Below are positions 1 through 64,000 of a DNA stretch of 64,000 nucleotides, piece after piece. The stretch is taken from NCBI GenBank assembly GCA_963377175.1, contig CAUJNA010003295.1:191501-255500 (forward strand). The letters run 5' to 3'. The stretch comes from Effrenium voratum. Lineage: Eukaryota > Sar > Dinophyceae > Suessiales > Symbiodiniaceae. Every line of letters starts with the position of its first letter. Position 1 is the stretch's first letter. The notes below the pieces were generated by a model, which made no database searches, was not told where the DNA came from, and worked only from the letters and a program-made list of their open reading frames with translations. Made by a program: the position numbers and the translations under genes.

Positions 1-1436
1 CTGCAGCGCGTGCCGATTTGTACTGTATCGCCTCTCGACCCCAGTAGGCATCCAGCGAGCACAGCAAGGCAGGGAGGTATACCTGGTGGTCGAGAGGTCC
101 GACGCCCAGAGCAGGCCTTCAGCGGCCAGCTTCTTCATGTTGTCCACCACAACACGTTGCTGTCCTTGCCGCCCAGATTGGGTCGGTCTCCGCTCCATAC
201 CGGGGGGCCTTAGTGAACTGCACAGCCAGAGATTGGGGTATGGGTCTGCTTCGCCCCATACTGGAATTTGAATCCCTGCTAGAATTGCGGTGTTCATCTG
301 CCAGCCTTTGCCGTCCGGGCTGGGGGGCTGGAGTGTAGCGTGCCTCGCCAGCACCGGAAGCACCGTGTTCCTGCAAAGCAAGCACTTCACCCTGTGATCA
401 TTCTCGAAGCAGAAAGGCGTCTGTCGCCTCCTTGGATGGGGTGCCCCAAAACCCTGTCCCTGCCTGGCCAGGGCACTCTGCAACTTCGCTGACTGAATCC
501 GCTGTCGCAAGTGGCCTGCCAGGTTCTTGACGTCCTCCTCCACATTCACACCGCCCTCCCAGGCTTTGCTGAACTTAGCCAACACAGATTTGGGGAGACA
601 CCTGAGAATGCCTGCCGTATCACTGTCGAACAACTTGGTCGGGAAGTCATTAGTCTCCAAAAGCGGTAGAGCCCCTTCTTCGCGTCATGTCCGTGTTGTG
701 GAGGTCTTGTTCCGTCAGGTGCGGGGCCCAGCAGAGGATCGGCACCTGTGCAGGCATCCATCCCAGTTGCAGCGGATCAGGACTTTTTTGCTCCTTCTTG
801 AGGGCATACCATTTCTGGGCCACCTCCGCCGTGAGTCCAGGCCTGTGAGCGTGTTGATGGGGTCCTCCTTCAGTCCGTACCAGCGGACCACCGCCAGCCA
901 CCAAACGTGGGCCTGGGGAATTAGGTCCAGAAAGCTCATTTCAGCCTTGCCGTCTATGACACTAGCTCCGAGGGGACCGCCCGATCCATCACCTTCCGCT
1001 GGGTCCAGGCCACCAGCTCCGCCGCGCGGTCGGCCCGCAGTAGTCATTCCCGTCGATGTAGAGCCACTTGCCGATGTTGTAGAGGCTCTTCTCTGACTCC
1101 GTGTCATTGGGAGCACCCAGGATTCCCCTGAAGCGGATACAGCGCTTGACGTCCAGACTCCAGGTTGCTCCTTAGTGCCCAGGGTGGTCGACTCCACCGG
1201 CAAGTCCTTGAGGAGGTCCTCCAGGCTCCTCCAAAGGGACACAGCGCTTAGAGCAGCCGTCCCTGTTCTCAGCCTCCATGGCTGTAAGACCATACATAAG
1301 GTGCTCCTGTTGGGCAGACTCCGCCTTCACCGCTTCCGCATCTGCCTACGAGCATCATGGCATCGCGTCTGTAGCCTCTTTCATGGTGAAAACAAAGGCA
1401 GAACCGAGGTTCCCCGGGCTCAAGTCAGGGACTTGA
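1..1436 (-). pseudogene. Decayed coding region downstream of a spliced-leader relic
   Basis: On the minus strand several short frames continue one another across frame changes, for example one ending in VVRWYGLKEDPINTLTGL near position 835 followed in another frame by EVAQKWYALKKEQ down to 650. This pattern indicates one protein-coding sequence broken by small indels. The first ATG after the spliced-leader relic (near 1385) opens only a nine-codon frame. I do not recognise the family; the composition and the relic suggest a retroposed mRNA copy or a retroelement fragment. It continues off the left edge. Confidence 0.4.
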
Positions 1437-1452
1437 CTTGAGCCAAAATGGC
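1437..1452 (-). other. Dinoflagellate spliced-leader relic (16 nt)
   Basis: On the minus strand positions 1452-1437 read GCCATTTTGGCTCAAG, an exact match to the last 16 nt of the 22-nt dinoflagellate spliced leader as I recall it. The preceding bases (GGGG) do not match the leader's 5' CCGTA. Truncated leaders like this mark mRNAs that were trans-spliced and then copied back into the genome. It is the best single clue to the host lineage. Confidence 0.75.
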
Positions 1453-1638
1453 CCCGAGAAAGACGATCAACCCAACCGAGTGCCAGCAAGGCCGAGAGAG
1501 TTAACAGCACTTGGCACTATGACACCCCAGTTTTCCCAAACAAGTTTGGACAACATAAGAATGCAACAACAGGGAAAACATATCCGCCGACATTGCTCGG
1601 CGTGTCGGACACCTAAGAGAGGACAGAGGATAACCCCC

Positions 1639-1643
1639 CCCCT
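1639..1643. repeat. Candidate target-site duplication, left copy (CCCCT)
   Basis: CCCCT lies directly outside the left inverted repeat and recurs directly outside the right one (22732-22736). Five to six bp is the usual size for polinton-type integrase. Both copies sit in C-runs, so chance identity is possible. Confidence 0.45.
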
Positions 1644-2110
1644 AGTTAGAGCAAGCCTCTCCCGTCCAGATGGGGGCATCCTGGCCCTATACCCCCCCCT
1701 ACACTTTTGAGCACTTTTTAAACACACATACCAAATCACCCCATTTTCAACCTCCAAATTGAAACACCTACTAAGTTAATCATGAGAAAAATCAGTATTC
1801 TCATCATCAACTTCATTTTTCGCATAATTTGTCCAACCTTTAACCCAACCCTTACACTCATTCAAAACAACAATCCTAACTACATACTAATTCACACCTC
1901 CTCAAAAATGTCACTCAAAAAAATCAATCCACATACTAACAAATGTTCACCCTCAACTTCCAACCATCAAAATTTCATTTTTCCACTTCATGATCCAAAC
2001 TGCAACCCTTAACCAAAACGAATAAATTCAAACTGTCTAATAAACACTGGCATTTTTCAATCAATTCTCGCCCTCAAGTTGGTTAACCATTAGAAAAATG
2101 AAATATTCTA
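1644..2110. repeat. Left terminal inverted repeat of the PLV
   Basis: Matches the reverse complement of 22266-22731 almost base for base. I see about three substitutions (near 1746 and near 2046-2050) before the match loosens after the GGTTAACCA at 2081-2089. The outer end begins AGTTAGAGCAAG. A 76-codon open frame (1782-2012) lies within it and is duplicated in the other repeat, but because the DNA itself is near-identical this gives no evidence of coding. A related GGTTAACCAATGGAAAA copy recurs at about 2477-2493. Confidence 0.92.
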
Positions 2111-2124
2111 ATCGTCAACCTAGT

Positions 2125-2394
2125 CTAGTTATTTTCCAGTAGCTTTTCCTTGTGACCTTGCGTCGCCTCATGTTGCTTCATCTTGTATTTGGTAATCTCA
2201 ACTCCACACAGTGGACATTGCACTTTTTCTCTGTTGGCTTCCCTGTAACTCTTGTTATACTCCTTGTTCTTCTCAACTGTCCGTTTGCGGTAGTCGCGTT
2301 TTTGATCAACACAAGCGTCGCATGACTTCAATCCATACACAAATTCTTCCATTCCCTTTTCATTCCTGCATCTCGTGCACATCTTCTTCTCCAT
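2125..2394 (-). CDS. Small double zinc-motif protein
   Basis: An 89-residue protein of unknown function. The N-terminal part has a CxxC (C6, C9) and a second CxxC (SCDAC, about residues 29-32), consistent with a treble-clef or ribbon type metal site. A basic Y/R/K-rich middle follows, then a C-terminal CPLCG...H...H finger (about residues 60-81). The tail finger resembles those closing the two GIY-YIG proteins of the same element (5850-6512, 20124-20873), so it may be a shared DNA-contact module. It starts at an ATG 2392-2394 and ends close to the left inverted repeat. Similar small proteins are common in large DNA viruses of algae, but no role can be assigned. Confidence 0.7.
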   Translation of the reverse strand: MEKKMCTRCRNEKGMEEFVYGLKSCDACVDQKRDYRKRTVEKNKEYNKSYREANREKVQCPLCGVEITKYKMKQHEATQGHKEKLLENN

Positions 2395-2663
2395 GTTTTA
2401 GTAAGTAGTCTTTTCTTTAAATAGGAATGTCCAAGGTTCAGCCGCCAAAACAACCCTATGTTCGCCCCGAAAAAATGGTTAACCAATGGAAAAGGGAGAA
2501 TTAAAACCGTTAACCCAAATCTTGAAAATAATCTGTGTGACATTGGATGGCAAAATGCGGATGGGAAAGGCCTATGTAGGAAAGCACCCCCACGGCTTAT
2601 ACGGGAAAATTACACTATAATTATAACATATAAATGTTTACATGTTATAATTATACTATGGTT
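2395..2663. other. Intergenic segment of the PLV
   Basis: Holds the repeat-related GGTTAACCAATGG stretch near 2477 and the hairpin at 2616-2655. The plus-strand 69-codon frame crossing it shows no recognisable motif and runs into the hairpin. Confidence 0.5.
2616..2655. terminator. Perfect 14-bp hairpin at a gene 3' end
   Basis: TATAATTATAACAT (2616-2629) pairs perfectly with 2642-2655 around a 12-nt loop. It lies 8 bp beyond the 3' end of the leftward gene at 2664-3172. A second, imperfect copy of the same hairpin lies beyond the next gene (3253-3292). A transcript 3'-end signal is the likely role. Confidence 0.55.
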
Positions 2664-3172
2664 TTAATCATCATCATCTCTGTATTCAAGTAATTTAAAT
2701 TCTGGACATTCTACAAATTTAGTGTTATGTGCAAAACACCTTCTACAATATTCATTGTCGTAGATGTATTTAACAACTTTATTAAAGTCTCTGATCATAT
2801 TATTGTAATTAAATTTTGTTCCTTCGAGAACTTGAGTTCTACTTTCAAGTCTTGTTTGTCAGGAAAACTATGACAGCGAGAGAATGAGTAAATATATTCA
2901 TTTATGGCTGTTCCTCTTTCGGGGTTTTTAACTGCCATTTTTCTCCTTCTCGCTGACTTGCAGCCCTCGCATTCTTCATAGTTAAATTTACACATGTTAT
3001 TGATGATATTACTTGACAAGTTTAACTTACTTAACTCAACTTTCTCGTCATTTAACTTACAATAGCAGTCAGCAACACGTTTATCAAATATGTTTAGCAT
3101 GTCATTTGTATAGATCTTATTTAAGAATTCATTCATAATTTCCTCTTGTTCAATCTCAGTAAATACTACCAT
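2664..3172 (-). pseudogene. Cys-rich PLV protein, frameshifted
   Basis: The ATG at 3170-3172 opens a 125-codon frame that stops at 2795. A second minus frame, open from about 2860, continues to a stop at 2664-2666 and carries a CRRC pair and a further Cys (about 2700-2730). Together they would give roughly 168 residues with Cys pairs (CYC, CEGC, CRRC), suggesting a metal-binding protein whose frame is broken near 2850-2860. The first frame alone could still be a real short protein. The hairpin at 2616-2655 follows the end of the second frame, which supports the longer reading. No family recognised. Confidence 0.55.
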
Positions 3173-3252
3173 TCTGATGCTAACATATATAGGTAATATT
3201 TCTTTAAATACATTTTCAGAGAAATTATAATTTATAGAAATACTTTTACCAC

Positions 3253-3292
3253 TATAATTATAACATATAAGATCTTACATGTTGTAAGTATA
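3253..3292. terminator. Hairpin at a gene 3' end, diverged copy
   Basis: TATAATTATAACAT (3253-3266) pairs with 3279-3292 with two mismatches, and the loop itself contains the palindrome TAAGATCTTA. It lies just beyond the 3' end of the leftward gene 3299-3544, like the hairpin at 2616-2655. Confidence 0.5.
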
Positions 3293-3298
3293 GCAAAA

Positions 3299-3544
3299 CT
3301 ATGGTATTAAAGGCTTTAATCTATGTATTTCCATGGGTTGTATTCGTTTCTTCTGTTCCTTCCTTAACTCTTTTGTTGCTTTTACTTTGTCTCTGCATTC
3401 CTTACATGATTTGTAAAATATCTCTTCCATTTTAATTCTATCATACATTTTGTGAAAATCCTTTCTTGGCTTTGCTTCGTCGCGTTTACTGCAATGATAA
3501 ACCATTGTGCATCCTGTTTCTTCTTCGTCACCTGTAGAACTCAT
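3299..3544 (-). CDS. Small Cys-containing basic protein
   Basis: An 81-residue protein with a Cys-poor acidic start, then CSKRDE...F..........C..C (about residues 18 and 47-50) followed by a long K/R-rich helix-like tail. The spacing resembles the N-terminal zinc module of the protein at 2125-2394, in which one Cys pair is followed by F and a second Cys pair. It probably binds metal and nucleic acid; the function is unknown. It is the second gene of the leftward run and is followed by its own hairpin. The start ATG (3542-3544) is preceded by AT-only sequence, as for most genes of this element. Confidence 0.6.
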   Translation of the reverse strand: MSSTGDEEETGCTMVYHCSKRDEAKPRKDFHKMYDRIKMEEIFYKSCKECRDKVKATKELRKEQKKRIQPMEIHRLKPLIP

Positions 3545-3600
3545 AATATTAGTTATGCCAATATGTCTTTAAACGGATTTTCAAAGAAAAATGTTTTCAA

Positions 3601-3873
3601 TCAAGAATAAATCCCTGTATCTTCATCATAGTCGATTTGATAAAATGTCATAGTTGAAGCCTTCGGTTCTTTAATTTCTTTGTTATTAAGTTTGTTTAAA
3701 TAAATATTTCTTTTATTTTTATATTCACCATTGGTTCTATCTACTTCTTTACTTTGATAACTGTTTGTTAATGGTTTCTTCTTTTCCATTTCTTGTAAGA
3801 TTTCTAAAATATTCTTATTCTGTTCTAAAACCTTGTTCAGTTTTTTAACAATCTTTTCTAATCCTTCATCCAT
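3601..3873 (-). CDS. Small coiled-coil protein
   Basis: A 90-residue protein. The first ~32 residues (LEKIVKKLNKVLEQNKNILEILQEM) show heptad-like spacing of L/I, indicating a short coiled coil. The rest is K/N-rich and ends in an acidic DYDEDTG stretch. It resembles small oligomerising virion or regulatory proteins in form only; no family is recognised. It sits in the leftward run between two other hypotheticals. The AT-only leader (TATATATATA) directly before the ATG fits the promoter-like leaders elsewhere in the element. Confidence 0.6.
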   Translation of the reverse strand: MDEGLEKIVKKLNKVLEQNKNILEILQEMEKKKPLTNSYQSKEVDRTNGEYKNKRNIYLNKLNNKEIKEPKASTMTFYQIDYDEDTGIYS

Positions 3874-3935
3874 GTAAATATATATATATATATTATAAAA
3901 TAAAACTTTTAAAACTAAACTTTTATTTTACAAAA

Positions 3936-4439
3936 TCATATATCATTATAAGTCAATTCAAAATTAGTTATTGTGTAACTCGTTAAATTATTATTCAATT
4001 TACCAATTAAATTACAAATAATAGTTTTTCTAAATTTTGAATATTTATGAAACTTTTCAATATTATCTGTAATATAAATTATTAAACATTTAATACATTC
4101 AAACACATTAACAACATTAATGTTACTATTTTTGTAAATATTATTCATTTTTCTCAATGTAATTTCATAAAACTGAATAGCATTTTTATTATCATAATTA
4201 GCAATAAATCTTAAAGTATATGAATATATTCTTTTACAATAAAATTTTAAATCTGATTGTTCAAATAAATCAGCATAATTAATAGAATTATAAAACATGT
4301 TAAAATCAATTTTACTATTTCTAAAGTCATTAACAAAATTAATTAATATATCATTTTCGTTATATTCTTCAATAAAATTATTTAATTTCAATTCTTTTAC
4401 ATCAATGAATTTAAGAATATTATTTATAACATCTTGCAT
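3936..4439 (-). CDS. Hypothetical alpha-helical PLV protein
   Basis: A 167-residue, N/I/K-rich protein predicted by eye to be mostly helical, without signal peptide, membrane segment or metal motif. Its very high AT content gives long Asn/Ile runs. Between this gene and the next is an AT-rich inverted repeat (AAAATAAAA...TTTTATTTT, about 3896-3928) beyond its 3' end, in line with the 3'-end palindromes of neighbouring genes. No family recognised; it is called a gene because of its length in an AT-rich background, the tight packing (about 30-60 bp gaps) and co-orientation with neighbours. Confidence 0.6.
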   Translation of the reverse strand: MQDVINNILKFIDVKELKLNNFIEEYNENDILINFVNDFRNSKIDFNMFYNSINYADLFEQSDLKFYCKRIYSYTLRFIANYDNKNAIQFYEITLRKMNNIYKNSNINVVNVFECIKCLIIYITDNIEKFHKYSKFRKTIICNLIGKLNNNLTSYTITNFELTYNDI

Positions 4440-4469
4440 TATAAATAATAATAGAAATAATTTTAATTA

Positions 4470-4829
4470 TTATTTTTTCATCATTTCGCGTATCGTTTCC
4501 TGTGTTTCCTTATCGCCATTATCGGATGGAGTAACTCCCCTCCCAAAGCGTATAGCAATATTATGAACATCTGTTTCTAAGTTGATACTGTCTTTAGTTT
4601 TATCAATATTCATTTTCTTATCATTCTTACTTAGTTTGAAACTTGTCGGAATACACGAACATTTACAGTTTCCTTTCTTTTGTATTTCTAATTCATTCTT
4701 CATTTCTAACATCTTTTTACACATTGGACAAGCAAACTCAATAACTGATGTTTCTTTAACAACTTCTTCTTTTTCTTCATCAGTTGAAGAAACAACTGGT
4801 TCAGTCTTATTCTTTTTCTTTCTTCCCAT
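4470..4829 (-). CDS. Lys-rich zinc-motif protein
   Basis: A 119-residue protein. It begins with a basic GRKKKNK stretch that could act as a nuclear targeting or DNA-contact tail, then an acidic linker, then CPMC (about residues 34-37) and CKCSC (about residues 55-59), which together could bind one zinc. The C-terminal half is polar and charged. It overlaps the start-side neighbour at 4807-4995 by about 20 nt in a different frame, which implies co-transcription. No specific family recognised; a transcription-related role is only a guess from the zinc motif. Confidence 0.6.
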   Translation of the reverse strand: MGRKKKNKTEPVVSSTDEEKEEVVKETSVIEFACPMCKKMLEMKNELEIQKKGNCKCSCIPTSFKLSKNDKKMNIDKTKDSINLETDVHNIAIRFGRGVTPSDNGDKETQETIREMMKK

Positions 4830-4995
4830 TTATATTAATATTTACATTTTTATTTTTGATATATTGTATCACAAACTTAATTATTTCTAAAACAAAATAG
4901 CATATTTTCTTGCATCTATTATCAGTTATAACAACTTGTTCTAAATTCTCTACTTCATCTATTATATCAATATAATCCGAATAGCTTCTATTCAT
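4807..4995 (-). CDS. Small protein with possible membrane segment
   Basis: A 62-residue protein. An acidic N-terminal half is followed by a hydrophobic stretch (ICYFVLEIIKFVIQYI, about residues 31-46) that could be a single membrane helix, though it contains E and K, and then a Lys/Asn-rich tail. It is the first gene of the leftward run and diverges from the ATPase at 5048 across a 52-bp AT-only intergenic region, so that interval probably holds promoters for both directions. The function is unknown. Confidence 0.5.
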   Translation of the reverse strand: MNRSYSDYIDIIDEVENLEQVVITDNRCKKICYFVLEIIKFVIQYIKNKNVNININGKKEKE

Positions 4996-5047
4996 ATAAA
5001 ATAATAAATATAAAATATTTTCTAAATAACTTTAATATTATTTTATT
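4996..5047. promoter_or_regulatory. Divergent AT-only intergenic region
   Basis: 52 bp of almost pure A/T between the divergent starts at 4995 (minus) and 5048 (plus). It must contain upstream signals for both genes; TAATATTATT lies next to the plus-strand start. No discrete element can be defined by eye. Confidence 0.35.
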
Positions 5048-5809
5048 ATGTCAGATGTTCCAATAATAAAGCCAATAAACATAACTGAATATGAATTCAA
5101 ACAATCTAAATATGAGCACGTGCCAAAATTACCATTTAGAAGTATTATAGTTGCGAGTTCGACAGGCGGTAAGACTGTCCTTATTCAAAATTTAATATTG
5201 AATGTTTATAGAAATTCATTTGCAAGAATATATATATTTTCACCCAGTGTTCATAACGATCCAACCTTTACAGAAGTTAAAAAGTATATTAGGGATGAAC
5301 TACATGTAGATGATGAAAAAGAACAAATTTATTTTGACAATTACAATCCAATTGATATAGAAAATGTAATTGAAAGACAGAAGAAAATGATTAACTATAT
5401 GAAGTCTAAAAAGATAAAGAAACTACATTCAATATTAATCGTGATTGATGATTTCAGCGACGACCCCAAGTTTTTAAGATATTCTAAAATATTACACGGT
5501 TTATTTACAAGAGGTAGGCACGACGCAATCAATGTTATTTGTTCTTTACAAAAATATAAATCAATCGCAAATATAATTCGTGTTAATGCTTCTTCACTAT
5601 ACATTTTCAGACTCAAATACATTACAGAACTAATGAGTTTCATTGAAGAAAACGCAGCGATAGTGGATAAAGACAAACTGTTAGACATGTATCACACGGC
5701 AATAAATAATTCTTCGTATTCTTTCTTTTATGTAAATCTAAATTCTAAAGACATTAACCACATGTTCTACATGAATTTTGAACACCGATTTACGATTACC
5801 GATGAATAA
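5048..5809 (+). CDS. A32-like genome-packaging ATPase
   Basis: A 253-residue P-loop ATPase of the FtsK/HerA-related A32 type, which pumps viral DNA into the preformed capsid in PLVs, polintons, virophages and large DNA viruses. Walker A is ASSTGGKT (residues 36-43), preceded by the PFRSIIV strand; Walker B is IVIDDFSDD (about 131-139) after a hydrophobic strand. The typical R-rich segment LFTRGRHDAINVI follows (about 155-167), then a Q-containing sensor (CSLQ). The length is normal for the family. It forms a two-gene rightward unit with the GIY-YIG gene 40 bp downstream, opposite to the surrounding genes. The start ATG at 5048 follows an AT-only leader. The frame is intact. Confidence 0.9.
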   Translation: MSDVPIIKPINITEYEFKQSKYEHVPKLPFRSIIVASSTGGKTVLIQNLILNVYRNSFARIYIFSPSVHNDPTFTEVKKYIRDELHVDDEKEQIYFDNYNPIDIENVIERQKKMINYMKSKKIKKLHSILIVIDDFSDDPKFLRYSKILHGLFTRGRHDAINVICSLQKYKSIANIIRVNASSLYIFRLKYITELMSFIEENAAIVDKDKLLDMYHTAINNSSYSFFYVNLNSKDINHMFYMNFEHRFTITDE

Positions 5810-5849
5810 TATTTAAAGAATACTTTATAATACTCTATAATACCTGACG

Positions 5850-6512
5850 ATGCCACGTAAGGAACTAAACTACGATAAAACCTATTTTTATAAAATAGTT
5901 TGCAAGGACTTAAATATCAAGGACTGTTATGTTGGACACACATTAAATTTTAAAAACAGAAAGTCAGCACACAAAAGAACTTGTTATAATGAGAATGACA
6001 GAGAACACTCTAATTCTTACGTTTATCAATTTATAAGAAACAGTGGAGGTATTGAAAATTTTGACATGATACTAATACAAACTGAAAGGTGTGAAAATCG
6101 TTTGGACGCGCTAAGGAAAGAACGAGAATATATTGAACAATTGAATGCGACATTGAATAAAACCCGACCAACAAGAACACCAGAAGAAGCAAAGCAATAT
6201 AGGTTTGATTACTATGAAGAGAACAAGGAAGATATAAAGCACAAAAATAAACAGTATCGTGATGACAATGCTGATATTGTTAGAGAACAAACGAGAAAGT
6301 ATAGAAACCAAGCACATGTCAAGGAATATATGAAACAGAAAAACAAGGAATGGCGAGAAAATAATGAACAATATGCAGAAAAACGAAAGGTTAAATATTC
6401 TTGTGATTGTGGAGGTAGTTATACATGTGGTCATAAAATGAGGCATGAAAGAACAAACAAACACCAAGAATATTTGAAATCTTTACAACCAGAAGAAACC
6501 CCAGAACAATAA
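5850..6512 (+). CDS. GIY-YIG endonuclease with C-terminal zinc finger (copy 1)
   Basis: A 220-residue protein. The N-terminal ~100 residues form a GIY-YIG nuclease domain: the first strand YFYKIVC and the CYVGHT strand (about 32-37) replace the name-giving motifs, the catalytic Arg is in FKNRKSAHKR, and a Glu lies in REREYIEQLNATLN. A tract of repeated Y/K/E/N-rich helices follows (about 110-180), then a C-terminal CDCGG...C...H...H finger (about 187-208). A paralogue with the same architecture is at 20124-20873. Such proteins nick DNA and may act in homing, replication or host-genome attack; which applies here is unknown. Its 3' end converges on 6546-6773 across a palindrome. Confidence 0.85.
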   Translation: MPRKELNYDKTYFYKIVCKDLNIKDCYVGHTLNFKNRKSAHKRTCYNENDREHSNSYVYQFIRNSGGIENFDMILIQTERCENRLDALRKEREYIEQLNATLNKTRPTRTPEEAKQYRFDYYEENKEDIKHKNKQYRDDNADIVREQTRKYRNQAHVKEYMKQKNKEWRENNEQYAEKRKVKYSCDCGGSYTCGHKMRHERTNKHQEYLKSLQPEETPEQ

Positions 6513-6544
6513 TTAATAATATTAATGTATGTTAATATTATCAA
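6513..6544. terminator. Hairpin between convergent genes
   Basis: TTAATAATATTAA (6513-6525) pairs with 6532-6544 with one mismatch around a 6-nt loop. It fills the 33-bp gap between the plus-strand gene ending at 6512 and the minus-strand gene ending at 6546, so it can serve both 3' ends. Confidence 0.55.
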
Positions 6545-6545
6545 T

Positions 6546-6773
6546 TTAGAATAAAGAATAGCTACATAAATTTAAGGCAGGAAATTTATAATATGTTTTA
6601 TCTTTTTTACATTCATTAACTTTTTCTAATTTATTTATTATTGCTTTCAATGAATTTATTTGTAGAATATCAATTCTTGACATTTCACTTATCGTATTTA
6701 CATCTATATCTTTTATTACTTTAATAGCCTCTTCATCATCAATTTCTACTGGTTTTGATTTACTTGAACCCAT
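6546..6773 (-). CDS. Small protein with Src-like N-myristoylation signal
   Basis: A 75-residue protein starting MGSSKSKP, which fits the N-myristoyltransferase rule (Gly2, small residue at 5-6, Ser at 6, Lys at 7) and closely resembles the Src-type start. An acidic stretch and an amphipathic helix (SRIDILQINSLKAIINKLEKV, in part) follow. If modified by host NMT it would attach to membranes, a plausible role in virion entry or assembly; this is inference from the N-terminus only. It is co-directional with the downstream structural-type genes and ends at the convergent hairpin. No homologous family recognised. Confidence 0.65.
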   Translation of the reverse strand: MGSSKSKPVEIDDEEAIKVIKDIDVNTISEMSRIDILQINSLKAIINKLEKVNECKKDKTYYKFPALNLCSYSLF

Positions 6774-6784
6774 TATATATAATA

Positions 6785-7603
6785 TTATTTAGATTTTAAT
6801 TTTTCAAAATTATATTTTTGTTTTTCTTCTCCGTCTTCTTCTTCTTCGTCTTCAGTTGGTGCTGGTATTTCTGTTGGACTTTCAGATGAAGAACTATGAA
6901 CAGTAATAGGTGGCGAACTATGAACACTAATAGCTTCATTTGATGAATTGCTACTGCTACCTTGTGCATTTCCTGCTGTTATTTGATTAACTAAATCTGC
7001 GATATTTATTGTTGTTGCAATTGCGCTATGTGATAAGTTTAATATTATATCTGCTACTGTAGCGCCGTTGTGTAGCATTATTTCTATCATTTTTGTCAGT
7101 TTGAACTTCTTTTCTTCTTCATCGCTGTCCTCCTCGTCTGGTGGTTTCTTTGGCGGTGGTTCTGGTGGTTTGTTGTTGTCAAGCATTGTAGTAAAGGCTG
7201 ACACCATTGTGTCGCGTTGGTTTTTCAGTGTTTGTGTTGCTTGCGCTCTTGTTGGTTCATGTCTTTTGTATGTGTTGCGCCAAAAGTTTTTAAGCATTAT
7301 TTTAAACATATTATCTTGGTTTTCCTTTACCTTAAACGCTTCAAATGTCATATTTAATTGTTGATTTGCATCATTATATAACTTTTCTTGAGTCTCTCTG
7401 GTTTCTGTGGCGATTGTATCTGTATTGGTTGCAATGTCAATAAATTCTCTCGGTATGCCCTTTTTCATCATTTTCGGTGGTTGTGTTGTTGTTGGTGTGT
7501 TTGGTTTTGTTAGGTTATGTATTGAAAAACTGTCGTCGTGATCATAATTATCATTGAACTTCTGCTTCTTTCTTTTCAGTATATTTTTAGTTAATATTAT
7601 CAT
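6785..7603 (-). CDS. Acidic, low-complexity structural candidate
   Basis: A 272-residue protein. The N-terminus is basic (KNILKRKKQKF), then a Thr/Pro linker, a helical region containing TRETQEKLYNDANQQLNMTFEAFKV (in part, about 66-95), a PPEPPPKKPPDEEDSDEEE linker (about 148-168), a hydrophobic helical patch (about 172-210) and a Ser-rich acidic tail ending EEEEEDGEEKQK. It lies 24 bp from the 336-residue gene and reads in the same direction, as part of the row that includes the capsid gene. It could be a scaffolding or minor virion protein; no homology is recognised. Confidence 0.6.
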   Translation of the reverse strand: MIILTKNILKRKKQKFNDNYDHDDSFSIHNLTKPNTPTTTQPPKMMKKGIPREFIDIATNTDTIATETRETQEKLYNDANQQLNMTFEAFKVKENQDNMFKIMLKNFWRNTYKRHEPTRAQATQTLKNQRDTMVSAFTTMLDNNKPPEPPPKKPPDEEDSDEEEKKFKLTKMIEIMLHNGATVADIILNLSHSAIATTINIADLVNQITAGNAQGSSSNSSNEAISVHSSPPITVHSSSSESPTEIPAPTEDEEEEDGEEKQKYNFEKLKSK

Positions 7604-7626
7604 TATTATTATTATTATTGATATTT

Positions 7627-8637
7627 TTATTTCTTACCTTTACCCTTAAAACTTGCCTTGAGTTCTTCTATTCTACCTCTGCTTAAATTTGCTATCCAAC
7701 CGCCGTTATCAATAGTGTCTAAAGCCATATCCACTAAATATTCTTTGTATGTTCTCGCCTTGCCTCTTCCTTTTTGTTTCAATTCTTCTTGTATTTCGCT
7801 TTCTTCTGGCACTTGAATTCCTCTTAAATAAAACTGAAATTTAATATCATTTACTGTTAAATTAGGGTTGTCTTTCCAGTAAGCGGGACTAATAGTATTA
7901 TCTATTGTTGTTTTAAACAATGGCGTCATTGGCAATGGTGGTGGTTGTTGGGTTGTTGCACTTGATGCTCCTGTTGCTTGTTGAACTGGTGTCGCGTCAA
8001 AATTGTCATCTACTGCTTGAGGTGATTGTTCAACATCTTCTACGCGCATTGTTTGCTGGTCGTCTGCTACTGCTTCACCTGCTGGGGCTTGTCGTGGTTC
8101 TGTTGGTGCTGATTGTTTGTTTGTCACCATTCTATGAAATAGTGTCCCGCCCATCTCTCTTAAATTTGACGCCATCGCTCTGCCTACTTCTTCCGCTTTC
8201 CGCTTTGTTGCAGTTGCTATATCTTGTAATTGTGTATCTACCATTGCCTCGTGTTGTCTTGTCGTTTGTTGTGGTGTTGAAAAGTCATATTCGTCTGCTA
8301 TTGCTTGGTCGTTTGTATGCTGTGGTGTATCTGCATCCATCTTATGAACTGCATATGTGTGTCCGTTTCTGTGTGCTTCCCGTCTCATCATTATCTCTCT
8401 CATTTGCCTGTCTAATATTCTCATTTGTTGGTCTTTCAATAATTCTAAATGGTCGCTTCCATCAAAAAAACTACCCTGAGGACTTGCTTTAAAAAAGGTA
8501 GCATCTCGGTTAGGTAGTTTTCCCGTTATTAAATCATTTTCGCCTATTAAATTAGCGATTTCTTCATAGGTAGGTCGTCGTTTCAATCCAAATTTTGCAT
8601 ATGGATTTATTAATTCTAAACTTGCTGTAGTTGCCAT
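7627..8637 (-). CDS. Probable PLV virion-associated protein
   Basis: A 336-residue protein. Residues 1-90 contain an ordered segment with NPYAKFGLKRRPTYEEI and repeated RQMREIMMRRE-type basic helix (about 70-90). The middle (about 100-250) is Q/T/A/P-rich and disordered. The C-terminus is again ordered: TYKEYLVDMALDTI...WIANLSRGRIEELKASFKGKGKK, with a basic end. The N-terminal motif has the look of conserved PLV proteins located next to capsid genes, but I cannot name a family. Placement two genes downstream of the major capsid gene in the same direction suggests an internal or minor virion role. Confidence 0.6.
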   Translation of the reverse strand: MATTASLELINPYAKFGLKRRPTYEEIANLIGENDLITGKLPNRDATFFKASPQGSFFDGSDHLELLKDQQMRILDRQMREIMMRREAHRNGHTYAVHKMDADTPQHTNDQAIADEYDFSTPQQTTRQHEAMVDTQLQDIATATKRKAEEVGRAMASNLREMGGTLFHRMVTNKQSAPTEPRQAPAGEAVADDQQTMRVEDVEQSPQAVDDNFDATPVQQATGASSATTQQPPPLPMTPLFKTTIDNTISPAYWKDNPNLTVNDIKFQFYLRGIQVPEESEIQEELKQKGRGKARTYKEYLVDMALDTIDNGGWIANLSRGRIEELKASFKGKGKK

Positions 8638-8759
8638 ATTGATATAATATTAATTAGAAAATATTGTTAATAATATTTTTGTGAAACATATTATTAATAA
8701 TAGGATGTTATTGCAAATGATATGTTGTGAAAAATATTATTAATCTATATCAATACATT
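8638..8759. promoter_or_regulatory. Palindromic intergenic region
   Basis: 122 bp of AT-rich DNA bounded by the inverted pair TATTGATATA (8637-8646) and TATATCAATA (8746-8755), with a further self-complementary stretch in between (AAAATATT..AATATTTT near 8660). It separates the 3' end of 8760-9110 from the start of 7627-8637, so it could combine a 3'-end hairpin and a promoter. Confidence 0.4.
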
Positions 8760-9110
8760 TTAAGTAAATATTAACTTTTTTGTATCTTCATACCATTTAT
8801 TTAAATGTTCTTTTGTTGCATGTGGTAAGTTAGGACGATATAATTCGCCCATCATTCTATCCAGCTCATTTACATAGTTTGCTCTCTTATTTCCTTCGTC
8901 AATCTTTTTCCTTAATGCTACCGATGCTTCTTGTGAGTTTCTTAACTTCATTTGTTCGTGTAGGTGTTTTAGATATTCTGTATCTTTTAGATCAAATGGA
9001 CTATATTTAATTTGTGAGGATTGTAAAAATACTTTACCTTTATTTTTTAAATTATTTCGTTTATGAAATTTATACATTATATATTTATCATAGATTTTAA
9101 TTTTAATCAT
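8760..9110 (-). CDS. Small basic protein overlapping the capsid gene
   Basis: About 117 residues from the ATG at 9108-9110; the longer frame beginning at 9125 would need a GTG. The start overlaps the capsid gene's stop (ATGATTAA arrangement), indicating translational or at least transcriptional coupling. The N-terminus is very basic (IKIKIYDKYIMYKFHKRNNLKNKGK); the rest is charged and helical with repeated L/M positions (YLKHLHEQMKLR, VNELDRMMGEL). Immediate coupling to the major capsid gene makes a virion or scaffold role likely. No named family recognised. Confidence 0.6.
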   Translation of the reverse strand: MIKIKIYDKYIMYKFHKRNNLKNKGKVFLQSSQIKYSPFDLKDTEYLKHLHEQMKLRNSQEASVALRKKIDEGNKRANYVNELDRMMGELYRPNLPHATKEHLNKWYEDTKKLIFT

Positions 9111-10686
9111 AGAGCACAGATCCACTTTCCCTCAATTCCAGAACAGACTCCGAAATCATATGTACAAATAATTCTCGCACATCTTCATCGGTTGTGAATG
9201 ACTTGTTTGACCCTTTCAATTTAAAAACGAGTAAGCCGCCCATTTTCGTATTCTGGCCTGTAAAATTAGTGTCTGCCATTTTCTCGAACGAAATCCCAAT
9301 AACAAATTTATCTTCTCTGTAGCGTTTGTAGGAAATGCTAAATGCATCTTGATCAGGGTTCAAATAGTGTAATGTTCGTTTTAAATAATATGCAGTTTCT
9401 GCCATTGATTGAGATTCAAACTCTGGATATTTCTTATTATTAATTTGTAATTGCCAAGTCAAATCTAATTCAGAATTTTGAAAACCTTTACCTTGGAAAC
9501 GCTCACGATCAGCGCCATCTGGATCAGGACCGTCAAAGATTCTTGAATTAATCATAGGATTGTAAAAGTAATTCCATCGCTTGTAAATATAATTATCGTG
9601 TCTGTAGTAAATATTATTATCAGCATCTACACCTGCTCTTGGTGGGCGATAGAGAGTAATAAAACAACCATTTAATTTAGAAGCGGATTTAACAATGTTC
9701 ATATTAATTTCAGTTCCTGCCGCGTTGAATGATTGTGTCATAGTGTGATACATTGGAAATACTAATTTCAAACTTTGACCCTCTAACAAATGTTTTACTA
9801 TATTATTGTTGACCGTGTTGTCCAATTGTATTACCTCAGCTCGTATGATTACATTATTTAATTCCCACAAGGTGCTGGTATCTCCAGTTGTGAAATAATA
9901 ACCTTTGGCATCATTTTGAGTATTGACATCAGTAACGGTAAAGGGTGCAATAACTGGCGCATGTTCGTCTGATACAATTGTAAATTCCAATTCAAGGGGA
10001 GCATAACGAAGAGGTAAATAATAATTGCTTTCTAACAGTCCGCATACCGGTTTATGTCCTAATCGCATATAACCATTAGCGCCGGGAATTCCTGCTACCG
10101 AATGGCGAGTATATCGCGATGTTAAGTCTCCCCAATTGTTATGGTCTTTTGTAGTTGAAATTGTAACTGCCGCAGGGCCGGCGGTGGGATTGGTTCGTGT
10201 ATTGACATCAATAAATTCTGCCAATCCAGTAGCATATGTGTGTCGCCAGTCATCATCCCAACGAGGATTAGCGCCACTTTCTAAATCGTCCATATCTCTG
10301 GCATCTTGACTTTTAAAGGAATTATACAATTCGCAATGTCTATTGTATTCAATAATATCTTGAACTTGCTGACCTCCAACAGTGCATCTATAACGACTGA
10401 AGAAGGATGACAAATTACCTAACGGGCGTAAAAAATGGCTTCGTGTTCCGTCGGTGTTTTGAAGATTGGCAAACAAACGAATAGAAGATAAATCAATATA
10501 TGTGTTGTCTTCACCTGATATGTGAAATCTAATTTGTTTATTACCTGCTTTCGGGTTATAAACATTACTACCCGATGGAAAATAATTAACGTGTCGTCGG
10601 CCTGTGATATATTGTGCTGTTTCTGGAAGTCCAAAATTTAGCGAGTTAATCATTGTAGTTTCTGATTCGGCGATTATATTATCCAT
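9103..10686 (-). CDS. MCP: Major capsid protein (PLV double-jelly-roll type)
   Basis: A 527-residue protein, within the size range of PLV/virophage-type capsid proteins, which form pseudo-hexameric trimers of two jelly rolls. Characteristic N-terminal features are visible: ITGRRHVNYFPSGSNVY (about 26-42), then IRFHISGEDNTYIDLSSIRLFANL, PLGNLSSFFSRYRCTVGGQ and VQDIIEYNRHCELYNSF (to about 127). These match the pattern of PLV capsid N-terminal strands as I know them. A second beta-rich half follows, with aromatic YYLPLRYAPLELEFTI (in part). The frame is intact. It is first in a leftward unit; 8760-9110 overlaps its end. A search against PLV capsid profiles would settle the subgroup. Confidence 0.9.
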   Translation of the reverse strand: MDNIIAESETTMINSLNFGLPETAQYITGRRHVNYFPSGSNVYNPKAGNKQIRFHISGEDNTYIDLSSIRLFANLQNTDGTRSHFLRPLGNLSSFFSRYRCTVGGQQVQDIIEYNRHCELYNSFKSQDARDMDDLESGANPRWDDDWRHTYATGLAEFIDVNTRTNPTAGPAAVTISTTKDHNNWGDLTSRYTRHSVAGIPGANGYMRLGHKPVCGLLESNYYLPLRYAPLELEFTIVSDEHAPVIAPFTVTDVNTQNDAKGYYFTTGDTSTLWELNNVIIRAEVIQLDNTVNNNIVKHLLEGQSLKLVFPMYHTMTQSFNAAGTEINMNIVKSASKLNGCFITLYRPPRAGVDADNNIYYRHDNYIYKRWNYFYNPMINSRIFDGPDPDGADRERFQGKGFQNSELDLTWQLQINNKKYPEFESQSMAETAYYLKRTLHYLNPDQDAFSISYKRYREDKFVIGISFEKMADTNFTGQNTKMGGLLVFKLKGSNKSFTTDEDVRELFVHMISESVLELRESGSVLYD

Positions 10687-10704
10687 TACTTACATATGAT
10701 AAAC

Positions 10705-10935
10705 TTAGATTTTATTTTTTTTTATTTTTATATTTTTCTTATGTGAAAGCATTGTAGTAGAATTATTTGAAGTTGTATTTTTTATAGTATTTATTAAATA
10801 ATTGTTTTTTGTATCAACTATATCTTTTATAGTATCATAATCTAAATTCTTATATTGTTTATCGTATTTTGACGGTTCTTTTGTCAGTTTCTTCTCTAAT
10901 GGAATTTTGTTTTGTTTGTCTTTATTTCTAAACAT
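10705..10935 (-). CDS. Small Lys/Asn-rich hypothetical
   Basis: A 76-residue, very basic (K/N-rich) protein with a helical N-terminal half (DKQNKIPLEKKLTKEPSKYDKQ in part) and a basic Lys/Ile end. It lies 18 bp upstream of the major capsid gene in the same direction, and 8 bp downstream of 10944-11387, so it is part of one transcription unit. It could be a condensing or core protein, but the low complexity of AT-rich DNA makes a chance open frame possible. No family recognised. Confidence 0.45.
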   Translation of the reverse strand: MFRNKDKQNKIPLEKKLTKEPSKYDKQYKNLDYDTIKDIVDTKNNYLINTIKNTTSNNSTTMLSHKKNIKIKKNKI

Positions 10936-10943
10936 TATTAATA

Positions 10944-11387
10944 TTATTGAGATAATGTTAGTTCATTTACACGCTTTATACAATCTTCTAATTCGTCTCT
11001 ATACTTATACAAATAACTTAAATCATCTTCATCTAATGGAATTTTCTTTTCTTCTTGTTCTTTTAAAAAGTCGGTATAATCAACTCTACTATAATCTGTA
11101 TAATGTATTTTGTTATTTTCTGGATGTAATTTTAAGTAATCATTTTCATAATTAATAATTTCACTATACATGCCTATTATAAGTCCTTCAATATTACCTT
11201 TTCTGTAGTATAAATGATTTAAATCATTGCTTTCGTGCTCTTCCTTATCTTTATTTAACACTTCCTTGCCACAATGACATTCGTATTTACTATTTGATAT
11301 TTTGTATTCTTTCTCTTTCTCTCGCTCTATCAATCTTTCATAAGCATATTCAATATCATTGTCCCATTTCTCAGCATCAATACTCAT
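10944..11387 (-). CDS. Acidic protein with a CHC...H...H finger
   Basis: A 147-residue, strongly charged protein. Residues about 35-57 read ECHCGKEVLNKDKEEHESNDL followed by H, giving C-x-C-x(12)-H-x(6)-H spacing that resembles the closing fingers of the element's two GIY-YIG proteins. The remainder is Y/E/D-rich and helical. The N-terminus (SIDAEKWDNDIEYAYERLIEREKEKEY in part) suggests a short coiled coil. It sits in the capsid-lipase row. It probably binds nucleic acid or a partner protein; the function is unknown. Confidence 0.6.
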   Translation of the reverse strand: MSIDAEKWDNDIEYAYERLIEREKEKEYKISNSKYECHCGKEVLNKDKEEHESNDLNHLYYRKGNIEGLIIGMYSEIINYENDYLKLHPENNKIHYTDYSRVDYTDFLKEQEEKKIPLDEDDLSYLYKYRDELEDCIKRVNELTLSQ

Positions 11388-11418
11388 ATATAAGTTATAT
11401 ATATATACATTTATTTAT

Positions 11419-12201
11419 TTATTGTTCTGGTGTTGAATTAGGATTAAACCCGTTTGAAACTGCCGTAGTAGGATTAATTTCAGTCATACCTTGTCCTGTC
11501 CAATTATTGAAACTGTGTTTATCTAATAAGTTGTTGCTTTCTATTTCTCCAGTTATTGCTGCGTCATCAAACATTGCTATAGGATCTCCGCGATTTCTAA
11601 ATCGTAAGTATCGCGGGTTTTTCTGTTGATTACTTCCTGATACAAAAGGTGATGAATAAACAGTAGTAGCATATTTGTTTCCGTGTCTATTGTTAATTTC
11701 TTGAACAACGGATGAGCCGAGGGAATGGCCGACCAGTCTATTAACATCTGGATTTTTACTTAATTCTTCCATTGTGTCTTTATATCTTTCGCTTAATTGA
11801 ATATTATGAGTAGGAATAAAAAACAAATCTGCAATGACATCATTGACTTTGTGGCCTAGTCCTGTTTTAGCACCAGTGCCACCAATATATAATGTGTTAC
11901 CTATTCTTGTTATTCCATTCACATTTGAATACGCGGCGTCTAAACCCTTGACATCATCAATTTTATTTTTATTTTGAACATTGATTTCTTCGGCGTAGCG
12001 TGTTTTATGTTTCATTATTTGCTTATCAAAATGTTTATTGAAACCTCCTATTTTGTCTTCCAATTTCTTTTTATGGTTAAAAAATACATCTTCTATTAAA
12101 TCCTTACCTGCAGTATAAGCTTTATCACTTGCTATGCCTGCCATCATTTGCGTAGGCGATCTGCCTTCAATAGCACCTAATAATAATTGTCTTCCTATCA
12201 T
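11419..12201 (-). CDS. Alpha/beta-hydrolase (class 3-like lipase)
   Basis: A 260-residue protein with the nucleophile elbow GHSLGS (Ser160). Candidate triad partners are visible: Asp206 in RNRGDPIAMFDD and His229 in LDKHSFNNW. The N-terminal ~85 residues are helical and charged and start with MIGRQLLLGAIEGRSP, possibly a membrane-seeking segment. The catalytic order Ser-Asp-His and the spacing fit class 3 lipases. In a virion gene row the likely job is breaching a host membrane during entry or release, as proposed for lipase-like genes of related viruses; this is inference. It diverges from the penton gene across a 42-bp AT-only region. The frame is intact. Confidence 0.8.
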   Translation of the reverse strand: MIGRQLLLGAIEGRSPTQMMAGIASDKAYTAGKDLIEDVFFNHKKKLEDKIGGFNKHFDKQIMKHKTRYAEEINVQNKNKIDDVKGLDAAYSNVNGITRIGNTLYIGGTGAKTGLGHKVNDVIADLFFIPTHNIQLSERYKDTMEELSKNPDVNRLVGHSLGSSVVQEINNRHGNKYATTVYSSPFVSGSNQQKNPRYLRFRNRGDPIAMFDDAAITGEIESNNLLDKHSFNNWTGQGMTEINPTTAVSNGFNPNSTPEQ

Positions 12202-12243
12202 ATAATAATAATTATATAATAATTTCTATTGTATATTATATTT
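12202..12243. promoter_or_regulatory. Divergent AT-only promoter region
   Basis: 42 bp of nearly pure A/T between the divergent starts of the lipase (12201) and penton (12244) genes, with repeated TATAATAATAATTATATAAT. Signals for both directions must lie here or inside the genes. Confidence 0.35.
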
Positions 12244-13097
12244 ATGAGTGATAGGTTAACATATAAAAAAATCTATGTTGATAGTGCCTACAGATTGCAA
12301 GAAAGTAATTCTACCAGCGATTTTATTATAGAACTTGACCAAAACTTTGAAATTCCACCAAGAACAAAAATGTTCGTGACAGAGTGTTCATTCAGCACTC
12401 CGTTTTATACAACAGAGAAAGGGTTTTACGAACGCTTCTATATTATGTTGTATAATAGTTCCAATGTCTTATTAAGAAGCACTGCCGTTGATGTATCCGG
12501 TGAAATTTATTATGCCAATCAATTATCATTTAAAATACAATCAGAATTAAACACGGCATTTAATGATATTGTGCCTGACTTATTCTTAACAGTATATGGA
12601 CAAAGCGAGAGAAAGATGGAGCTTAAATTAAATGACCCTCTAACTTACAAAATCAAAATACCTACAGATGAAGAATTAGAAACTTATGTAAATGGCGAAT
12701 GGAACAGAGGACAGTTTGAATATGACAATTTAAGACCAAAATCTATTAATTATTTATTAAGTAATTATATTGCCTATGATCCTGCGTCATCTTGGTTAAG
12801 TGGATACTTAATTTAGTTCCTTTTCAGAATGTATATATTAACTCACCTCAACTAAGCGACTACAAATATTCAGCACCTAATAATTTTAGTAGTTCAGTAA
12901 TTAAAAAAGTTCAAATTAATCAACAACTTGGTGGTGTTATTAGCGACTACACCTCACCTATATATGCAGATTTTATTGATGTAGGCGGTACAAATATTAA
13001 GAGACTACACTTTAAAATTACAACCTCAAGAAACGAAGTTATTGATTTTCACGGCGTACCCATACAGTTCTCACTTTTGTTTCAGTTAGATAATTGA
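12244..13097 (+). pseudogene. Penton/minor capsid protein, frameshifted
   Basis: The ATG at 12244 (MSDRLTYKKIYVDSAYR) opens a frame ending at the TAG at 12814-12816; the next frame, open from 12792 but only from a TTG, carries the rest (LVPFQNVYINSPQL ... IDFHGVPIQFSLLFQ) to 13097. The C-terminal pattern (YI.SP.L, D..DVGG, LHF.., DFHG.P..FSLLF) is that of PLV/polinton penton single-jelly-roll proteins, and the N-terminal part fits their first strands, so a single ~284-residue protein is broken by a 1-nt-type change near 12800-12815. It may be a real lesion or an assembly indel. It lies next to the lipase and upstream of the zinc-finger and fibre genes. Confidence 0.8.
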
Positions 13098-13115
13098 ATA
13101 TAAAATATTTCTCAA

Positions 13116-13133
13116 TTTGTCCATATAGACAAA
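13116..13133. terminator. Short hairpin after the penton gene
   Basis: TTTGTC and GACAAA pair around a 6-nt loop, 19 bp past the penton stop; a related GACAAAATATA copy follows at about 13151. It is a weak candidate for a 3'-end signal. Confidence 0.3.
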
Positions 13134-13178
13134 ATATATAAAAAAATATAGACAAAATATAATATATATATATATTAT

Positions 13179-13739
13179 ATGTCAGAAGTTGAACCTGAAA
13201 TTACTAATACAATTGAAGCAGACGCACCAGTAAATTAATTACCACCAATTGAAGAAGAAGAAGCACCAAAGGCAGAACCAATAATAGAACCAACACAAGA
13301 AATAAAACATGTAGAACCTCTTAAAAACAACTCAAAAACTCAAGCACGTAATGAAAAGAAAATAACATGTCCAAAATGTGCCAAAACTTTAACATTAAAA
13401 TCATACAGATACAGTCATGAACGCAATTGCCAGGGACCATTAGAAACTAAACCAATTAAATCAATCAAACCGAAAGCAGTTCCAATAGCAAAACCCCAAA
13501 AGGTAGAATACAACGAAGTAGCGTACAACGAAGAAAATCAACAACCACAACCGCAACAAAACAATATAATAGCGAACACCCCGCCCCCAAGAAGATCGCA
13601 ACCACAACCGCCTCCAAACCCGCTACACAATATAGCACAGCATTACCAATTATTGCAAAATGAATATTTGAGACAGAAGCAAGAAAAATATAATGCATTA
13701 AATAAAGGTATATTTGGTTCAAGAGGAAAGAAAAGATAA
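13179..13739 (+). pseudogene. Zinc-finger protein with in-frame nonsense codon
   Basis: An ATG at 13179 opens a frame that meets TAA at 13236-13238 after 19 codons, then stays open for 166 more codons to the TAA at 13737-13739. No ATG lies between the nonsense codon and the finger. The product would be ~186 residues: an acidic E/P/A-rich start on both sides of the stop, a CPKC-x12-H-x3-C finger (about residues 67-86), a P/Q/N-rich linker and a basic C-terminus ending RGKKR. The same composition on both sides of the stop shows it is one gene interrupted. It lies between penton and fibre, so a virion or regulatory role is possible. No named family. Confidence 0.65.
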
Positions 13740-13774
13740 AATATAATTATTATATAACCTACTATATAATAATT

Positions 13775-15901
13775 ATGTTTTCAACATTATCACTGGACGG
13801 CTCAAGTAGAATTGTAGCAAGTGAATTAGTATTAATAAATTCAACAGAACCATCAACGTTAAGCAGTGTTTATGCTACAAAACAAGAATTAGCAGACACA
13901 GCAGGATCATTAGGTGGAGGTTATACAATTGAAGAAGTTGATGCTCTTATTTTAGCACAGAAAAATAAGATAGATGCCAATATTTTAGATATTACTGAAT
14001 TAAACGCAACATCAACAACTATGTTTAATGAACAAGTAAATCAAAACGCAACAATTACAAGCAACTTTAATAATATAACAGCACACGGATTAACCATAAC
14101 TTCAATACTACCGACTATATCAGCAAATACAATTAAACTTGATTCTAATTTTAATAACATTAGTTCGAATACACATTTAATCAGTAATTTAAATGCTACA
14201 ATAACATCGCATATATCATTAATTGACACAAACATTAATAACATAACAGGACACGGAAACACAATAACAACCATTCTTACAGATATAGCAGATTTACAAG
14301 CAGGAGCGGGCGCTTCTTGGACTACAGCTGAAAAAACAACTATTCAAGCAGATGTATCAACATTATATACAAACGATACTAATTTATTCAATACTAACAC
14401 TGCTTACAGTAATACATTTGCTTCAATTATATCAGATAATAATATACAAGATGTATTAATAACTCAAAATTCAAACACAATAAATAGTTTAATATCAGCA
14501 GATTTACAAAAGCTAGATAAAATAGATACTAACGCTCAATCAGTAGCAGGTGCTATTAATTTTAGCGATAATGCAACTTTACATAGTGATTTAAATATGC
14601 TTACTACTGGTTCTATAATATGTAATAAGTTTAGCTGTACCCCTTCACCAAATTTAGGACTACAAATGACTTTTCAAATGTTTAATCGTGAATTTAATAT
14701 TAATAGAGATGGTAGAATGTGGATGTCAAGCTCAGGAGGCGTTTGGGAAACGCAAATCGGAGATGCTAATGTTGGTCGTGTGTGGGTTAAGGATAGATTC
14801 GGTTTAGGGGCAGTTGGCGTTGTTAATTATGTTTTAAATTGTGCTGGGCAAGCTCGATTTACAAGCGCTGTCCAGTTTATAGGAACAGACAGTGCAATAA
14901 GTCTTAACAATGGTTCATATTTAAATTTTAATAATAATGGTTCAATACGAAGATATACACCAGATGCTACAGAAGGTTTATATATGGCGCATAATAATTT
15001 TGTTGCTGTTAGTGTTGGCGATATTACTAATTCTTCTAATCAATATTTTATGTGCGACGGTGCTGTATCAAAAACCATATTCAATAAACCAGTTGATGTA
15101 TTAGGTGATGTATATACAAATGGCGATTTAACAATGGTTTCTGGTAAAAAGATTGAAGTCAATCAAGTTCAGTCAGTATCAGGAAATACTTTATTATTAC
15201 AAAATTCACCGAGTGGCAATGTTCAATTTGGCAACACATCAAAACTAATAATTGATAATGCTGAAATGTATGTCGATACAAATGATTTAATAATTAGGAA
15301 TAGCAACACTTCAAACTCTATTAATTTGGTTGTTGGATTATCTGCAACATATGCTGATAATAAAATTATTTTGAATAGTGGAAGCAATAGCGAATTGCGA
15401 GGCGATTGGACTATTGACGGCGATATGACTTTTGGAATTGCTCATAAAATCAATTTGAGACATTTAAATAGTGATGCTGTTTTAAGATTAGAAGCATCAA
15501 CAACTATTGATAGTTATATTGATGGCACTAAATATTTACAATTGGATGATACTCAATTTTCATCATTTAACGGATTTAATTTAAGTAGCGATAAGAGACT
15601 GAAAGATAATATAGAAGATGTAGAAGATGATACTGTAAATATGGTAAAAAACATTAAGATTAAAACATTTGTTAAGAATCAAAAAACCAGAAAAACTGAA
15701 TTAGGATGGATTGCTCAAGATGTTCAACAATACACAAATCCGAAATATAATATTGTAAATGATTCGGGAGAATACTTAACGATGTGTTATGATCGTATGG
15801 CTTGTATTAGTTGGGATGCTTTATCAAAACTAATCGATCGTGTAGAGTATTTGGAAAATGAAGTTTTTAAAAAGAAAAAGAAAAAAGACAAGTCTAAATA
15901 A
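13775..15901 (+). CDS. Trimeric fibre with S74 chaperone domain
   Basis: A 708-residue protein. Residues ~35-240 are a long N/T/S/I-rich region with repeated NFNNI..NT/..IT..L heptad-like units, typical of a trimeric coiled-coil shaft. Residues ~290-590 look beta-rich, with G/N-rich strands. The C-terminus is a Peptidase_S74 intramolecular chaperone: SSDKRLKDNI (from residue 604), TELGWIAQDVQ, and a closing coiled coil (LSKLIDRVEYLENEV) with a poly-Lys end. In phage and algal-virus fibres this domain trimerises the fibre and cuts itself off at the Ser of the SSDKRLK motif. It is the likely receptor-binding spike of the virion. The frame is intact; the gene converges on 15993-16280 across a hairpin. 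Confidence 0.9.
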   Translation: MFSTLSLDGSSRIVASELVLINSTEPSTLSSVYATKQELADTAGSLGGGYTIEEVDALILAQKNKIDANILDITELNATSTTMFNEQVNQNATITSNFNNITAHGLTITSILPTISANTIKLDSNFNNISSNTHLISNLNATITSHISLIDTNINNITGHGNTITTILTDIADLQAGAGASWTTAEKTTIQADVSTLYTNDTNLFNTNTAYSNTFASIISDNNIQDVLITQNSNTINSLISADLQKLDKIDTNAQSVAGAINFSDNATLHSDLNMLTTGSIICNKFSCTPSPNLGLQMTFQMFNREFNINRDGRMWMSSSGGVWETQIGDANVGRVWVKDRFGLGAVGVVNYVLNCAGQARFTSAVQFIGTDSAISLNNGSYLNFNNNGSIRRYTPDATEGLYMAHNNFVAVSVGDITNSSNQYFMCDGAVSKTIFNKPVDVLGDVYTNGDLTMVSGKKIEVNQVQSVSGNTLLLQNSPSGNVQFGNTSKLIIDNAEMYVDTNDLIIRNSNTSNSINLVVGLSATYADNKIILNSGSNSELRGDWTIDGDMTFGIAHKINLRHLNSDAVLRLEASTTIDSYIDGTKYLQLDDTQFSSFNGFNLSSDKRLKDNIEDVEDDTVNMVKNIKIKTFVKNQKTRKTELGWIAQDVQQYTNPKYNIVNDSGEYLTMCYDRMACISWDALSKLIDRVEYLENEVFKKKKKKDKSK

Positions 15902-15961
15902 TATAATATGATCCAAGACATGGAGAAACGATTTAGAATTAAAATTATTAAAAATGATTAA

Positions 15962-15984
15962 TTTAATCATAATCAATGATTAAA
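15962..15984. terminator. Hairpin between convergent genes
   Basis: TTTAATCAT (15962-15970) pairs perfectly with ATGATTAAA (15976-15984) over a 5-nt loop. It lies between the plus-strand fibre gene (ends 15901) and the minus-strand gene ending at 15993, the same arrangement as at 6513-6544. Confidence 0.5.
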
Positions 15985-15992
15985 TAAACCAA

Positions 15993-16280
15993 TTATTCTA
16001 CACCACTCGGCATTTTCAGCCCGTAATCTTCAAATTTGTATTTTCTTGGGAAGCCAGTTTTTTGTTTTGGTTTGTGTTCTTCGGGTGCCATTTCAATGCC
16101 ACTCTCTTTAATCATTTTATCTAATCTTTTTCTATGTGCGGTGTTTAGAGCATTTTGCCTTTTTTTGGCTTTGTATGCTTCATCGTCTCTGACTTTATAA
16201 TAATAGAGTCGGTTGTAATACGCCAGCATTGTTTTTATTTCTTCCAGTGTCAAGTCGTCGGGGTGTTTGTCTGTGATCAT
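15993..16280 (-). CDS. Small basic hypothetical protein
   Basis: A 95-residue protein, basic and helical in the middle (YNRLYYYKVRDDEAYKAKKRQ in part; TAHRKRLDKMIKESG), with a Pro/Lys-rich stretch and a hydrophilic end. The aromatic-basic helix could contact DNA. It is the only leftward gene in the right half of the element and is read away from the polymerase-helicase gene, with a ~124-bp AT-rich divergent region between their starts. Its GC content is somewhat higher than that of its neighbours. No family recognised. Confidence 0.55.
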   Translation of the reverse strand: MITDKHPDDLTLEEIKTMLAYYNRLYYYKVRDDEAYKAKKRQNALNTAHRKRLDKMIKESGIEMAPEEHKPKQKTGFPRKYKFEDYGLKMPSGVE

Positions 16281-16404
16281 TACTATAATATTATATGTAA
16301 CATTTCTTTAAGACATTTTATAGGAAATTAATTTAAATATGAATTCTTCCCTAAATTACACCTAAAGAAAAAATAATATTAATAATTAATATCTAAAATA
16401 TATT
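16281..16404. promoter_or_regulatory. Divergent intergenic region
   Basis: AT-rich gap between the starts at 16280 (minus) and 16405 (plus), ending in AATAATATTAATAATTAAT directly ahead of the polymerase-helicase start. It probably carries signals for both genes. Confidence 0.35.
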
Positions 16405-18481
16405 ATGTCATTGTCAAAAACTATAAGAAATAACATCAGGTCATTAAATTCAAGAATTGATAGGTTGGCAGGCGATACCAGGGAAAAAGCCACCGAATTG
16501 AGAGATCTATATGAACAGCGAAAAGTTGCACAGTTTAGCACCGCATCAACTATTATTGATGGGTTTATCAATGCCACCACCCCAATGGGACAAAAGATAC
16601 GACGATGTGATCCAAAACAACCGTATAAATCTACCGTTGAATGTTAGGATGGAACAAAGCACTGTAACTAACATTGTAAAGCAGTCTAAGGCGAACGATG
16701 AGTCATGGACATTAGACGTCATGCTTTACCGCGAAGGTGTTAGGGAAGGTGACAACAAAAAGCCGGCTTTCACATACAAAACAGAATACGGAGAACTCAA
16801 ATATTACCCCATAACAAAGGACGGTAAGGAGAGAACATACACCGTTAACGCCAGCACAAATATAGACGAGTATGTAGGCAAACGAATTGTAAAAACCAAG
16901 GATTATGATCTATTCAGAAAGTTCATTGTAACACTTGCCCAAGATCCAGAATTTGAAACAATGCTAAATATTATGGGTGGGTATGTTGGCGTTGATCAGA
17001 AAAAAACAATCGAGATCAACAAGAAGAAGAGGTTAACCAAGAAGACTAACGCTGTGGCTTACAACGTAGAGACGGGGTATATTGACGCCTTGAAGATCTT
17101 GAGAGCCAGAAAGGTGGAAGGTGGACAGCCTAGTAATCCACGACAAGCCAACCTGAGAAGATCGGAAAACATCAGTATGTATAATACTTACATGTATACC
17201 GAATTGGATACATCGAAAGAAACATTTATGGAAGCAATCCAGAAAGGTAATTATGTAGACAATCAATGTTGGTTGAATACACTCACTGATTATTATAAAG
17301 ATACCCTAATGAACAACAAGAAGAAAGAACCAATGTCGCGAGGGATGATACTAAAACTAATAAATAAAACAGAACAGGAATTCACAGAGTCGGGGGCGTC
17401 AATTGATGACATGATCCCGGTATTTATAAAATACAGAATGCGTGTGAGAATAATAGACCAACTGGGCAAAATCATTTATTCTTATTCACCAGAGATGTTT
17501 GACCGCAACATCAGAGCCTTTTATGCAATGGTCAAAAATAATCATATCTACACACTGAATAATAATATTAAAAGATTGGAACAAAAACAAAATACTGATG
17601 ATGCATTTGTAGCAAGGGCACGACCCGACTATCATATAAGTGATAGAGAGAAGCCATCGATTTGCAAAATGTTTTCTACTATTGATGACATTTTTGAAAT
17701 GGTTAAGGCAACAATTGCGAACAGAACCGACAAACAGGAAAAGAACTTTTTAGATTTAGTTCATAGAGAGAATGATCTAAATAAATTATTTTGCGATTTC
17801 AAAAATATCGGGTATGAATGCAGGATTGTTCACAAAGCAGGGACTATTTCAGAATTGAGGGCGGACTTCAATAATGTATATTTAAATATTAGGTCACAGT
17901 GTCTGATAGACGACCAGATCAATAGTGACATCACAGTAGACAGAGAAACGGTTTACAACAATATGACTGAAGCGATGTTTACATTCAAAAAGAAATTATT
18001 CAATCCAAATCACAAGTCTTATTATAGTCCTACCCATATACAAGTTTTAAATAATTATAGAACCATCGTCCCACAAGGCGAGCTATTCAAGGGCTTGGAT
18101 AAATTGGATGCTCCAAAACAGGAGATCGACATGAACAAAGCGTTTACAGATGCATTTAATACGATTACCAGAATAGGAGTTTTTAATCAGTTTGACAATT
18201 GGAAAGCTTATAATAGTAAATGTAAGATCAAGGATGTAAATATATATTTGGTAAAAGCAGAACTGACACATCGCAATCTGTTTTTTAATAATGATACTAA
18301 TATAGTTTATGGTATGTTTCTTAAGCATTTTATGCCACTTGTTGCATCTGGCGAGTTGTCCATTACTCACTGCAAACAGCCCCATTTCATCCACAAGGTA
18401 GATAATAAAATGTTGGTTGAGGAACTCTGGGGAAAGCGAATAAGCGAAAATATTGAAGAAGACAAGGCAATTAAAAAATAA
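16405..18481 (+). pseudogene. PolB-like N-terminal part of polymerase-helicase, frame-broken
   Basis: The first ATG after the AT leader (16405) opens an 80-codon helical frame; a second frame from 16511 stays open to 18481. An indel near 16560-16590 would join them, though a separate small overlapping gene cannot be excluded. The long frame holds a Cys/His region (DNQCWLNTL at about 250-258, NNHIYTLN at about 343-350, numbering from 16511) reminiscent of OTU-like domains found with viral PolB, then a PolB-like palm start. Its end (EEDKAIKK, then stop) runs into the +1 frame, which continues with IANSIFGLLEKS, a motif-B-like sequence. Known PLVs, Tlr1 and transpovirons carry an SF1 helicase fused to an inactivated PolB; this gene fits that fusion. 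Confidence 0.7.
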
Positions 18482-20094
18482 TAGCCAACTCGATTTTTGG
18501 CTTGTTGGAAAAAAGTAAGAACAGCAGTCAGAGATCATTCGTTTTTAATGATCTCAATGAGGCGATCAGCCTTCAGGCAGATGCAGGGGGGAAGTTAAAC
18601 ATGATGAGCAGGAATACTGCCAAGTGGGTTGAAGAGTTTGATGATAATGGCATGTGGTGCCGTGATAGAGAAGTATCTGAACAAAACGACAATTTATATT
18701 ATATTCTGAATGTGGTTGATAGGTGCGAGTTGTCCAATGGGTTTCGTTTTATTAAAGAAATGCTATTGCAGTATCATAATTTCAAAATGCAATGTGCATA
18801 TCAAAAATTGACAGAGAACAATGTTAAGGTATTGAGTGTCAAATGCGACGCTTTTGTCGTGGACTGTTCGGGTTTTAATAAGTTTGGTTTGAGAACGACT
18901 CAGCAGTTGCTAGATTTTCACGATGGGATCGGTGGGTGGAAATTAGCCAAGACTCACGATGAGATCCATCATACAGGAAAGCAGTTGTATGAACAGAAGA
19001 AGTGTGAATATGTTGATATTGCGATTGTCAAACGTAAGACTTTACAGGTTGAAAACGAATGGGACCAAGAGGAATTAGTGAACATTGTCCAAGAGCATAA
19101 CCCAATCATGGTGAGAGCTGTATTTCCGGGCGGGGGGAAATCTACTATAGGGCGGTGCATGGAAACACTGAAGGGTAAACGAGTGTTGTTTGTCGTGCCA
19201 ACTAATTGTTTACTCCAAGAATGCGATGGTGAAGCTGTCACAGTCAATAAGTTTTTTGCCATCAGTGTTGGTGATGAGAAGATGGAAAAGTATGATCATT
19301 CTCCTTTTGATGTAATAGTGTTTGATGAGATCTTTTGTAATGATACTTATGTATTGTCAAGAATTCAGAAATTTACAGAAGATCATAAAGATAGTAAAAT
19401 TATCATCGGTGCCGGAGATACGGACCAGTTGCCAAGTATTACACCAATCACTAACACACAAAATTATAAAACATATTTGGATCAATGTATAGATAATATA
19501 TTTGGCTACAACATTTGGCTTTTTGAATGCAAGCGATTGAAGAATAAAGCCGACCGAGACAAACTCAAATGTATCAAGGAAGATATTTTTGCAAATAAAC
19601 TTCCATTCGTAGATATTATTCTTAAATATTTCAGATTTACAGATAAAGTTGAACTGTGTGAAAACAACATAGCATATACGAATGAAACTTGCAAGAAGGT
19701 ATCAAATGCGATTAGACAAATGAAAGGAATTGACGAAGAATATGTTATAGGCGATAAACTCATTTGTAGAAAGTATATGAGAACAAATCACACGACGTTT
19801 CACGTCAATATCAAATATGAAATTACAGGATTTGATGGTAACATTGTAACTCTTCAGAATGTGAAGACGAAAGAAGAACAAACGACTATGATATGGCACT
19901 TGCGATCTAATTTTATTTATGCTTATGCTTACACGTGTCATAGCAAACAGGGATGCAGTATTGATGACGATGTCGTGATATATGATTGGAATAAAAACTA
20001 CTGTGAGAGGGAGTGGTATTTTACTTGTATCACCAGAGCTAGAGATCTGAATCAAGTAATGTTTTACAAGTATGGTGATGACATACAGGTTTAA
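18476..20094 (+). CDS. Inactivated PolB C-part fused to SF1 helicase
   Basis: This frame has no ATG at its beginning (only a TTG at 18502) and directly continues the upstream PolB-like frame, so it is the second part of one gene. Residues (from 18502) ~75-145 form the end of a PolB-like palm; where active enzymes have the DTD of motif C it reads LSVKCDAFVVD, so catalytic Asp residues appear lost. From ~200 an SF1 helicase follows: Walker A AVFPGGGKST (206-215), Walker B VIVFDEIF (271-278), motif III GAGDTDQLPSI (303-313), and the UvrD-C-like AYTCHSKQG ... FTCITRARD (about 477-517). It should unwind DNA in element replication. An active polymerase must then come from elsewhere. Confidence 0.85.
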
Positions 20095-20102
20095 AGAATA
20101 GA

Positions 20103-20114
20103 TATCTTAAGATA
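20103..20114. terminator. 12-bp perfect palindrome after the helicase gene
   Basis: TATCTTAAGATA lies 9 bp past the helicase stop and 9 bp ahead of the next ATG. It is consistent with the 3'-end palindromes elsewhere in the element, but short. Confidence 0.35.
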
Positions 20115-20123
20115 AATAAGGAT

Positions 20124-20873
20124 ATGAATAAATATCAGAACGGAAAGATTTACAAAATCGTTGATGTATGCTATAGTAAAGCCTACATTGGTAGCACTTG
20201 CGAAGAGTTGAGTCAAAGGATGGCAAGACACCGATACATGTATAACCAACACATCAGTAGAGGCAAGGAAAGCTACAGAAGCGCTAACAGACTCTTTGAT
20301 GAGTTTGGTGTAGACAATTGCAAGATTGAACTTGTTGAAGAATATCCGTGCGCTAACCAGATGGAGTTACACAGAAGAGAGGGCTATCATATACAAAACA
20401 ACGACTGCGTTAACAAAATTGTAGCTGGAAGAAGTGACAAAGAATATCGCGATCAAAACGCCGACAGGGAAAAAGAAAGGCATAAAGACTATTACATGAA
20501 GAACCTAGACAAAATCAAAGCATACAGAGAAAGCAGAAAAGAGGAACACAGCGCCTACAACAAAGCATATAGAGAAGAAAACAAAGATAGGATCAACCAG
20601 CAACGCAAAGAATACAGACAGAACAACAAGGATACGATATCTGAAAGGAACAAACATTTTTATCAAAATAATCTAACAACATACAGAGAAAAGCGTAAGG
20701 AATATTATGAGAGGCAGAAAGAGAAACTGTTAGCTAAGACCGAGTGCCCTTGTGGTGGCACTTATGGACACAACACACGCGCGGCGCATTTTAAGACACA
20801 GATTCACCAGACCTACTTAGCAAAACAGCGAGAACAACCAGAGCAAGAACCACAAGTAGAACAAGAAAATTAA
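20124..20873 (+). CDS. GIY-YIG endonuclease with C-terminal zinc finger (copy 2)
   Basis: A 249-residue protein with the same plan as 5850-6512. GKIYKIVDV and KAYIGSTC (about 27-34) give the GIY-YIG strands, the Arg in LSQRMARHR and the Glu in HRREGYHIQ fit catalytic positions, and VNKIVAGR closes the domain near residue 95. A long run of Y/R/K/E/N-rich repeat helices follows (about 100-200), then CPCGG...H...H (about 212-230) and a Q/E/P-rich tail. It sits between helicase and integrase with short gaps (29 and 18 bp), so it is probably co-transcribed with replication genes. Having two diverged copies in one element suggests different targets. The frame is intact. Confidence 0.85.
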   Translation: MNKYQNGKIYKIVDVCYSKAYIGSTCEELSQRMARHRYMYNQHISRGKESYRSANRLFDEFGVDNCKIELVEEYPCANQMELHRREGYHIQNNDCVNKIVAGRSDKEYRDQNADREKERHKDYYMKNLDKIKAYRESRKEEHSAYNKAYREENKDRINQQRKEYRQNNKDTISERNKHFYQNNLTTYREKRKEYYERQKEKLLAKTECPCGGTYGHNTRAAHFKTQIHQTYLAKQREQPEQEPQVEQEN

Positions 20874-20891
20874 AATATCTTCTTTATTATA

Positions 20892-21812
20892 ATGAGTAGT
20901 TCTAACAAAGATGATATAATTTCCAATGTGTATTACGATCGTGCGGGGTTTGGTTCTTTAAAAACAACTCTAGTAGACAGTAAGAAAAAGGATCCTTCCA
21001 TCACAATGCAAGATGTTAAGGAGTGGTTTGAAGAGAATGTGCAAAGGAAAAAACAACTATCCGGATACAACTCATTCATCGCTCCACATGTTCTGTATGA
21101 ATTTCAGCTTGATTTGTTCTTTATTTCAAAAAATGATTTACAAACTCAAAAATTTAGTATAGGTTTAGTTCTTATTGATGTTTTCTCCCGTAAAGCCGCG
21201 GTGATGCCTATCATGTCAAAGCAACCTGCCGACATCACTGCTGGGATAATGGAAGGTTTGAACAAACTCGGGAAGCCCCACCTCATTTACTCTGATGACG
21301 AAGGGAGTCTTAACAATCAGGATCTTGTTGACTTTTTCAAGGATCAACAAATAGAGAATTACAAAACAAGAGGGCACCCTCATTTTGTTGAGCGCTTCAT
21401 CCGCACGTTCAAGGACATGCTTTTCAAGAGGGTTGATGCAGACGAGAAAAAGGGAAAGGTTAATATACAATGGGTTGATTATATCCCCGAGATCATGCTG
21501 ACATACAACAGTAAAATGGTTCATTCTGCCCACGATATGACTCCAAACGATGCCCACAAAAAGGGAAACCATCTTGAGGTCAAGATGAAGCTTGAGATGA
21601 ACAGAATCAAAACCCGTAAATATCCCCCTGTTAGGGTTGGCGATGAGGTCAAAATATACCGCAAAAAAGGGATCAGTGAGAAGGAGAGAACGAGTTCGTG
21701 GTCAGCAAACAAGTTTACAGTCGAAAGAATTGAGCGAAAATTAGGACAAGACTATTATTATGTCCAAGGTGTGACTCGCGCTTATTTGAGATCGGAAATT
21801 CTGAAGGTTTGA
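20892..21812 (+). CDS. Retroviral-type DDE integrase (rve)
   Basis: A 306-residue integrase of the polinton/Maverick type, which joins element ends to host DNA and makes 5-6 bp duplications. The core shows Asp74 in FQLDLFF, Asp135 (or 136) in IYSDDEG and Glu167 in HPHFVERFIRTFK, about 31 residues between the last two. The C-terminal region (about 245-306) reads VRVGDEVKIYRKKG...WSANKFTVERIE...YYVQG, an SH3/chromo-like DNA or chromatin reader. No N-terminal HHCC zinc motif is evident. Position next to the right terminal repeat fits polinton layouts. The frame is intact. GC content is higher than in the AT-rich left half. Confidence 0.9.
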   Translation: MSSSNKDDIISNVYYDRAGFGSLKTTLVDSKKKDPSITMQDVKEWFEENVQRKKQLSGYNSFIAPHVLYEFQLDLFFISKNDLQTQKFSIGLVLIDVFSRKAAVMPIMSKQPADITAGIMEGLNKLGKPHLIYSDDEGSLNNQDLVDFFKDQQIENYKTRGHPHFVERFIRTFKDMLFKRVDADEKKGKVNIQWVDYIPEIMLTYNSKMVHSAHDMTPNDAHKKGNHLEVKMKLEMNRIKTRKYPPVRVGDEVKIYRKKGISEKERTSSWSANKFTVERIERKLGQDYYYVQGVTRAYLRSEILKV

Positions 21813-21820
21813 ACATCTAG

Positions 21821-22198
21821 GGCAGTTGCTTTGGAAGTCTCGGGCAGTTGCTGTGGAAGGTTAGGGCAGTTGCTGTGGAAGGTTAGGGCAGTTGCTTCGG
21901 AAGTCTCGGGCAGTTGCTGTGGAAGGTTAGGGCCGTTGCTGTGGAAGGTTAGGGCAGTTGCTGTGGAAGGTTAGGGCAGTTGCTTTGGAAGTCTCGGGCA
22001 GTTGCTGTGGAAGGTTAGGGCAGTTGCTGTGGAAGGTTAGGGCAGTTGCTGTGGAAGGTTAGGGCAGTTGCTGTGGAAGGTTAGGGCAGTTGCTGTGGAA
22101 GGTTAGGGCAGTTGCTTTGGAAGTCTCGGGCAGTTGCTGTGGAAGGTTAGGGCCGTTGCTGTGGAAGGTTAGGGCAGTTGCTGTGGAAGGCAGTTGCT
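21821..22198. repeat. 22-bp minisatellite next to the right terminal repeat
   Basis: About 17 tandem 22-bp units starting 9 bp after the integrase stop. Two unit types alternate irregularly: a major one with core GCAGTTGCTGTGGAAGG followed by TTAG, and a minor one with GCAGTTGCTTTGGAAGT followed by CTCG. It is GC-richer than the surrounding element. No open frame of interest crosses it. Confidence 0.9.
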
Positions 22199-22265
22199 CA
22201 AGCTAGGCTTCTGAAAGCCTACAGGTATTTTGTTCCAGGATAATGACGTAATTTGAGTTAGCCCT
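22199..22265. other. Short unique spacer before the right TIR
   Basis: About 67 bp with a small AGGCTTCTGAAAGCCT hairpin near 22204-22220. Nothing else is seen in it. Confidence 0.4.
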
Positions 22266-22731
22266 TAGAATATTCCTTTTTCCATTGGTTAACCAACTTG
22301 AGGGCGAGAATTGATTGAAAAATGCTATTGTTTATTAGACAGTTTGAATTTATTCGTTTTGGTTAAGGGTTGCAGTTTGGATCATGAAGTGGAAAAATGA
22401 AATTTTGATGGTTGGAAGTTGAGGGTGAACATTTGTTAGTATGTGGATTGATTTTTTTGAGTGACATTTTTGAGGAGGTGTGAATTAGTATGTAGTTAGG
22501 ATTGTTGTTTTGAATGAGTGTAAGGGTTGGGTTAAAGGTTGGACAAATTATGCGAAAAATGAAGTTGATGATGAGAATACTGATTTTTCTCATGATTAAC
22601 TTAGTAGGTGTTTCAATTTGGAGGTTGAACATGGGGTGATTTGGTATGTGTGTTTAAAAAGTGCTCAAAAGTGTAGGGGGGGGTATAGGGCCAGGATGCC
22701 CCCATCTGGACGGGAGAGGCTTGCTCTAACT
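22266..22731. repeat. Right terminal inverted repeat of the PLV
   Basis: Reverse complement of 1644-2110 with about three substitutions in the outer ~450 bp. The outer end is CTTGCTCTAACT. The duplicated open frame here (22363-22632, minus) is longer than its left counterpart only because of an upstream ATG. Confidence 0.92.
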
Positions 22732-22736
22732 CCCCT
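22732..22736. repeat. Candidate target-site duplication, right copy (CCCCT)
   Basis: Identical to 1639-1643, directly outside the right inverted repeat, and likewise in a C-rich run. Confidence 0.45.
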
Positions 22737-24890
22737 TCCCCCCCCTCCCGGGACACGTCAATTACGTAGGGTTTAGATGGCCCGGAAATACACACACGGA
22801 CAACTAACAGTTCTGGCTCAGCATGCAGAACACGAAAGTACAATGCTACCACACAAAGCGGGGTGTTACATCCAATTAGGCGGCCCCATTGCAATGCGGA
22901 TCGCACGGCGATCGGACATGGTGGTGGCTCTAAGTTCCTGCATCTCGAAACAGCCAGTCTTCGCGAAGAAAAACAATACTTTCGCGAATCTGTCGCGGAT
23001 TCATCGCCGTGCACTCTCAATGAAAAAAGTACTTTCGCGAATCTGTCGCGGATTCATCGCCGTGCACTCTCAATTGCTACAGTCAGAAAGTCGCAACTTG
23101 TAAGTACAAGTGTAGTGCGCCAAATGCGCTTCCGCAACTCCAGCTATCAAGTCGCAACTTTTCAGCACAAGGGTAGTACACTAATTAATTGCACTTCCGC
23201 AGCCCCAGCTGGCAAGCCGCAACAGTACACGAAATGCACTTCCGCAGCTCCAGCTGGCAAGCCGCAACTGCTCAGTACCAAGTCAGTACACGAAATGCAC
23301 TTCCGCAGCTCCAGCTGGCAAGCCGCAACTGTTCAGTACCAAGTTACACTGACTAGCGTAGCGCTCAGAAAGTACCTCTCTGGCAATCGAAGCCTGCGTT
23401 TTCGCGCGGGCTTTCGCGGATCTTTCGCGAAAACTCACCCACATTTAGTAAAGCCACCCACAAAGAGCACACACACACACCCACACTTGGAGCACTAACC
23501 AGCCAAGCAGGGTATCAAACTGTAGCCTCACCAGGCTTGATCACCTACACGAGCAAGCCGAAAAAGCAAGACAGTATAGTTTTAATCAGCAATATAAAGA
23601 AGGAAGGCTCAACAGTAAAACAATACTGCTTTCACGTGTCACTGACTTACAAGCTACAGCTACGCAAAACGTTCGCGGAAACGTTACTCTCGCAACTCCA
23701 TCGTGAATCTTTCGCGGGGATCACTCCCCCTAAACAATGGGTGCGAACCAGAACAAGGAAAAAACTTGCCATTATTGTGGTCCAGTTGATTAACCAAGTG
23801 CCAACATTAGAGAAAGCTTTTCACAGACTTGGACAATCTTGAACTGTTTGACACGAGCAGGGGGCAGTCCCGCTCATGAGCCCGCTGCCAGTGAAGCTGC
23901 TCATGGGTTGGGAGGATGTCCGGACTGATCATCCGGACGTACCTGCTAAAAAATGTGGGTGTTGCAAGTCTTGCTTCCCGTTGTCAGGCAACAAGGCTAA
24001 AGATACTGTGTATTTTTTTAGGTGTCGTAGTTCCAGCCGGAGAAGCGCAATGTCACCGCGAAAACTTGAAAAAACGAAAAACTTGAAACACATGCAAAAC
24101 ACGAATACCAAAAACAACTAAAAAACACGAAAATTCGAAAACGTGAAAATTCGAAAAGCACGAAAATTGGAAAAACAAACTTCACATATGAAAACACAGT
24201 TTGCGCGAAAAAATGTGAAAACTCGAACACTCGAAGCTTTCCAATCCTTGCTCAAATTTCAGGCCCACCTCAAAATTCAAGAGCGTGACACCGAGCACAC
24301 AAAAAGGTCACTTAAAATCGATCCAGGGGGTTCCGTTTTGGTGCTTCCTGGCAAAAGCAAAGAACCCTACCGCCATCAGCTTTGCCATGGAACCAGAGAA
24401 ATGGCCCCGTTGTTGGGAGGGTACCACGGAGTTTCCCACCCTCTCCAAAGCCACAAGGAAAACCATATAGGAAATCGCTGGTGGCATTGCTCTGGTGACT
24501 GGGATTTACTGTAGAATGTTGACCCAGATTGATTCTGCTTGCTTGGCCGCCCCGCAAAAGACGCATCCAATTCGCATGCTTAGCAGCGCCATGGCCACGT
24601 ATCCTTCAACTGACCCTGGACAACCAGGCTGTTCTACTGGTTTTACATAAGGCGCTTTCCCCAGTGGCCGAGAGAGCGGTGTGTGCACTTGGGTCATACA
24701 AGTCCGCGAAGTGGATTTTGAAATCGAAAACGCGACAACGCGAAAACCGCGAAAACCGCGAAACTGTGAACGTGCGAAAACCCACGCCAGCGGTGAACAC
24801 CGTGAAAATGGAAACTTTCGCACGTTTCCTCAATGCCAACTTTCACGCGACAAAACAGTTTGAAAAGATGGCAAGCTTCTGTCTGTCCAT
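22737..24890. other. Host flank without supported genes
   Basis: GC-rich DNA with short tandem duplications. A ~53-bp unit containing TTCGCGAATCTGTCGCGG occurs twice at about 22978-23080. A ~60-bp unit containing CACTTCCGCAGCTCCAGC recurs about three to four times at 23120-23345. A/C-rich GAAAAC-type low-complexity DNA lies at about 24060-24240 and 24725-24785. The open frames crossing these are repeat-derived. Confidence 0.6.
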
Positions 24891-24894
24891 TCAT

Positions 24895-27240
24895 CTACAG
24901 AGATATGTATCTATATATCTATCTATTTATCCAACTATAGATGTATCTATCTATTTATCTATCTATCTCTATCTCTATATTTATACCTATGTATATCTAT
25001 CTATTTATTGATCTATCTGTGTGTATCTATCTATCTATCTATCTATCTATCTCTAGCTAGTTCTATCCATTTTATATCCATCTACATATATATAGTATTT
25101 ATCTATTTTATCTAACTATCTACCTATCTATCTAGCGATCTATCTATCTATCGATCTTCTATCGATCTATCGGTCAGTTTGTCTATCTATCTATTTAGTT
25201 ATTGAGCATATATATATATATCCTATCTATCCTATCTAGATATAATATCTATAAAACCGTTCATAGCTGTCCTATTTAACTCATTGTATCTAGCTTATCT
25301 AGAGCGTCCATCCTATCTATCTGACAAATATCATAATATTGTCTATCTGATCAATATCATAATATGTCGTATCTACCTTGTCTATCATATCCATCATATC
25401 TATATAATGTACCTTATCTATCTCACCTACCTTATCTTATCTTATCATATATCATCTTGTCGTATGCTATCTTAGCCTATCTTTTCCTATCGTATCCTAG
25501 CTTGTCCTGCATTGTCTATCTTATTGCATCTATCCCATGTTGGCCTATCTTACCGTGTCTTATCCAGTCTTAGCCTATCTTATCCGATGTACCGATCGAT
25601 ATATTTGTCGATATATCTACCTATCTCTCTATCTTATCCTGTCTTATCCTACCCTCATCCTGTCTTATCCCATCTAATCCCATTTTCCTATCGTATCCTA
25701 CCTTGTCCTATCGTATTCGATCTTATCCTGCATTAGCCTTACTATCCTCTCTTGTCCTGTCTTATCCCGTCTTGTCCTCTCTTGTCCTATCTGATCCCAT
25801 GTTATCCTACCTTATCTTGCATGGTGATATATGTTCCTACCTTATCTTATCCGTTCCTATGCATCTAATCTATAGATCTATCTACCAACTTACCTACCTA
25901 TCCTATCATTCCTATCTATCCTATCGTTCCCATCTATTCCATCGTACCTATCTTATCTATCTTATTCTACCTTATCTATCTGAGCTATCTTACGTATCAC
26001 ATCGATCGTATCTACCTATCTACATTACCTACCTTGTCTTTTCTTACAATATATTATCCTCTATTAACCTTGCTTGACTTATCTTCTCCTGATTCATCAT
26101 ATCTTACCCCATCGTATCCTATATTATCCTGTCTTACCCTATCTTATTATATCTTATCTCATATCACCCTATCTGATCCTATCTGTCTATCTATCTATCT
26201 ATCTACCTATCTACCTGTTCTATCTATCCTACCTTTTCCAGCTTTCCTATTTATCTCATCGTGTGTAGCTTATGTATCGTTTCTAGCCTATCTATCTGAT
26301 GTATCTTATGTCTTATCTGCCGTATCTACCTTATCTACAATATCTATCCAATTTTCCGTATCCACCTTGTCTAACTTACCTACCTCTATAGTATCCTGTC
26401 TTAGCTTCCTTAGCGTGTGTTATCTTGTAATATGTTATCTTACAATGGTTTGTTCTAATTTATCCTACCTTACCCCATGTTGGCCTATCTTACCGTGACA
26501 TACCCTATAATAGCCTGTTGTAGCGACTCTTATCCTATGTATATATCAATCTCTCCATGCCTCTGTCTAGTTATCCACATCAATATATACATATACATAT
26601 ATGTCCATGTGTGTATATATATCATCATCTGCTAGCAATTATTATCCTATCATATCCTGCCTTATGCTGTCTTATCCTATCTTGCCCTATATTCTCCCGA
26701 CTTATCCTAGCGTATTCTACCTTATCCTATGTATCTATGTGTCTATGTATCTATCTATCTATCTAGCTATCTATCTATCTATCTTATCCTATGTATCTAC
26801 CTACATACCAATTTATCCATGTATTCGTTCATCCATTTATCGATCTAGCGTTCTATCTACCTAGACACCTATCTATCCTATCTATCATATCTGTTCTATC
26901 TTTCCTATTTGTCCTATCTGTCGCCTCGTATCTATCTCACTATCTTGTTCCATCTTATCTGCCTGATCTATCTTTTGTGCCGTATCTACCTTGCTTATCA
27001 TACCTACCATATCTATACTATCTACCTTATCTATCTTGCCTACCTTCACTTATCATAAATTGTCATGTCTTATCTAATTTGACCCCGTGTTATTCTATCT
27101 TATCCTGCCTTATCCTATCTTATCCCATGTTGTCCTATCTTACCGTGCTATGTATCTATCGATTTATCTATCTATCTATCTAGTTCAATCTAATCCAATG
27201 TACTTCATCTATCTATCTATCTATCTACCTACCTATCTTA
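24895..27240. repeat. Degenerate TATC/CTAT tetranucleotide region
   Basis: About 2.3 kb dominated by imperfect CTAT/TATC repeats with purer runs at about 25025-25055 and 26745-26785. The many open frames rich in Y, L and S on the plus strand are translations of the repeat and are not genes. Confidence 0.9.
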
Positions 27241-27299
27241 CTTCTATGATCGCTGGGGCTCAAAGCACAAGGCCATTAGGCATACTAACAACGGAAACT

Positions 27300-27690
27300 T
27301 GCAGCGAACACCTGCGAACATCGCGAAAACCCGAAAACCGCGAAAACAGAAAATCACGAAAACACACGAAACCCCCTAAAACACGAAAACCAGAAAACGC
27401 AAAAACTGCGAACACCCGAACATCGTGAAAACCCTGAAAACGCAAAAACCGCGAAACGCAAGCATGGAAGAACGGTGAAAAGGCGCAAGCTTCAAGAAAA
27501 AGGCGAAAGCCACGAGAGCCAGCAACGGAGTTTTCAGCTTTTCTCGGTTTTCTCGGTGTTCTCAGTTTTCTCGATTTTCTTGGTTTTCTCGGTTTTCCGA
27601 TTTTCTCGGTTTTCCGGTTTTCTCGATTTTCTCGGTTTTCTCGGTTTTCTTGGTTTTCTCGCTTTTTGAGTTTTCTCGTGTTTATTGCGG
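27300..27690. repeat. GAAAAC / GTTTTC inverted low-complexity pair
   Basis: Runs of CGAAAAC-type repeat (27305-27460) are followed by CTCGGTTTT-type repeat (27540-27690) which is largely their reverse complement, so a long imperfect hairpin is possible. Related CGAAAAC stretches lie on the other side of the tetranucleotide region (24060-24240, 24725-24785). Confidence 0.6.
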
Positions 27691-27699
27691 AAACCGCGC

Positions 27700-30600
27700 G
27701 GAACAACGTCGCCAAATACGATTGCTTAGTAAAGATAAGTTGTGGTAGTTTCCAGCTTGCTGCATCTACACTTTGAGCTGAGACGAAGTGAGCCTTTTCT
27801 TCCTTTTGGTCTCTCTTTGAACCTTTTTGGTTGACCCTTTGGTGCCTTTGGTGGCTCCCTAGGTGTTCTCAAAAAGCTGAGAGTTGAACTTTTCGGTCTT
27901 CGGACCTTTGACCTTTGACCTAAAAAACCCACCAATGTGTGATGACACCTGGGAGAGGTGGAGCAAGCAACTTACATCAAACTAGCAAACCAACTACCAA
28001 ACCAGGTATCCAAAAGAAAGACATGATACGCACGGCAACGATGATCTGTGAGATGACCCATGCCCACAACCATCCAATCCTTGGAGTAGAGCCGTCCTCT
28101 TTGGGCTCAATCGGATTCCTCCTGCAAGCTTGCGTGTGTTTGTGTGTGTGTGTGTGTGTCTTGGCTTGGTCGGCACTCACCAGCTTACGAATGAGGCAAT
28201 GTTCCTAATAGACCTTGCCCACTTGCACAGGCAACACAACTTGGGTTCACAAGTTGTCTGAGGCGCGTGCGTCTCTCTGAAGAACAACCAGCTTGTGAAG
28301 GCTACTAGGACAAGGGCGTTTCGTGCTAATGTCCCCTGTACACATCACGCCACCACCCAAACCAAGCCCGAACTCAGCTAGAATGGAAACCAACAAGTAG
28401 CTCTTGGCACAACCTGAAAGGGGGATCCCCCGCAGCCTTGGTCGGGGAAGGACTACACGAGGGACTAACAGCGATTGATGCGGGGATGGCAGGGGGTTGG
28501 TAACCCCTCGTCACGCTTAAGCCCTCTCATCTTCTTTGGGCTGTTGCCACCTCTTTAACAGCAATTTCAGATGCACAGTGTTTCCATCTGATTGCTTCAG
28601 CATTACCTCCTTGACGGGAGCACACCTAGTGAACATTTGCCAACAACCCGAACCACGTGTGGGAGCTGGGCACCAGGGTGCGCAATTCCCCCCCCGGTCC
28701 AAATGCTCCGCGGCTTGGTGCTCAATTCTTCCAGATCCCAGGCACGCTTCTTGGGCCTTGCTCCGGCATGGCACCAAGCGGCGCAAACGACAGCACATGC
28801 GATTCTCCGACTTGGACCCCAACAGGACTTGCCAGCCCCCAAGGGGGGACACCGAAAAGAAGCTTGCGCAAACGGTCGGGAAAAATCCTTTTTTTGGGGG
28901 GCAACCCTGAACACCAAATTTTACAGGCCTGCCCTTCAAGTGTGGGATTCGCAAACTGATTTTGCACCACACTTGGGCCAGCGCCCCGCAGTGGCAATTA
29001 GTGAAATCAAGCATGAGAGGCTACTTGAGCCGGTGAACTTTCAAATGGACTTTGAAAAAGAACTTATGCACCCTTATGCGTGTGAGTTGCGCTGGGTAAC
29101 GCCTTTTTGCACCCCTTATAGTGCAAGCTGCCGCTTGTTGTGCGGCTCTCTCCCCTTGCCCGCTGTGCAGCACTAGGCACTTTGTCTCTTTGTACTGCTT
29201 CTTGGAAGGTGCACTGTTCACCTCCTGGATTCGGAATGCACAAAGCAGGCTGTGATGTGTGGTGGTTGGCATGTGGTGCCGCTTCGACTGGCTCTGAGAA
29301 GCACACGTGAATGCCGGACAACGTGTCCAAAAGATTCGCAATCCCGAAGTCCCACATTTAGGCACAAGTCAAAGGGACAATAACACATCGACACGCTAGG
29401 TTTCCCAATGTGCATTCTAATTCGCAATCTCTACATGGCCCTGTCGCCCCACCAATGGCAAGACAACTGTCGCTTGCTAAAATGGGCGTTGGTTGTGGCT
29501 CAGATAAGCTGACACAGGAAGATTGCCACGTGTGATAGTCAATTGTCTCTGAAAGTTTTTGGCGGGCTGAAGCAAGTCCCGAGCCCGCCTCAACCACAAT
29601 GGGATCGGTTGGCTGTTGCTCGTTCGGCGCGCGGACCGCGTCGGGCGGCGCTGGCAACTTTTTGCATTGGTTACCGTGCAGCAGCTTCTTGCTGCGGCCT
29701 CCGCCTCCAGGAGGGGGGGGTCACAGCTCAGGACTCAACGCAATGCTTCAACTGAACGACAAGGAAAAGGACAACACTTATTCCAGCTTTCATTTCAGGA
29801 CCACATAAGCACAAGTGCCAAACACAGACCCGGAACCAAAGCAATAACTTTAATTAATATCATTGAATGTTTGTGCAAAAAATCTTGTGATAGGACCTTG
29901 AACCTGGGGGTCACCCGTCAGTTCGGACCCATCATTACACTTCCGGCGCGGCGCAGTGGATCCAATGACAGCGCTTGCAGCAGAAGGTGCCCATCTTCTC
30001 AGTATTGGAGCTCGCCAGGTACGTGCATTGCTCATTACTGCATCTCCACGCCATAGCATCAGCTATGGAAAGTTGGGGAGGGAGGGTGGTTGGAACCATG
30101 CCGATGGCAAACTGATCTGAAGCGCCGTGTATTCGGACCTCACTCAAACAGTTGCATGGCGGCCAACATCAGAACAAGCAACCACCAGGTGACATTTGCC
30201 TTTACTCTGGGGAAATAGATTGTTTGCGTAACAAGCTCTGCCGTTAGGATGCTTTGGGGGACACCCACCATGCCCATGCGCGTCATCAGGCTTTACATGC
30301 TTGTTTGATGGTAATGAAATGTAATGAAAGAACACCAAACGGAAAACTGTTGATGCTTGGAGGGGTCCACATGCTCTTGACACATCGGCCCATTGCATGC
30401 GCTCGGGGATCAAACAAGCGGCAAACGGCGCCCCAGCAGCGCAGTTCGAGCCAGCTGGGAGTAAAATATACTGCTGCAATAAGCCTAGAGGGACTCCTTA
30501 TGAATCCTTCATCACAAAGGAGCGTGACGTCACTTCAAAGTGGCCAAACCCAGAGAAAGGCAAGACACACCAAACAAGCCCATTGAAGCCCTCCAATAGC

Positions 30601-33600
30601 TAGATTCACAGCGACGCTCCCCGAAACCGGCGTGTGTTTCATAAGAATGCCCCGGAATGAGCCTGCAACTCCCGGAAATTTACGCTCCAGAAGAGGCTTA
30701 GCAGCTCAGACAGCTGAACTTGCCAGCTCGTCACTAAATCCTGTAAGACATGTTTGGGGAGCAACGTACCTGGTGGGCCAGCACGACTCCAGCCTTTTCC
30801 TCTGTCAATTTGACTTTGCCGCTGCCAATTCAACTTAGACTAGCGCATCCTTCCTTCGTCCCCAGCCTCCCTTCCACCGTTCTCAACCGCTAAGGAGTTG
30901 TAGGCAAGGCTGCCAAGGCCAAACGCCGCCAGGTCAAGTTGAGGACCTGGTTTCTTGGCGAGATTCCCCACTTTTGTGGCAGGCCAAAGGCTTGCCCAGC
31001 GTAAAGGTTGAGGCTAGCAAGACTGAGCCCAGGCTTGCATCAGTCCCGGCAGAATCCCACAAGCTATGCCACTCAGAGTCAAAGACAAACACAGACTCCA
31101 GGGCAAAACTTGAGGCCAAAGCCCCAGAGCAATACCATCGGTCACTGCCTGGCTACGATCCAATCGCAATACAGGATCTGAGAATGACGTAAGGCATGAA
31201 TCAGGATTGCCTAGACGAGGGGGTTTGGGTTCTGAAAGCTGGCAACCCATTTGGGCATAATCATCCCATCGCCCAGTGGAACCGGTTGGCATGCTGCGCA
31301 CTGTTGAGATTGTGAAGGCACAAGCTCACAGGGGCGAATGCGTTGTTAATGCTTGGCCAAGTCGCACTCGAGAAAGGCGGACCCAAAGCTGTCACCACTT
31401 GCCGGGAGAGCCAACGAGCCTGTCACCCGCCTGCCTTGTACGAGCCCTCTTCGTAGTAATCGTCCATGGCCGCCGAAAGCTTGCGAACCAGGAGTGTCTG
31501 TCAACATCGCAACTCCAGAGAGGCAAAGCATGCTGCCAGACAAAGTATAACGGTAGCAGGTGGCAAAGCAATCCAGCCTCCAGCACAAACAGGGCGGGAG
31601 CCGAGCTCCCTGCACCTGTGGACCTCCTACCGTCCACTGGTGTGCCCACAATCGTGCCAAACCTCAAGCAAAGGGGATGTCGGGGTGCTTAGACGACTAG
31701 ATTCGGGCCCAAAACGCTGTCGCTGGGGTGTCATAGTCCCACCGCACAGTTTGGGAGCACCACACTCGTTGAGATTGTAAAGGCGCGCGCTGACAGGGAC
31801 CTGCTCGCAAAAGGCAGGCCTATTCCACGCCCTGCTGTGGCAAGGAGCCCAACGAGGCCCGACTCGGGGCCATTGTTGGTGCTGCAGCGGCTGCCCCTAT
31901 CGAATGCGCTTGCACGCCTGCAGGGGGCCTGCATTCCCGCGGCTTGGACGCGAGTTGCACAGCCGACCGAGTCAACATGTTGGCAACATTTGTGGCAATG
32001 CGAACGGTGTGCACTTGGCGCCACATTGGAGACACCAGGCGCTGCGCCGGGCTTCCAACCAAGCTCACCTTGCGACCTCGCCTTCCCATGGACGTTCAGG
32101 TCTTGGCAAGCCAAGAAACCAGGCGCAGCGGCAAACCGGCTGTCGCAAGCGAGTCGCCGGACGCTAGCTCGCGCAGGACATGAGTGCCTGATGGATGCTA
32201 CTCAAGATGATGCTTCAAGCTCACGCCTTCAGAAAAGCAACATCTTCAGAGATGTCTCAGATTTTCAAGGACTAAGCAACCCACCCCAACGCAACGAGGT
32301 GCCTTCGCTTTCTGGCCGCGGAGGCGTGCATCAGTGTGAAGCAGCGGCCGGCAACTTTCTTTGCTTCAAAGAAGTTTCTCCACGCATGCGCTCCCACGTG
32401 GCGCACGAGATGCAGCAAATGCGGCGGACGCATCCTTGCACGGATCAGGGATGAAACATGGAACGCCCAGCTCACGGCGCATCCACAGCACATATAGAAC
32501 TCTCAGCAAAACCTAGCTTGCAAAAGCTCGCAGTGGCCCTACTGCACATGGCGCAAGAAAGGTGAATGCTCAAGCGGCGCTTTTTTGAAGTGAGCAGCCT
32601 GTCCAGCTTTGATGATGACGCTGCCCTCAAACGCAATGCAAGATCTGAGACTGGCGCGAGGTACAACTGGTGGCATTGCGTAGAAGACACAGCTAGTAGG
32701 GTTGGAAAGCTGCCAATCCACGTGGACACAATCATCCCATCTCAAGGGTTGCGTTGGACGGGCGCCACCTTGCCAACCACAACAAGTCGAGCTAGGGAGG
32801 CCAGCGTGCTGAGACCTTTTGAGATTGCGAAGGCGCAAGCGGACCTGCGGCGGTGTTGCGCTGCAAGAGGCAGGCCCGCCCCACGTCCCGCAAAACCTAG
32901 AAGCCTCAACGAGGCTCGAGTGGCTTTTGTTGGCGCTTAATAGGATGAGTCTGCTCGGGAGTTCTTCTAAATTCTGCGCAACTCTTGCGCCGTTTTCCCT
33001 CCAAATTCTCCAAAGCTCATGGCAGCGTGCGATGCTAGCTTTCTTGCCCTTGCCCCTGCGCCATCACGCCAACGAGGTAGCTCAGCAAACCACAGCGGGT
33101 TTCTAATCAATACCTGCACGCTACTATCGGTTGCCTGGGGCTCGGACTTGAAAGCAAACACGGTTGTTCGCTGCCCGGCTCACTGGTCTGCCTCGCCTCT
33201 GAGACGGAACAGGGCATCTGAAAATCCTACAGCTAGCGCGTGGCAGGAGGGCCATAGCTGAGCCAAAGACCAAGCAGCAAGGCTAAGCGGATTAAGTAAG
33301 ACTCATGCTAGTCCACCTGCATCTCATCAGTCAACGACAGCCAGCCAGTCTGGATGCAAACATTCAGGACTCTGGAACAATTGCGGCTCGCCGTTTCAGT
33401 CCTGACATTTGGGTACGCCGGCATTGGCGGCATGCAAAATCGGCAAAGCGGAGGAGTGGGGCAGCAGCTCCAGGAGTCGAAGCAAGCAACGTGCGAGACA
33501 CACATCAGGGGCATGGGCATATGAGAGAATCGCTGAAGCCGAAATGTTTGACACAGAAAGATCGCCCCCACAAACCTCCACACCAATAGAAGCTCAAGGG

Positions 33601-36600
33601 TTGGCCTGCAGCAAAGCAAAACCCTCTCTCTAAACATCCGGTCAACATGGCTCGGCTACCACAGGCAGCCCTGTCCGTTCATTGGCAGCTCGTGGCTCCA
33701 ACCAATGTCAATAACACAAGTCACTGGTTGGCAAACTAGGCTACCCCGTTTGGCTTTGCCCCCGCTTCTTGTAAAGCTTCAGCCGGCATCTGCGAAGCAC
33801 CGTCACCGGTGTCGTGGTAGCGGGCCTTCAGCCGGGGCCCACAGCATGCCGCAAAACCCATCTGTTGCAAAGCACGACTTTGCATGTGACTATGATGGGA
33901 ACTCTACAAGCCTCAGGATGGGGTACCAACCGAGGTTGCGCACAAGGCTTGGCTTTGATGCCTGATCGCAAGTTCAAGCTGTTCATACGGCGCAGGAAGG
34001 AGAAAGTCACACATGGCGCATTGTAAAGGTGTGCCCCAGGACCTGCATCCAAAAAGCCAAGTGGCCCGTGGACTTGACAACACTTAGCCAATCCATGCCA
34101 ATGCAGGTGTTCTGCGCAGGCTTTGCGCAAGGCCTGCGCATGCTCCCCACGAACTGCCATTGATTAGTCAGGTAGCTTGGAATGAGGAAAATACAAAGTG
34201 GGCGAACTTGGCGAGGTGGCAAATACGGTTGGTGCGGTTGTATGCTTGCGCGATTTTGCGCGCAAGCTTGCAATGGCCGGAGTGCAAACCCTTCAGCAAA
34301 TTCTCTGCCGCAGTTGCCAACGCGGGCACCCCAAAGGCCAAAGAAGCCTGTCTGCCCCATCTTGCGCGCCCCTTGCAACACCCTGTCCTGATTCAGGAGT
34401 TGCAGGTGGTGGAACGAGCGTTTTAGGCGGAAGCAAGTGAGGGTCTGTTCGGTGTGTTGCGCGGCGTGCAAACCTCCGCCGTGCAAACCAACATGCGGCA
34501 GTGCAAGCTGCTGCGCGTTTTTATTATTGAATGTTCAACAATTGCCAGTCAACTTGGGCGCAAACTTTGATCTGAAACAGTTGGCCTCCCTGCCCCAACG
34601 TCCGGGCACGGCATGTGGAGACTTTTGGAGATGGCAAAGGCCGAAGGTGGCATGGGGCAGTGTCAGCGCTGCGGGCCCCGTGTTGTGCGCGGCTTTGAGT
34701 TGCAACCAATCAGTGTAAGCACCAACCGAGGTTGCGCAAAAAGCTTGGCCTTGATGCCTGAGCTCAAGTCTTGAGAATCGGCTTTCTGCATTCCGAGTTT
34801 GAATGCAATGTACGTTCTGGTCAACTGGCTGCTAGCCTCTCAAATTAGGAAGTCAGGCATCAACTCTCATCAGTTGGGGTGTTTTCCTAGCACACCTTGG
34901 CCCCATTTGGCCCCGCGAAACTCTGCTCCAAGGAAACCCCCTTCCTCGATTCGCAAAGCCTGCTCAATCCAACTTGTTGGCATACCTGGACAGGTCTGGG
35001 CTGCAAAAAGTCATTTTTCCCCAAACAGGCTTGGAGGCAGAACTACTTGTTCCCAGACTGAAAAAGCAGTTTTCTTTCAAAAGGCAAACATTTTACACAC
35101 TTTGGGATATGCTGGTATTGTTGTCGCAGTGCCCCAACTCAACGACATTCAATCCCAGCCTGCCTCATTTGCCAAGATACGCGCAATCCCTCTTTTGCGC
35201 GTGTGGGTGGCACCAAAGATTGGAACACGCAGAGCACCTGGCACATGCCAGCCCAACAATTACAAGCGGGTATGTGCCTCTCTCGCAGGGTGCTTATACT
35301 GGGTGCTATTCAGGATGATGCTGATGCTGATGCTGATGCTTCAAGCTCAGGCCTTCAGCTGTAGTGTTTCTTCGTTTCGTGCAGCTCGCGCTTGCATCCA
35401 TATCGAGTGCTGAAATCAAAGCCACTGCCATATGGAGTCGGAGCCTGATGTACATTCGGAACCCACTTCCCAAGTTCAAAATTGTGCACACGCTGACGTT
35501 GTTGTCAGTCAGCTGAGATGTCCATGCAAAATGGTTGACTGGGTTGCGAAAGCAAGCCGAGGTCTGCTCGGAACACGGAAGAAACTAAATTGGAGCCAAG
35601 GCTACCTGCTGCGATCTCTGAGATTGCCAAGGGCTAAGCAATTTGGCCCGTCTCACAGGGAACTTTCATTTCTTTCCGTGAGACATGCGTCAATGTCAAG
35701 CGCTGAATTCGCTCGAGCTGACACAGGTCGGGGGCTACAGGCAGAACTCCAGCCGCCGAAAACCGGTTGTTGTTTTAGCACAGTTTCTCTGCGCGTGCGC
35801 CAGCGCAGGATGAAACAAATTTGGCGAAAGCGTCCCCTTGCGCAATGCAAGGCTGAAGCATCGACGGGAAGCGGGCTATGCAGTCAGGAGCACCCACTGC
35901 TCAGCACACTACTCATCACGCAACAATTGAGGAAGGTCTGGCACAATGGTAATTGGAGATTGCAGCATGTTGCTTTTGCGCACCCTGCCTGCAACAATAT
36001 GGGCCACGAACTGCACTATGGTCAATTTAAACGAAAAAGTCCACGGCCAAGCCAGGCTCGGAAACAGCAATGCCCTCAGGCATGAGCGCGACCCCGCACG
36101 GGCTCACGCGTCAGCCAGGTATCCCTGTGTTGAGCCGAGGGTGGCGCATGCGCAACTGTTGCAGCAACTCTGACGGAACCTCGACTTTTGCATGGAAGCC
36201 CCACGGCCATGATGAAGCTTATGTTGTGCTGACTCCATCCCTTGCCGCCCTATGCCACCCTCTTCTCAAGGCAGCTCTGTCTCCCAGATGATTGAAAAAC
36301 AAGGTAAACCACGTGCCTGTTTGGGAAGGCGCATTGGTGTAGTTACGATGCACTGCCAAATGAGCAGCTGCCCCCACAAAGTACGCCCCAGCTTGGAGTC
36401 AAACAAAGGTCTAATGAAAGAAAGCGCGCTTCCCTATCGACACAGAACCCGAAAGAACCTCTCGTTAATTACTTGAAGACAGTTGCAGCGAGAAATGTAG
36501 ACAAGAATGATGTTCCGCATTTTTGTTTAATGATTTTGGGAGAGGGATCATTGGCCTAGCCCAGGCCCGAAACAAAGACCGTCCATTACCTGGGGCAGCA

Positions 36601-39600
36601 AGCTTTGCTTGTTGCTTCACACGCAGCTTTTCTCTACTGCATCTGGCGGCTCCACGGCACAACCACAAGGATTGCAGCGAATGACTGCAGCCCAGAGTTC
36701 CTGAAAATGCCTCTGATCTGTTCCGAAATCGCCGGCAATGATCAACGAACCATGGCAGAAGCGGTTGCTGGAATTCAAAGCCTGGCGTATTGACTGCTCG
36801 CATCAACATCCACTTGATCAATTGGCGACTAGGGCAGGCCCTGCGAAAGTTGTAGAGGTGAAAAAAGAAGAGCCCAAGTCCAGACTCAAATGAGGACCTC
36901 GGATTGCAGATTCTAGCCAAAGGTTCACTCGCTCCCTGACGTGCATTGCACGAGATCGGCTGCTTCACTGTCAAGGCGGCGGCTATTTGGCAGCAGGGGC
37001 GGGGTCTTTCGGAATGCCGTTGTTAGCAGCCTTCCCCTGACGCTGATGCAAGCTGTCACTTGGCGAGGTTGAAGGGGCACGCAACAAAGCAGGACCCATC
37101 AATCCAAAGAACTGCTGTCAAGCAGCGTCTGCGCCAAGCTGGGAAAAGTTGACTCCATTCAAACAAGCGGTCTCCCCAAGCCTCTTGCGAAAGGAATCAG
37201 TTCAAGTCTTTTCAGCCCTGCCTTCGCGCTCACAGCGCTGAAGGCGGTGAAGGAGGCGATGTTGCCTGCCACCTTGGGACATGCTTCCAATTCCCCCGTT
37301 TCACAGCCAAAGCACCATCCAGCAATAGACTTTCCATTTGCAAAGTGGTCCTTTGAGTTGCTGTTGATGCACCATCTGAGCTGCGGGAAGGTGTGCTGCT
37401 TCCAGCAAGACACTTCAAGAGGCTTAAATAGAACACCTATTGGCCAAGCTCAACATGACTGACTAAGAGTGATCCTAAAACGGCTTGTGAATCAAGGCAT
37501 GGTTCTGGATCACATGTGCATCGTTCAAATCCAAGGTTCTGACGCTGCATTCAGGCATCCAACATGCTGCCAGCGATCCGTGAAAGGCAGCACAGTGGGC
37601 AGCCGAGCCCCATAGTAACGAAATGCTGCTGTGAGCATTACTGCCAGGGTGGCAATTGGGCAAATGTGCTGGCCTCTTGCCATGAAACAGGTAACAATCA
37701 ATCAATTGATCACCAACAAAGCGATAAAACAGTTCCCCAAAACACATTTTTTGAAACGAATACGGGGGTCAACAGGTTTGAGACTGACATAAAATCCATA
37801 ACAGGCTGTAGCAGGCAACACACAACAGCACTGCCCCTAGGAGCCCCTCCCGTTTATGTTTTCTTGTGTTTTTGTTCTTTGTTGTTCTTTCTTCTTTTTT
37901 TTGGGGGGGGGGAGTGGGACTTTTGATTGTCATGATTTTCAAATGCAAAGGCCAACCCCAAAATATTCAAAAAGACACGTTCCAGAAAGCACAGCCAGCA
38001 AGGGGACCGTGGCTACGGACGACATGCTTTTGTCTGTTTGAGAGTTGCATTCTGGAACTTGAGTACGCCCCCCCCCCACTCTTTCAACCAAGGGCAGGGC
38101 TGCAAAATCTGAGTCATCCCATGCTAAGCTGGCAGCGGCTGCCAAAAACACTGGGCCATAGATTCCCGAAGGCAGGGTCTGCAGCGGGCACGGGACAAAC
38201 ACATGACATTGCCCAACAGAACCTGCAAACTTCTTGCATCAGTGCAGAGCCCAAATCTTCATGAAATGCTCTTCGGCCGTGCCTCAAGTCCCAAGATCAT
38301 GGACAAGGCAATGGTAGCAGCCTTGTCAGGGCGAGCAAATCGCTTAGCAACAAGCAGCTTGGCTTGGGATCGCTGAGAAGGTTGGAGCGAGCCAAGACGA
38401 GGCCAACATCAACATGGGGGCTGAGGGGACGAGTCAGGGGCCCCTGCCCTCCAACACGAGGTCTCAGCAGCCCCTCCCAGCCCATGAGGCCTCGCCTTAT
38501 TGAAGTTCCCCGCGAAGGTGGCATGAGTTGGAGACAGCTTATGCACCTTGGCAGCGGCTGAGGATCAAGAAAGCCCGTATTACCGTAAAGACTGTACCAG
38601 CGGAACATTGATCATGCTGGGATTCCTGGGGCTGCGCCAGTGTGTACTGCAAGATGTTGAAGAAAAATGACATCACCTGAGCTCCACATGCTCCCAAAGC
38701 ACGATACAACAAACGGACAACACATTCCATTCGCACATCATCTTGGTGCCGTTCCACACTATGACTCTAGCTGAGGCATGCACGCCGGAAAACACGACTG
38801 GTGTCAGCACCCAAGGGTTCTTGGACCTAGGATGGTGGTCAACCGTTTGCTTTCTCAGCTTGCACTTGGAGATGTTGAGCATCAAAGGCGGTTAGCGGTT
38901 GGCAAGGAAAAACCAGCAGCCCGTTCACGTTGAAATGGATTGACCTTGGATTTACTTGCTTCTCCCTTATCTGCTTTTTGCTTAACCAGCGACGCCATGA
39001 GATTCTAAGGAGATCCTCGCAACATCTTCCCGTTACAAGGGGACAAGTCACCCGCCAAAGGCTCAGAATGTCCTGATTGCCGGTTTGCACTTGGCTATTA
39101 TTGCACATTCTGCTTGTCCCCCCAAGAACTTGTTCTCATCGTTCATTCTGCAACCAACAAATCTAAATGCAACGGGTTAACGGACACCGATGGAGCACTC
39201 AGTTGCCTCGCCAGCTGCCCTGGGATGCTCTGGGGTCGCCGCAACACCTCCTGCAAAACCTGCCAGTCTGTCATGGAGGGATATGACGGCCTGGCGGCGG
39301 CGTGTCCCAAACACCGCCGACTGCCATTGGATGAAGGAAATTAGGACAAGCCACAACTTAGCCAATTGTTCTTCCAACACGGGTGATCCTTCATAGGACT
39401 ATGGCTCCTCTAATTCCAGAACTCCAACTCAGTTTTTGCCGGAAAAGCCAACAGTTTCAACCACCCAAACGCCGCCGGCAAGGCCATTGGCTCATCGGAT
39501 GATAGACCACCAGGGAGGGCAGCATGAGCGTTAGCCTTGCTCGCTTTTGAGATGATGAGAAACTTGAGTAGCCAACCTTCTCACGTCTGCCGAAAGACAC
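27700..39600. other. Gene-poor host region with dispersed diverged repeats
   Basis: About 12 kb in which no open frame shows a recognisable domain or frame-to-frame continuity. A TG microsatellite lies at 28136-28160. Diverged repeat copies can be seen, for example around GAGATTGTGAAGGC (31304), GAGATTGTAAAGGC (31770) and GAGATTGCGAAGGC (32820), and around GGTTGCGCA..AAGCTTGGC (33938, 34728). A G-run lies at 37900-37912. I see no RNA gene. Confidence 0.5.
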
Positions 39601-39602
39601 AC

Positions 39603-39660
39603 ACACAATATATATATATATATGCATGAATACATATGTATATATATATATATATGTATA
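39603..39660. repeat. AT dinucleotide microsatellite
   Basis: Two (AT)n runs separated by a short GCATGAATACATATG spacer. Confidence 0.8.
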
Positions 39661-40700
39661 GTCTACGTGTATAGAATTTATGTGTATACTTAAAAATGTG
39701 CGCTAATACGTATTTACACGCGGGCACGGCTCGGTCGCGAACTCCTTGCAAATCTCAGCGCAGGGCCCTGCCGGCAAAGCCATGTAACAGGTGGTGTCCA
39801 GCCTCAAGGTTCACAGCTGAGCCTCTCGCCAGCCTCCGGTCTCAAAGGGGACCCTCCAAAGTCAGTGGTCTCTTTGCAGAAACACTCAATTTTTCAAAGG
39901 CCCTCAAAAGAGACACACCCCCTTGCAGCTCTGGCCGCCCTGGCGCCGGGCGGGTTAAGCTTCATCACGCCAGCCAGGACCATGTTACTCGCCCCCGCGA
40001 AGATGGAGGCGACCGTGATGATGACCCCCAGCCTGGTGTGAAACACTTGGCAGCCAAAACTCATCTTGCGGAATTGAACTTGGAGTAATTGGCACTTGAA
40101 GGGAGGCTCCTGTCAGCAACCGGAGTGGCTGCTTGTCCAAGGATATGTAGACTCAACACAGCACAAGCCAGAATTGATATCCTGGAACAGCTTCAGTTCC
40201 GTTGCATGACTCAGCTGACCTTCACTCTGCCATGGCCCAGGTGCCCGGCGTTAGCGCGGCAGATTCTTCTGCTGTGCCCTTGGCTTGGGCCTTTGCCTGG
40301 GTCTTGAGTCTGAGCTCAGAACGTCTCAGAACTTTCCAAAGCGTAGTGAGACCCAGGACGCATTTGATACCACTTGGCTGAGGCAATTAGATGCATGCTC
40401 GAAACAAGGCGATGGGTGTCTTGAAAAGGGAGGCCAAAGGTTGCATATGAGCATGCTGTTCAGCAACCTGGCCTGGTGCCACACGGACAGAAACATCAAC
40501 ATACACGCGAGCGCAAACATGACATAACGAACACGCCATGCTGGGCACATGGCATAGCTAGCTACGCCAGCGCAGCTGACGCCTCAGTTTTGAGCCACCA
40601 GGACACGGGGTAACCATAGTAAGGAAATAAAACCGCTTCACGGGAAATAAAGCCGAGGGCCAGCCGGCACCATGAAAAGGCATTAAGGATATAGGCAGAT
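39661..40700. other. Host sequence, no supported gene
   Basis: No recognisable coding, RNA or repeat structure. The longest frame (39696-40088, plus) has low-complexity Arg/Pro content typical of GC-rich non-coding DNA. Confidence 0.4.
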
Positions 40701-40709
40701 CCAGCAAGA

Positions 40710-40714
40710 AAATA

Positions 40715-40758
<44 letters not shown>
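40710..40758. repeat. Poly(A) tract of ~48 nt
   Basis: An almost pure A run on the plus strand, directly followed by 20-odd bases and then the 9-bp array. It may mark the 3' end of a retroposed sequence lying to its left, or be a simple expansion. Confidence 0.8.
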
Positions 40759-40759
<1 letters not shown>

Positions 40760-40784
40760 ATGACAAATAAAAAGATACGACGGA

Positions 40785-41530
40785 CCGGACGGACTGGACG
40801 GACCGCGAACCGGACGGACCGGACGGACCGGACGGACCGGACGGACGGACCGGACGGACCGGACGGACCGGACGGACGGACGGACCGGACGGACCGGCGG
40901 ACCGCGCGGACCGCACGGACGGACCGGACGGACCGGACGGACCGGACGGACCGGACGGACCGGACGGACCGGACGGACCGGACGGACCGGACGGACCGGA
41001 CGGACCGGACGGACCGGACGGACCGGACGGACCGGACGGACCGGACGGACCGGACGGACCGGACGGACCGGACGGACCGGACGGACCAGACGGATCGGAC
41101 GGACCGGACGGACCGGACGGACCGGACGGACCGGACGGACCGGACGGACCGGACGGACCGGACGCCGCACAGAGGAGGACGGACCGGACGGACCGGACGC
41201 CGCACAGAGGAGACCGGACGGACCGGACGGACCGGACGGACCGGACGGACCGGACGGACCGGACCGGACGGACCGGACGGACCGCGGACCGACGGGCCTG
41301 GACCGGACAGACCGGACGGACCGGACGGACCAGAGCGGACGGACGACCGGACGGACGGAGCGCACGGACGGGACGGACCGCGGACCGGACGGACTGGACG
41401 GACCGGACCGGAAGGACCGGACGGACCGGACGGACAGGACAGGACCGGACCGGACCGGACCGGACGGACCACGGACCGGACGGACAGACCGGACTGGACG
41501 GACAGACCGGACGGACCGGCTAGACCGGAC
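40785..41530. repeat. 9-bp GGACCGGAC minisatellite
   Basis: About 80 units of GGACCGGAC, with a pure core at about 40920-41160 and degenerate edges. A ~37-bp segment with CGCCGCACAGAGGAG is duplicated inside it (about 41162 and 41199). Because 9 is a multiple of three, all frames stay open and give long TDR-, GPD- or RSV-type repeats in both directions; these are artefacts. Confidence 0.95.
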
Positions 41531-41789
41531 GGGAGACCAGAGCCAGAAGCGGGACACGCTGCGCGTCCCAGCGTGCGGCTGCGCGGACGGACCGAAACAA
41601 GACGGCCGGTTGGACTGGAGAGAGCCCAGGACCGGACTGCATGTGTATGCACCGTGTATGTATATCGCCGTGTGTAATCCTAGCGAAATTGAGCGTAGAT
41701 GTTTACCTTTGCTTCAGTCTCCTTTGCCTGAGTACATCGGAATACTTATGCTACTTGTGCAGAGTTTCAAGGCCAAAAAAAACTAAAAA

Positions 41790-44700
41790 TAGCGGGGGGG
41801 GGACAGGGTTGGGTTGGGTGGCAGCCCCCCTCATGATGATTGAAAAAGTGGATCGAACAGTTAGGGGCAAAGAATGTAAAAAATGGCTCTCGCATGATGA
41901 TTGAAAAAATGATGCTTCAATTAAAGGCGCGGGGAGGGGTTGAGGGGGCGGCAGACCCCCCCACGGTGATCGAAAAAAGTGATGATTCAATGAAGGGTGT
42001 GGGGGGGGGCAGCCCCCCGCGCGCGGGGCGGGGGGGGGTGGGGGGGGGGGGGGCCTGCAGCGCCCCCCCCCCCCACGATGATCGAAAAATGCCGACGACG
42101 ATCGAAAAAGTGATGTTTCAATTAGGGGCAAACAGAAAAGGGGTGCGGATTTATTTTGGGTTTGTTTCTTCGTTTTTTCGTTTTTTTGGTTTTTCGTCCG
42201 GGCAAATAAAATGTCGTATTTTACAGCATTTTCTCGCGAAATTGACGCATTTTACACTAGCTCGTCAACATCCCCAGCATCGTTTTCAACATCCCCCGCA
42301 TGTCCGACCAACATCCCTAGCATCACCATAGGGGTGTAATTCGGTCTCTGCAAAAAAAAACTAGAAAGTAGCGGGGGGGGGGGGGGGGGGGTTGGGGGGG
42401 CGGCAGCCCCCCCCATGATGTTCGAAGAATTGATGATTCAACTAGGGGCGCAATTCATTTAATCTCTGTAGAAAATCTAAAACGTAGCGGGGGGTTTGGG
42501 GCTGCCGCCCCATGATGTCGGAAGAAGTGGTGATTCAAGTAGGGGTGCAATGATTCAAGAAGGGTGTGATAGAATTTAAAAGGCAGCGGGAGGGTTGTTC
42601 GAAGAAATGCATACATACAGATAGACATGGACTACACAGATTACCCAAAATGTCGTATTTTGCAATATTTTCTCGCGAAATTGGAAAAAGTGATGATTCA
42701 AACAGGGGTGCAATTCAATCTCTGCCGGGCCAGTAAAGTGTCGTATTTTACAGCATTTTCTCGCGAAATTGACGCATTTTACGCTAGCCCGTCAACATCC
42801 CCAGCATCGTGTTCAACATCCCCCGCATGTCCGACCAACATCCCTAGCATCACCAACAAATCGTGGGAAACCAAATCCAAAAATGTAGCTGGCGGGTTAA
42901 CGGGGTGAAAAAAAATAATGCTTCAAACAGGAGGGCATCTCAATCCCAGCCAGAAAAAAAATAAAACAGAGCGGGGCTGCCACCCCCCATGATGGTCTGA
43001 TGATTAGAATAGGGGTGTAATTCGGTCTCTGCAAAAAAACATCTAAAAAGTAGCGGGAGGGGGGGGGGGTTGGGGGGGCGGCAGCCCCCCCATGATGTTC
43101 GAAGAATTGATGATTCAACTAGGGGTGCAATTCATTTAATCTCTGTAGAAAATCTAAAACGTAGCGGGGGGTTTGGGGCTGCCGCCCCGTGATGTCGGAA
43201 GAAGTGGTGATTCAAGTAGGGGTGCAATGATTCAAGAAAGGGTGTGATAGAATTTAAAAGGCAGCGGGAGGGTTGTTCGAAGAAATGCATACATACAGAC
43301 AGACATGGACTGCACAGATTACCTAAAATGTCGTATTTTGCAATATGTTCTCGCGAAATTGGTACTCGAAAAAGTGATGATTCAAACAGGGGTGCAATTC
43401 AATCTCTGCCGGGCCAGTAAAGTGTCGTATTTTACAGCATTTTCTCGCGAAATTGACGCATTTTACGCTAGCCCGTCAACATCCCTAGCATCGTGTTCAA
43501 CATCCCCCGCATGTCCGACCAACATCCCTAACATCACCAACAAATCGTGTTTCAATTCCTATTAATAAAATTAAATTAAAAGTAGCGGGGGGGGTTGGGG
43601 CGGGGGGCGGCAGCCCCCCCCATGATGCTTTTTGCAGAAGTGATGATTTGAATAGCGGTGCAATTCAATGTCTGCAAAAAGTCTAAAAAGTAGCGGGGGG
43701 GTTGGGGGGGGCGGCAGCCCCCCCCCAATGATGTCGGAAGGAGGATTCAAGGGGTGCAATTCAAGAAAGGGGGTGCAATGATTCAAGAAAGGGTGTGATA
43801 GCTTCCCCTATGATGTTCGAAGAAATGCATACATACAGACATACATGGATTACACAGATTACCTAAAATGTCGTATTTTGCAGCATTTTCTCGCGAAATT
43901 GGACGCTCGAAAAAGTGATGATTCAAACAGGGGTGCAATTCAATCTCTGCAAGAAATCTAAAAAGTAACGGGGGGGAGGCGGCAACCCCCCCCATGATGT
44001 TTGAAGAAGAGTTGATTCAAATAGGGGTGCAATTACTCTGCAAACAATCTAAACAGTGCGGGGGGTTCCCCCCCCATGATGTCCGAAGAAGTGATGATTC
44101 AAATAGGGTGGTGGTGATGCTGATGATGCGGGAAGCCAAATCCAAGCAATTAATAGCCAAAAAGCCCGAAGGATGCGAAAAGCCAAAGCCGAAGCCAAAA
44201 GCCGCATAAACCAGCGAAAAGCCGCAAAAGCCAAAACGCCACCTGCCGAAGAGGAACTGGGAATGCAGAGGATGCGAAAAGCCAAAAAGCCACCAAAAGC
44301 CGCATAAACCAGCAAAAAGCCGAAAAAAAAGCCCCTAGAAGCCCAGAAGCCGAGAAGCCAAGAAACCAAAAGCCAAGAAGCCCAGAAGCCCAGAAGCCGA
44401 GAAGCCGAGAAGCCGAAAAGCCAAGAAACCAAGAAGCCGAGAAGCCAAGAAGCCGAAAAGCCAAGAAGCCAAGAAGCCAAGAAAGCCAAGAAGCCAAGAA
44501 GCCAAAAGAAAAAAAAAAAAACAAAAAAACGTGAAAAATCATAAAATAAATACCCCTCCAAAGAAAAGTCTAAAAAGTAGCAGGGAGGGGGTTGGGGGGA
44601 AGAGGGCCGCAGCGCCATGATGATCGAAGTGCAAAGTAGCGGGGGGGGGGGGTTTGGCGGGTTGGGGGCAGCCCCCCATGATGATCAAGAAAGGGATGAC

Positions 44701-45000
44701 TCAATTAGGGCCAAAAACCATCATGATGATTGTTAAAGTGATGATTCAAATAGGGGCCAAAAAGCTGTTAAAAAGTAGCAGGAGGAGGAAATATGATGGT
44801 TCAATTCAGGCACAAAAAAAAAGTAGCGGGGCGGGGGGGGGGCGGTGATCCAAAAAAGCTATGATTGAAACAGGGCCGCCCCCCAAAAAAATAGATATGA
44901 AAACGCAGGGGGGGGGGAGGGTGGGGGGCGCGGGGGGGGGGGGGGGGGGTTGGGGTGGGAAACTGAACCGAGAAGTTAAAACAAAAACACATGCAGGAAG
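41790..45000. repeat. G-rich hairpin repeat domain
   Basis: A ~100-bp module recurs a dozen or more times: GTAGCGGGG, a G-run, GGCGGCAGCCCCCC (self-complementary), ATGATG, then a GAAAAAGTGATGATTCAA-type stretch and GGGGTGCAATTCAATCTCTGC. Two ~520-bp blocks (about 42355-42870 and 43018-43550) are near-identical tandem copies. A separate module containing GTCGTATTTTACAGCATTTT followed by CTCGCGAAATTGACGC appears at 42209, 42738 and 43423, with partial copies at 42647, 43327 and 43866. Homopolymer G lengths are probably unreliable in assembly. No gene is supported. Confidence 0.85.
44140..44512. repeat. 9-bp AAGCCNAGA-type array
   Basis: Short-period repeats of GAAGCCAAGAAGCCGAGAA type inside the G-rich domain, degenerate at the left and purer at 44330-44510. 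Confidence 0.75.
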
Positions 45001-48000
45001 GATTGTGGCGCGATAGGCATTGAGCGATTGCGGAGGCGTGTTTTATTTTTTATCTGTGTGTTTAATTTTCTTGCGCGATTCTTGCCCTGATACTTGTTCA
45101 TGGGCTTTGCAAGCCAAGAACTAAATAAGGTAGAGGTTGTTACGCAAAACGAGGCTTGGGGGTTGCGCGGGCTTGTTTAGTTTGTTATACGTGAGTTTTA
45201 TTTTCCTACGCAATTTGCTTATTTCTGCGCACGCATTTGCTTATTTTTGCTTTCGTCATTTTTTATTTCTCCGCGAGCGCTTTTATTTCCTCGCGGAACG
45301 TCCCCCCCAGGACACACTCGCGCAACTTTGCTGCACTGCTCACTCCCAGGCCCACGCCGCACAACATCAACAGCCACTGTGAAGGGCTGTTCTTCGACTG
45401 GCAAAGCTTGCACTCAAGCAGCTCACGTCCATTCCCCATGTGGCCCATGCATATCAGGTCTTATCTCCTCTTGCGTTGCCAGTTCCGGGCCTTCTGCTCT
45501 CTGCCCGTGACTGCGGCCACCACAGCTTGCAGCAGCGCCTCATTGTCATCGGCTACGATGCTGCAGGAGGGTGCAAGGCGGCGCAAGCGACCATTTTGCT
45601 GCCAACAGGAACGTAAACAAGAAGGCCCCGGACAGTTGCAAGCGGCAGGCAGGAGCGGATAATCATGTTGATCCTTGGGTATTCTCAACATGTCGATTTA
45701 CGACCGTACTGCGAACGTGCGGCAATGCTTGCAACAACCCTGCGGAACACTCCGGTCTTTGGGCTGCATGGCCGGCCTCTTGACAAACTAGCGCAAAACA
45801 CCAGCAGTTCTTGCTCAGCACCCGGCGAAATGGCCACGAGCGATAAGCTGAAATTGTTGAGGCCGATGTTGAAAGCAAAGGCCAAACTGAAGCACAGCAC
45901 GAAAGCCTGAGACAATCAAAGTGGATCTGTTGGGCATTTGGGTCCAAATGTGCCCAATCTGAGATAGGCTCATATTCGTTGCCATGCAGCTCCTTGACCT
46001 GCGCGGTCGTCGAAGTCTTGGCACTAGAGATTCTTTGGCCCATGCCTTGTAGCTAGAATGGAGAAGCCGCCCTTATAGCGCGGCGCTTTGGTGGGGGCCA
46101 AAGCTGCAAACGTCAGCTGATGGCTGGCTAAAGTCATGTGACACAGGCCATGCTGAGCCGCCAATCTCAAAATGCCAGATAAAAAAAGCAATCCCGCTTA
46201 GTTCTGTGAGTTCTGTGAAAGCTCCGAAACGAAACATCCATCACTTCGCACTCGCAACATTCCCTATGAGCCCAAGATCCCGGCCAGCTAGCAGGAAGCA
46301 GCAAAAGGCGATAAAAGCAACGAACCTGAGAGCTACAGGGCAGGTCCACTGGTCCCCTGGTCTCCTTGCCTCTCGGCCTTCTTGTTTTCAGGCGCTGGCG
46401 CCCTTTCTGACAAATGGTCCCCGTGAAGTGACGATTGGCTGTTCGATTATGCATCCTTCTTTTCAGAGAATTGCCCCAACACCGCGGTCAATGTGGTGAT
46501 TGCTTGAAAAGAAACACGGATGGCAGCATAAGGGAATAGTTCCTGCATGTATTTGAGCTGGAATGAAGGGCAAGCTAGTGACACGCATGTATTGACAAAT
46601 GATTTGACATGTTTACGCCGGTGAAACTGATTCGATTGAACAATTGCTTCCATTGTATCAATTTTGCCTCACCCTGCCCCTTGCCCCTACATCTGAGGAC
46701 AAACCCCTCTGCTTCCAGCAAGGCAAGGTGCTGCTGGATGGCCGTCAGGAGGAAGCCAATAGGAATGCCCTTCAGACCTGACATCAAGCGAAAGAGCTGC
46801 ACTGTGTGAAAACCTTTTCCCAACAAACGCAAAAGTCAAGTGGGCCATAGTCAGTTTCAGAAGTCATGAGCCACACAGCTTGATGTTGTATTTACCAACG
46901 CGCCATTCTGGATTGCCCGCTTGGGGGGGGTTCCTGTCTAACAGGTCCTTACTTTTACAGTGCTTTGGTCGGCCTTCCTCTTGGTCCACCACGATCTTGG
47001 ACAAAACATTCTTCATGTACAGGTTCATGCCTGTTTGCGCCTTGTGCCGGACACAAATGCATCGCAGGCAAAGCAGGCGTCGCGGGGCGAAAATAGCACG
47101 GAGCCAGCCGGTGCTCAACCGTCCAGGTTGGTAAAACTAGACTGCAGCCACCCCTCCCCCAGCTAGAGTCAAACCTCCAAACAAATCAGTTCATCCAATT
47201 AGGCGCACTGCGGTTGCGTGCTACGTGTTTGCAAAGCTGAGGGCTGCCGGGCGGGTTACTTGACTGGGCTGCGGGCACCGAAGTAAATCATGAGGATAGC
47301 AGGCGTCTCAGGACCTCCAAGAGAACTTCTCAACTGTGACCACGGAACCACGATCGGACATGAGCCATGGCTCTCCTAAAGCACGTTGGCCACTTATTGC
47401 TCTTGGAGACATTTGTGCAAGTATACACGCCATAGCCATGCATACAGACTGTATGTACTCTGTGGACGGCATGGTTAGCATTTCTCCTTCAAGAAAATGT
47501 TACCCTCGGACTTGATCAACCTGGTGGAGTCATAGGGTGCCCGCCAACAAGTCCAAAACACAACCTGGCCTCCTGCGCCATATATGGCCAGGCCTCCCAC
47601 AAGGGCCACAACGGGCGGCGCCTTAGGATTCAGGATGGGTTCCCCGCCCAAAACCTCTCGGAGACCTGTGATTCCACGTTCCCGCGACGCCGCATTTTGA
47701 CGCCACGCCCTCTGACCACATCCCTTCCTGCGCCGCATTCCCTCTTCTCGGCGCCGTGTTCCTCCCTGACGCCGCATTCCCGGCTGACGCCGCAGTGTGA
47801 CGCCACAGTGTGACGCCCGGGCACTGTGACGCCACAGTGTGACGCCCGGGCACGGCGCACCCCGCTGCCGCATTCTGAAGCCAGCTCCACCACATCCTCT
47901 GACGCTACATTCCCGGCTGGGGCACGGCCATTCTCTGACCAGGTGCATCAAAGAGAAGACGCACGTCGCAGAGAGAAGAGACAAGAGACAAAGACATAAA

Positions 48001-48001
48001 A

Positions 48002-48032
<31 letters not shown>

Positions 48033-49680
48033 CAAGCGAGAAAAGAGAAGAACGTAGCTACAGCTTTCCCACTCAGGTTCATGATGTCAGCGGCTTTGCT
48101 GCCTACATTTTTGCTCAACGGACAAAGGGTTTTCGGGGGGGGGGGGGGGGGGAATCGGCTTCGAGACGACTTCCTCGCAGCTCTCTTTGTTTCTGCGAGC
48201 CTTGGGCCTATGTGTCTTCGAAATTAGTCTTCGTCTGCGGGCAAGACAGTTGTTGCACAACGGACGGCACCTATGAAATGAACATGGTTCAGCGAGTAGC
48301 TCCGTGCACAGTTCCGTGAACCAACCCGCAGCCATTTGCGCAAGGCTGGCTTCGCGAACCCCTTGGCCGAAGGCCCTTTGAAGCCAGGCGATTTGCGTAA
48401 CAATTCAGGAAATTAGTGAGCAAAGTTCTGACAGCTGCAGGGTTCAGTGCGAGGGCAGGAGCTCAGAGTTTTGCCTGGCAACACTCAGCAGAGAGAACAT
48501 CCAACGCACAACTTGGCCCCATGTCACTCGCCGCTTGGCTGCGGACCACCTGCTTCAAGAAGCCCAGGGAAACGAACGCTGGACCTGAAGAAGCCTCAGC
48601 TCCGCAGCTCTCACGACGCGCGCTCTGCGTTTTATTCCTGCCTGGCCGTCTTGTCCTCCGCTCCATAGCGCCCAGCAAACAAAAACCTTAGCTGCTTCGC
48701 AGAAAGCGGCAAGAGCTTGGGCTTGCCATTTGATGTTTATACCTGAAAGCTTGCTTGCCAGGGTTGAAACCAAGCAATATCAAGCAGTGGCGTACTGCTT
48801 CAGCAGGCCGCAGCAGCTCACCATCGACAACAAGAAGAGAATAAACAAACAAACTACCAAAGAAAGGACGTTGATCATGTCAACTTGCAGAGACCCGCAT
48901 TGAGCAACACATAATGTGACCGCTTCCATCAAAACTATGGAGTGGCATGAACAATGATCAAACATGCTTGGACATCAGGGTTCGGCCTCTTGAAGCAGAA
49001 CGCCGTCCCACTGGCCACTTTAGACTTGGTCAACGATGGGATCGAAAGGGCGAGGCCGGTTCCATTCTATAGAACAGGTTAAACAATCTAGAAGGGTCAA
49101 CATTCAACCCTGCACTAAGCGCGCTTTTCTTGAGCCATGCGTAGCGGGTGAGTCGGAGCTACGCTAGTGAGACACTCATGCAATTGGGGTTATTATGGTT
49201 GATAAATACATCACGTTGCAAACTACACCCCCCGTGCCCGAAAGTGACACAGGAGGACAATGTAAGGGATGAAAACAACCAAAGGAACCCAAGCGGCATG
49301 AGGTCATATGTCAGGACATGAGCACTTGTATGCGAGCAATAGCCAGTTAAGGTCTTCCGCCTCTGCTGACCATCGCTCCTCGCGAGGCGTACTCATTCCT
49401 GTACATGGATCTTCGGCCAACACGAAATGACAAGTATATAATGGATGTCAGCCGAAGACACACAATTATTTGCGGCGATTCCTCACTCAGCGCCAGTCCC
49501 AGTTCCGGGAGCTCTTCCATGGGCGTTGATCATCAGACCACCAGGAGTCCCAGGGCTGGCCCCAGCTTCCCCAGTAGGACTGGCTCCATTGCCGATCTTG
49601 CCATTCACCACCGGTTTCTCGGAGCTGAGGGATGGGCTTACGTGTCACCCCAACAACTGCGGGAAGCGGAGCTGCTCGAC
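45001..49680. other. Host sequence without supported genes
   Basis: Mixed GC-rich DNA. It holds a tandem 28-bp duplication with CACAGTGTGACGCCCGGGCA at about 47794-47855, a (GA)n microsatellite at 48004-48033 and a G-run at 48136-48152. No open frame shows a recognisable domain. Confidence 0.45.
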
Positions 49681-49687
49681 CTGAATG

Positions 49688-50450
49688 TCAGGAATCTCTT
49701 TTCCTTGCCATAAGTTGATGCCATTCCCGAGGCATTTTGTGAGTCTTTGATTTGAACCCACATTTTCTCCGACTTGTATCTCCCTGTCTAAAGTCACCCA
49801 CAAATTCGTCTCTGGAGATCTTCACTTGCGGAATTCCACGGCTTTCAAAGACCTGCGAGCTGCAAGTAACATCTTGGATGGACTCATTTGTTTGCTTCTT
49901 GTTGCTTTGAAATTTGCCATCCCTCCGAATATCGTTGTGCACATCTTCAACAATTTTGTTGTCAGGGAATGTGCAAAGCAAGCAGTTCAGCAAGTAAAGT
50001 CCTGCCACACTGGCCGTCTTGTAACCACCTGCTTCGAACGCATCCATCATGAGCCTGCAGGGGTTTGAAACGATTAGATGTACACTTGCGGACAGCTTGT
50101 CGCAAATCCCCTGCACCAGGCCAAAGGAAGACCGACTAGCTAACACAGTTTCAAGCCACAGCAAAACCTGATGTTCCTTCTTCAGCAAACGAACTGCTTC
50201 CTGCTGCACTTGCTCGTTGTCAGCGGCCAGGATTCCTGCGTATGATTCTGGGGGACAACCGTGGCGACTGAGCGACCAGACCCTCCCCCTCAACGAAACA
50301 AAGAAGCTCCAAGTCCCTGCTCCAACCCATGACCGGGTAACGATCGTTCCTGTCCAAGCTACCGTACAAAGCAGCAAATTGTTCAGTTTCGGCCGCCGTG
50401 TACGACAAACACGTCCTTGGGGTCGATTTCCTTGACGTCCTCATTCGGTG
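49688..50450 (-). pseudogene. Helical C-terminal domain of a retroelement-like ORF
   Basis: A 229-codon minus frame (start near 50377) whose readable part is mainly helical: SYAGILAADNEQVQQEAVRL, then LLKKEHQVLLWLETVL, LYLLNCLLC and NKIVEDVHNDIR, followed by a Lys/Gln stretch and a polar end. I do not recognise the family. It lies directly downstream of the zinc-ribbon segment (50577-50948) in the same direction with frame changes between, so it is probably the C-terminal part of the same decayed gene. Upstream codons continue in another frame (50220-50444). A distinct gene is also possible. Confidence 0.45.
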
Positions 50451-50576
50451 AAACCAGCGTTAGCCGTGCGGAATATTTGGGCACGGCAACACTGCCCTGG
50501 ATCATCTCCTTCGTCCGGTCAAAGCTGGGGATGATGCAGCGTGCAACCTTCTCGATGAACTCGAACGCAGAAGGCG

Positions 50577-50948
50577 TCAGGTCTCCCCGCGCGGCCGTGA
50601 AAGCGTGTTTCTGAGCACGGCTTTCTTAGCGATATCCTTTATGATACCGAGTCCCCCCCTGGCGCTACGGTCGCCCCTTGCGTTTTTGCGCTGTGTCAAG
50701 ATCTGGGTCTCGATCTGGTCCATTGACAGCGGCACTCCCAGACTGTTGGCCATCTCTTGCAATCGAATGACCTTTGCGATCTTTTTGATGTCGGGCATGC
50801 GCTCGTTGAGGTTGTCGCATTGATAGCAATTGATCGTGCCCACTGGGATCATGATTTTGCAGCGCGGGCATTCAATATCGGGAATGTGCATGACCTCCGC
50901 GAAACGCCAATTCATCGACTTCTTCTGGTTGGATCCAGGTCCTGCCAA
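50577..50948 (-). pseudogene. Zinc-ribbon segment of the composite ORF
   Basis: About 120 codons with CPRC (about residues 27-30) and CYQC (about 41-44), a typical zinc-ribbon pair, followed by a charged helix (IKKIAKVIRLQEMANSLG) and an Arg-rich end finishing SRPRGET. It overlaps the frame at 50912-51637 by about 36 nt, and the sequence either side reads as one protein with a frame change (the end of one, DLDPTRRS, and the start of the next, GPGSNQKKS, share the same DNA). It likely belongs to one polyprotein with the KptA-like domain upstream. Confidence 0.5.
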
Positions 50949-51990
50949 AGTCCGCTCCGGCCGCGGGTCTCCCCGGGCTGCTGCGTCACCGCACGCGCCC
51001 AGTTTCTGTAGTGACCATATCGAGCCGTTTCAAATTCAAGGGCAACCTGCTCATCCTTCGGAAGGTTCTCGTCAAAGACGTTCCCGATCTTGGTAATGCC
51101 TCCGATCCTGCGCGTCCTCGTCATGTCCCGGCATGCAGTCGGAGACCACTGCTTGTAATAGATGCACTCTTTGTCCATTTTGGCCATGAATTCGAGGACG
51201 GGCGTCGCGTTCACGCCGTTCTTGACGTTCTCGCGGAATTTCTTAATACTGTCCTGGTAGTTCCTGCGCAAGCTAACATACATTCGGCTGGTCCAAACGA
51301 ATCTCGCATACTCCGCATCGTACGCGTAGATGATCACTTTGTTGGTGATCCAGTCCTCCGTAACCGGGGCCGACTCCCCGTCTCCGGGTGCGTAAAGCCT
51401 GCAGCCAAGCTGAACCAACATCTCAACGTCCACAGCGATGTGAATCGGCCGATCGGCTCGCGCACCACCTGCCTTTTGTCCGTGCCTGTCCCAAGGAGGC
51501 ACTACCGTTAGGTAGGCGTGGCCGCGAGAGGACTGCCGGTCACCCATTCCACCAGGGAAGATGCCCATGTAGATGATGTCGAAGAAGTTCTGCATGCTAG
51601 TCCTTGCAGAATCCAGGCCGCACTCCTTTCTTGACATGCTCGATCGTGTAGTTCACGTCCATGATGATGGGCTCGCCGGGGATGTTGTCGAAACTGCTTG
51701 CCTCAGTGACCAAAACGCTGCGTCCTGTAAAGGCCATTCCACTGCTGTCCAGCCGGGCCTGGAGCAAAGTGTACTGAGAGCAATTCCAGTCGCAGCGGCG
51801 CTGAATCCACTTTGCGACAGCCGCATAGTCAAACGAGTTGTCTTTCAGGTTGATCTTGGGAATGGACCGGGTCGCGTGCTCATGGGCGTGGCCGCGGACG
51901 AGGTGCGATATCTTCTTGCTCAGGAAGGTCCTCCGGCCGAGATTCTGGATCTGAGGAATCCTGATCCCCGAGCACTTGATCCATGCCCGC
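50912..51990 (-). pseudogene. KptA/Tpt1-like RNA 2'-phosphotransferase domain, split by a stop
   Basis: Two adjoining minus frames resemble the two halves of the Tpt1/KptA fold, which removes a 2'-phosphate from spliced RNA using NAD. The first, ending at the TAG 51597-51599 and open from about 52090, has FLSKKISHLVRGHAHEH, like the LSK.LS..LRH start of the family, followed by a winged-helix-like segment. The second (51637-50912) has TSMQNFFDIIYMGIFPGG, RGHAYLTVVPP and RPIHIAVDVEMLVQLGCRLY, like the HGT..., R.H.. and I.iDv...G pattern of the ADP-ribosyltransferase half. Neither half alone would be active. Assignment is by motif only. Confidence 0.55.
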
Positions 51991-52203
51991 TTCGGCTCCG
52001 TCGTTTGGCCACGGGTTTCCCCGGGCTTTTCAGCAGCTTTGGGAGCCGCCTTCGCCTTTGGGAAATCTCCGGGCCACGAATTTCTCCGGGCTGAGTATTG
52101 CTACTGCCAGCCGCGAATGCCGTTGCCTGATCACTTGACAAAGCAGCCTGCTTCGGCATGGCCTTTGCCTTCATCTTCGGGGTCGCAGCAGCGAGGGCCA
52201 CGG

Positions 52204-53227
52204 TCATCTTGTTGTGACTTTTCGGTTCGATGGTGAGGAAGAGCGTGATCTGGCCGTCCTCACCAACATTGTTGGGACCCACTGCAGCAACCTTCGCGGC
52301 GCGGCCTTTCGGCCGGCTTTCTTGGCTAGGCTAGGGGGCAAGTCGATGGAGATTACCTGATCCTCATCATCCGAAGAAGACCATTCAACCACATCATCAT
52401 GACCGCTGACAGTTGCCGCGTGGATGTCGGGCTGCATCATGTGGAGAACTTTTGCTTCTTCTTTTACTGTGTCGAGAGGGAACAAAGGGTTTGCCTCCTT
52501 CTCGGCCTCAAGGAAAACCTCGCGCTTCGGCACCTGCGCAGCGATCTTGTTGACCGCCTCCATCTCCTTCTCACGGGCCTCATTGTCAAACGGGTCCTCT
52601 GGATTCTTTGCAGTTGCCCCGCCAGTTTCCTGGGGTGATGCGCCATAGATCGGGATCGAAGTGTCGATGTTCAAGTACTCCCTCTCCAGGCGAAACCAGT
52701 TCATCGCACAATCGAACCTCGTAATCTGGCCGATTGAATACCCCCAATTTGGCCGCCACAACAAAATAGTTGATATAGTGCTTGCGGTTGCGCTCGTTAT
52801 CGTCAGTGTGGTTATCCCGGTTATCCCAGCAGATCGGTGGAGAAGCCGGGAATGTCCGTCCATCTGTACCTTGTACGACTCACTCAACCCATAGGTCTTG
52901 AAGTCTCTCGGCACGATCGAGACAACCTGGATGACATCACTCCTGAACGCAATGTGGCGGAGCCGGTCTCGAACCGTCATAACGTCCTTCGCGTTCCGCT
53001 CGATGATGTCCATTGCCGCTTTCCGCTTCGCCTCGGAATCCGTGGCCCAGCCCGCTAGGGCGGCGGGGTTGTCGATGTAACCGTTACGACCGACAACGTC
53101 GTTTCCGGACCACAAAGCAACAATGACATAGGGTCTGGGCTCAGGCCTTTCGGCGAGCTTCAACATGGCTCGCTCGGCAGCGTCAAGTGACTCAGATAGG
53201 CCCCTTCCCCACGTCGTCTCCGACCAA
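52204..53227 (-). pseudogene. SGNH-hydrolase-like domain plus acidic linker
   Basis: The open frame runs upstream of its ATG (53166) to about 53225, close to the element boundary at 53234. Residues 10-30 read PRPYVIVALWSGNDVVG, resembling block III (GxND) of SGNH hydrolases; a Ser-containing TTWGRGLSES stretch upstream may correspond to block I, but the usual GDS is not clear. VVSIVPRDFKTYG follows. The C-terminal third is acidic and Lys-rich (EAEKEANPLFPLDTVKEE; SSSDDEDQVISIDL) and leads towards the KptA-like part. It probably represents the N-terminal region of one long composite ORF broken by small indels. Its first part may be truncated by the inserted element. Confidence 0.5.
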
Positions 53228-53233
53228 ACCTCA

Positions 53234-53250
53234 CCCTAAGTCTGCAAAAG
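53234..53250. repeat. Left 17-bp inverted end
   Basis: Exact inverted match to 61119-61135. The block just inside (about 53255-53390) is rich in TAAATTTACTAGTAAA-type sequence. Confidence 0.75.
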
Positions 53251-53400
53251 AAGTTAAATTTAGTATGGCAGCGATTTACTCTAAAATTTACTATTTACTA
53301 ATCTCATTTTACTAGGCCAAGTAAAGTAAATTTACTAGTAAATACATTTAGTAGTAAATGTAAATTTCATTACTAAAAAAAAAGCAGTATTTTTCAGTAT
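53251..53400. repeat. Left subterminal TAAATTTACTA repeats
   Basis: Several overlapping copies of TTTACTA/TAGTAAA in both orientations, matching the composition of the right subterminal block (61030-61118). Confidence 0.6.
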
Positions 53401-54104
53401 TTTTTCTGGTATATTTCGTGAGCTGCCTCGAACGCATTTTTCCTGAGTCCAAACATTTTTCTTAGCATTGAGTAGTGGGAACATGTTTCTGAACAATGTG
53501 TTTTACTTGAGACATGGTCTTGCCTCCCTCGAGCTCCCCATGAATCGTTTGATTTACGTGCGCATGTCGCGGCTTCGAAGGCTGTGCGCTTACATCCTGT
53601 GATTGCAGTTTTCTTGGCTAGCACACAGCTTGTGGTATCATGAGCGGCTGGATATTTGCGGCCTGGGCGGTTGGGATAGACACCGACAGCCTGGGAGGAC
53701 GTTGATCCTGGGCCAGTGTCAGCGCTTTTGCGGGATATTACGTTTGCGCTGCGAGTTGAGTCGATTTATCATTTTCACGTGATCGCGATGGAGTTCAGAA
53801 GCAATTCTGTCGTGGCAGTTTTGGTATTCGATGTAAATATGGAAGAGAAGCAGGTCTTTGCGTTTTTTCGCTGCAACGGGCGATGAGGCTGTGCAATGCG
53901 AGAAAAAAGAAACAAAGGCGCGGGGGCCATGTTTGCTTACTTGTGTGACAAGAAACGCTGATTGTTTTGCCGGTCTGCGTGGGCAATGGTTATGGGCCCA
54001 GTGTCTCAGCTTACTTGTGAGCTCACTTACTTTTGCAAGAAAGATATTGTGCAACGCGGGGACTTTTGTGAAGTGGATACTTGTGACGTTTGCGATGGAT
54101 GTGG

Positions 54105-54265
54105 AGCTTTTACTTGTGAAGCAGCCGCCCATTTTTTACTTGTGAAGCAACCGCCTCGCTGTTACTTGTGAAGCAACCGCCTCGCTTTTACTTGTGAAGC
54201 AGCCGCCCATTTTTTACTTGTGAAGCAGCCGCCTCTCTTTTACTTGTGAAGCAGCCGCCTCGCTT
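54105..54265. repeat. TTACTTGTGAAGCAGCCGCC tandem units
   Basis: Six consecutive 26- to 29-bp units, each beginning TTTACTTGTGAAGCA[G/A]CCGCC. They are a local amplification of the element-wide TTACTTGTG motif. Confidence 0.85.
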
Positions 54266-54941
54266 GCCAACCCCTTCGATCGTGACACCGGTGTTGCTTG
54301 CACAATGTTTGCCTGACGTTTTACTTGCGAGCGGTCTGGTGACTTGGCCATGACCACTATTAGACTATAGGGCCCCACAGAAAGCGAAAGTTACTTGTAA
54401 ATGGACGCTTACTTGTGTGGATTGTGCGCTTTACTTGTGTGCGTTGTGCGAAGATTTCCACATCCGCGCCGGCCTTGTTTGCACAAAATGCATCTAGAGA
54501 GGGCGTGCAGCTAAGCCACAGACACAGGTAAACTATAGCGTCAAGAAACCCAATACCCGGTAAACCTATCAATCCCAGGCACAGGTAAACCATTGTCCAG
54601 GCATCCAACTCCATTTCAGCCAATCACAGGCAACCCAATCTCAAGTAAACCAAACTCACAAACTCCAAACCCAGTGCAACCAAGAAGAAGCATGTACAAG
54701 GAATCTAACCAATTGCCTGAAATCTAATCCCAGACTGTGAGAATCCGCAAGTAAAGGAAGAGCAAGCAAACCAACCAGAAGAACTCTTATCTCAGGTAAA
54801 CACGTGGCAGCTGCATCCACCTCAAGTACACCACAACCTCAACAAACCAGTTCCACCACATGACAAGCAACCCACAATCCGCCAACTGACCCACCCATTA
54901 GTACAGCACAACCTAAGCTGCCGATCAGGTCACGTGTCAAC

Positions 54942-55139
54942 ATGGCTTCCGATGACCGCTTCAGGCTCTACGTCCGGAACGTGCGGAACTCGTTGGGGAA
55001 GTGGACCATCCGGGCGGCGCTGGAGAGCATGGGCTGCTACAACCTGGTGACCATCCAGACGTGCAGGAGGCGCTGGAGCGACAGCCGCAGCGAGGGGGAG
55101 CACATGAGCATGTTTCTCTCCTTCGGGGATGCGCCTTGG
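54942..55139 (+). CDS. Gene A exon 1: RRM-like domain
   Basis: 66 codons from ATG 54942 to a Trp. FRLYVRNVRNSLGKWTIRAA looks like the first strand and helix of an RNA-recognition motif, and EGEHMSMFLSFGD like its third strand. The minus-strand paralogue at 59863-59666 matches closely over exactly the same 66 codons (FRLYVRNIRNSLDKWEIRNA; EGEHMSVFLSYTD), and similarity ends at the same Trp, implying an exon end there. No GT, GC or GA donor lies exactly at that point in either copy, so the true boundary is uncertain. The gene would encode an SR-type RNA-binding protein together with exons 2 and 3. Confidence 0.6.
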
Positions 55140-55356
55140 CAGAAGTGTTTGTCGCTGACGGGGTTCGCGTTTGCAGATTGGTGTTCACCAGGCATGCGTT
55201 TTGACGCACATTGAAACGTAAATGCCTTTTTTAAAGCAAGAACTCTCGTAATTCGAGGTGTTTTTACTTGCGATTACTTGCGACTTACGTGGTGATAGAC
55301 TTTTTCTTGAGAAACTTGATGGACTCGGCATTGAAAATCATTTGAATTCTTTGCAG

Positions 55357-55599
55357 GAGCAGAGCATGAACGATGGCATCTCCTGCATTTGCGCGAATCC
55401 GCATCAGGAGCAACTTAGCAGCAGTGGCCGGCCGTTGGAGCCGTCGATAGCGCTGCCTGGACGAGATGTGGCGCCTTTACCTGTGCCGCTGGCACCCTCT
55501 GCCTTACCTGCGCCCTTGCCACCGCCAGCACCACCGACTCACGGTGTCACTGGTGCTACGACCAAGTGGGCGCCGCCCAAGGTGTCGTGCCAGCAACAA
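55357..55599 (+). CDS. Gene A exon 2
   Basis: 81 codons between a TTTGCAG acceptor (ends 55356) and a CAA|GTGTGT donor (55600), both in phase 0. The start EQSMNDGISCICANPHQEQL continues the RRM-like domain and aligns with MNDAISCIMANPNHPVL in the minus-strand paralogue; SSSGRPLEPSIA is likewise shared (SSSGNPLQPSIA). The second half is a Pro/Ala-rich linker ending TTKWAPPKVSCQQ. Conservation between the paralogues over the linker ends (TTKWAPP / TTKHAPP) supports the exon extent. Confidence 0.6.
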
Positions 55600-55794
55600 G
55601 TGTGTTCTTATCATTGTTCAACCCAAACAACAGTTGCCACTGATGGGACAGGAAGGCTTTTTCTGGGCAATTGCGATCTGCTTACTCTGAGATAGTGCTT
55701 GTCTTTTTTTCGCGACCAACACTTGAGTGTGACAGGTTCTCACTTTACCTGTGCTACTTCAGCAGCATTACTTGCGGCGAGCCTGTCAACTGAG

Positions 55795-56430
55795 GCACCT
55801 CTTTGGGCTGGGCCGCTGCCGCCTCCTCCGCCCCCTCGGGGGCATTTGCTTGGCGCGGCTGATGGCGATGGCGAGGAGGACAGCTTGGAGGACGAAGAGA
55901 TTGGCCGCGCTCTTCAAGATGCTCTTGGCGGGCATGATGGCTACGCGAGCCCTGTGAGCTCAAATGTGAGCGAGGAGACGGACTCTGAGATGGAGTCGGT
56001 GGTGGTGGATGAGGAGAAGGAACAGGAGGTTGATGAGGAGGAGTCGGTGGCGGTGGATGAGGAGAAGGGAACGGAGGTTGATGAGGAGAAGGATGAACAG
56101 CAGGTGGTGGATGAGGAGAAGGAACAGGAGGTTGATCCGGAGAAGGATGAACAGGTGGTGGATGAGGAGACGAAGCAGGAGGATCAGGTGGTCGATCAGG
56201 AGAAGGAGAAGGTTGATGAGGAGAAGGAGGAGGGTGCGGGCAGCGGCGTGAGTCGCCAGCCAGTGCTCCAGCCCGTTTGCATCGTTCGCGGTCACTCCGA
56301 AGGCGGCGCCGCTCGGGGACGCCTAGGAGCCGGAGCCGAAGAAGGCGGAGGCGACGAAGCTCATCCCGGGATAGTGGGATCACCTTTCTTCTGGGCGAGC
56401 TCGGCAGACAGATGCTCCGCGCCAGACGCT
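55795..56430 (+). CDS. Gene A exon 3: acidic repeats and RS tail (frame change)
   Basis: A phase-0 acceptor CAACTGAG ends at 55794. The frame then encodes PPPPPPRGH, an acidic stretch and a long run of VDEEKEQEVDEEK-type repeats. From about 56215 a different frame becomes coding-like: RSRSLRRRRRSG, SRSRRRRRRRSSSRDSG and LGELGRQMLRARR ending at a TGA near 56430. This matches the end of the minus-strand paralogue (RSGSRSRSPRRRR ... IGSLEKLARRRRR) in order and spacing. So the RS domain is present but out of frame with the acidic repeats, by an indel in the repeat region or an unrecognised small intron. Confidence 0.55.
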
Positions 56431-56445
56431 GACAAAGAGCGAGAG

Positions 56446-56600
56446 ATGAGAGCATGAGAAGAGTCCACTTGAGAGCCGGTTACTTGTGATGAGAGCACGA
56501 GAGATGAGAGCATGAGAAGAGTCCGATTGCTTGTGATGAGAGCACGAGAGATGAGAGCATGAGAAAAGTCCACTTGAGAGCCGATTACTTGTGATGAGTG
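56446..56600. repeat. GATGAGAGCA tandem repeats after gene A
   Basis: Two to three ~65-bp units with GATGAGAGCATGAGAAGAGTCC and TTACTTGTGATGAG stretches. Confidence 0.7.
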
Positions 56601-56934
56601 TCTGCTGATTAATTGAAATTCTCCTTCTCAAAGTACATGAAAAACTACGCCCACAAACGTCCACCAAAGGCGACTGGGAGGACGTTTCAACTTGAAGCCC
56701 AAAGGCTCTCACAAAAGTCACGCAACCACTCAACAGTTGAGCCATTTTTTTGTGACTAGTCGAGGCCACTTATACTTTTTTTGCACATTTCCAGCTCCTG
56801 ACCACTGAGCCCCTCCTTGTCACTTGGGGAATTGTGCTACAACGCGCCAGCATTTTTGGGCAGTTCCCTCATGCAGAATCGCAGTTCGTTGGGCAAACCA
56901 CCTAAAATTAATGATGTGCGGGGTGCCCAATGGT

Positions 56935-57170
56935 GATGCAATGCTGGTACATTGTTGGTGCAATGTTGGTGCAATGTTGGTGCAATGTTGGTGCAATGTT
57001 GGTGCAGTTTTTATAACTGCACCAAAACTGCACCAACATTGCACCAAAATGGTGCAGTTTTGGTGCAGTTTCAAAAACTGCACCAACATTGCACCAACAT
57101 TGCACCAACATTGCACCAACATTGCACCAGCATTGCACCACCATTGCATCACCATTGCACCACCATTGTC
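56935..57170. repeat. Central palindromic array (TTGGTGCAATG / CATTGCACCAA)
   Basis: Direct 11-bp TTGGTGCAATG units (56940-57006) face inverted CATTGCACCAA units (57078-57150); the ~70 bp between holds smaller inverted repeats of TGCAGTTTT type. The whole could fold into a ~100-bp stem. It lies near the middle of the 53.2-61.1 kb element (midpoint ~57185), between the convergent genes. Confidence 0.85.
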
Positions 57171-57554
57171 AACATGCCTGCCTCAAATATTTGGTCAGAC
57201 AAGGCTCATCTCAGCCATGTGCTTCAGCAATTCCTGGAACTCACAGCAATGCCAGTATTAAGGTGCTAGGAGTCCGGCTAGCTGCAGCCTGTGCGAACGC
57301 ATGAAAGGTTTGCCCAATTGCTGTTCGAAATCTATGTTGGCCTCCTAAGCTCACACTGCTTTCCAGTACCCAGCATTCTCAAACCAAGGTGTGTGCTACT
57401 TGTTTAAAAGCCACAGCCCATGTTTTTCAGCTTCTGCAGCCTGCAAACCTTGTTCTCAAGTAAATATTTCAGGAAAGTGCATGCCGGGCTTTCTCCGCAT
57501 GTTCATCGCTTCCACGGTTTGAGCAGGTGAGTCACGCTCTGACCAAAACATACG

Positions 57555-58195
57555 GCTAACATTTGCACGGATCACAAGTAACATTTGCACAGGTCACAAG
57601 TAACATTGGCACAGGTCACAAGTAACATTTGCACAGGTCACAAGTAACATTTGCACAGGTCACAAGTAACATTTGCACAGGTCACAAGTAACCTTTGCAC
57701 AGGTCACAAGTAACATTTGCACAGGTCACAAGTAACATTGATCACAGGTCACAAGTAACATTTGCACAGGTCATAAGAAACAATTGCACAGGTCACAGGT
57801 ATAACATTTGCACAGGTCACAAGTAACATTTGCACAGGTCACAAGTAACATTTGCACAGGTCACAAGTAACCTTTGCACAGGTCACAAGTAACATTTGCA
57901 CAGGTCACAAGTAACATTTGCACAGGTCACAAGTAACATTTGCACAGGTCACAAGTAACATTTGCACAGGTCACAAGTAACATTTGCACAGGTCATAAGA
58001 AACAATTGCACAGGTCACAAGTAACATTTGCACAGGTCACAAGTAACATTTGCACAGGTCACAAGTAACATTTGCACAGGTCACAAGTAACTCTTGCACA
58101 GGTCACAAGTAACATTTGCACAGGTCACAAGTAACATTTGCACAGGTCATAAGAAACAATTGCACAGGTCACAAGTAACATTTGCACAGCTCACA
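57555..58195. repeat. 22-bp satellite containing the CACAAGTAA motif
   Basis: About 28 tandem units with core CACAAGTAACATTTGCAC followed by AGGT, some with ATAAGAAACAATT variants. Each unit carries the reverse complement of TTACTTGTG. Confidence 0.95.
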
Positions 58196-58643
58196 GCAAA
58201 GCACCCCAGTCACAAGTAAACTACCGGCTGGTCCACCAGTCTCAAAGAAGCTTTATGTTCTGGCCCTGGGATGGTTCCATTTGGAGACTGCGTGTTGGCA
58301 CTGGGTAGTTCACTCATCATGGTTTACTTGCGGCACTTAACATTTGATTTGCAACGCCCTTAAAGACAGATGTGTGGTTCATGCTCACTTCAATATGGAG
58401 TCCAGCATCATGGTCACAGTAATTCTTGTGGATGCGTGTCGCAAGTAATCTCTTTACATGTGAAACCAGTAGATCACAAGTAAAGGTTTCACAAGTGGAC
58501 ATGTGTACAGCTACATTGTTGCTCAAGTTGGGGTTGCAACTCAAAGATTGATCGATCATGATAGGTGTCTTCCCAGGTAACGACTTCACACGTAAAACAA
58601 AGGAGCCGCCTTCACACGTAAAACAAAGGAGCCGCCATGGTAT

Positions 58644-59075
58644 TTATCTCCTGCGCCTTCGTGCCAACTTCTCCAAAGATCCAATCAGCTCGTCCAGGTC
58701 ACAGCTGCTGCTGCTTGTAGATCTGCGCCTCCTCCTCCTCCTAGGTGAGCGGCTCCTTGAACCTGACCTCCTCCTTGACTTGCTTGACTTGCTTGACTTG
58801 CTCGAAGTTGAGTGATTGCTCGTAGGTGAACACACATCCTGATAATCGTCGTACTCCGCGACCTTATCCTCTTCGGCCTCTTCCTTGGTCTCCGACTCCA
58901 AAAGGTGCTGCTGCAGATTCTCATCATCGTACTCCGACTCCACATCTTCAACGACCTGATAAGGATCATCTGTAGCCGCTACCCCAAAATGCGGGTCTCT
59001 GGGCGGGGGAGGCGGAGGCTGTGGAAACGTCCACGGCGGAGGTGGCGGGACAGGTGGTGGCCTGGGTTTCCCAGG
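58644..59075 (-). CDS. Gene B exon 3: proline/acidic region and RS domain
   Basis: The minus frame reads Pro-rich (PPPVPPPPPWTFPQPPPPPPR), then acidic (DVESEYDDENLQQHL; KEEAEEDKVAEYDD), then Ser-rich and finally a clear RS domain (SRRRSGSRSRSPRRRRRRR, S-rich, then DLDELIGSLEKLARRRRR) before the stop at 58644. RS domains of this kind mediate contacts among splicing factors. The exon start is uncertain: an AG lies near 59067, but its phase does not fit perfectly. It pairs with gene A's third exon by order of segments, though gene A has a larger acidic repeat. Confidence 0.6.
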   Translation of the reverse strand, partial: PGKPRPPPVPPPPPWTFPQPPPPPPRDPHFGVAATDDPYQVVEDVESEYDDENLQQHLLESETKEEAEEDKVAEYDDYQDVCSPTSNHSTSSKSSKSSKSRRRSGSRSRSPRRRRRRRSTSSSSCDLDELIGSLEKLARRRRR

Positions 59076-59301
59076 TAAGTTGGTCAGGCGCATAAAAAAA
59101 CGCAAGTAATCTTGTCTGATCTTCGCTTCGTCCGTCGTTGCAACACGCGAGCACAGGTAAGTTAGTGGAATACGTTTGAAACAACTGTTCAAACCCACAA
59201 AGGTCCACAAGTAAAAGTAGTCGAAGTAAGGTGCCTCCTTTCAAAACCCAAGTAAGCTGTGGTTTCTCCGCAACGACAGTGACCTAAGCAATCCACATGA
59301 C

Positions 59302-59502
59302 CTGCAGTCGTGGTGCCGGTGGCGCCGGCGGCGCATGCTTGGTTGTCGCAGCCCAAGACCCCGGTCTGTACGCTGGCCTAGATGCTGATGCCGATGATGG
59401 CGGCCTAGCGATGCTGGGCTGCAGTGGGTTGCCGCTGCTGGACAGCACCGGGTGGTTGGGGTTGGCCATGATGCAGCTGATCGCGTCGTTCATCGCAGTC
59501 TC
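59302..59502 (-). CDS. Gene B exon 2
   Basis: 67 codons between a CAACTGAG acceptor (just above 59502) and a CTGCAG|GTCATG donor (just below 59302), both phase 0. It aligns with gene A exon 2 over MNDAISCIMANPNHPVLSSS and the NPLQPSIA that follows, then a shorter linker ending TTKHAPPAPPAPRLQ. The canonical GT donor and the length (a multiple of three) support a real, intact exon. Confidence 0.6.
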
Positions 59503-59665
59503 CTCAGTTGCAACCCCAAGGATTCCCGCACAAAGCAAATCACGTGACTAGTGTTGTATGCCTTTCCACTCCCACTCCACTCCACACACATCGTAATTGA
59601 TGGGTAGAGCACAAGCTTAAAAAAAGGGAACCGATGCATAAACAAAACATCATACAATGTGTGAG

Positions 59666-59863
59666 CCATGGACCATCTGTGTATGATAAGAACACGCTCA
59701 TATGTTCTCCTTCTGAACGATGGTCATCGTGCCTTCTGCGGCAAACCTGAACTTGCGTCAAACCATAAACTCCTATGGCATGAAGGGCATTCCGGATCTC
59801 CCATTTGTCCAGGCTGTTTCGGATGTTGCGCACGTACAGCCTGAACTGAAGTGAAACATCCAT
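59666..59863 (-). CDS. Gene B exon 1: RRM-like domain
   Basis: 66 codons from the ATG at 59861-59863 to the Trp shared with gene A exon 1. LQFRLYVRNIRNSLDKWEIR and the GEHMSVFLSYTDGPW end mirror the gene A copy, with differences spread along the domain, so the two are diverged paralogues and not a recent duplication. This copy has all three exons free of obvious lesions, so it is the better candidate for an active gene. Protein role inferred: RNA binding through the RRM-like fold, with an RS tail for splicing-factor contacts. Confidence 0.6.
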
Positions 59864-61029
59864 GGCAGGGCAGGGTTGGTGCGAATCGAGATGCCGTTTT
59901 TCATGTGTCTCATGTAATCGATACTGAAATGCGTTTTCTCAGCTGAAATGTTAATGGATGCCAAAGCAAAGCACCAAGCAAGCTGGCTTACCTGTGCCTG
60001 TGTGGCATTGCTTTGCATGCTACCCTGGCTACCCTACGCTCTCGTTTGGAAGTTGCCAACGTGTCTGAGCCTTACCCAAGTAATCTTGAGCTTGCCATGC
60101 GCCACATGCGTCCCACAAGTAGATTCAGTCGCTCACAAGTAAAGAGGGTTGCGCGCCAGCGCACTTCAATCACATGTCTCCCACAGGACAGGCAACCAGA
60201 AGCGTACAAAAAACCAAAGATGAATATGCCGACAAGTCTTCGGATCGCAAGTAAGTGCACCAGCTCAAAAGTGTATCTGTGATACGTGAAGTCGATCGTA
60301 AAAGGAGGAGATGTCATCTCAGGTCACATGAAAGTAAAATCTGTGACATGGGAACGGGAGCGCAAGTAAATCTGTGACGTGGGATTCGCATGTAAAAGCG
60401 CAAGAAGTCCTCAAGAGTCACAAGTACGGCAGCGCAAGCTGCGCTGTCAGTTGCAGGAGTACTACGAGACCTCTGGCAAGAAAATGCATTTGTTGCTTGC
60501 ATTCCCTGTGGTTGGCAAGGTACATTCACCCAAACATCGTTTGGTGTTACAAGGGCGAGGCGACAATGCAGCGGCTCCAGAAGCTGCGGAATGAAAACGA
60601 AGCCCCAGTTTCACCGAGAGAACGGCTGGCGCCGGCGCTTCGAGGGAACACCGCGTGAGTTGCAAGGATTTCGTTGCTTGAGAATTGAACGGGCTGCTTC
60701 GCGAAACAAATGACAAATTACTTGCGGGGCAACCTCCGTGTGTGACAAATTACTTGTGGGGCAACCTCCGTATGACTTGCGCTTGCCGGTGCCTTATGGG
60801 TTTTACACAGATTTTTTTACTTGTGACATGTGCAGTGTAGGTTAGACTTGCAGATATTGGTGCTTGTGCTTGCAAAGCAGGAGGCCCGACTCAGGACCAT
60901 CAAGCGTGCTCGTTCTTACTTGTGAAATGGGAAGCTGAGCTTTTTTTGCCGTTGACATGCATGTTCCCATGCACTCCCTCCATTGGTTTCTTCTTATTTT
61001 GGGGCGTTCTGGCTGTGTTTTTCTGACCC

Positions 61030-61118
61030 CGTGCAAATTTACTAATTTTGCAAAAATAGTAAATTTTACTAGTAAATTCTTCGATTTTAGTAAATTTACT
61101 AAAATAGTAAATTTACTA
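61030..61118. repeat. Right subterminal TAAATTTACTA repeats
   Basis: Overlapping TTTACTA/TAGTAAA copies just inside the right inverted end, mirroring 53251-53400. Confidence 0.6.
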
Positions 61119-61135
61119 CTTTTGCAGACTTAGGG
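61119..61135. repeat. Right 17-bp inverted end
   Basis: Exact inverted match to 53234-53250. Confidence 0.75.
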
Positions 61136-62672
61136 CATGCTTGTGGCCGAAGAGGGTCTTCTTGTTCTCCTTGATGATGGTGCCCACATCGGTTTTGGTG
61201 CCTCCTTTGACCAACGCGTTGAAGGAGTCAGACACCGAAAAACAGGTAGTTGACCGCGGGCTTCCCCGGGCAGAAGAGGACATCAAATGCCTCCATTGGC
61301 GCCTCTTTGAGAATACCCGCAGCACCTGACAACGAAGTCATAGAGTTGTTGGCGAGGGCCAACGCATCGGTCCGTTCACTCATCTTTGCAAGGTCGACGC
61401 CGGAGTTCACGTCTTTGACGATGAATGCTTGCGCTGCAGCATCACGGAACATGAGCGCAAGGATGATGTTCCGGTGAAAGACGCACCTTCTCCGTGACAA
61501 CGTGTTCACATCCGAGGTACCTGCCAACTGCTGAAGGTGGATCCATGTCAATTTTGGCAGAAATGAGTTCCCACCCTTTTGCAACATTTTGAACCGGACC
61601 TGACATCTTAAAGTCGTCGACATACACTGCGAGCAGGAGCCGATGCTTAGGATGCCAGAAAACTGAAGGACAGGCCCCAGGGAATATAAGTCGGAAACCA
61701 AGGGACAAAAGATGTCTTCGCAATGCTTCTCCCACAGGCCCCCCGAATCCGGGCGACCGTAGAGAGCAAGAACAAGTTGCACCACCGGATCGCTGAACTT
61801 CGAGGCCCAACCTTTCGGCCAGCGATATTTGGGGAGGCGCACCCATGTCTTGATGCCCTTGTATATCGCCTGCGTATATGCCTTGTTGTGTGCAATTTCC
61901 AGGCATAGCTTCATAGGCATCAATCGCTTTGGCTGCTTCCATGGTAGAAGGAGCCGATCCGAGTTCAGCGAACAAAAGCTTGCTCAGCGTTTTCATCCTT
62001 TACGTTGTTCCCCTGAAAAACAGTCCTTCCTTTAAACTTGCGAAGAGGGTTTCCCTTTTGAAGTTCAGTCCCGTTTTCAACACAAACTTCATTCATTTTG
62101 CCAACGTGGACCTTTTCACTTCTTTTCTTGGCTTCTTTGACCACTTGCAACCACTCACGCACAGCGTTGTAGTCCCATGCGCCCTTACTCTCGAGGTTGT
62201 TCCACTCCACATCAATAGACTTTTGGGCATCGGGTTTGCTTTCAATCTCTTTCCGCCCCACCGGTCTAGCAACCATTGCATGAATAATGGGGTGCAGGTG
62301 AGCTTGAAGAACTTTGCAACGATGTTGCCCAATATCGGGATTCGCCGAAAGTGCAGGCAAAACCACAACATCCAACGCGTCCTCAATAGTCTTCTCGTTA
62401 GAACGGTTCCCAATGCAAGGTGCAACAGGCATAAGAGGAATGTTTGAAAATTCATCCTCCAATCCATTGTTCATGGCAGTGGTCGCTGGCTTGGCCTTGG
62501 AAGAAGAAGCTTCCGGGTCCTCGGAGACTGGGTCGTCGGGGAAAGCCTTGCGAGCTCTCTCACGTTCTTCCTGGAGAATGGCAAGTCTCCGCTGCTTCGT
62601 TGACAGAGTCTTCCAAAGAAAAGGTGGAAAACTGTCGGGTTTGCTTGATCCCGAATACCTCCAAGCTTTCAC
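61136..62672 (-). pseudogene. Ty1/copia reverse transcriptase-RNase H, frame-broken
   Basis: Copia-type RT (RVT_2) spread over three minus frames. GRTVFQGNNVKDENAEQA lies at the end of the first (about 61970-62040). TWVRLPKYRWPKGWASKF and LALYGRPDSGGLWEKHCEDIF are in a second (from 61923). SLGFRLIFPG...VFWHPKHRLLLAVYVDDFKMSG, containing the YVDD catalytic motif, is in a third (61996-61442). RNase H-like remnants (SERTDALALANNSMTSL) follow to about 61230, then GGTKTDVGTIIKENKKTLFGH towards 61136. Several frameshifts make it non-functional. It is the 3' part of the pol region whose integrase lies at 62748-63629. Confidence 0.8.
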
Positions 62673-62747
62673 CCCCCCCGCATCGTAATGAGCACCTCCA
62701 TCCTTGGGGATGAGGGTGTCCCGATGACTTCGGCGAAATCCTGATCA

Positions 62748-63629
62748 TCAATTTATGTCCTCCTGACCTGGCATTTCTGCTGGATCAGGCGTTTCAGGAG
62801 CGTATTCAAGCCCTGGCAATACGCCATTCATGTGCAATAAGTGCCGTTCAACCATTGGCAAGGAGAATTCGCCAGCCGGATACTTGATCTGCTTTACCCT
62901 CAGCGGAGCAATGGGTTGATCGTAGTCCTTCTCCATCAAGTCTCGTAAAGGAATAACAAGAAATTTGTGACGCCAAAGAAAGTCATGATGAATAGGATAT
63001 CCCAGAAATATTCCAGCCCTGGAGGTAGGCTCAAACTTCAAAGGCTTGTTTGGTCGATTCTTTGGGTCAGTCCAAAAGATGATTTGACAACCAAATGGCA
63101 AATATGGTCCGGGAAAATCCCCGCCGAAACGTACCTTCCAAGGTGAATGATAATCCGGGTGGTCCGTGATGTTGTGCGCCATACAATAGTGTTTAGCCGC
63201 ATGTGGCCAATATGAATGGCGCAAACCAGCTTGTTCAAGGTTAGCCCTTGTACCCTCGATGATTGCCCTGAAGTTCCTCTCAGCAATGGCATTTGTTCTG
63301 GACATGTAGTTCGTACTCTTCACAAGTTCAGGAGCCCGATCACTGTAAAATATGTTCACGGTCTCCCCGGTGCGAACAAAGTGCTTGAAGGCTATTACAC
63401 ATTGCTGAGAGGTTTTCCGTGCTGCTGGATGAACATAACGGAAATCAGTGGCAACGTCTCGAAGAACGAGTGCAACCCTGGATTGATCAATGCCAATCTC
63501 GCGATCGTCCGAAGTTATGAGATGGTCCGCCGCAAGGTGATCGCCAAACTTCTTAGCCTCGACTTGAGTGGAACCTACATCTTCGCCCTGTTGCAGGTTT
63601 CGCAAAAGGGATTCTTGGGAGCGTGGCAC
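62748..63629 (-). pseudogene. Ty1/copia integrase
   Basis: A 293-codon minus frame with the DDE integrase core: GDHLAADHL (first Asp), NIFYSDRAPELVKS (second Asp) and SRTNAIAERNFRAIIEGTRA (Glu), then the typical AGLRHSYWPHAAKHYCMAHN. A copia-type C-terminal region follows, with RAGIFLGYPIH and LRDLMEKDYDQP. This frame itself is open, but the flanking parts of the polyprotein are in other frames, so the element as a whole is decayed. The ATG at its upstream end is not the natural start; the protein normally continues from the GAG-pre-integrase zinc motif. Confidence 0.8.
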
Positions 63630-64000
63630 ATCAAATGCTGGAGCGAGGTCGCCTCATCACTCAAAGCAGCTTCACCGCGTTCGCGAGAGGAGCGTCCTTC
63701 ACAACGGGCAGAGACACGAATTCGGAAGCGATGACCTTAGGCGCATCTTCATGAGAAAAGTCAGGGCTCCTTTCAATGACCTCACCTTCCGGTTGGCTGA
63801 TAGCATCTTCAAGCAAGAAATCGTCGTTGCCCAACTCATCCCCGTCATCCTCATTTGTCACAAATATTTCCTCCACAGCTTCTGGTTCTTCGTCAATGAC
63901 TGAAACCTCATCCTCAATTTCAATTGGAGTTGATGGTAAGGTTGTGACCTTTGGAATGTTCTGTGACAAAGCTGGAACAGCATTTTGGGTCTCAGAAGGA
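63560..64000 (-). pseudogene. Copia GAG-pre-integrase zinc motif and upstream acidic region, partial
   Basis: A minus frame around 63637-63575 reads HLMCHAPKNPFCETCNRAKM and then stops: the H..H...C..C motif that precedes copia integrases, out of frame with the integrase by a small indel near 63580. Upstream (63969-63661), another frame is strongly acidic (IEIEDEVSVIDEEPEAVEE). The element continues beyond the right edge of the window, so gag and any LTR are not visible. Confidence 0.65.

Follow-up and report, generated by a model that had tools for sequence, protein, structure and literature searches.

The 64,000-nucleotide stretch of Effrenium voratum DNA analysed here (hereafter the window) in all likelihood contains an endogenous dinoflagellate polinton-like virus (PLV), whose family is present in this genome in numerous related copies; we give this reading a probability of about 0.92. 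The block occupies positions 1644-22731 from one terminal inverted repeat (TIR) to the other, and its 21,088 bp lie within the 15-40 kb PLV criterion. An integrated PLV had been proposed from the sequence-only reading, and the TIRs, the target site duplication (TSD), the capsid and penton folds, the packaging ATPase and the replicase all bear this out. The features are listed below in window coordinates, L069 to L078 being the ten other stretches of the family that were compared.

1639-1643, no strand: left TSD copy, CCCCT, 5 bp
1644-2102, + strand: left TIR, 459 nt, 6/459 mismatches to the right arm
2125-2394, - strand: 89-aa ORF, Cys/His pairs seen by eye, homologue in L072
3936-4439, - strand: 167-aa conserved ORF, function unassigned, matched in four stretches, in two of them partially, at 97-100% on the amino acid level
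4470-4829, - strand: 119-aa ORF, weakly CpXC-like (Pfam E 0.0018, below cut-off)
5048-5809, + strand: A32-type packaging ATPase
5850-6512, + strand: GIY-YIG endonuclease 1 (GIY1), C-terminal Cys/His cluster seen by eye
6785-7603, - strand: 272-aa conserved ORF
7627-8637, - strand: 336-aa conserved ORF, diverged in L070 and L072
8760-9110, - strand: 116-aa conserved ORF
9103-10686, - strand: major capsid protein, probably double-jelly-roll, open ORF, 353 homologues
10944-11387, - strand: 147-aa ORF, Cys/His cluster seen by eye, found in some copies and missing from others
11419-12201, - strand: lipase-like protein
12244-13097, + strand: penton (minor capsid) gene in two overlapping frames, 12244-12816 and 12780-13097
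13179-13739, + strand: zinc-finger-like gene
13775-15901, + strand: fibre with C-terminal S74 chaperone domain
15993-16280, - strand: 95-aa conserved ORF
16411-20094, + strand: Tlr1-type replicase in three frames
20124-20873, + strand: GIY-YIG endonuclease 2, C-terminal Cys/His cluster seen by eye
20892-21812, + strand: rve-type integrase (weak match), 5-bp TSDs
21820-22200, + strand: 22-bp tandem array, 17 matches of the core motif
22273-22731, - strand: right TIR, 459 nt
22732-22736, no strand: right TSD copy, 5 bp

The matched TIRs and the AT-rich block described earlier were both recovered. Five of the six mismatches between the TIR arms fall in the inner 56 nt, and the GC content of the block is 33.2%, against 58.3% at 1-1643 and 52.3% at 28-64 kb. 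The surroundings of the left TSD copy are C-rich, which makes a chance match likelier. The motif of the 22-bp array was not found in the ten other stretches, though only a few of them extend to the corresponding place, and a tRNA search yielded nothing. The sharp GC step could also have arisen from contamination or misassembly, a contig of viral origin having been fused to host DNA. This is highly improbable given the 5-bp TSD found here and, in perfect form, at 25 of the 27 end pairs measured (13 of these 25 sites having no G/C run of 8 within 50 bp), the 124 TIR ends scattered over many contigs of this assembly, and the 536 matches to one capsid motif, reversed controls giving 0 for both motif and ends; misassembly was rejected on the TSDs. 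The host is a dinoflagellate, as had been claimed: DVNP gave 30 matches over the cut-off in the host assembly and none in 14 control genomes, and the spliced leader gave 251 exact matches (0 in the reversed control). The additional claim that the virus infects dinoflagellates gained no backing, no relative being found in three pattern-based scans of viral contigs with limited reach (capsid, penton), and no capsid relative in phage records.

The capsid protein showed no meaningful Pfam match (two of 20 members touch CCL2-like, best E 0.059) and no match among PDB sequences. Its AF2 model is poor (pLDDT 48); the best 50 of its 79 Foldseek rows (E <= 0.001), with E from 1.1e-8, carry the titles of PBCV-1, iridovirus, Sputnik, PRD1/PR772 and vaccinia D13, at TM-scores by query of only 0.18-0.27. 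Judged by these titles for a low-confidence model, the protein probably belongs to the double-jelly-roll lineage, in agreement with the initial assignment. Five capsid homologues with 63-71% identity among the 120 matches listed are Skav-named, and we take such models to be from Symbiodinium kawagutii. The packaging ATPase (Pfam Pox_A32, E 1.9e-10, above cut-off) and the fibre (Pfam Peptidase_S74, E 7.9e-10) were identified as predicted. The penton assignment was supported by the model of a relative, P0148 (pLDDT 71.7), whose top structural match is the mavirus penton (E 1.5e-9), but the gene is split in the window, ORF 12244-12816 forming its first two thirds and the rest lying in the other frame, to 13094; by sequence this ORF had no match in PDB. 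No capsid maturation protease was seen in the Pfam matches of 19 ORFs, from which a diverged one could escape.

Among 820 pairs from 41 copies, chosen by protein similarity, which favours low dN, the median capsid dN/dS was 0.11 (5-95%, 0.077-0.158); in five pairs with dS below 0.02 it was 0.29. Internal stops occur in 4/82 scored capsid matches and in 3/147 own-genome lipase matches, in both cases among best-scoring candidates. An alternative, a Maverick transposon that bears a capsid but by now multiplies within the genome alone, without virions, would fit the many copies in one genome, the lack of relatives found in viral contigs and the broken genes of the present copy. We consider it unlikely in view of the capsid dN/dS between copies, of penton frames of 290-291 aa in four of the ten stretches (L069, L070, L076, L078; shorter or cut in L072, L073, L074, L075 and L077, not in L071), and of a fibre sequence recognisable in all six stretches reaching it (L069, L070, L071, L073, L074, L078). 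The copies of the endogenous virus stem from lineages in which, as the low dN/dS shows, selection kept the capsid functional, presumably through packaged virions, individual genes probably decaying after insertion, with breaks seen in the present copy. The earlier description of a complete, full provirus is correct for the ends but not for the genes, which carry three coding breaks and probably a fourth. An in-frame stop at 13236-13238 probably breaks the zinc-finger-like gene, whose start recurs in the tail of P0149.

The replicase comprises an N-terminal region, a vOTU domain, a protein-primed PolB palm and an SF1 helicase, distributed over frame 1 (16411-16557), frame 2 (to 18478) and again frame 1 (18475-20088); the first piece gave weak N-terminal matches (E 7.7e-5 to 0.002). 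There was no Pfam polymerase or exonuclease match, and the profile had no match in PDB; the palm motifs were read by eye from patterns that we take to be those of such palms. The proposed fusion of PolB and SF1 helicase holds for the relative P0125, in which palm and helicase share a single open frame (AAA_30 match marginally under the cut-off, E 1.3e-5), but in the window the gene lies in three frames. A programmed frameshift at the palm/helicase junction was set aside as unproven, because the junction is open in relatives P0125, P0134 and P0135 and the window gene carries further breaks. In alignment A2 (23 sequences), the columns of Cys253 and His345 are nearly invariant, at 90% or more; by analogy with the replicases described in PMC11071308, the two residues may form the vOTU pair.

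Two other assignments stood in part. First, the integrase has an rve-type match, but a weak one (Pfam rve E 0.015, below cut-off). The canonical spacing from the second D to E in rve integrases is 35 residues; here it is shorter, about 30 as read by eye. Second, the lipase-like protein contains a GHSLG motif, but its Hydrolase_4 match is sub-threshold (E 0.011). The two Skav-named gene models that were compared, P0026 (38% identity, E 3e-49) and P0067 (36%, E 6e-45), each have a relative of it joined to the capsid, with GxSxG incompletely kept (GHSLS, SHSLA).

Gene order is common to the ten other stretches and identity shifts block-wise, a sign that copies have exchanged segments. Both GIY-YIG nucleases noticed at the outset were found again, the first by Pfam (E 1.5e-6) and the second by a PHROG homing endonuclease profile (E 1.2e-4), without a Pfam match; the second also resembles GIY1 and relatives. 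GIY1 is present at the post-ATPase site in 3/16 copies (the window, C3063 and C1394), and a GIY-YIG gene lies between the penton and zinc-finger genes in L069, L070, L071 and L076; the same interval has none in the window, L072, L073, L074 and L078. The 3' half of the ATPase gene (from about 5400) is of the window allele in all three GIY1-bearing copies and in none of the 13 copies without GIY1. Co-conversion by GIY1 was considered for this association and not adopted: the capsids of C3063 and C1394 are also the closest to that of the window (dS 0.018 and 0.049), and therefore the shared ATPase allele may be one event. Free-standing GIY-YIG genes appear to move among intergenic sites, probably by homing.

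The misses among the 27 end pairs were C511 (4/5 bases) and C3024; C2291, with ends 9 kb apart and outside the 27 pairs, is also without a TSD. A G or C run of at least 8 lies within about 10 bp of 11 of the 25 TSD sites, against 0.22% in a small background of about 35.6 kb of the window's host part plus three DVNP loci, which may not represent the genome; within 50 bp the figures are 12/25 and 1.34%, the latter becoming 3.5% if 40-46 kb is kept in. Several TSDs, that of the window included, are low-complexity and lie inside G/C runs, where a chance match is likelier. The TSD GAGGG is dismissed as spurious in PMC12220804; GAGGG is also one of the 25 TSDs here. No integration bias towards G/C runs was found in print in a limited literature search that included part of PMC12220804.

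A linear protein-primed genome with TIRs, as suggested by the replicase type, would be what inserts; the element's own rve-type integrase, to judge by its weak match, may carry out the insertion, which leaves a 5-bp duplication, often in or beside G or C runs at the 25 sites compared with the small background. The bias could instead come from survival, sampling or assembly, other insertions having been purged or such runs being common in the intergenic DNA that tolerates insertions. The composition of the background and its rise to 3.5% leave room for this, whereas the excess close to the site, already present within 10 bp, speaks against it, and we hold this explanation to be somewhat doubtful. 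In a joint reading, G/C homopolymer tracts would be the targets of the integrase, and free-standing GIY-YIG genes would take the ends of adjacent genes along with them, so that homing helps to build a mosaic virus population. This reading is tentative, and we rate its chances slightly below even.

Dinoflagellate PLVs (Bellas et al., 2023, PMC10120064; Haro et al., 2025, PMC12721341), PLV lipases (PMC4642659), Tlr1-type replicases and homing endonucleases are already known from the literature. The Dino group (PMC10120064) is similar in host group, low GC, TIRs and size; 2,535 capsid genes are reported for Polarella glacialis, against 536 capsid-motif matches here, and according to that paper no polymerase is detectable in many elements, whereas a Tlr1-type replicase is readable in the window. 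The Symbiodinium kawagutii element VSDK01003953.1 (97,440-118,633), the representative dinoflagellate polinton in PMC12721341, is likened by description and, at about 21.2 kb, resembles the block in length. In the same paper the PolB of P. glacialis is unfused, unlike the replicase here, and the Oxyrrhis marina PLV, also from a dinoflagellate, has an SF1 helicase fused to PolB, as here. However, in the latter the helicase is N-terminal, the recombinase is tyrosine-type and a TSD was undetected, while the block combines a C-terminal helicase with an rve-like integrase and a 5-bp TSD. The Tlr1-like pPolB-S1H replicases (PMC11071308) share the order vOTU, palm, SF1 helicase and a GIY-YIG module adjoining the helicase; in the window this module is a separate ORF and the replicase gene is broken. 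Cryptophyte PLVs (PMC12220804) have likewise expanded en masse, and they too have modular replicases, GIY-YIG genes that stand free and TSDs with an rve integrase, which is weakly matched here; that paper gives 6 bp as typical of rve TSDs (5-6 bp for PLVs in the introduction), compared with 5 bp in 25/27 here. A virophage-like lifestyle, in which the family would rely on a giant virus and shield the host population, is suggested by analogy with the PLV dependence on giant viruses discussed in PMC13037468 and PMC12220804, and seems rather improbable to us. The new subgroup once envisaged on the basis of S74 fibre, lipase and two GIY-YIG proteins is rejected, because the copies share gene order, differ in identity block by block and vary in their GIY-YIG genes; lipase relatives also occur in Skav-named models and lipases are reported in PLVs.

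The block, with its two ends and its insertion footprint known, exemplifies a virus family that is multi-copy in a single dinoflagellate genome, so that integration, recombination and decay are open to study from sister copies. With GIY-YIG genes coming and going among related copies, it becomes possible to measure what part homing endonucleases play in small DNA viruses. In Breviolum minutum, Mavericks are reported to be enriched at the edges of dinoTADs (PMC11071213). Should the integrase itself carry the G/C-tract preference, insertion sites would be predictable and chromosomal settlement in dinoflagellates testable; G/C-tract targeting, if true, would be a marked, sequence-definable insertion preference for a virus that is multi-copy in a dinoflagellate genome.

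The block at window 1644-22731 had been described as AT-rich and bounded by matched terminal inverted repeats (TIRs), and both features are borne out: the GC content is 33.2% within the block versus 58.3% and 52.3% in the flanks, and the TIRs at its two ends are 459 nt long and 99% alike, five of the 6 mismatches being located at the inner end (2047-2099). The pentanucleotide CCCCT ahead of the left end (1639-1643) recurs past the right end (22732-22736). It lies in a C-rich stretch, where a chance match is possible for this single duplication; taken with the target-site duplications (TSDs) of other copies, it is read as an insertion mark rather than an assembler join. A 22-bp tandem array containing TTAGGG occurs just inside the right TIR arm, between the integrase and the TIR (21820-22200); the array motif was not found in ten other stretches of sister copies, few of which extend past the integrase.

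The host is a dinoflagellate. Its assembly (1.156 Gb, 3699 contigs), in which the window spans positions 191501-255500 of contig C3113, contains 30 matches to DVNP (PF19060) above the cut-off, while none of 14 control genomes was positive, and 251 occurrences of the 21-nt dinoflagellate spliced leader, densely clustered on contig C722 (reversed control, 0). Elsewhere in the window, minus-strand ORFs at 61228-63653 may, by eye, resemble a Ty1/copia polyprotein; retrotransposons near polinton-like viruses (PLVs) have been reported (PMC12721341). A long simple-repeat stretch at 40683-41679 has several open frames on both strands.

Several of the gene assignments made in the sequence-only reading gained support. 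The packaging ATPase and the fibre match Pox_A32 (E 1.9e-10) and S74 (E 7.9e-10) in Pfam. The capsid ORF (9103-10686) has 353 homologues; five of the 120 matches listed carry Skav names, a prefix that we take to denote Symbiodinium/Fugacium kawagutii. Its AF2 model is of low quality (pLDDT 48.2), but the titles of the 50 PDB matches listed for it (PBCV-1, iridovirus, Sputnik, PRD1, PR772, D13; TM by query 0.18-0.27) place them in the double-jelly-roll lineage. For the penton, whose complete relatives are mostly 281-296 aa long, the relative P0148 was modelled along with 19 others (pLDDT 71.7); the top match of the model was the mavirus penton (E 1.5e-9), followed mainly by adenovirus penton bases, and this favors the predicted penton function. 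Other assignments were upheld in part. The first GIY-YIG ORF, located after the ATPase, has a Pfam match (E 1.5e-6), but the second, located after the helicase, had none in the Pfam search and matches a PHROG homing endonuclease (E 1.2e-4). The candidate lipase has a GHSLG motif at residue 158 and a weak Hydrolase_4 match (E 0.011), and the candidate integrase has an rve match (E 0.015), both under the cut-off.

The element had been called complete. This holds for its ends only. Among its genes, those for the capsid, the ATPase, the lipase, the fibre, and the integrase are open, as are the two GIY-YIG ORFs, but the following genes of the window copy are interrupted:

16411-16557, about 16592-18478, and 18475-20088: replicase, split over three frames
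12244-12810 and 12801-13094: penton, split over two frames
start near 13179: small zinc-finger-like gene, probably broken by an in-frame stop at 13236-13238

The first replicase break is based on N-terminal matches with E 7.7e-5 to 0.002. Intact counterparts of the penton are P0148 and frames of 290-291 aa in four sister copies (L069, L070, L076, and L078), and the replicase relative P0125 is intact across one of the replicase breaks. The breaks differ by copy: the capsid frame is 302 aa in L075, and the lipase frame is 119 aa in L072.

The proposed PolB/SF1 helicase fusion is thus interrupted in the window, but P0125, with 96% identity over its first 208 residues, has an open frame from the palm into the SF1 helicase. 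Relatives of the replicase align across three regions, one with a conserved Cys (Cys253), one with a His (His345), and the palm; the PolB motifs were assigned by eye from general motif patterns. Many PLVs are described as having a Tlr1-like replicase composed of a TP-like domain, vOTU, a palm without exonuclease, and SF1 helicase, in this order (preprint PMC11071308), and on domain order the window replicase may be filed as Tlr1-like.

The element belongs to a large family. The capsid motif YNRHCELY (24 nt, back-translated) occurs 536 times in the assembly and the TIR-end pattern 124 times (reversed controls, 0 for both); at least 26 plus/minus TIR-end pairs spaced 19.6-22.1 kb were found among the 100 places listed. 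If every capsid-motif match belonged to a 21-kb element, which is an upper assumption, the family would make up approximately 1% of the genome. In the capsid search, 82 of 4060 first-look candidates were scored, all at least 92% identical, with an internal stop in four; in the lipase search, 147 of 2283 were scored, all at least 93% identical, with a stop in three. In both cases these were the best candidates rather than a random sample. Contigs C3658 and C2056 share flanks and TIR ends, which may reflect duplicate contigs or a segmental duplication, and some copies may be counted twice. Opposed TIR ends only 2.5 kb apart (C310:226376-228928) may mark a family member shortened by deletion. Three capsid-motif matches with 3.6-kb spacing (C309:233662, 237309, and 240942) look like a tandemly duplicated capsid segment, and two lipase-capsid pairs with equal scores, 27.5 kb apart (C3488:316693-319347 and 344233-346887), are perhaps a duplicated provirus.

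In total, 27 end pairs were measured, comprising 20 newly fetched of the 26 pairs and seven earlier ones (the window, C668, C3434, C1157, C852, C3379, and C511), four of which are also among the 26; C505 and C1291 are the pairs of the 26 outside this set. A perfect 5-bp TSD was found in 25 of the 27 pairs, C511 being off by one base and C3024 having none. Outside this count are C3658 and C2056, in which the left end is cut, C2335, in which one end is masked, and C2291, where the ends are 9 kb apart without duplication; the outer flanks adjacent to the TIRs of the latter (C2291:130083-139179) are near-identical inverted copies. TSDs of 6 bp are given as typical of rve integrases, and of 5-6 bp for PLVs (PMC12220804). 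In clusters C5 and C6 of the same study, which have few rve integrases, a low-complexity GAGGG TSD is dismissed as spurious; GAGGG accounts for one of the 25 perfect TSDs measured here, but 13 of the 25 sites lack any G/C run of 8 in the surrounding 50 bp.

Many of these sites lie near G/C runs. When the flanks of the 25 sites were joined, 11 of the 25 had a G or C run of at least 8 within about 10 bp, compared with 0.22% of 5000 background points; for a distance of 50 bp, the figures were 12 of 25 and 1.34%. With 40-46 kb retained, the 50-bp background was 3.5% versus 13 of 27 pairs; in an earlier, partly overlapping set, 8 of 29 ends or pairs had a run versus 1.9%. This background is small, being drawn from the window and three loci.

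Gene order is common to the window and ten 10-kb stretches, as far as each reaches, and identity to the window (400-bp bins) shifts block by block. L071 and L073 are 97-100% identical over 13.6-18.8 kb (fibre, polymerase), drop to 51-65% over 19.2-20.8 kb (helicase, second GIY-YIG ORF), and then reach 71-92%; L069, L070, L072, and L077 are 66-67% identical at the ATPase end and 93-98% again in the bin from 6.4 kb; in L074 a replicase of 33% identity (residues 27-396) stands next to a capsid of 95%. L076, in contrast, is 92-99% identical along its whole length. The ATPase N-terminus is 93-100% identical among the compared copies (L070 and L100 partly covered), except for residues 91-110 of L069 (75%). 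The C-terminus is 97.6-100% identical in the two other copies with the first GIY-YIG gene versus 71-84% in 13 without it; since these three copies are also closely related by capsid, the association may reflect a single event.

GIY-YIG genes occupy four sites. The window, L076, and L100 have one after the ATPase, and the window and L071 have one after the helicase. In L077 one lies between capsid and lipase, where other copies have a 147-aa ORF or nothing, and in L069, L070, L071, and L076 one separates the penton from the zinc-finger gene. Such presence and absence at defined sites fits free-standing homing endonucleases, a type of gene already reported from PLVs (PMC12220804).

Selection on the capsid was assessed in 41 sequences (the window plus 40 retrieved from among the other 81 scored copies; 820 pairs), one of which has a stop codon. 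Median dS was 0.32 and median dN/dS 0.11 (5-95%: 0.077-0.158). Selecting copies by protein similarity depresses dN; in our judgement, this bias alone cannot yield dS of 0.3 with dN of 0.03. Five pairs with dS below 0.02 had dN/dS of 0.29, as expected if some changes post-date insertion. We read these values to mean that the capsid was under selection in the lineages giving rise to the insertions.

The family is inserted with 5-bp TSDs, is present in many copies, and has low capsid dN/dS and identity blocks; genes of the window copy are broken. Its linear genome would be copied by protein-primed replication and packaged by the ATPase; the lipase might aid entry, as proposed for PLVs (PMC4642659), integration would be of the rve type, and the GIY-YIG genes would spread by homing. 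Dinoflagellate PLVs have already been described (PMC10120064; PMC12721341), and lipases, the replicase type, and the homing genes are also known from PLVs (PMC4642659; PMC11071308; PMC12220804). A preference for G/C runs at insertion sites was not found in print in a limited literature search and, judged from a small background, may be the new point in the biology of these elements.
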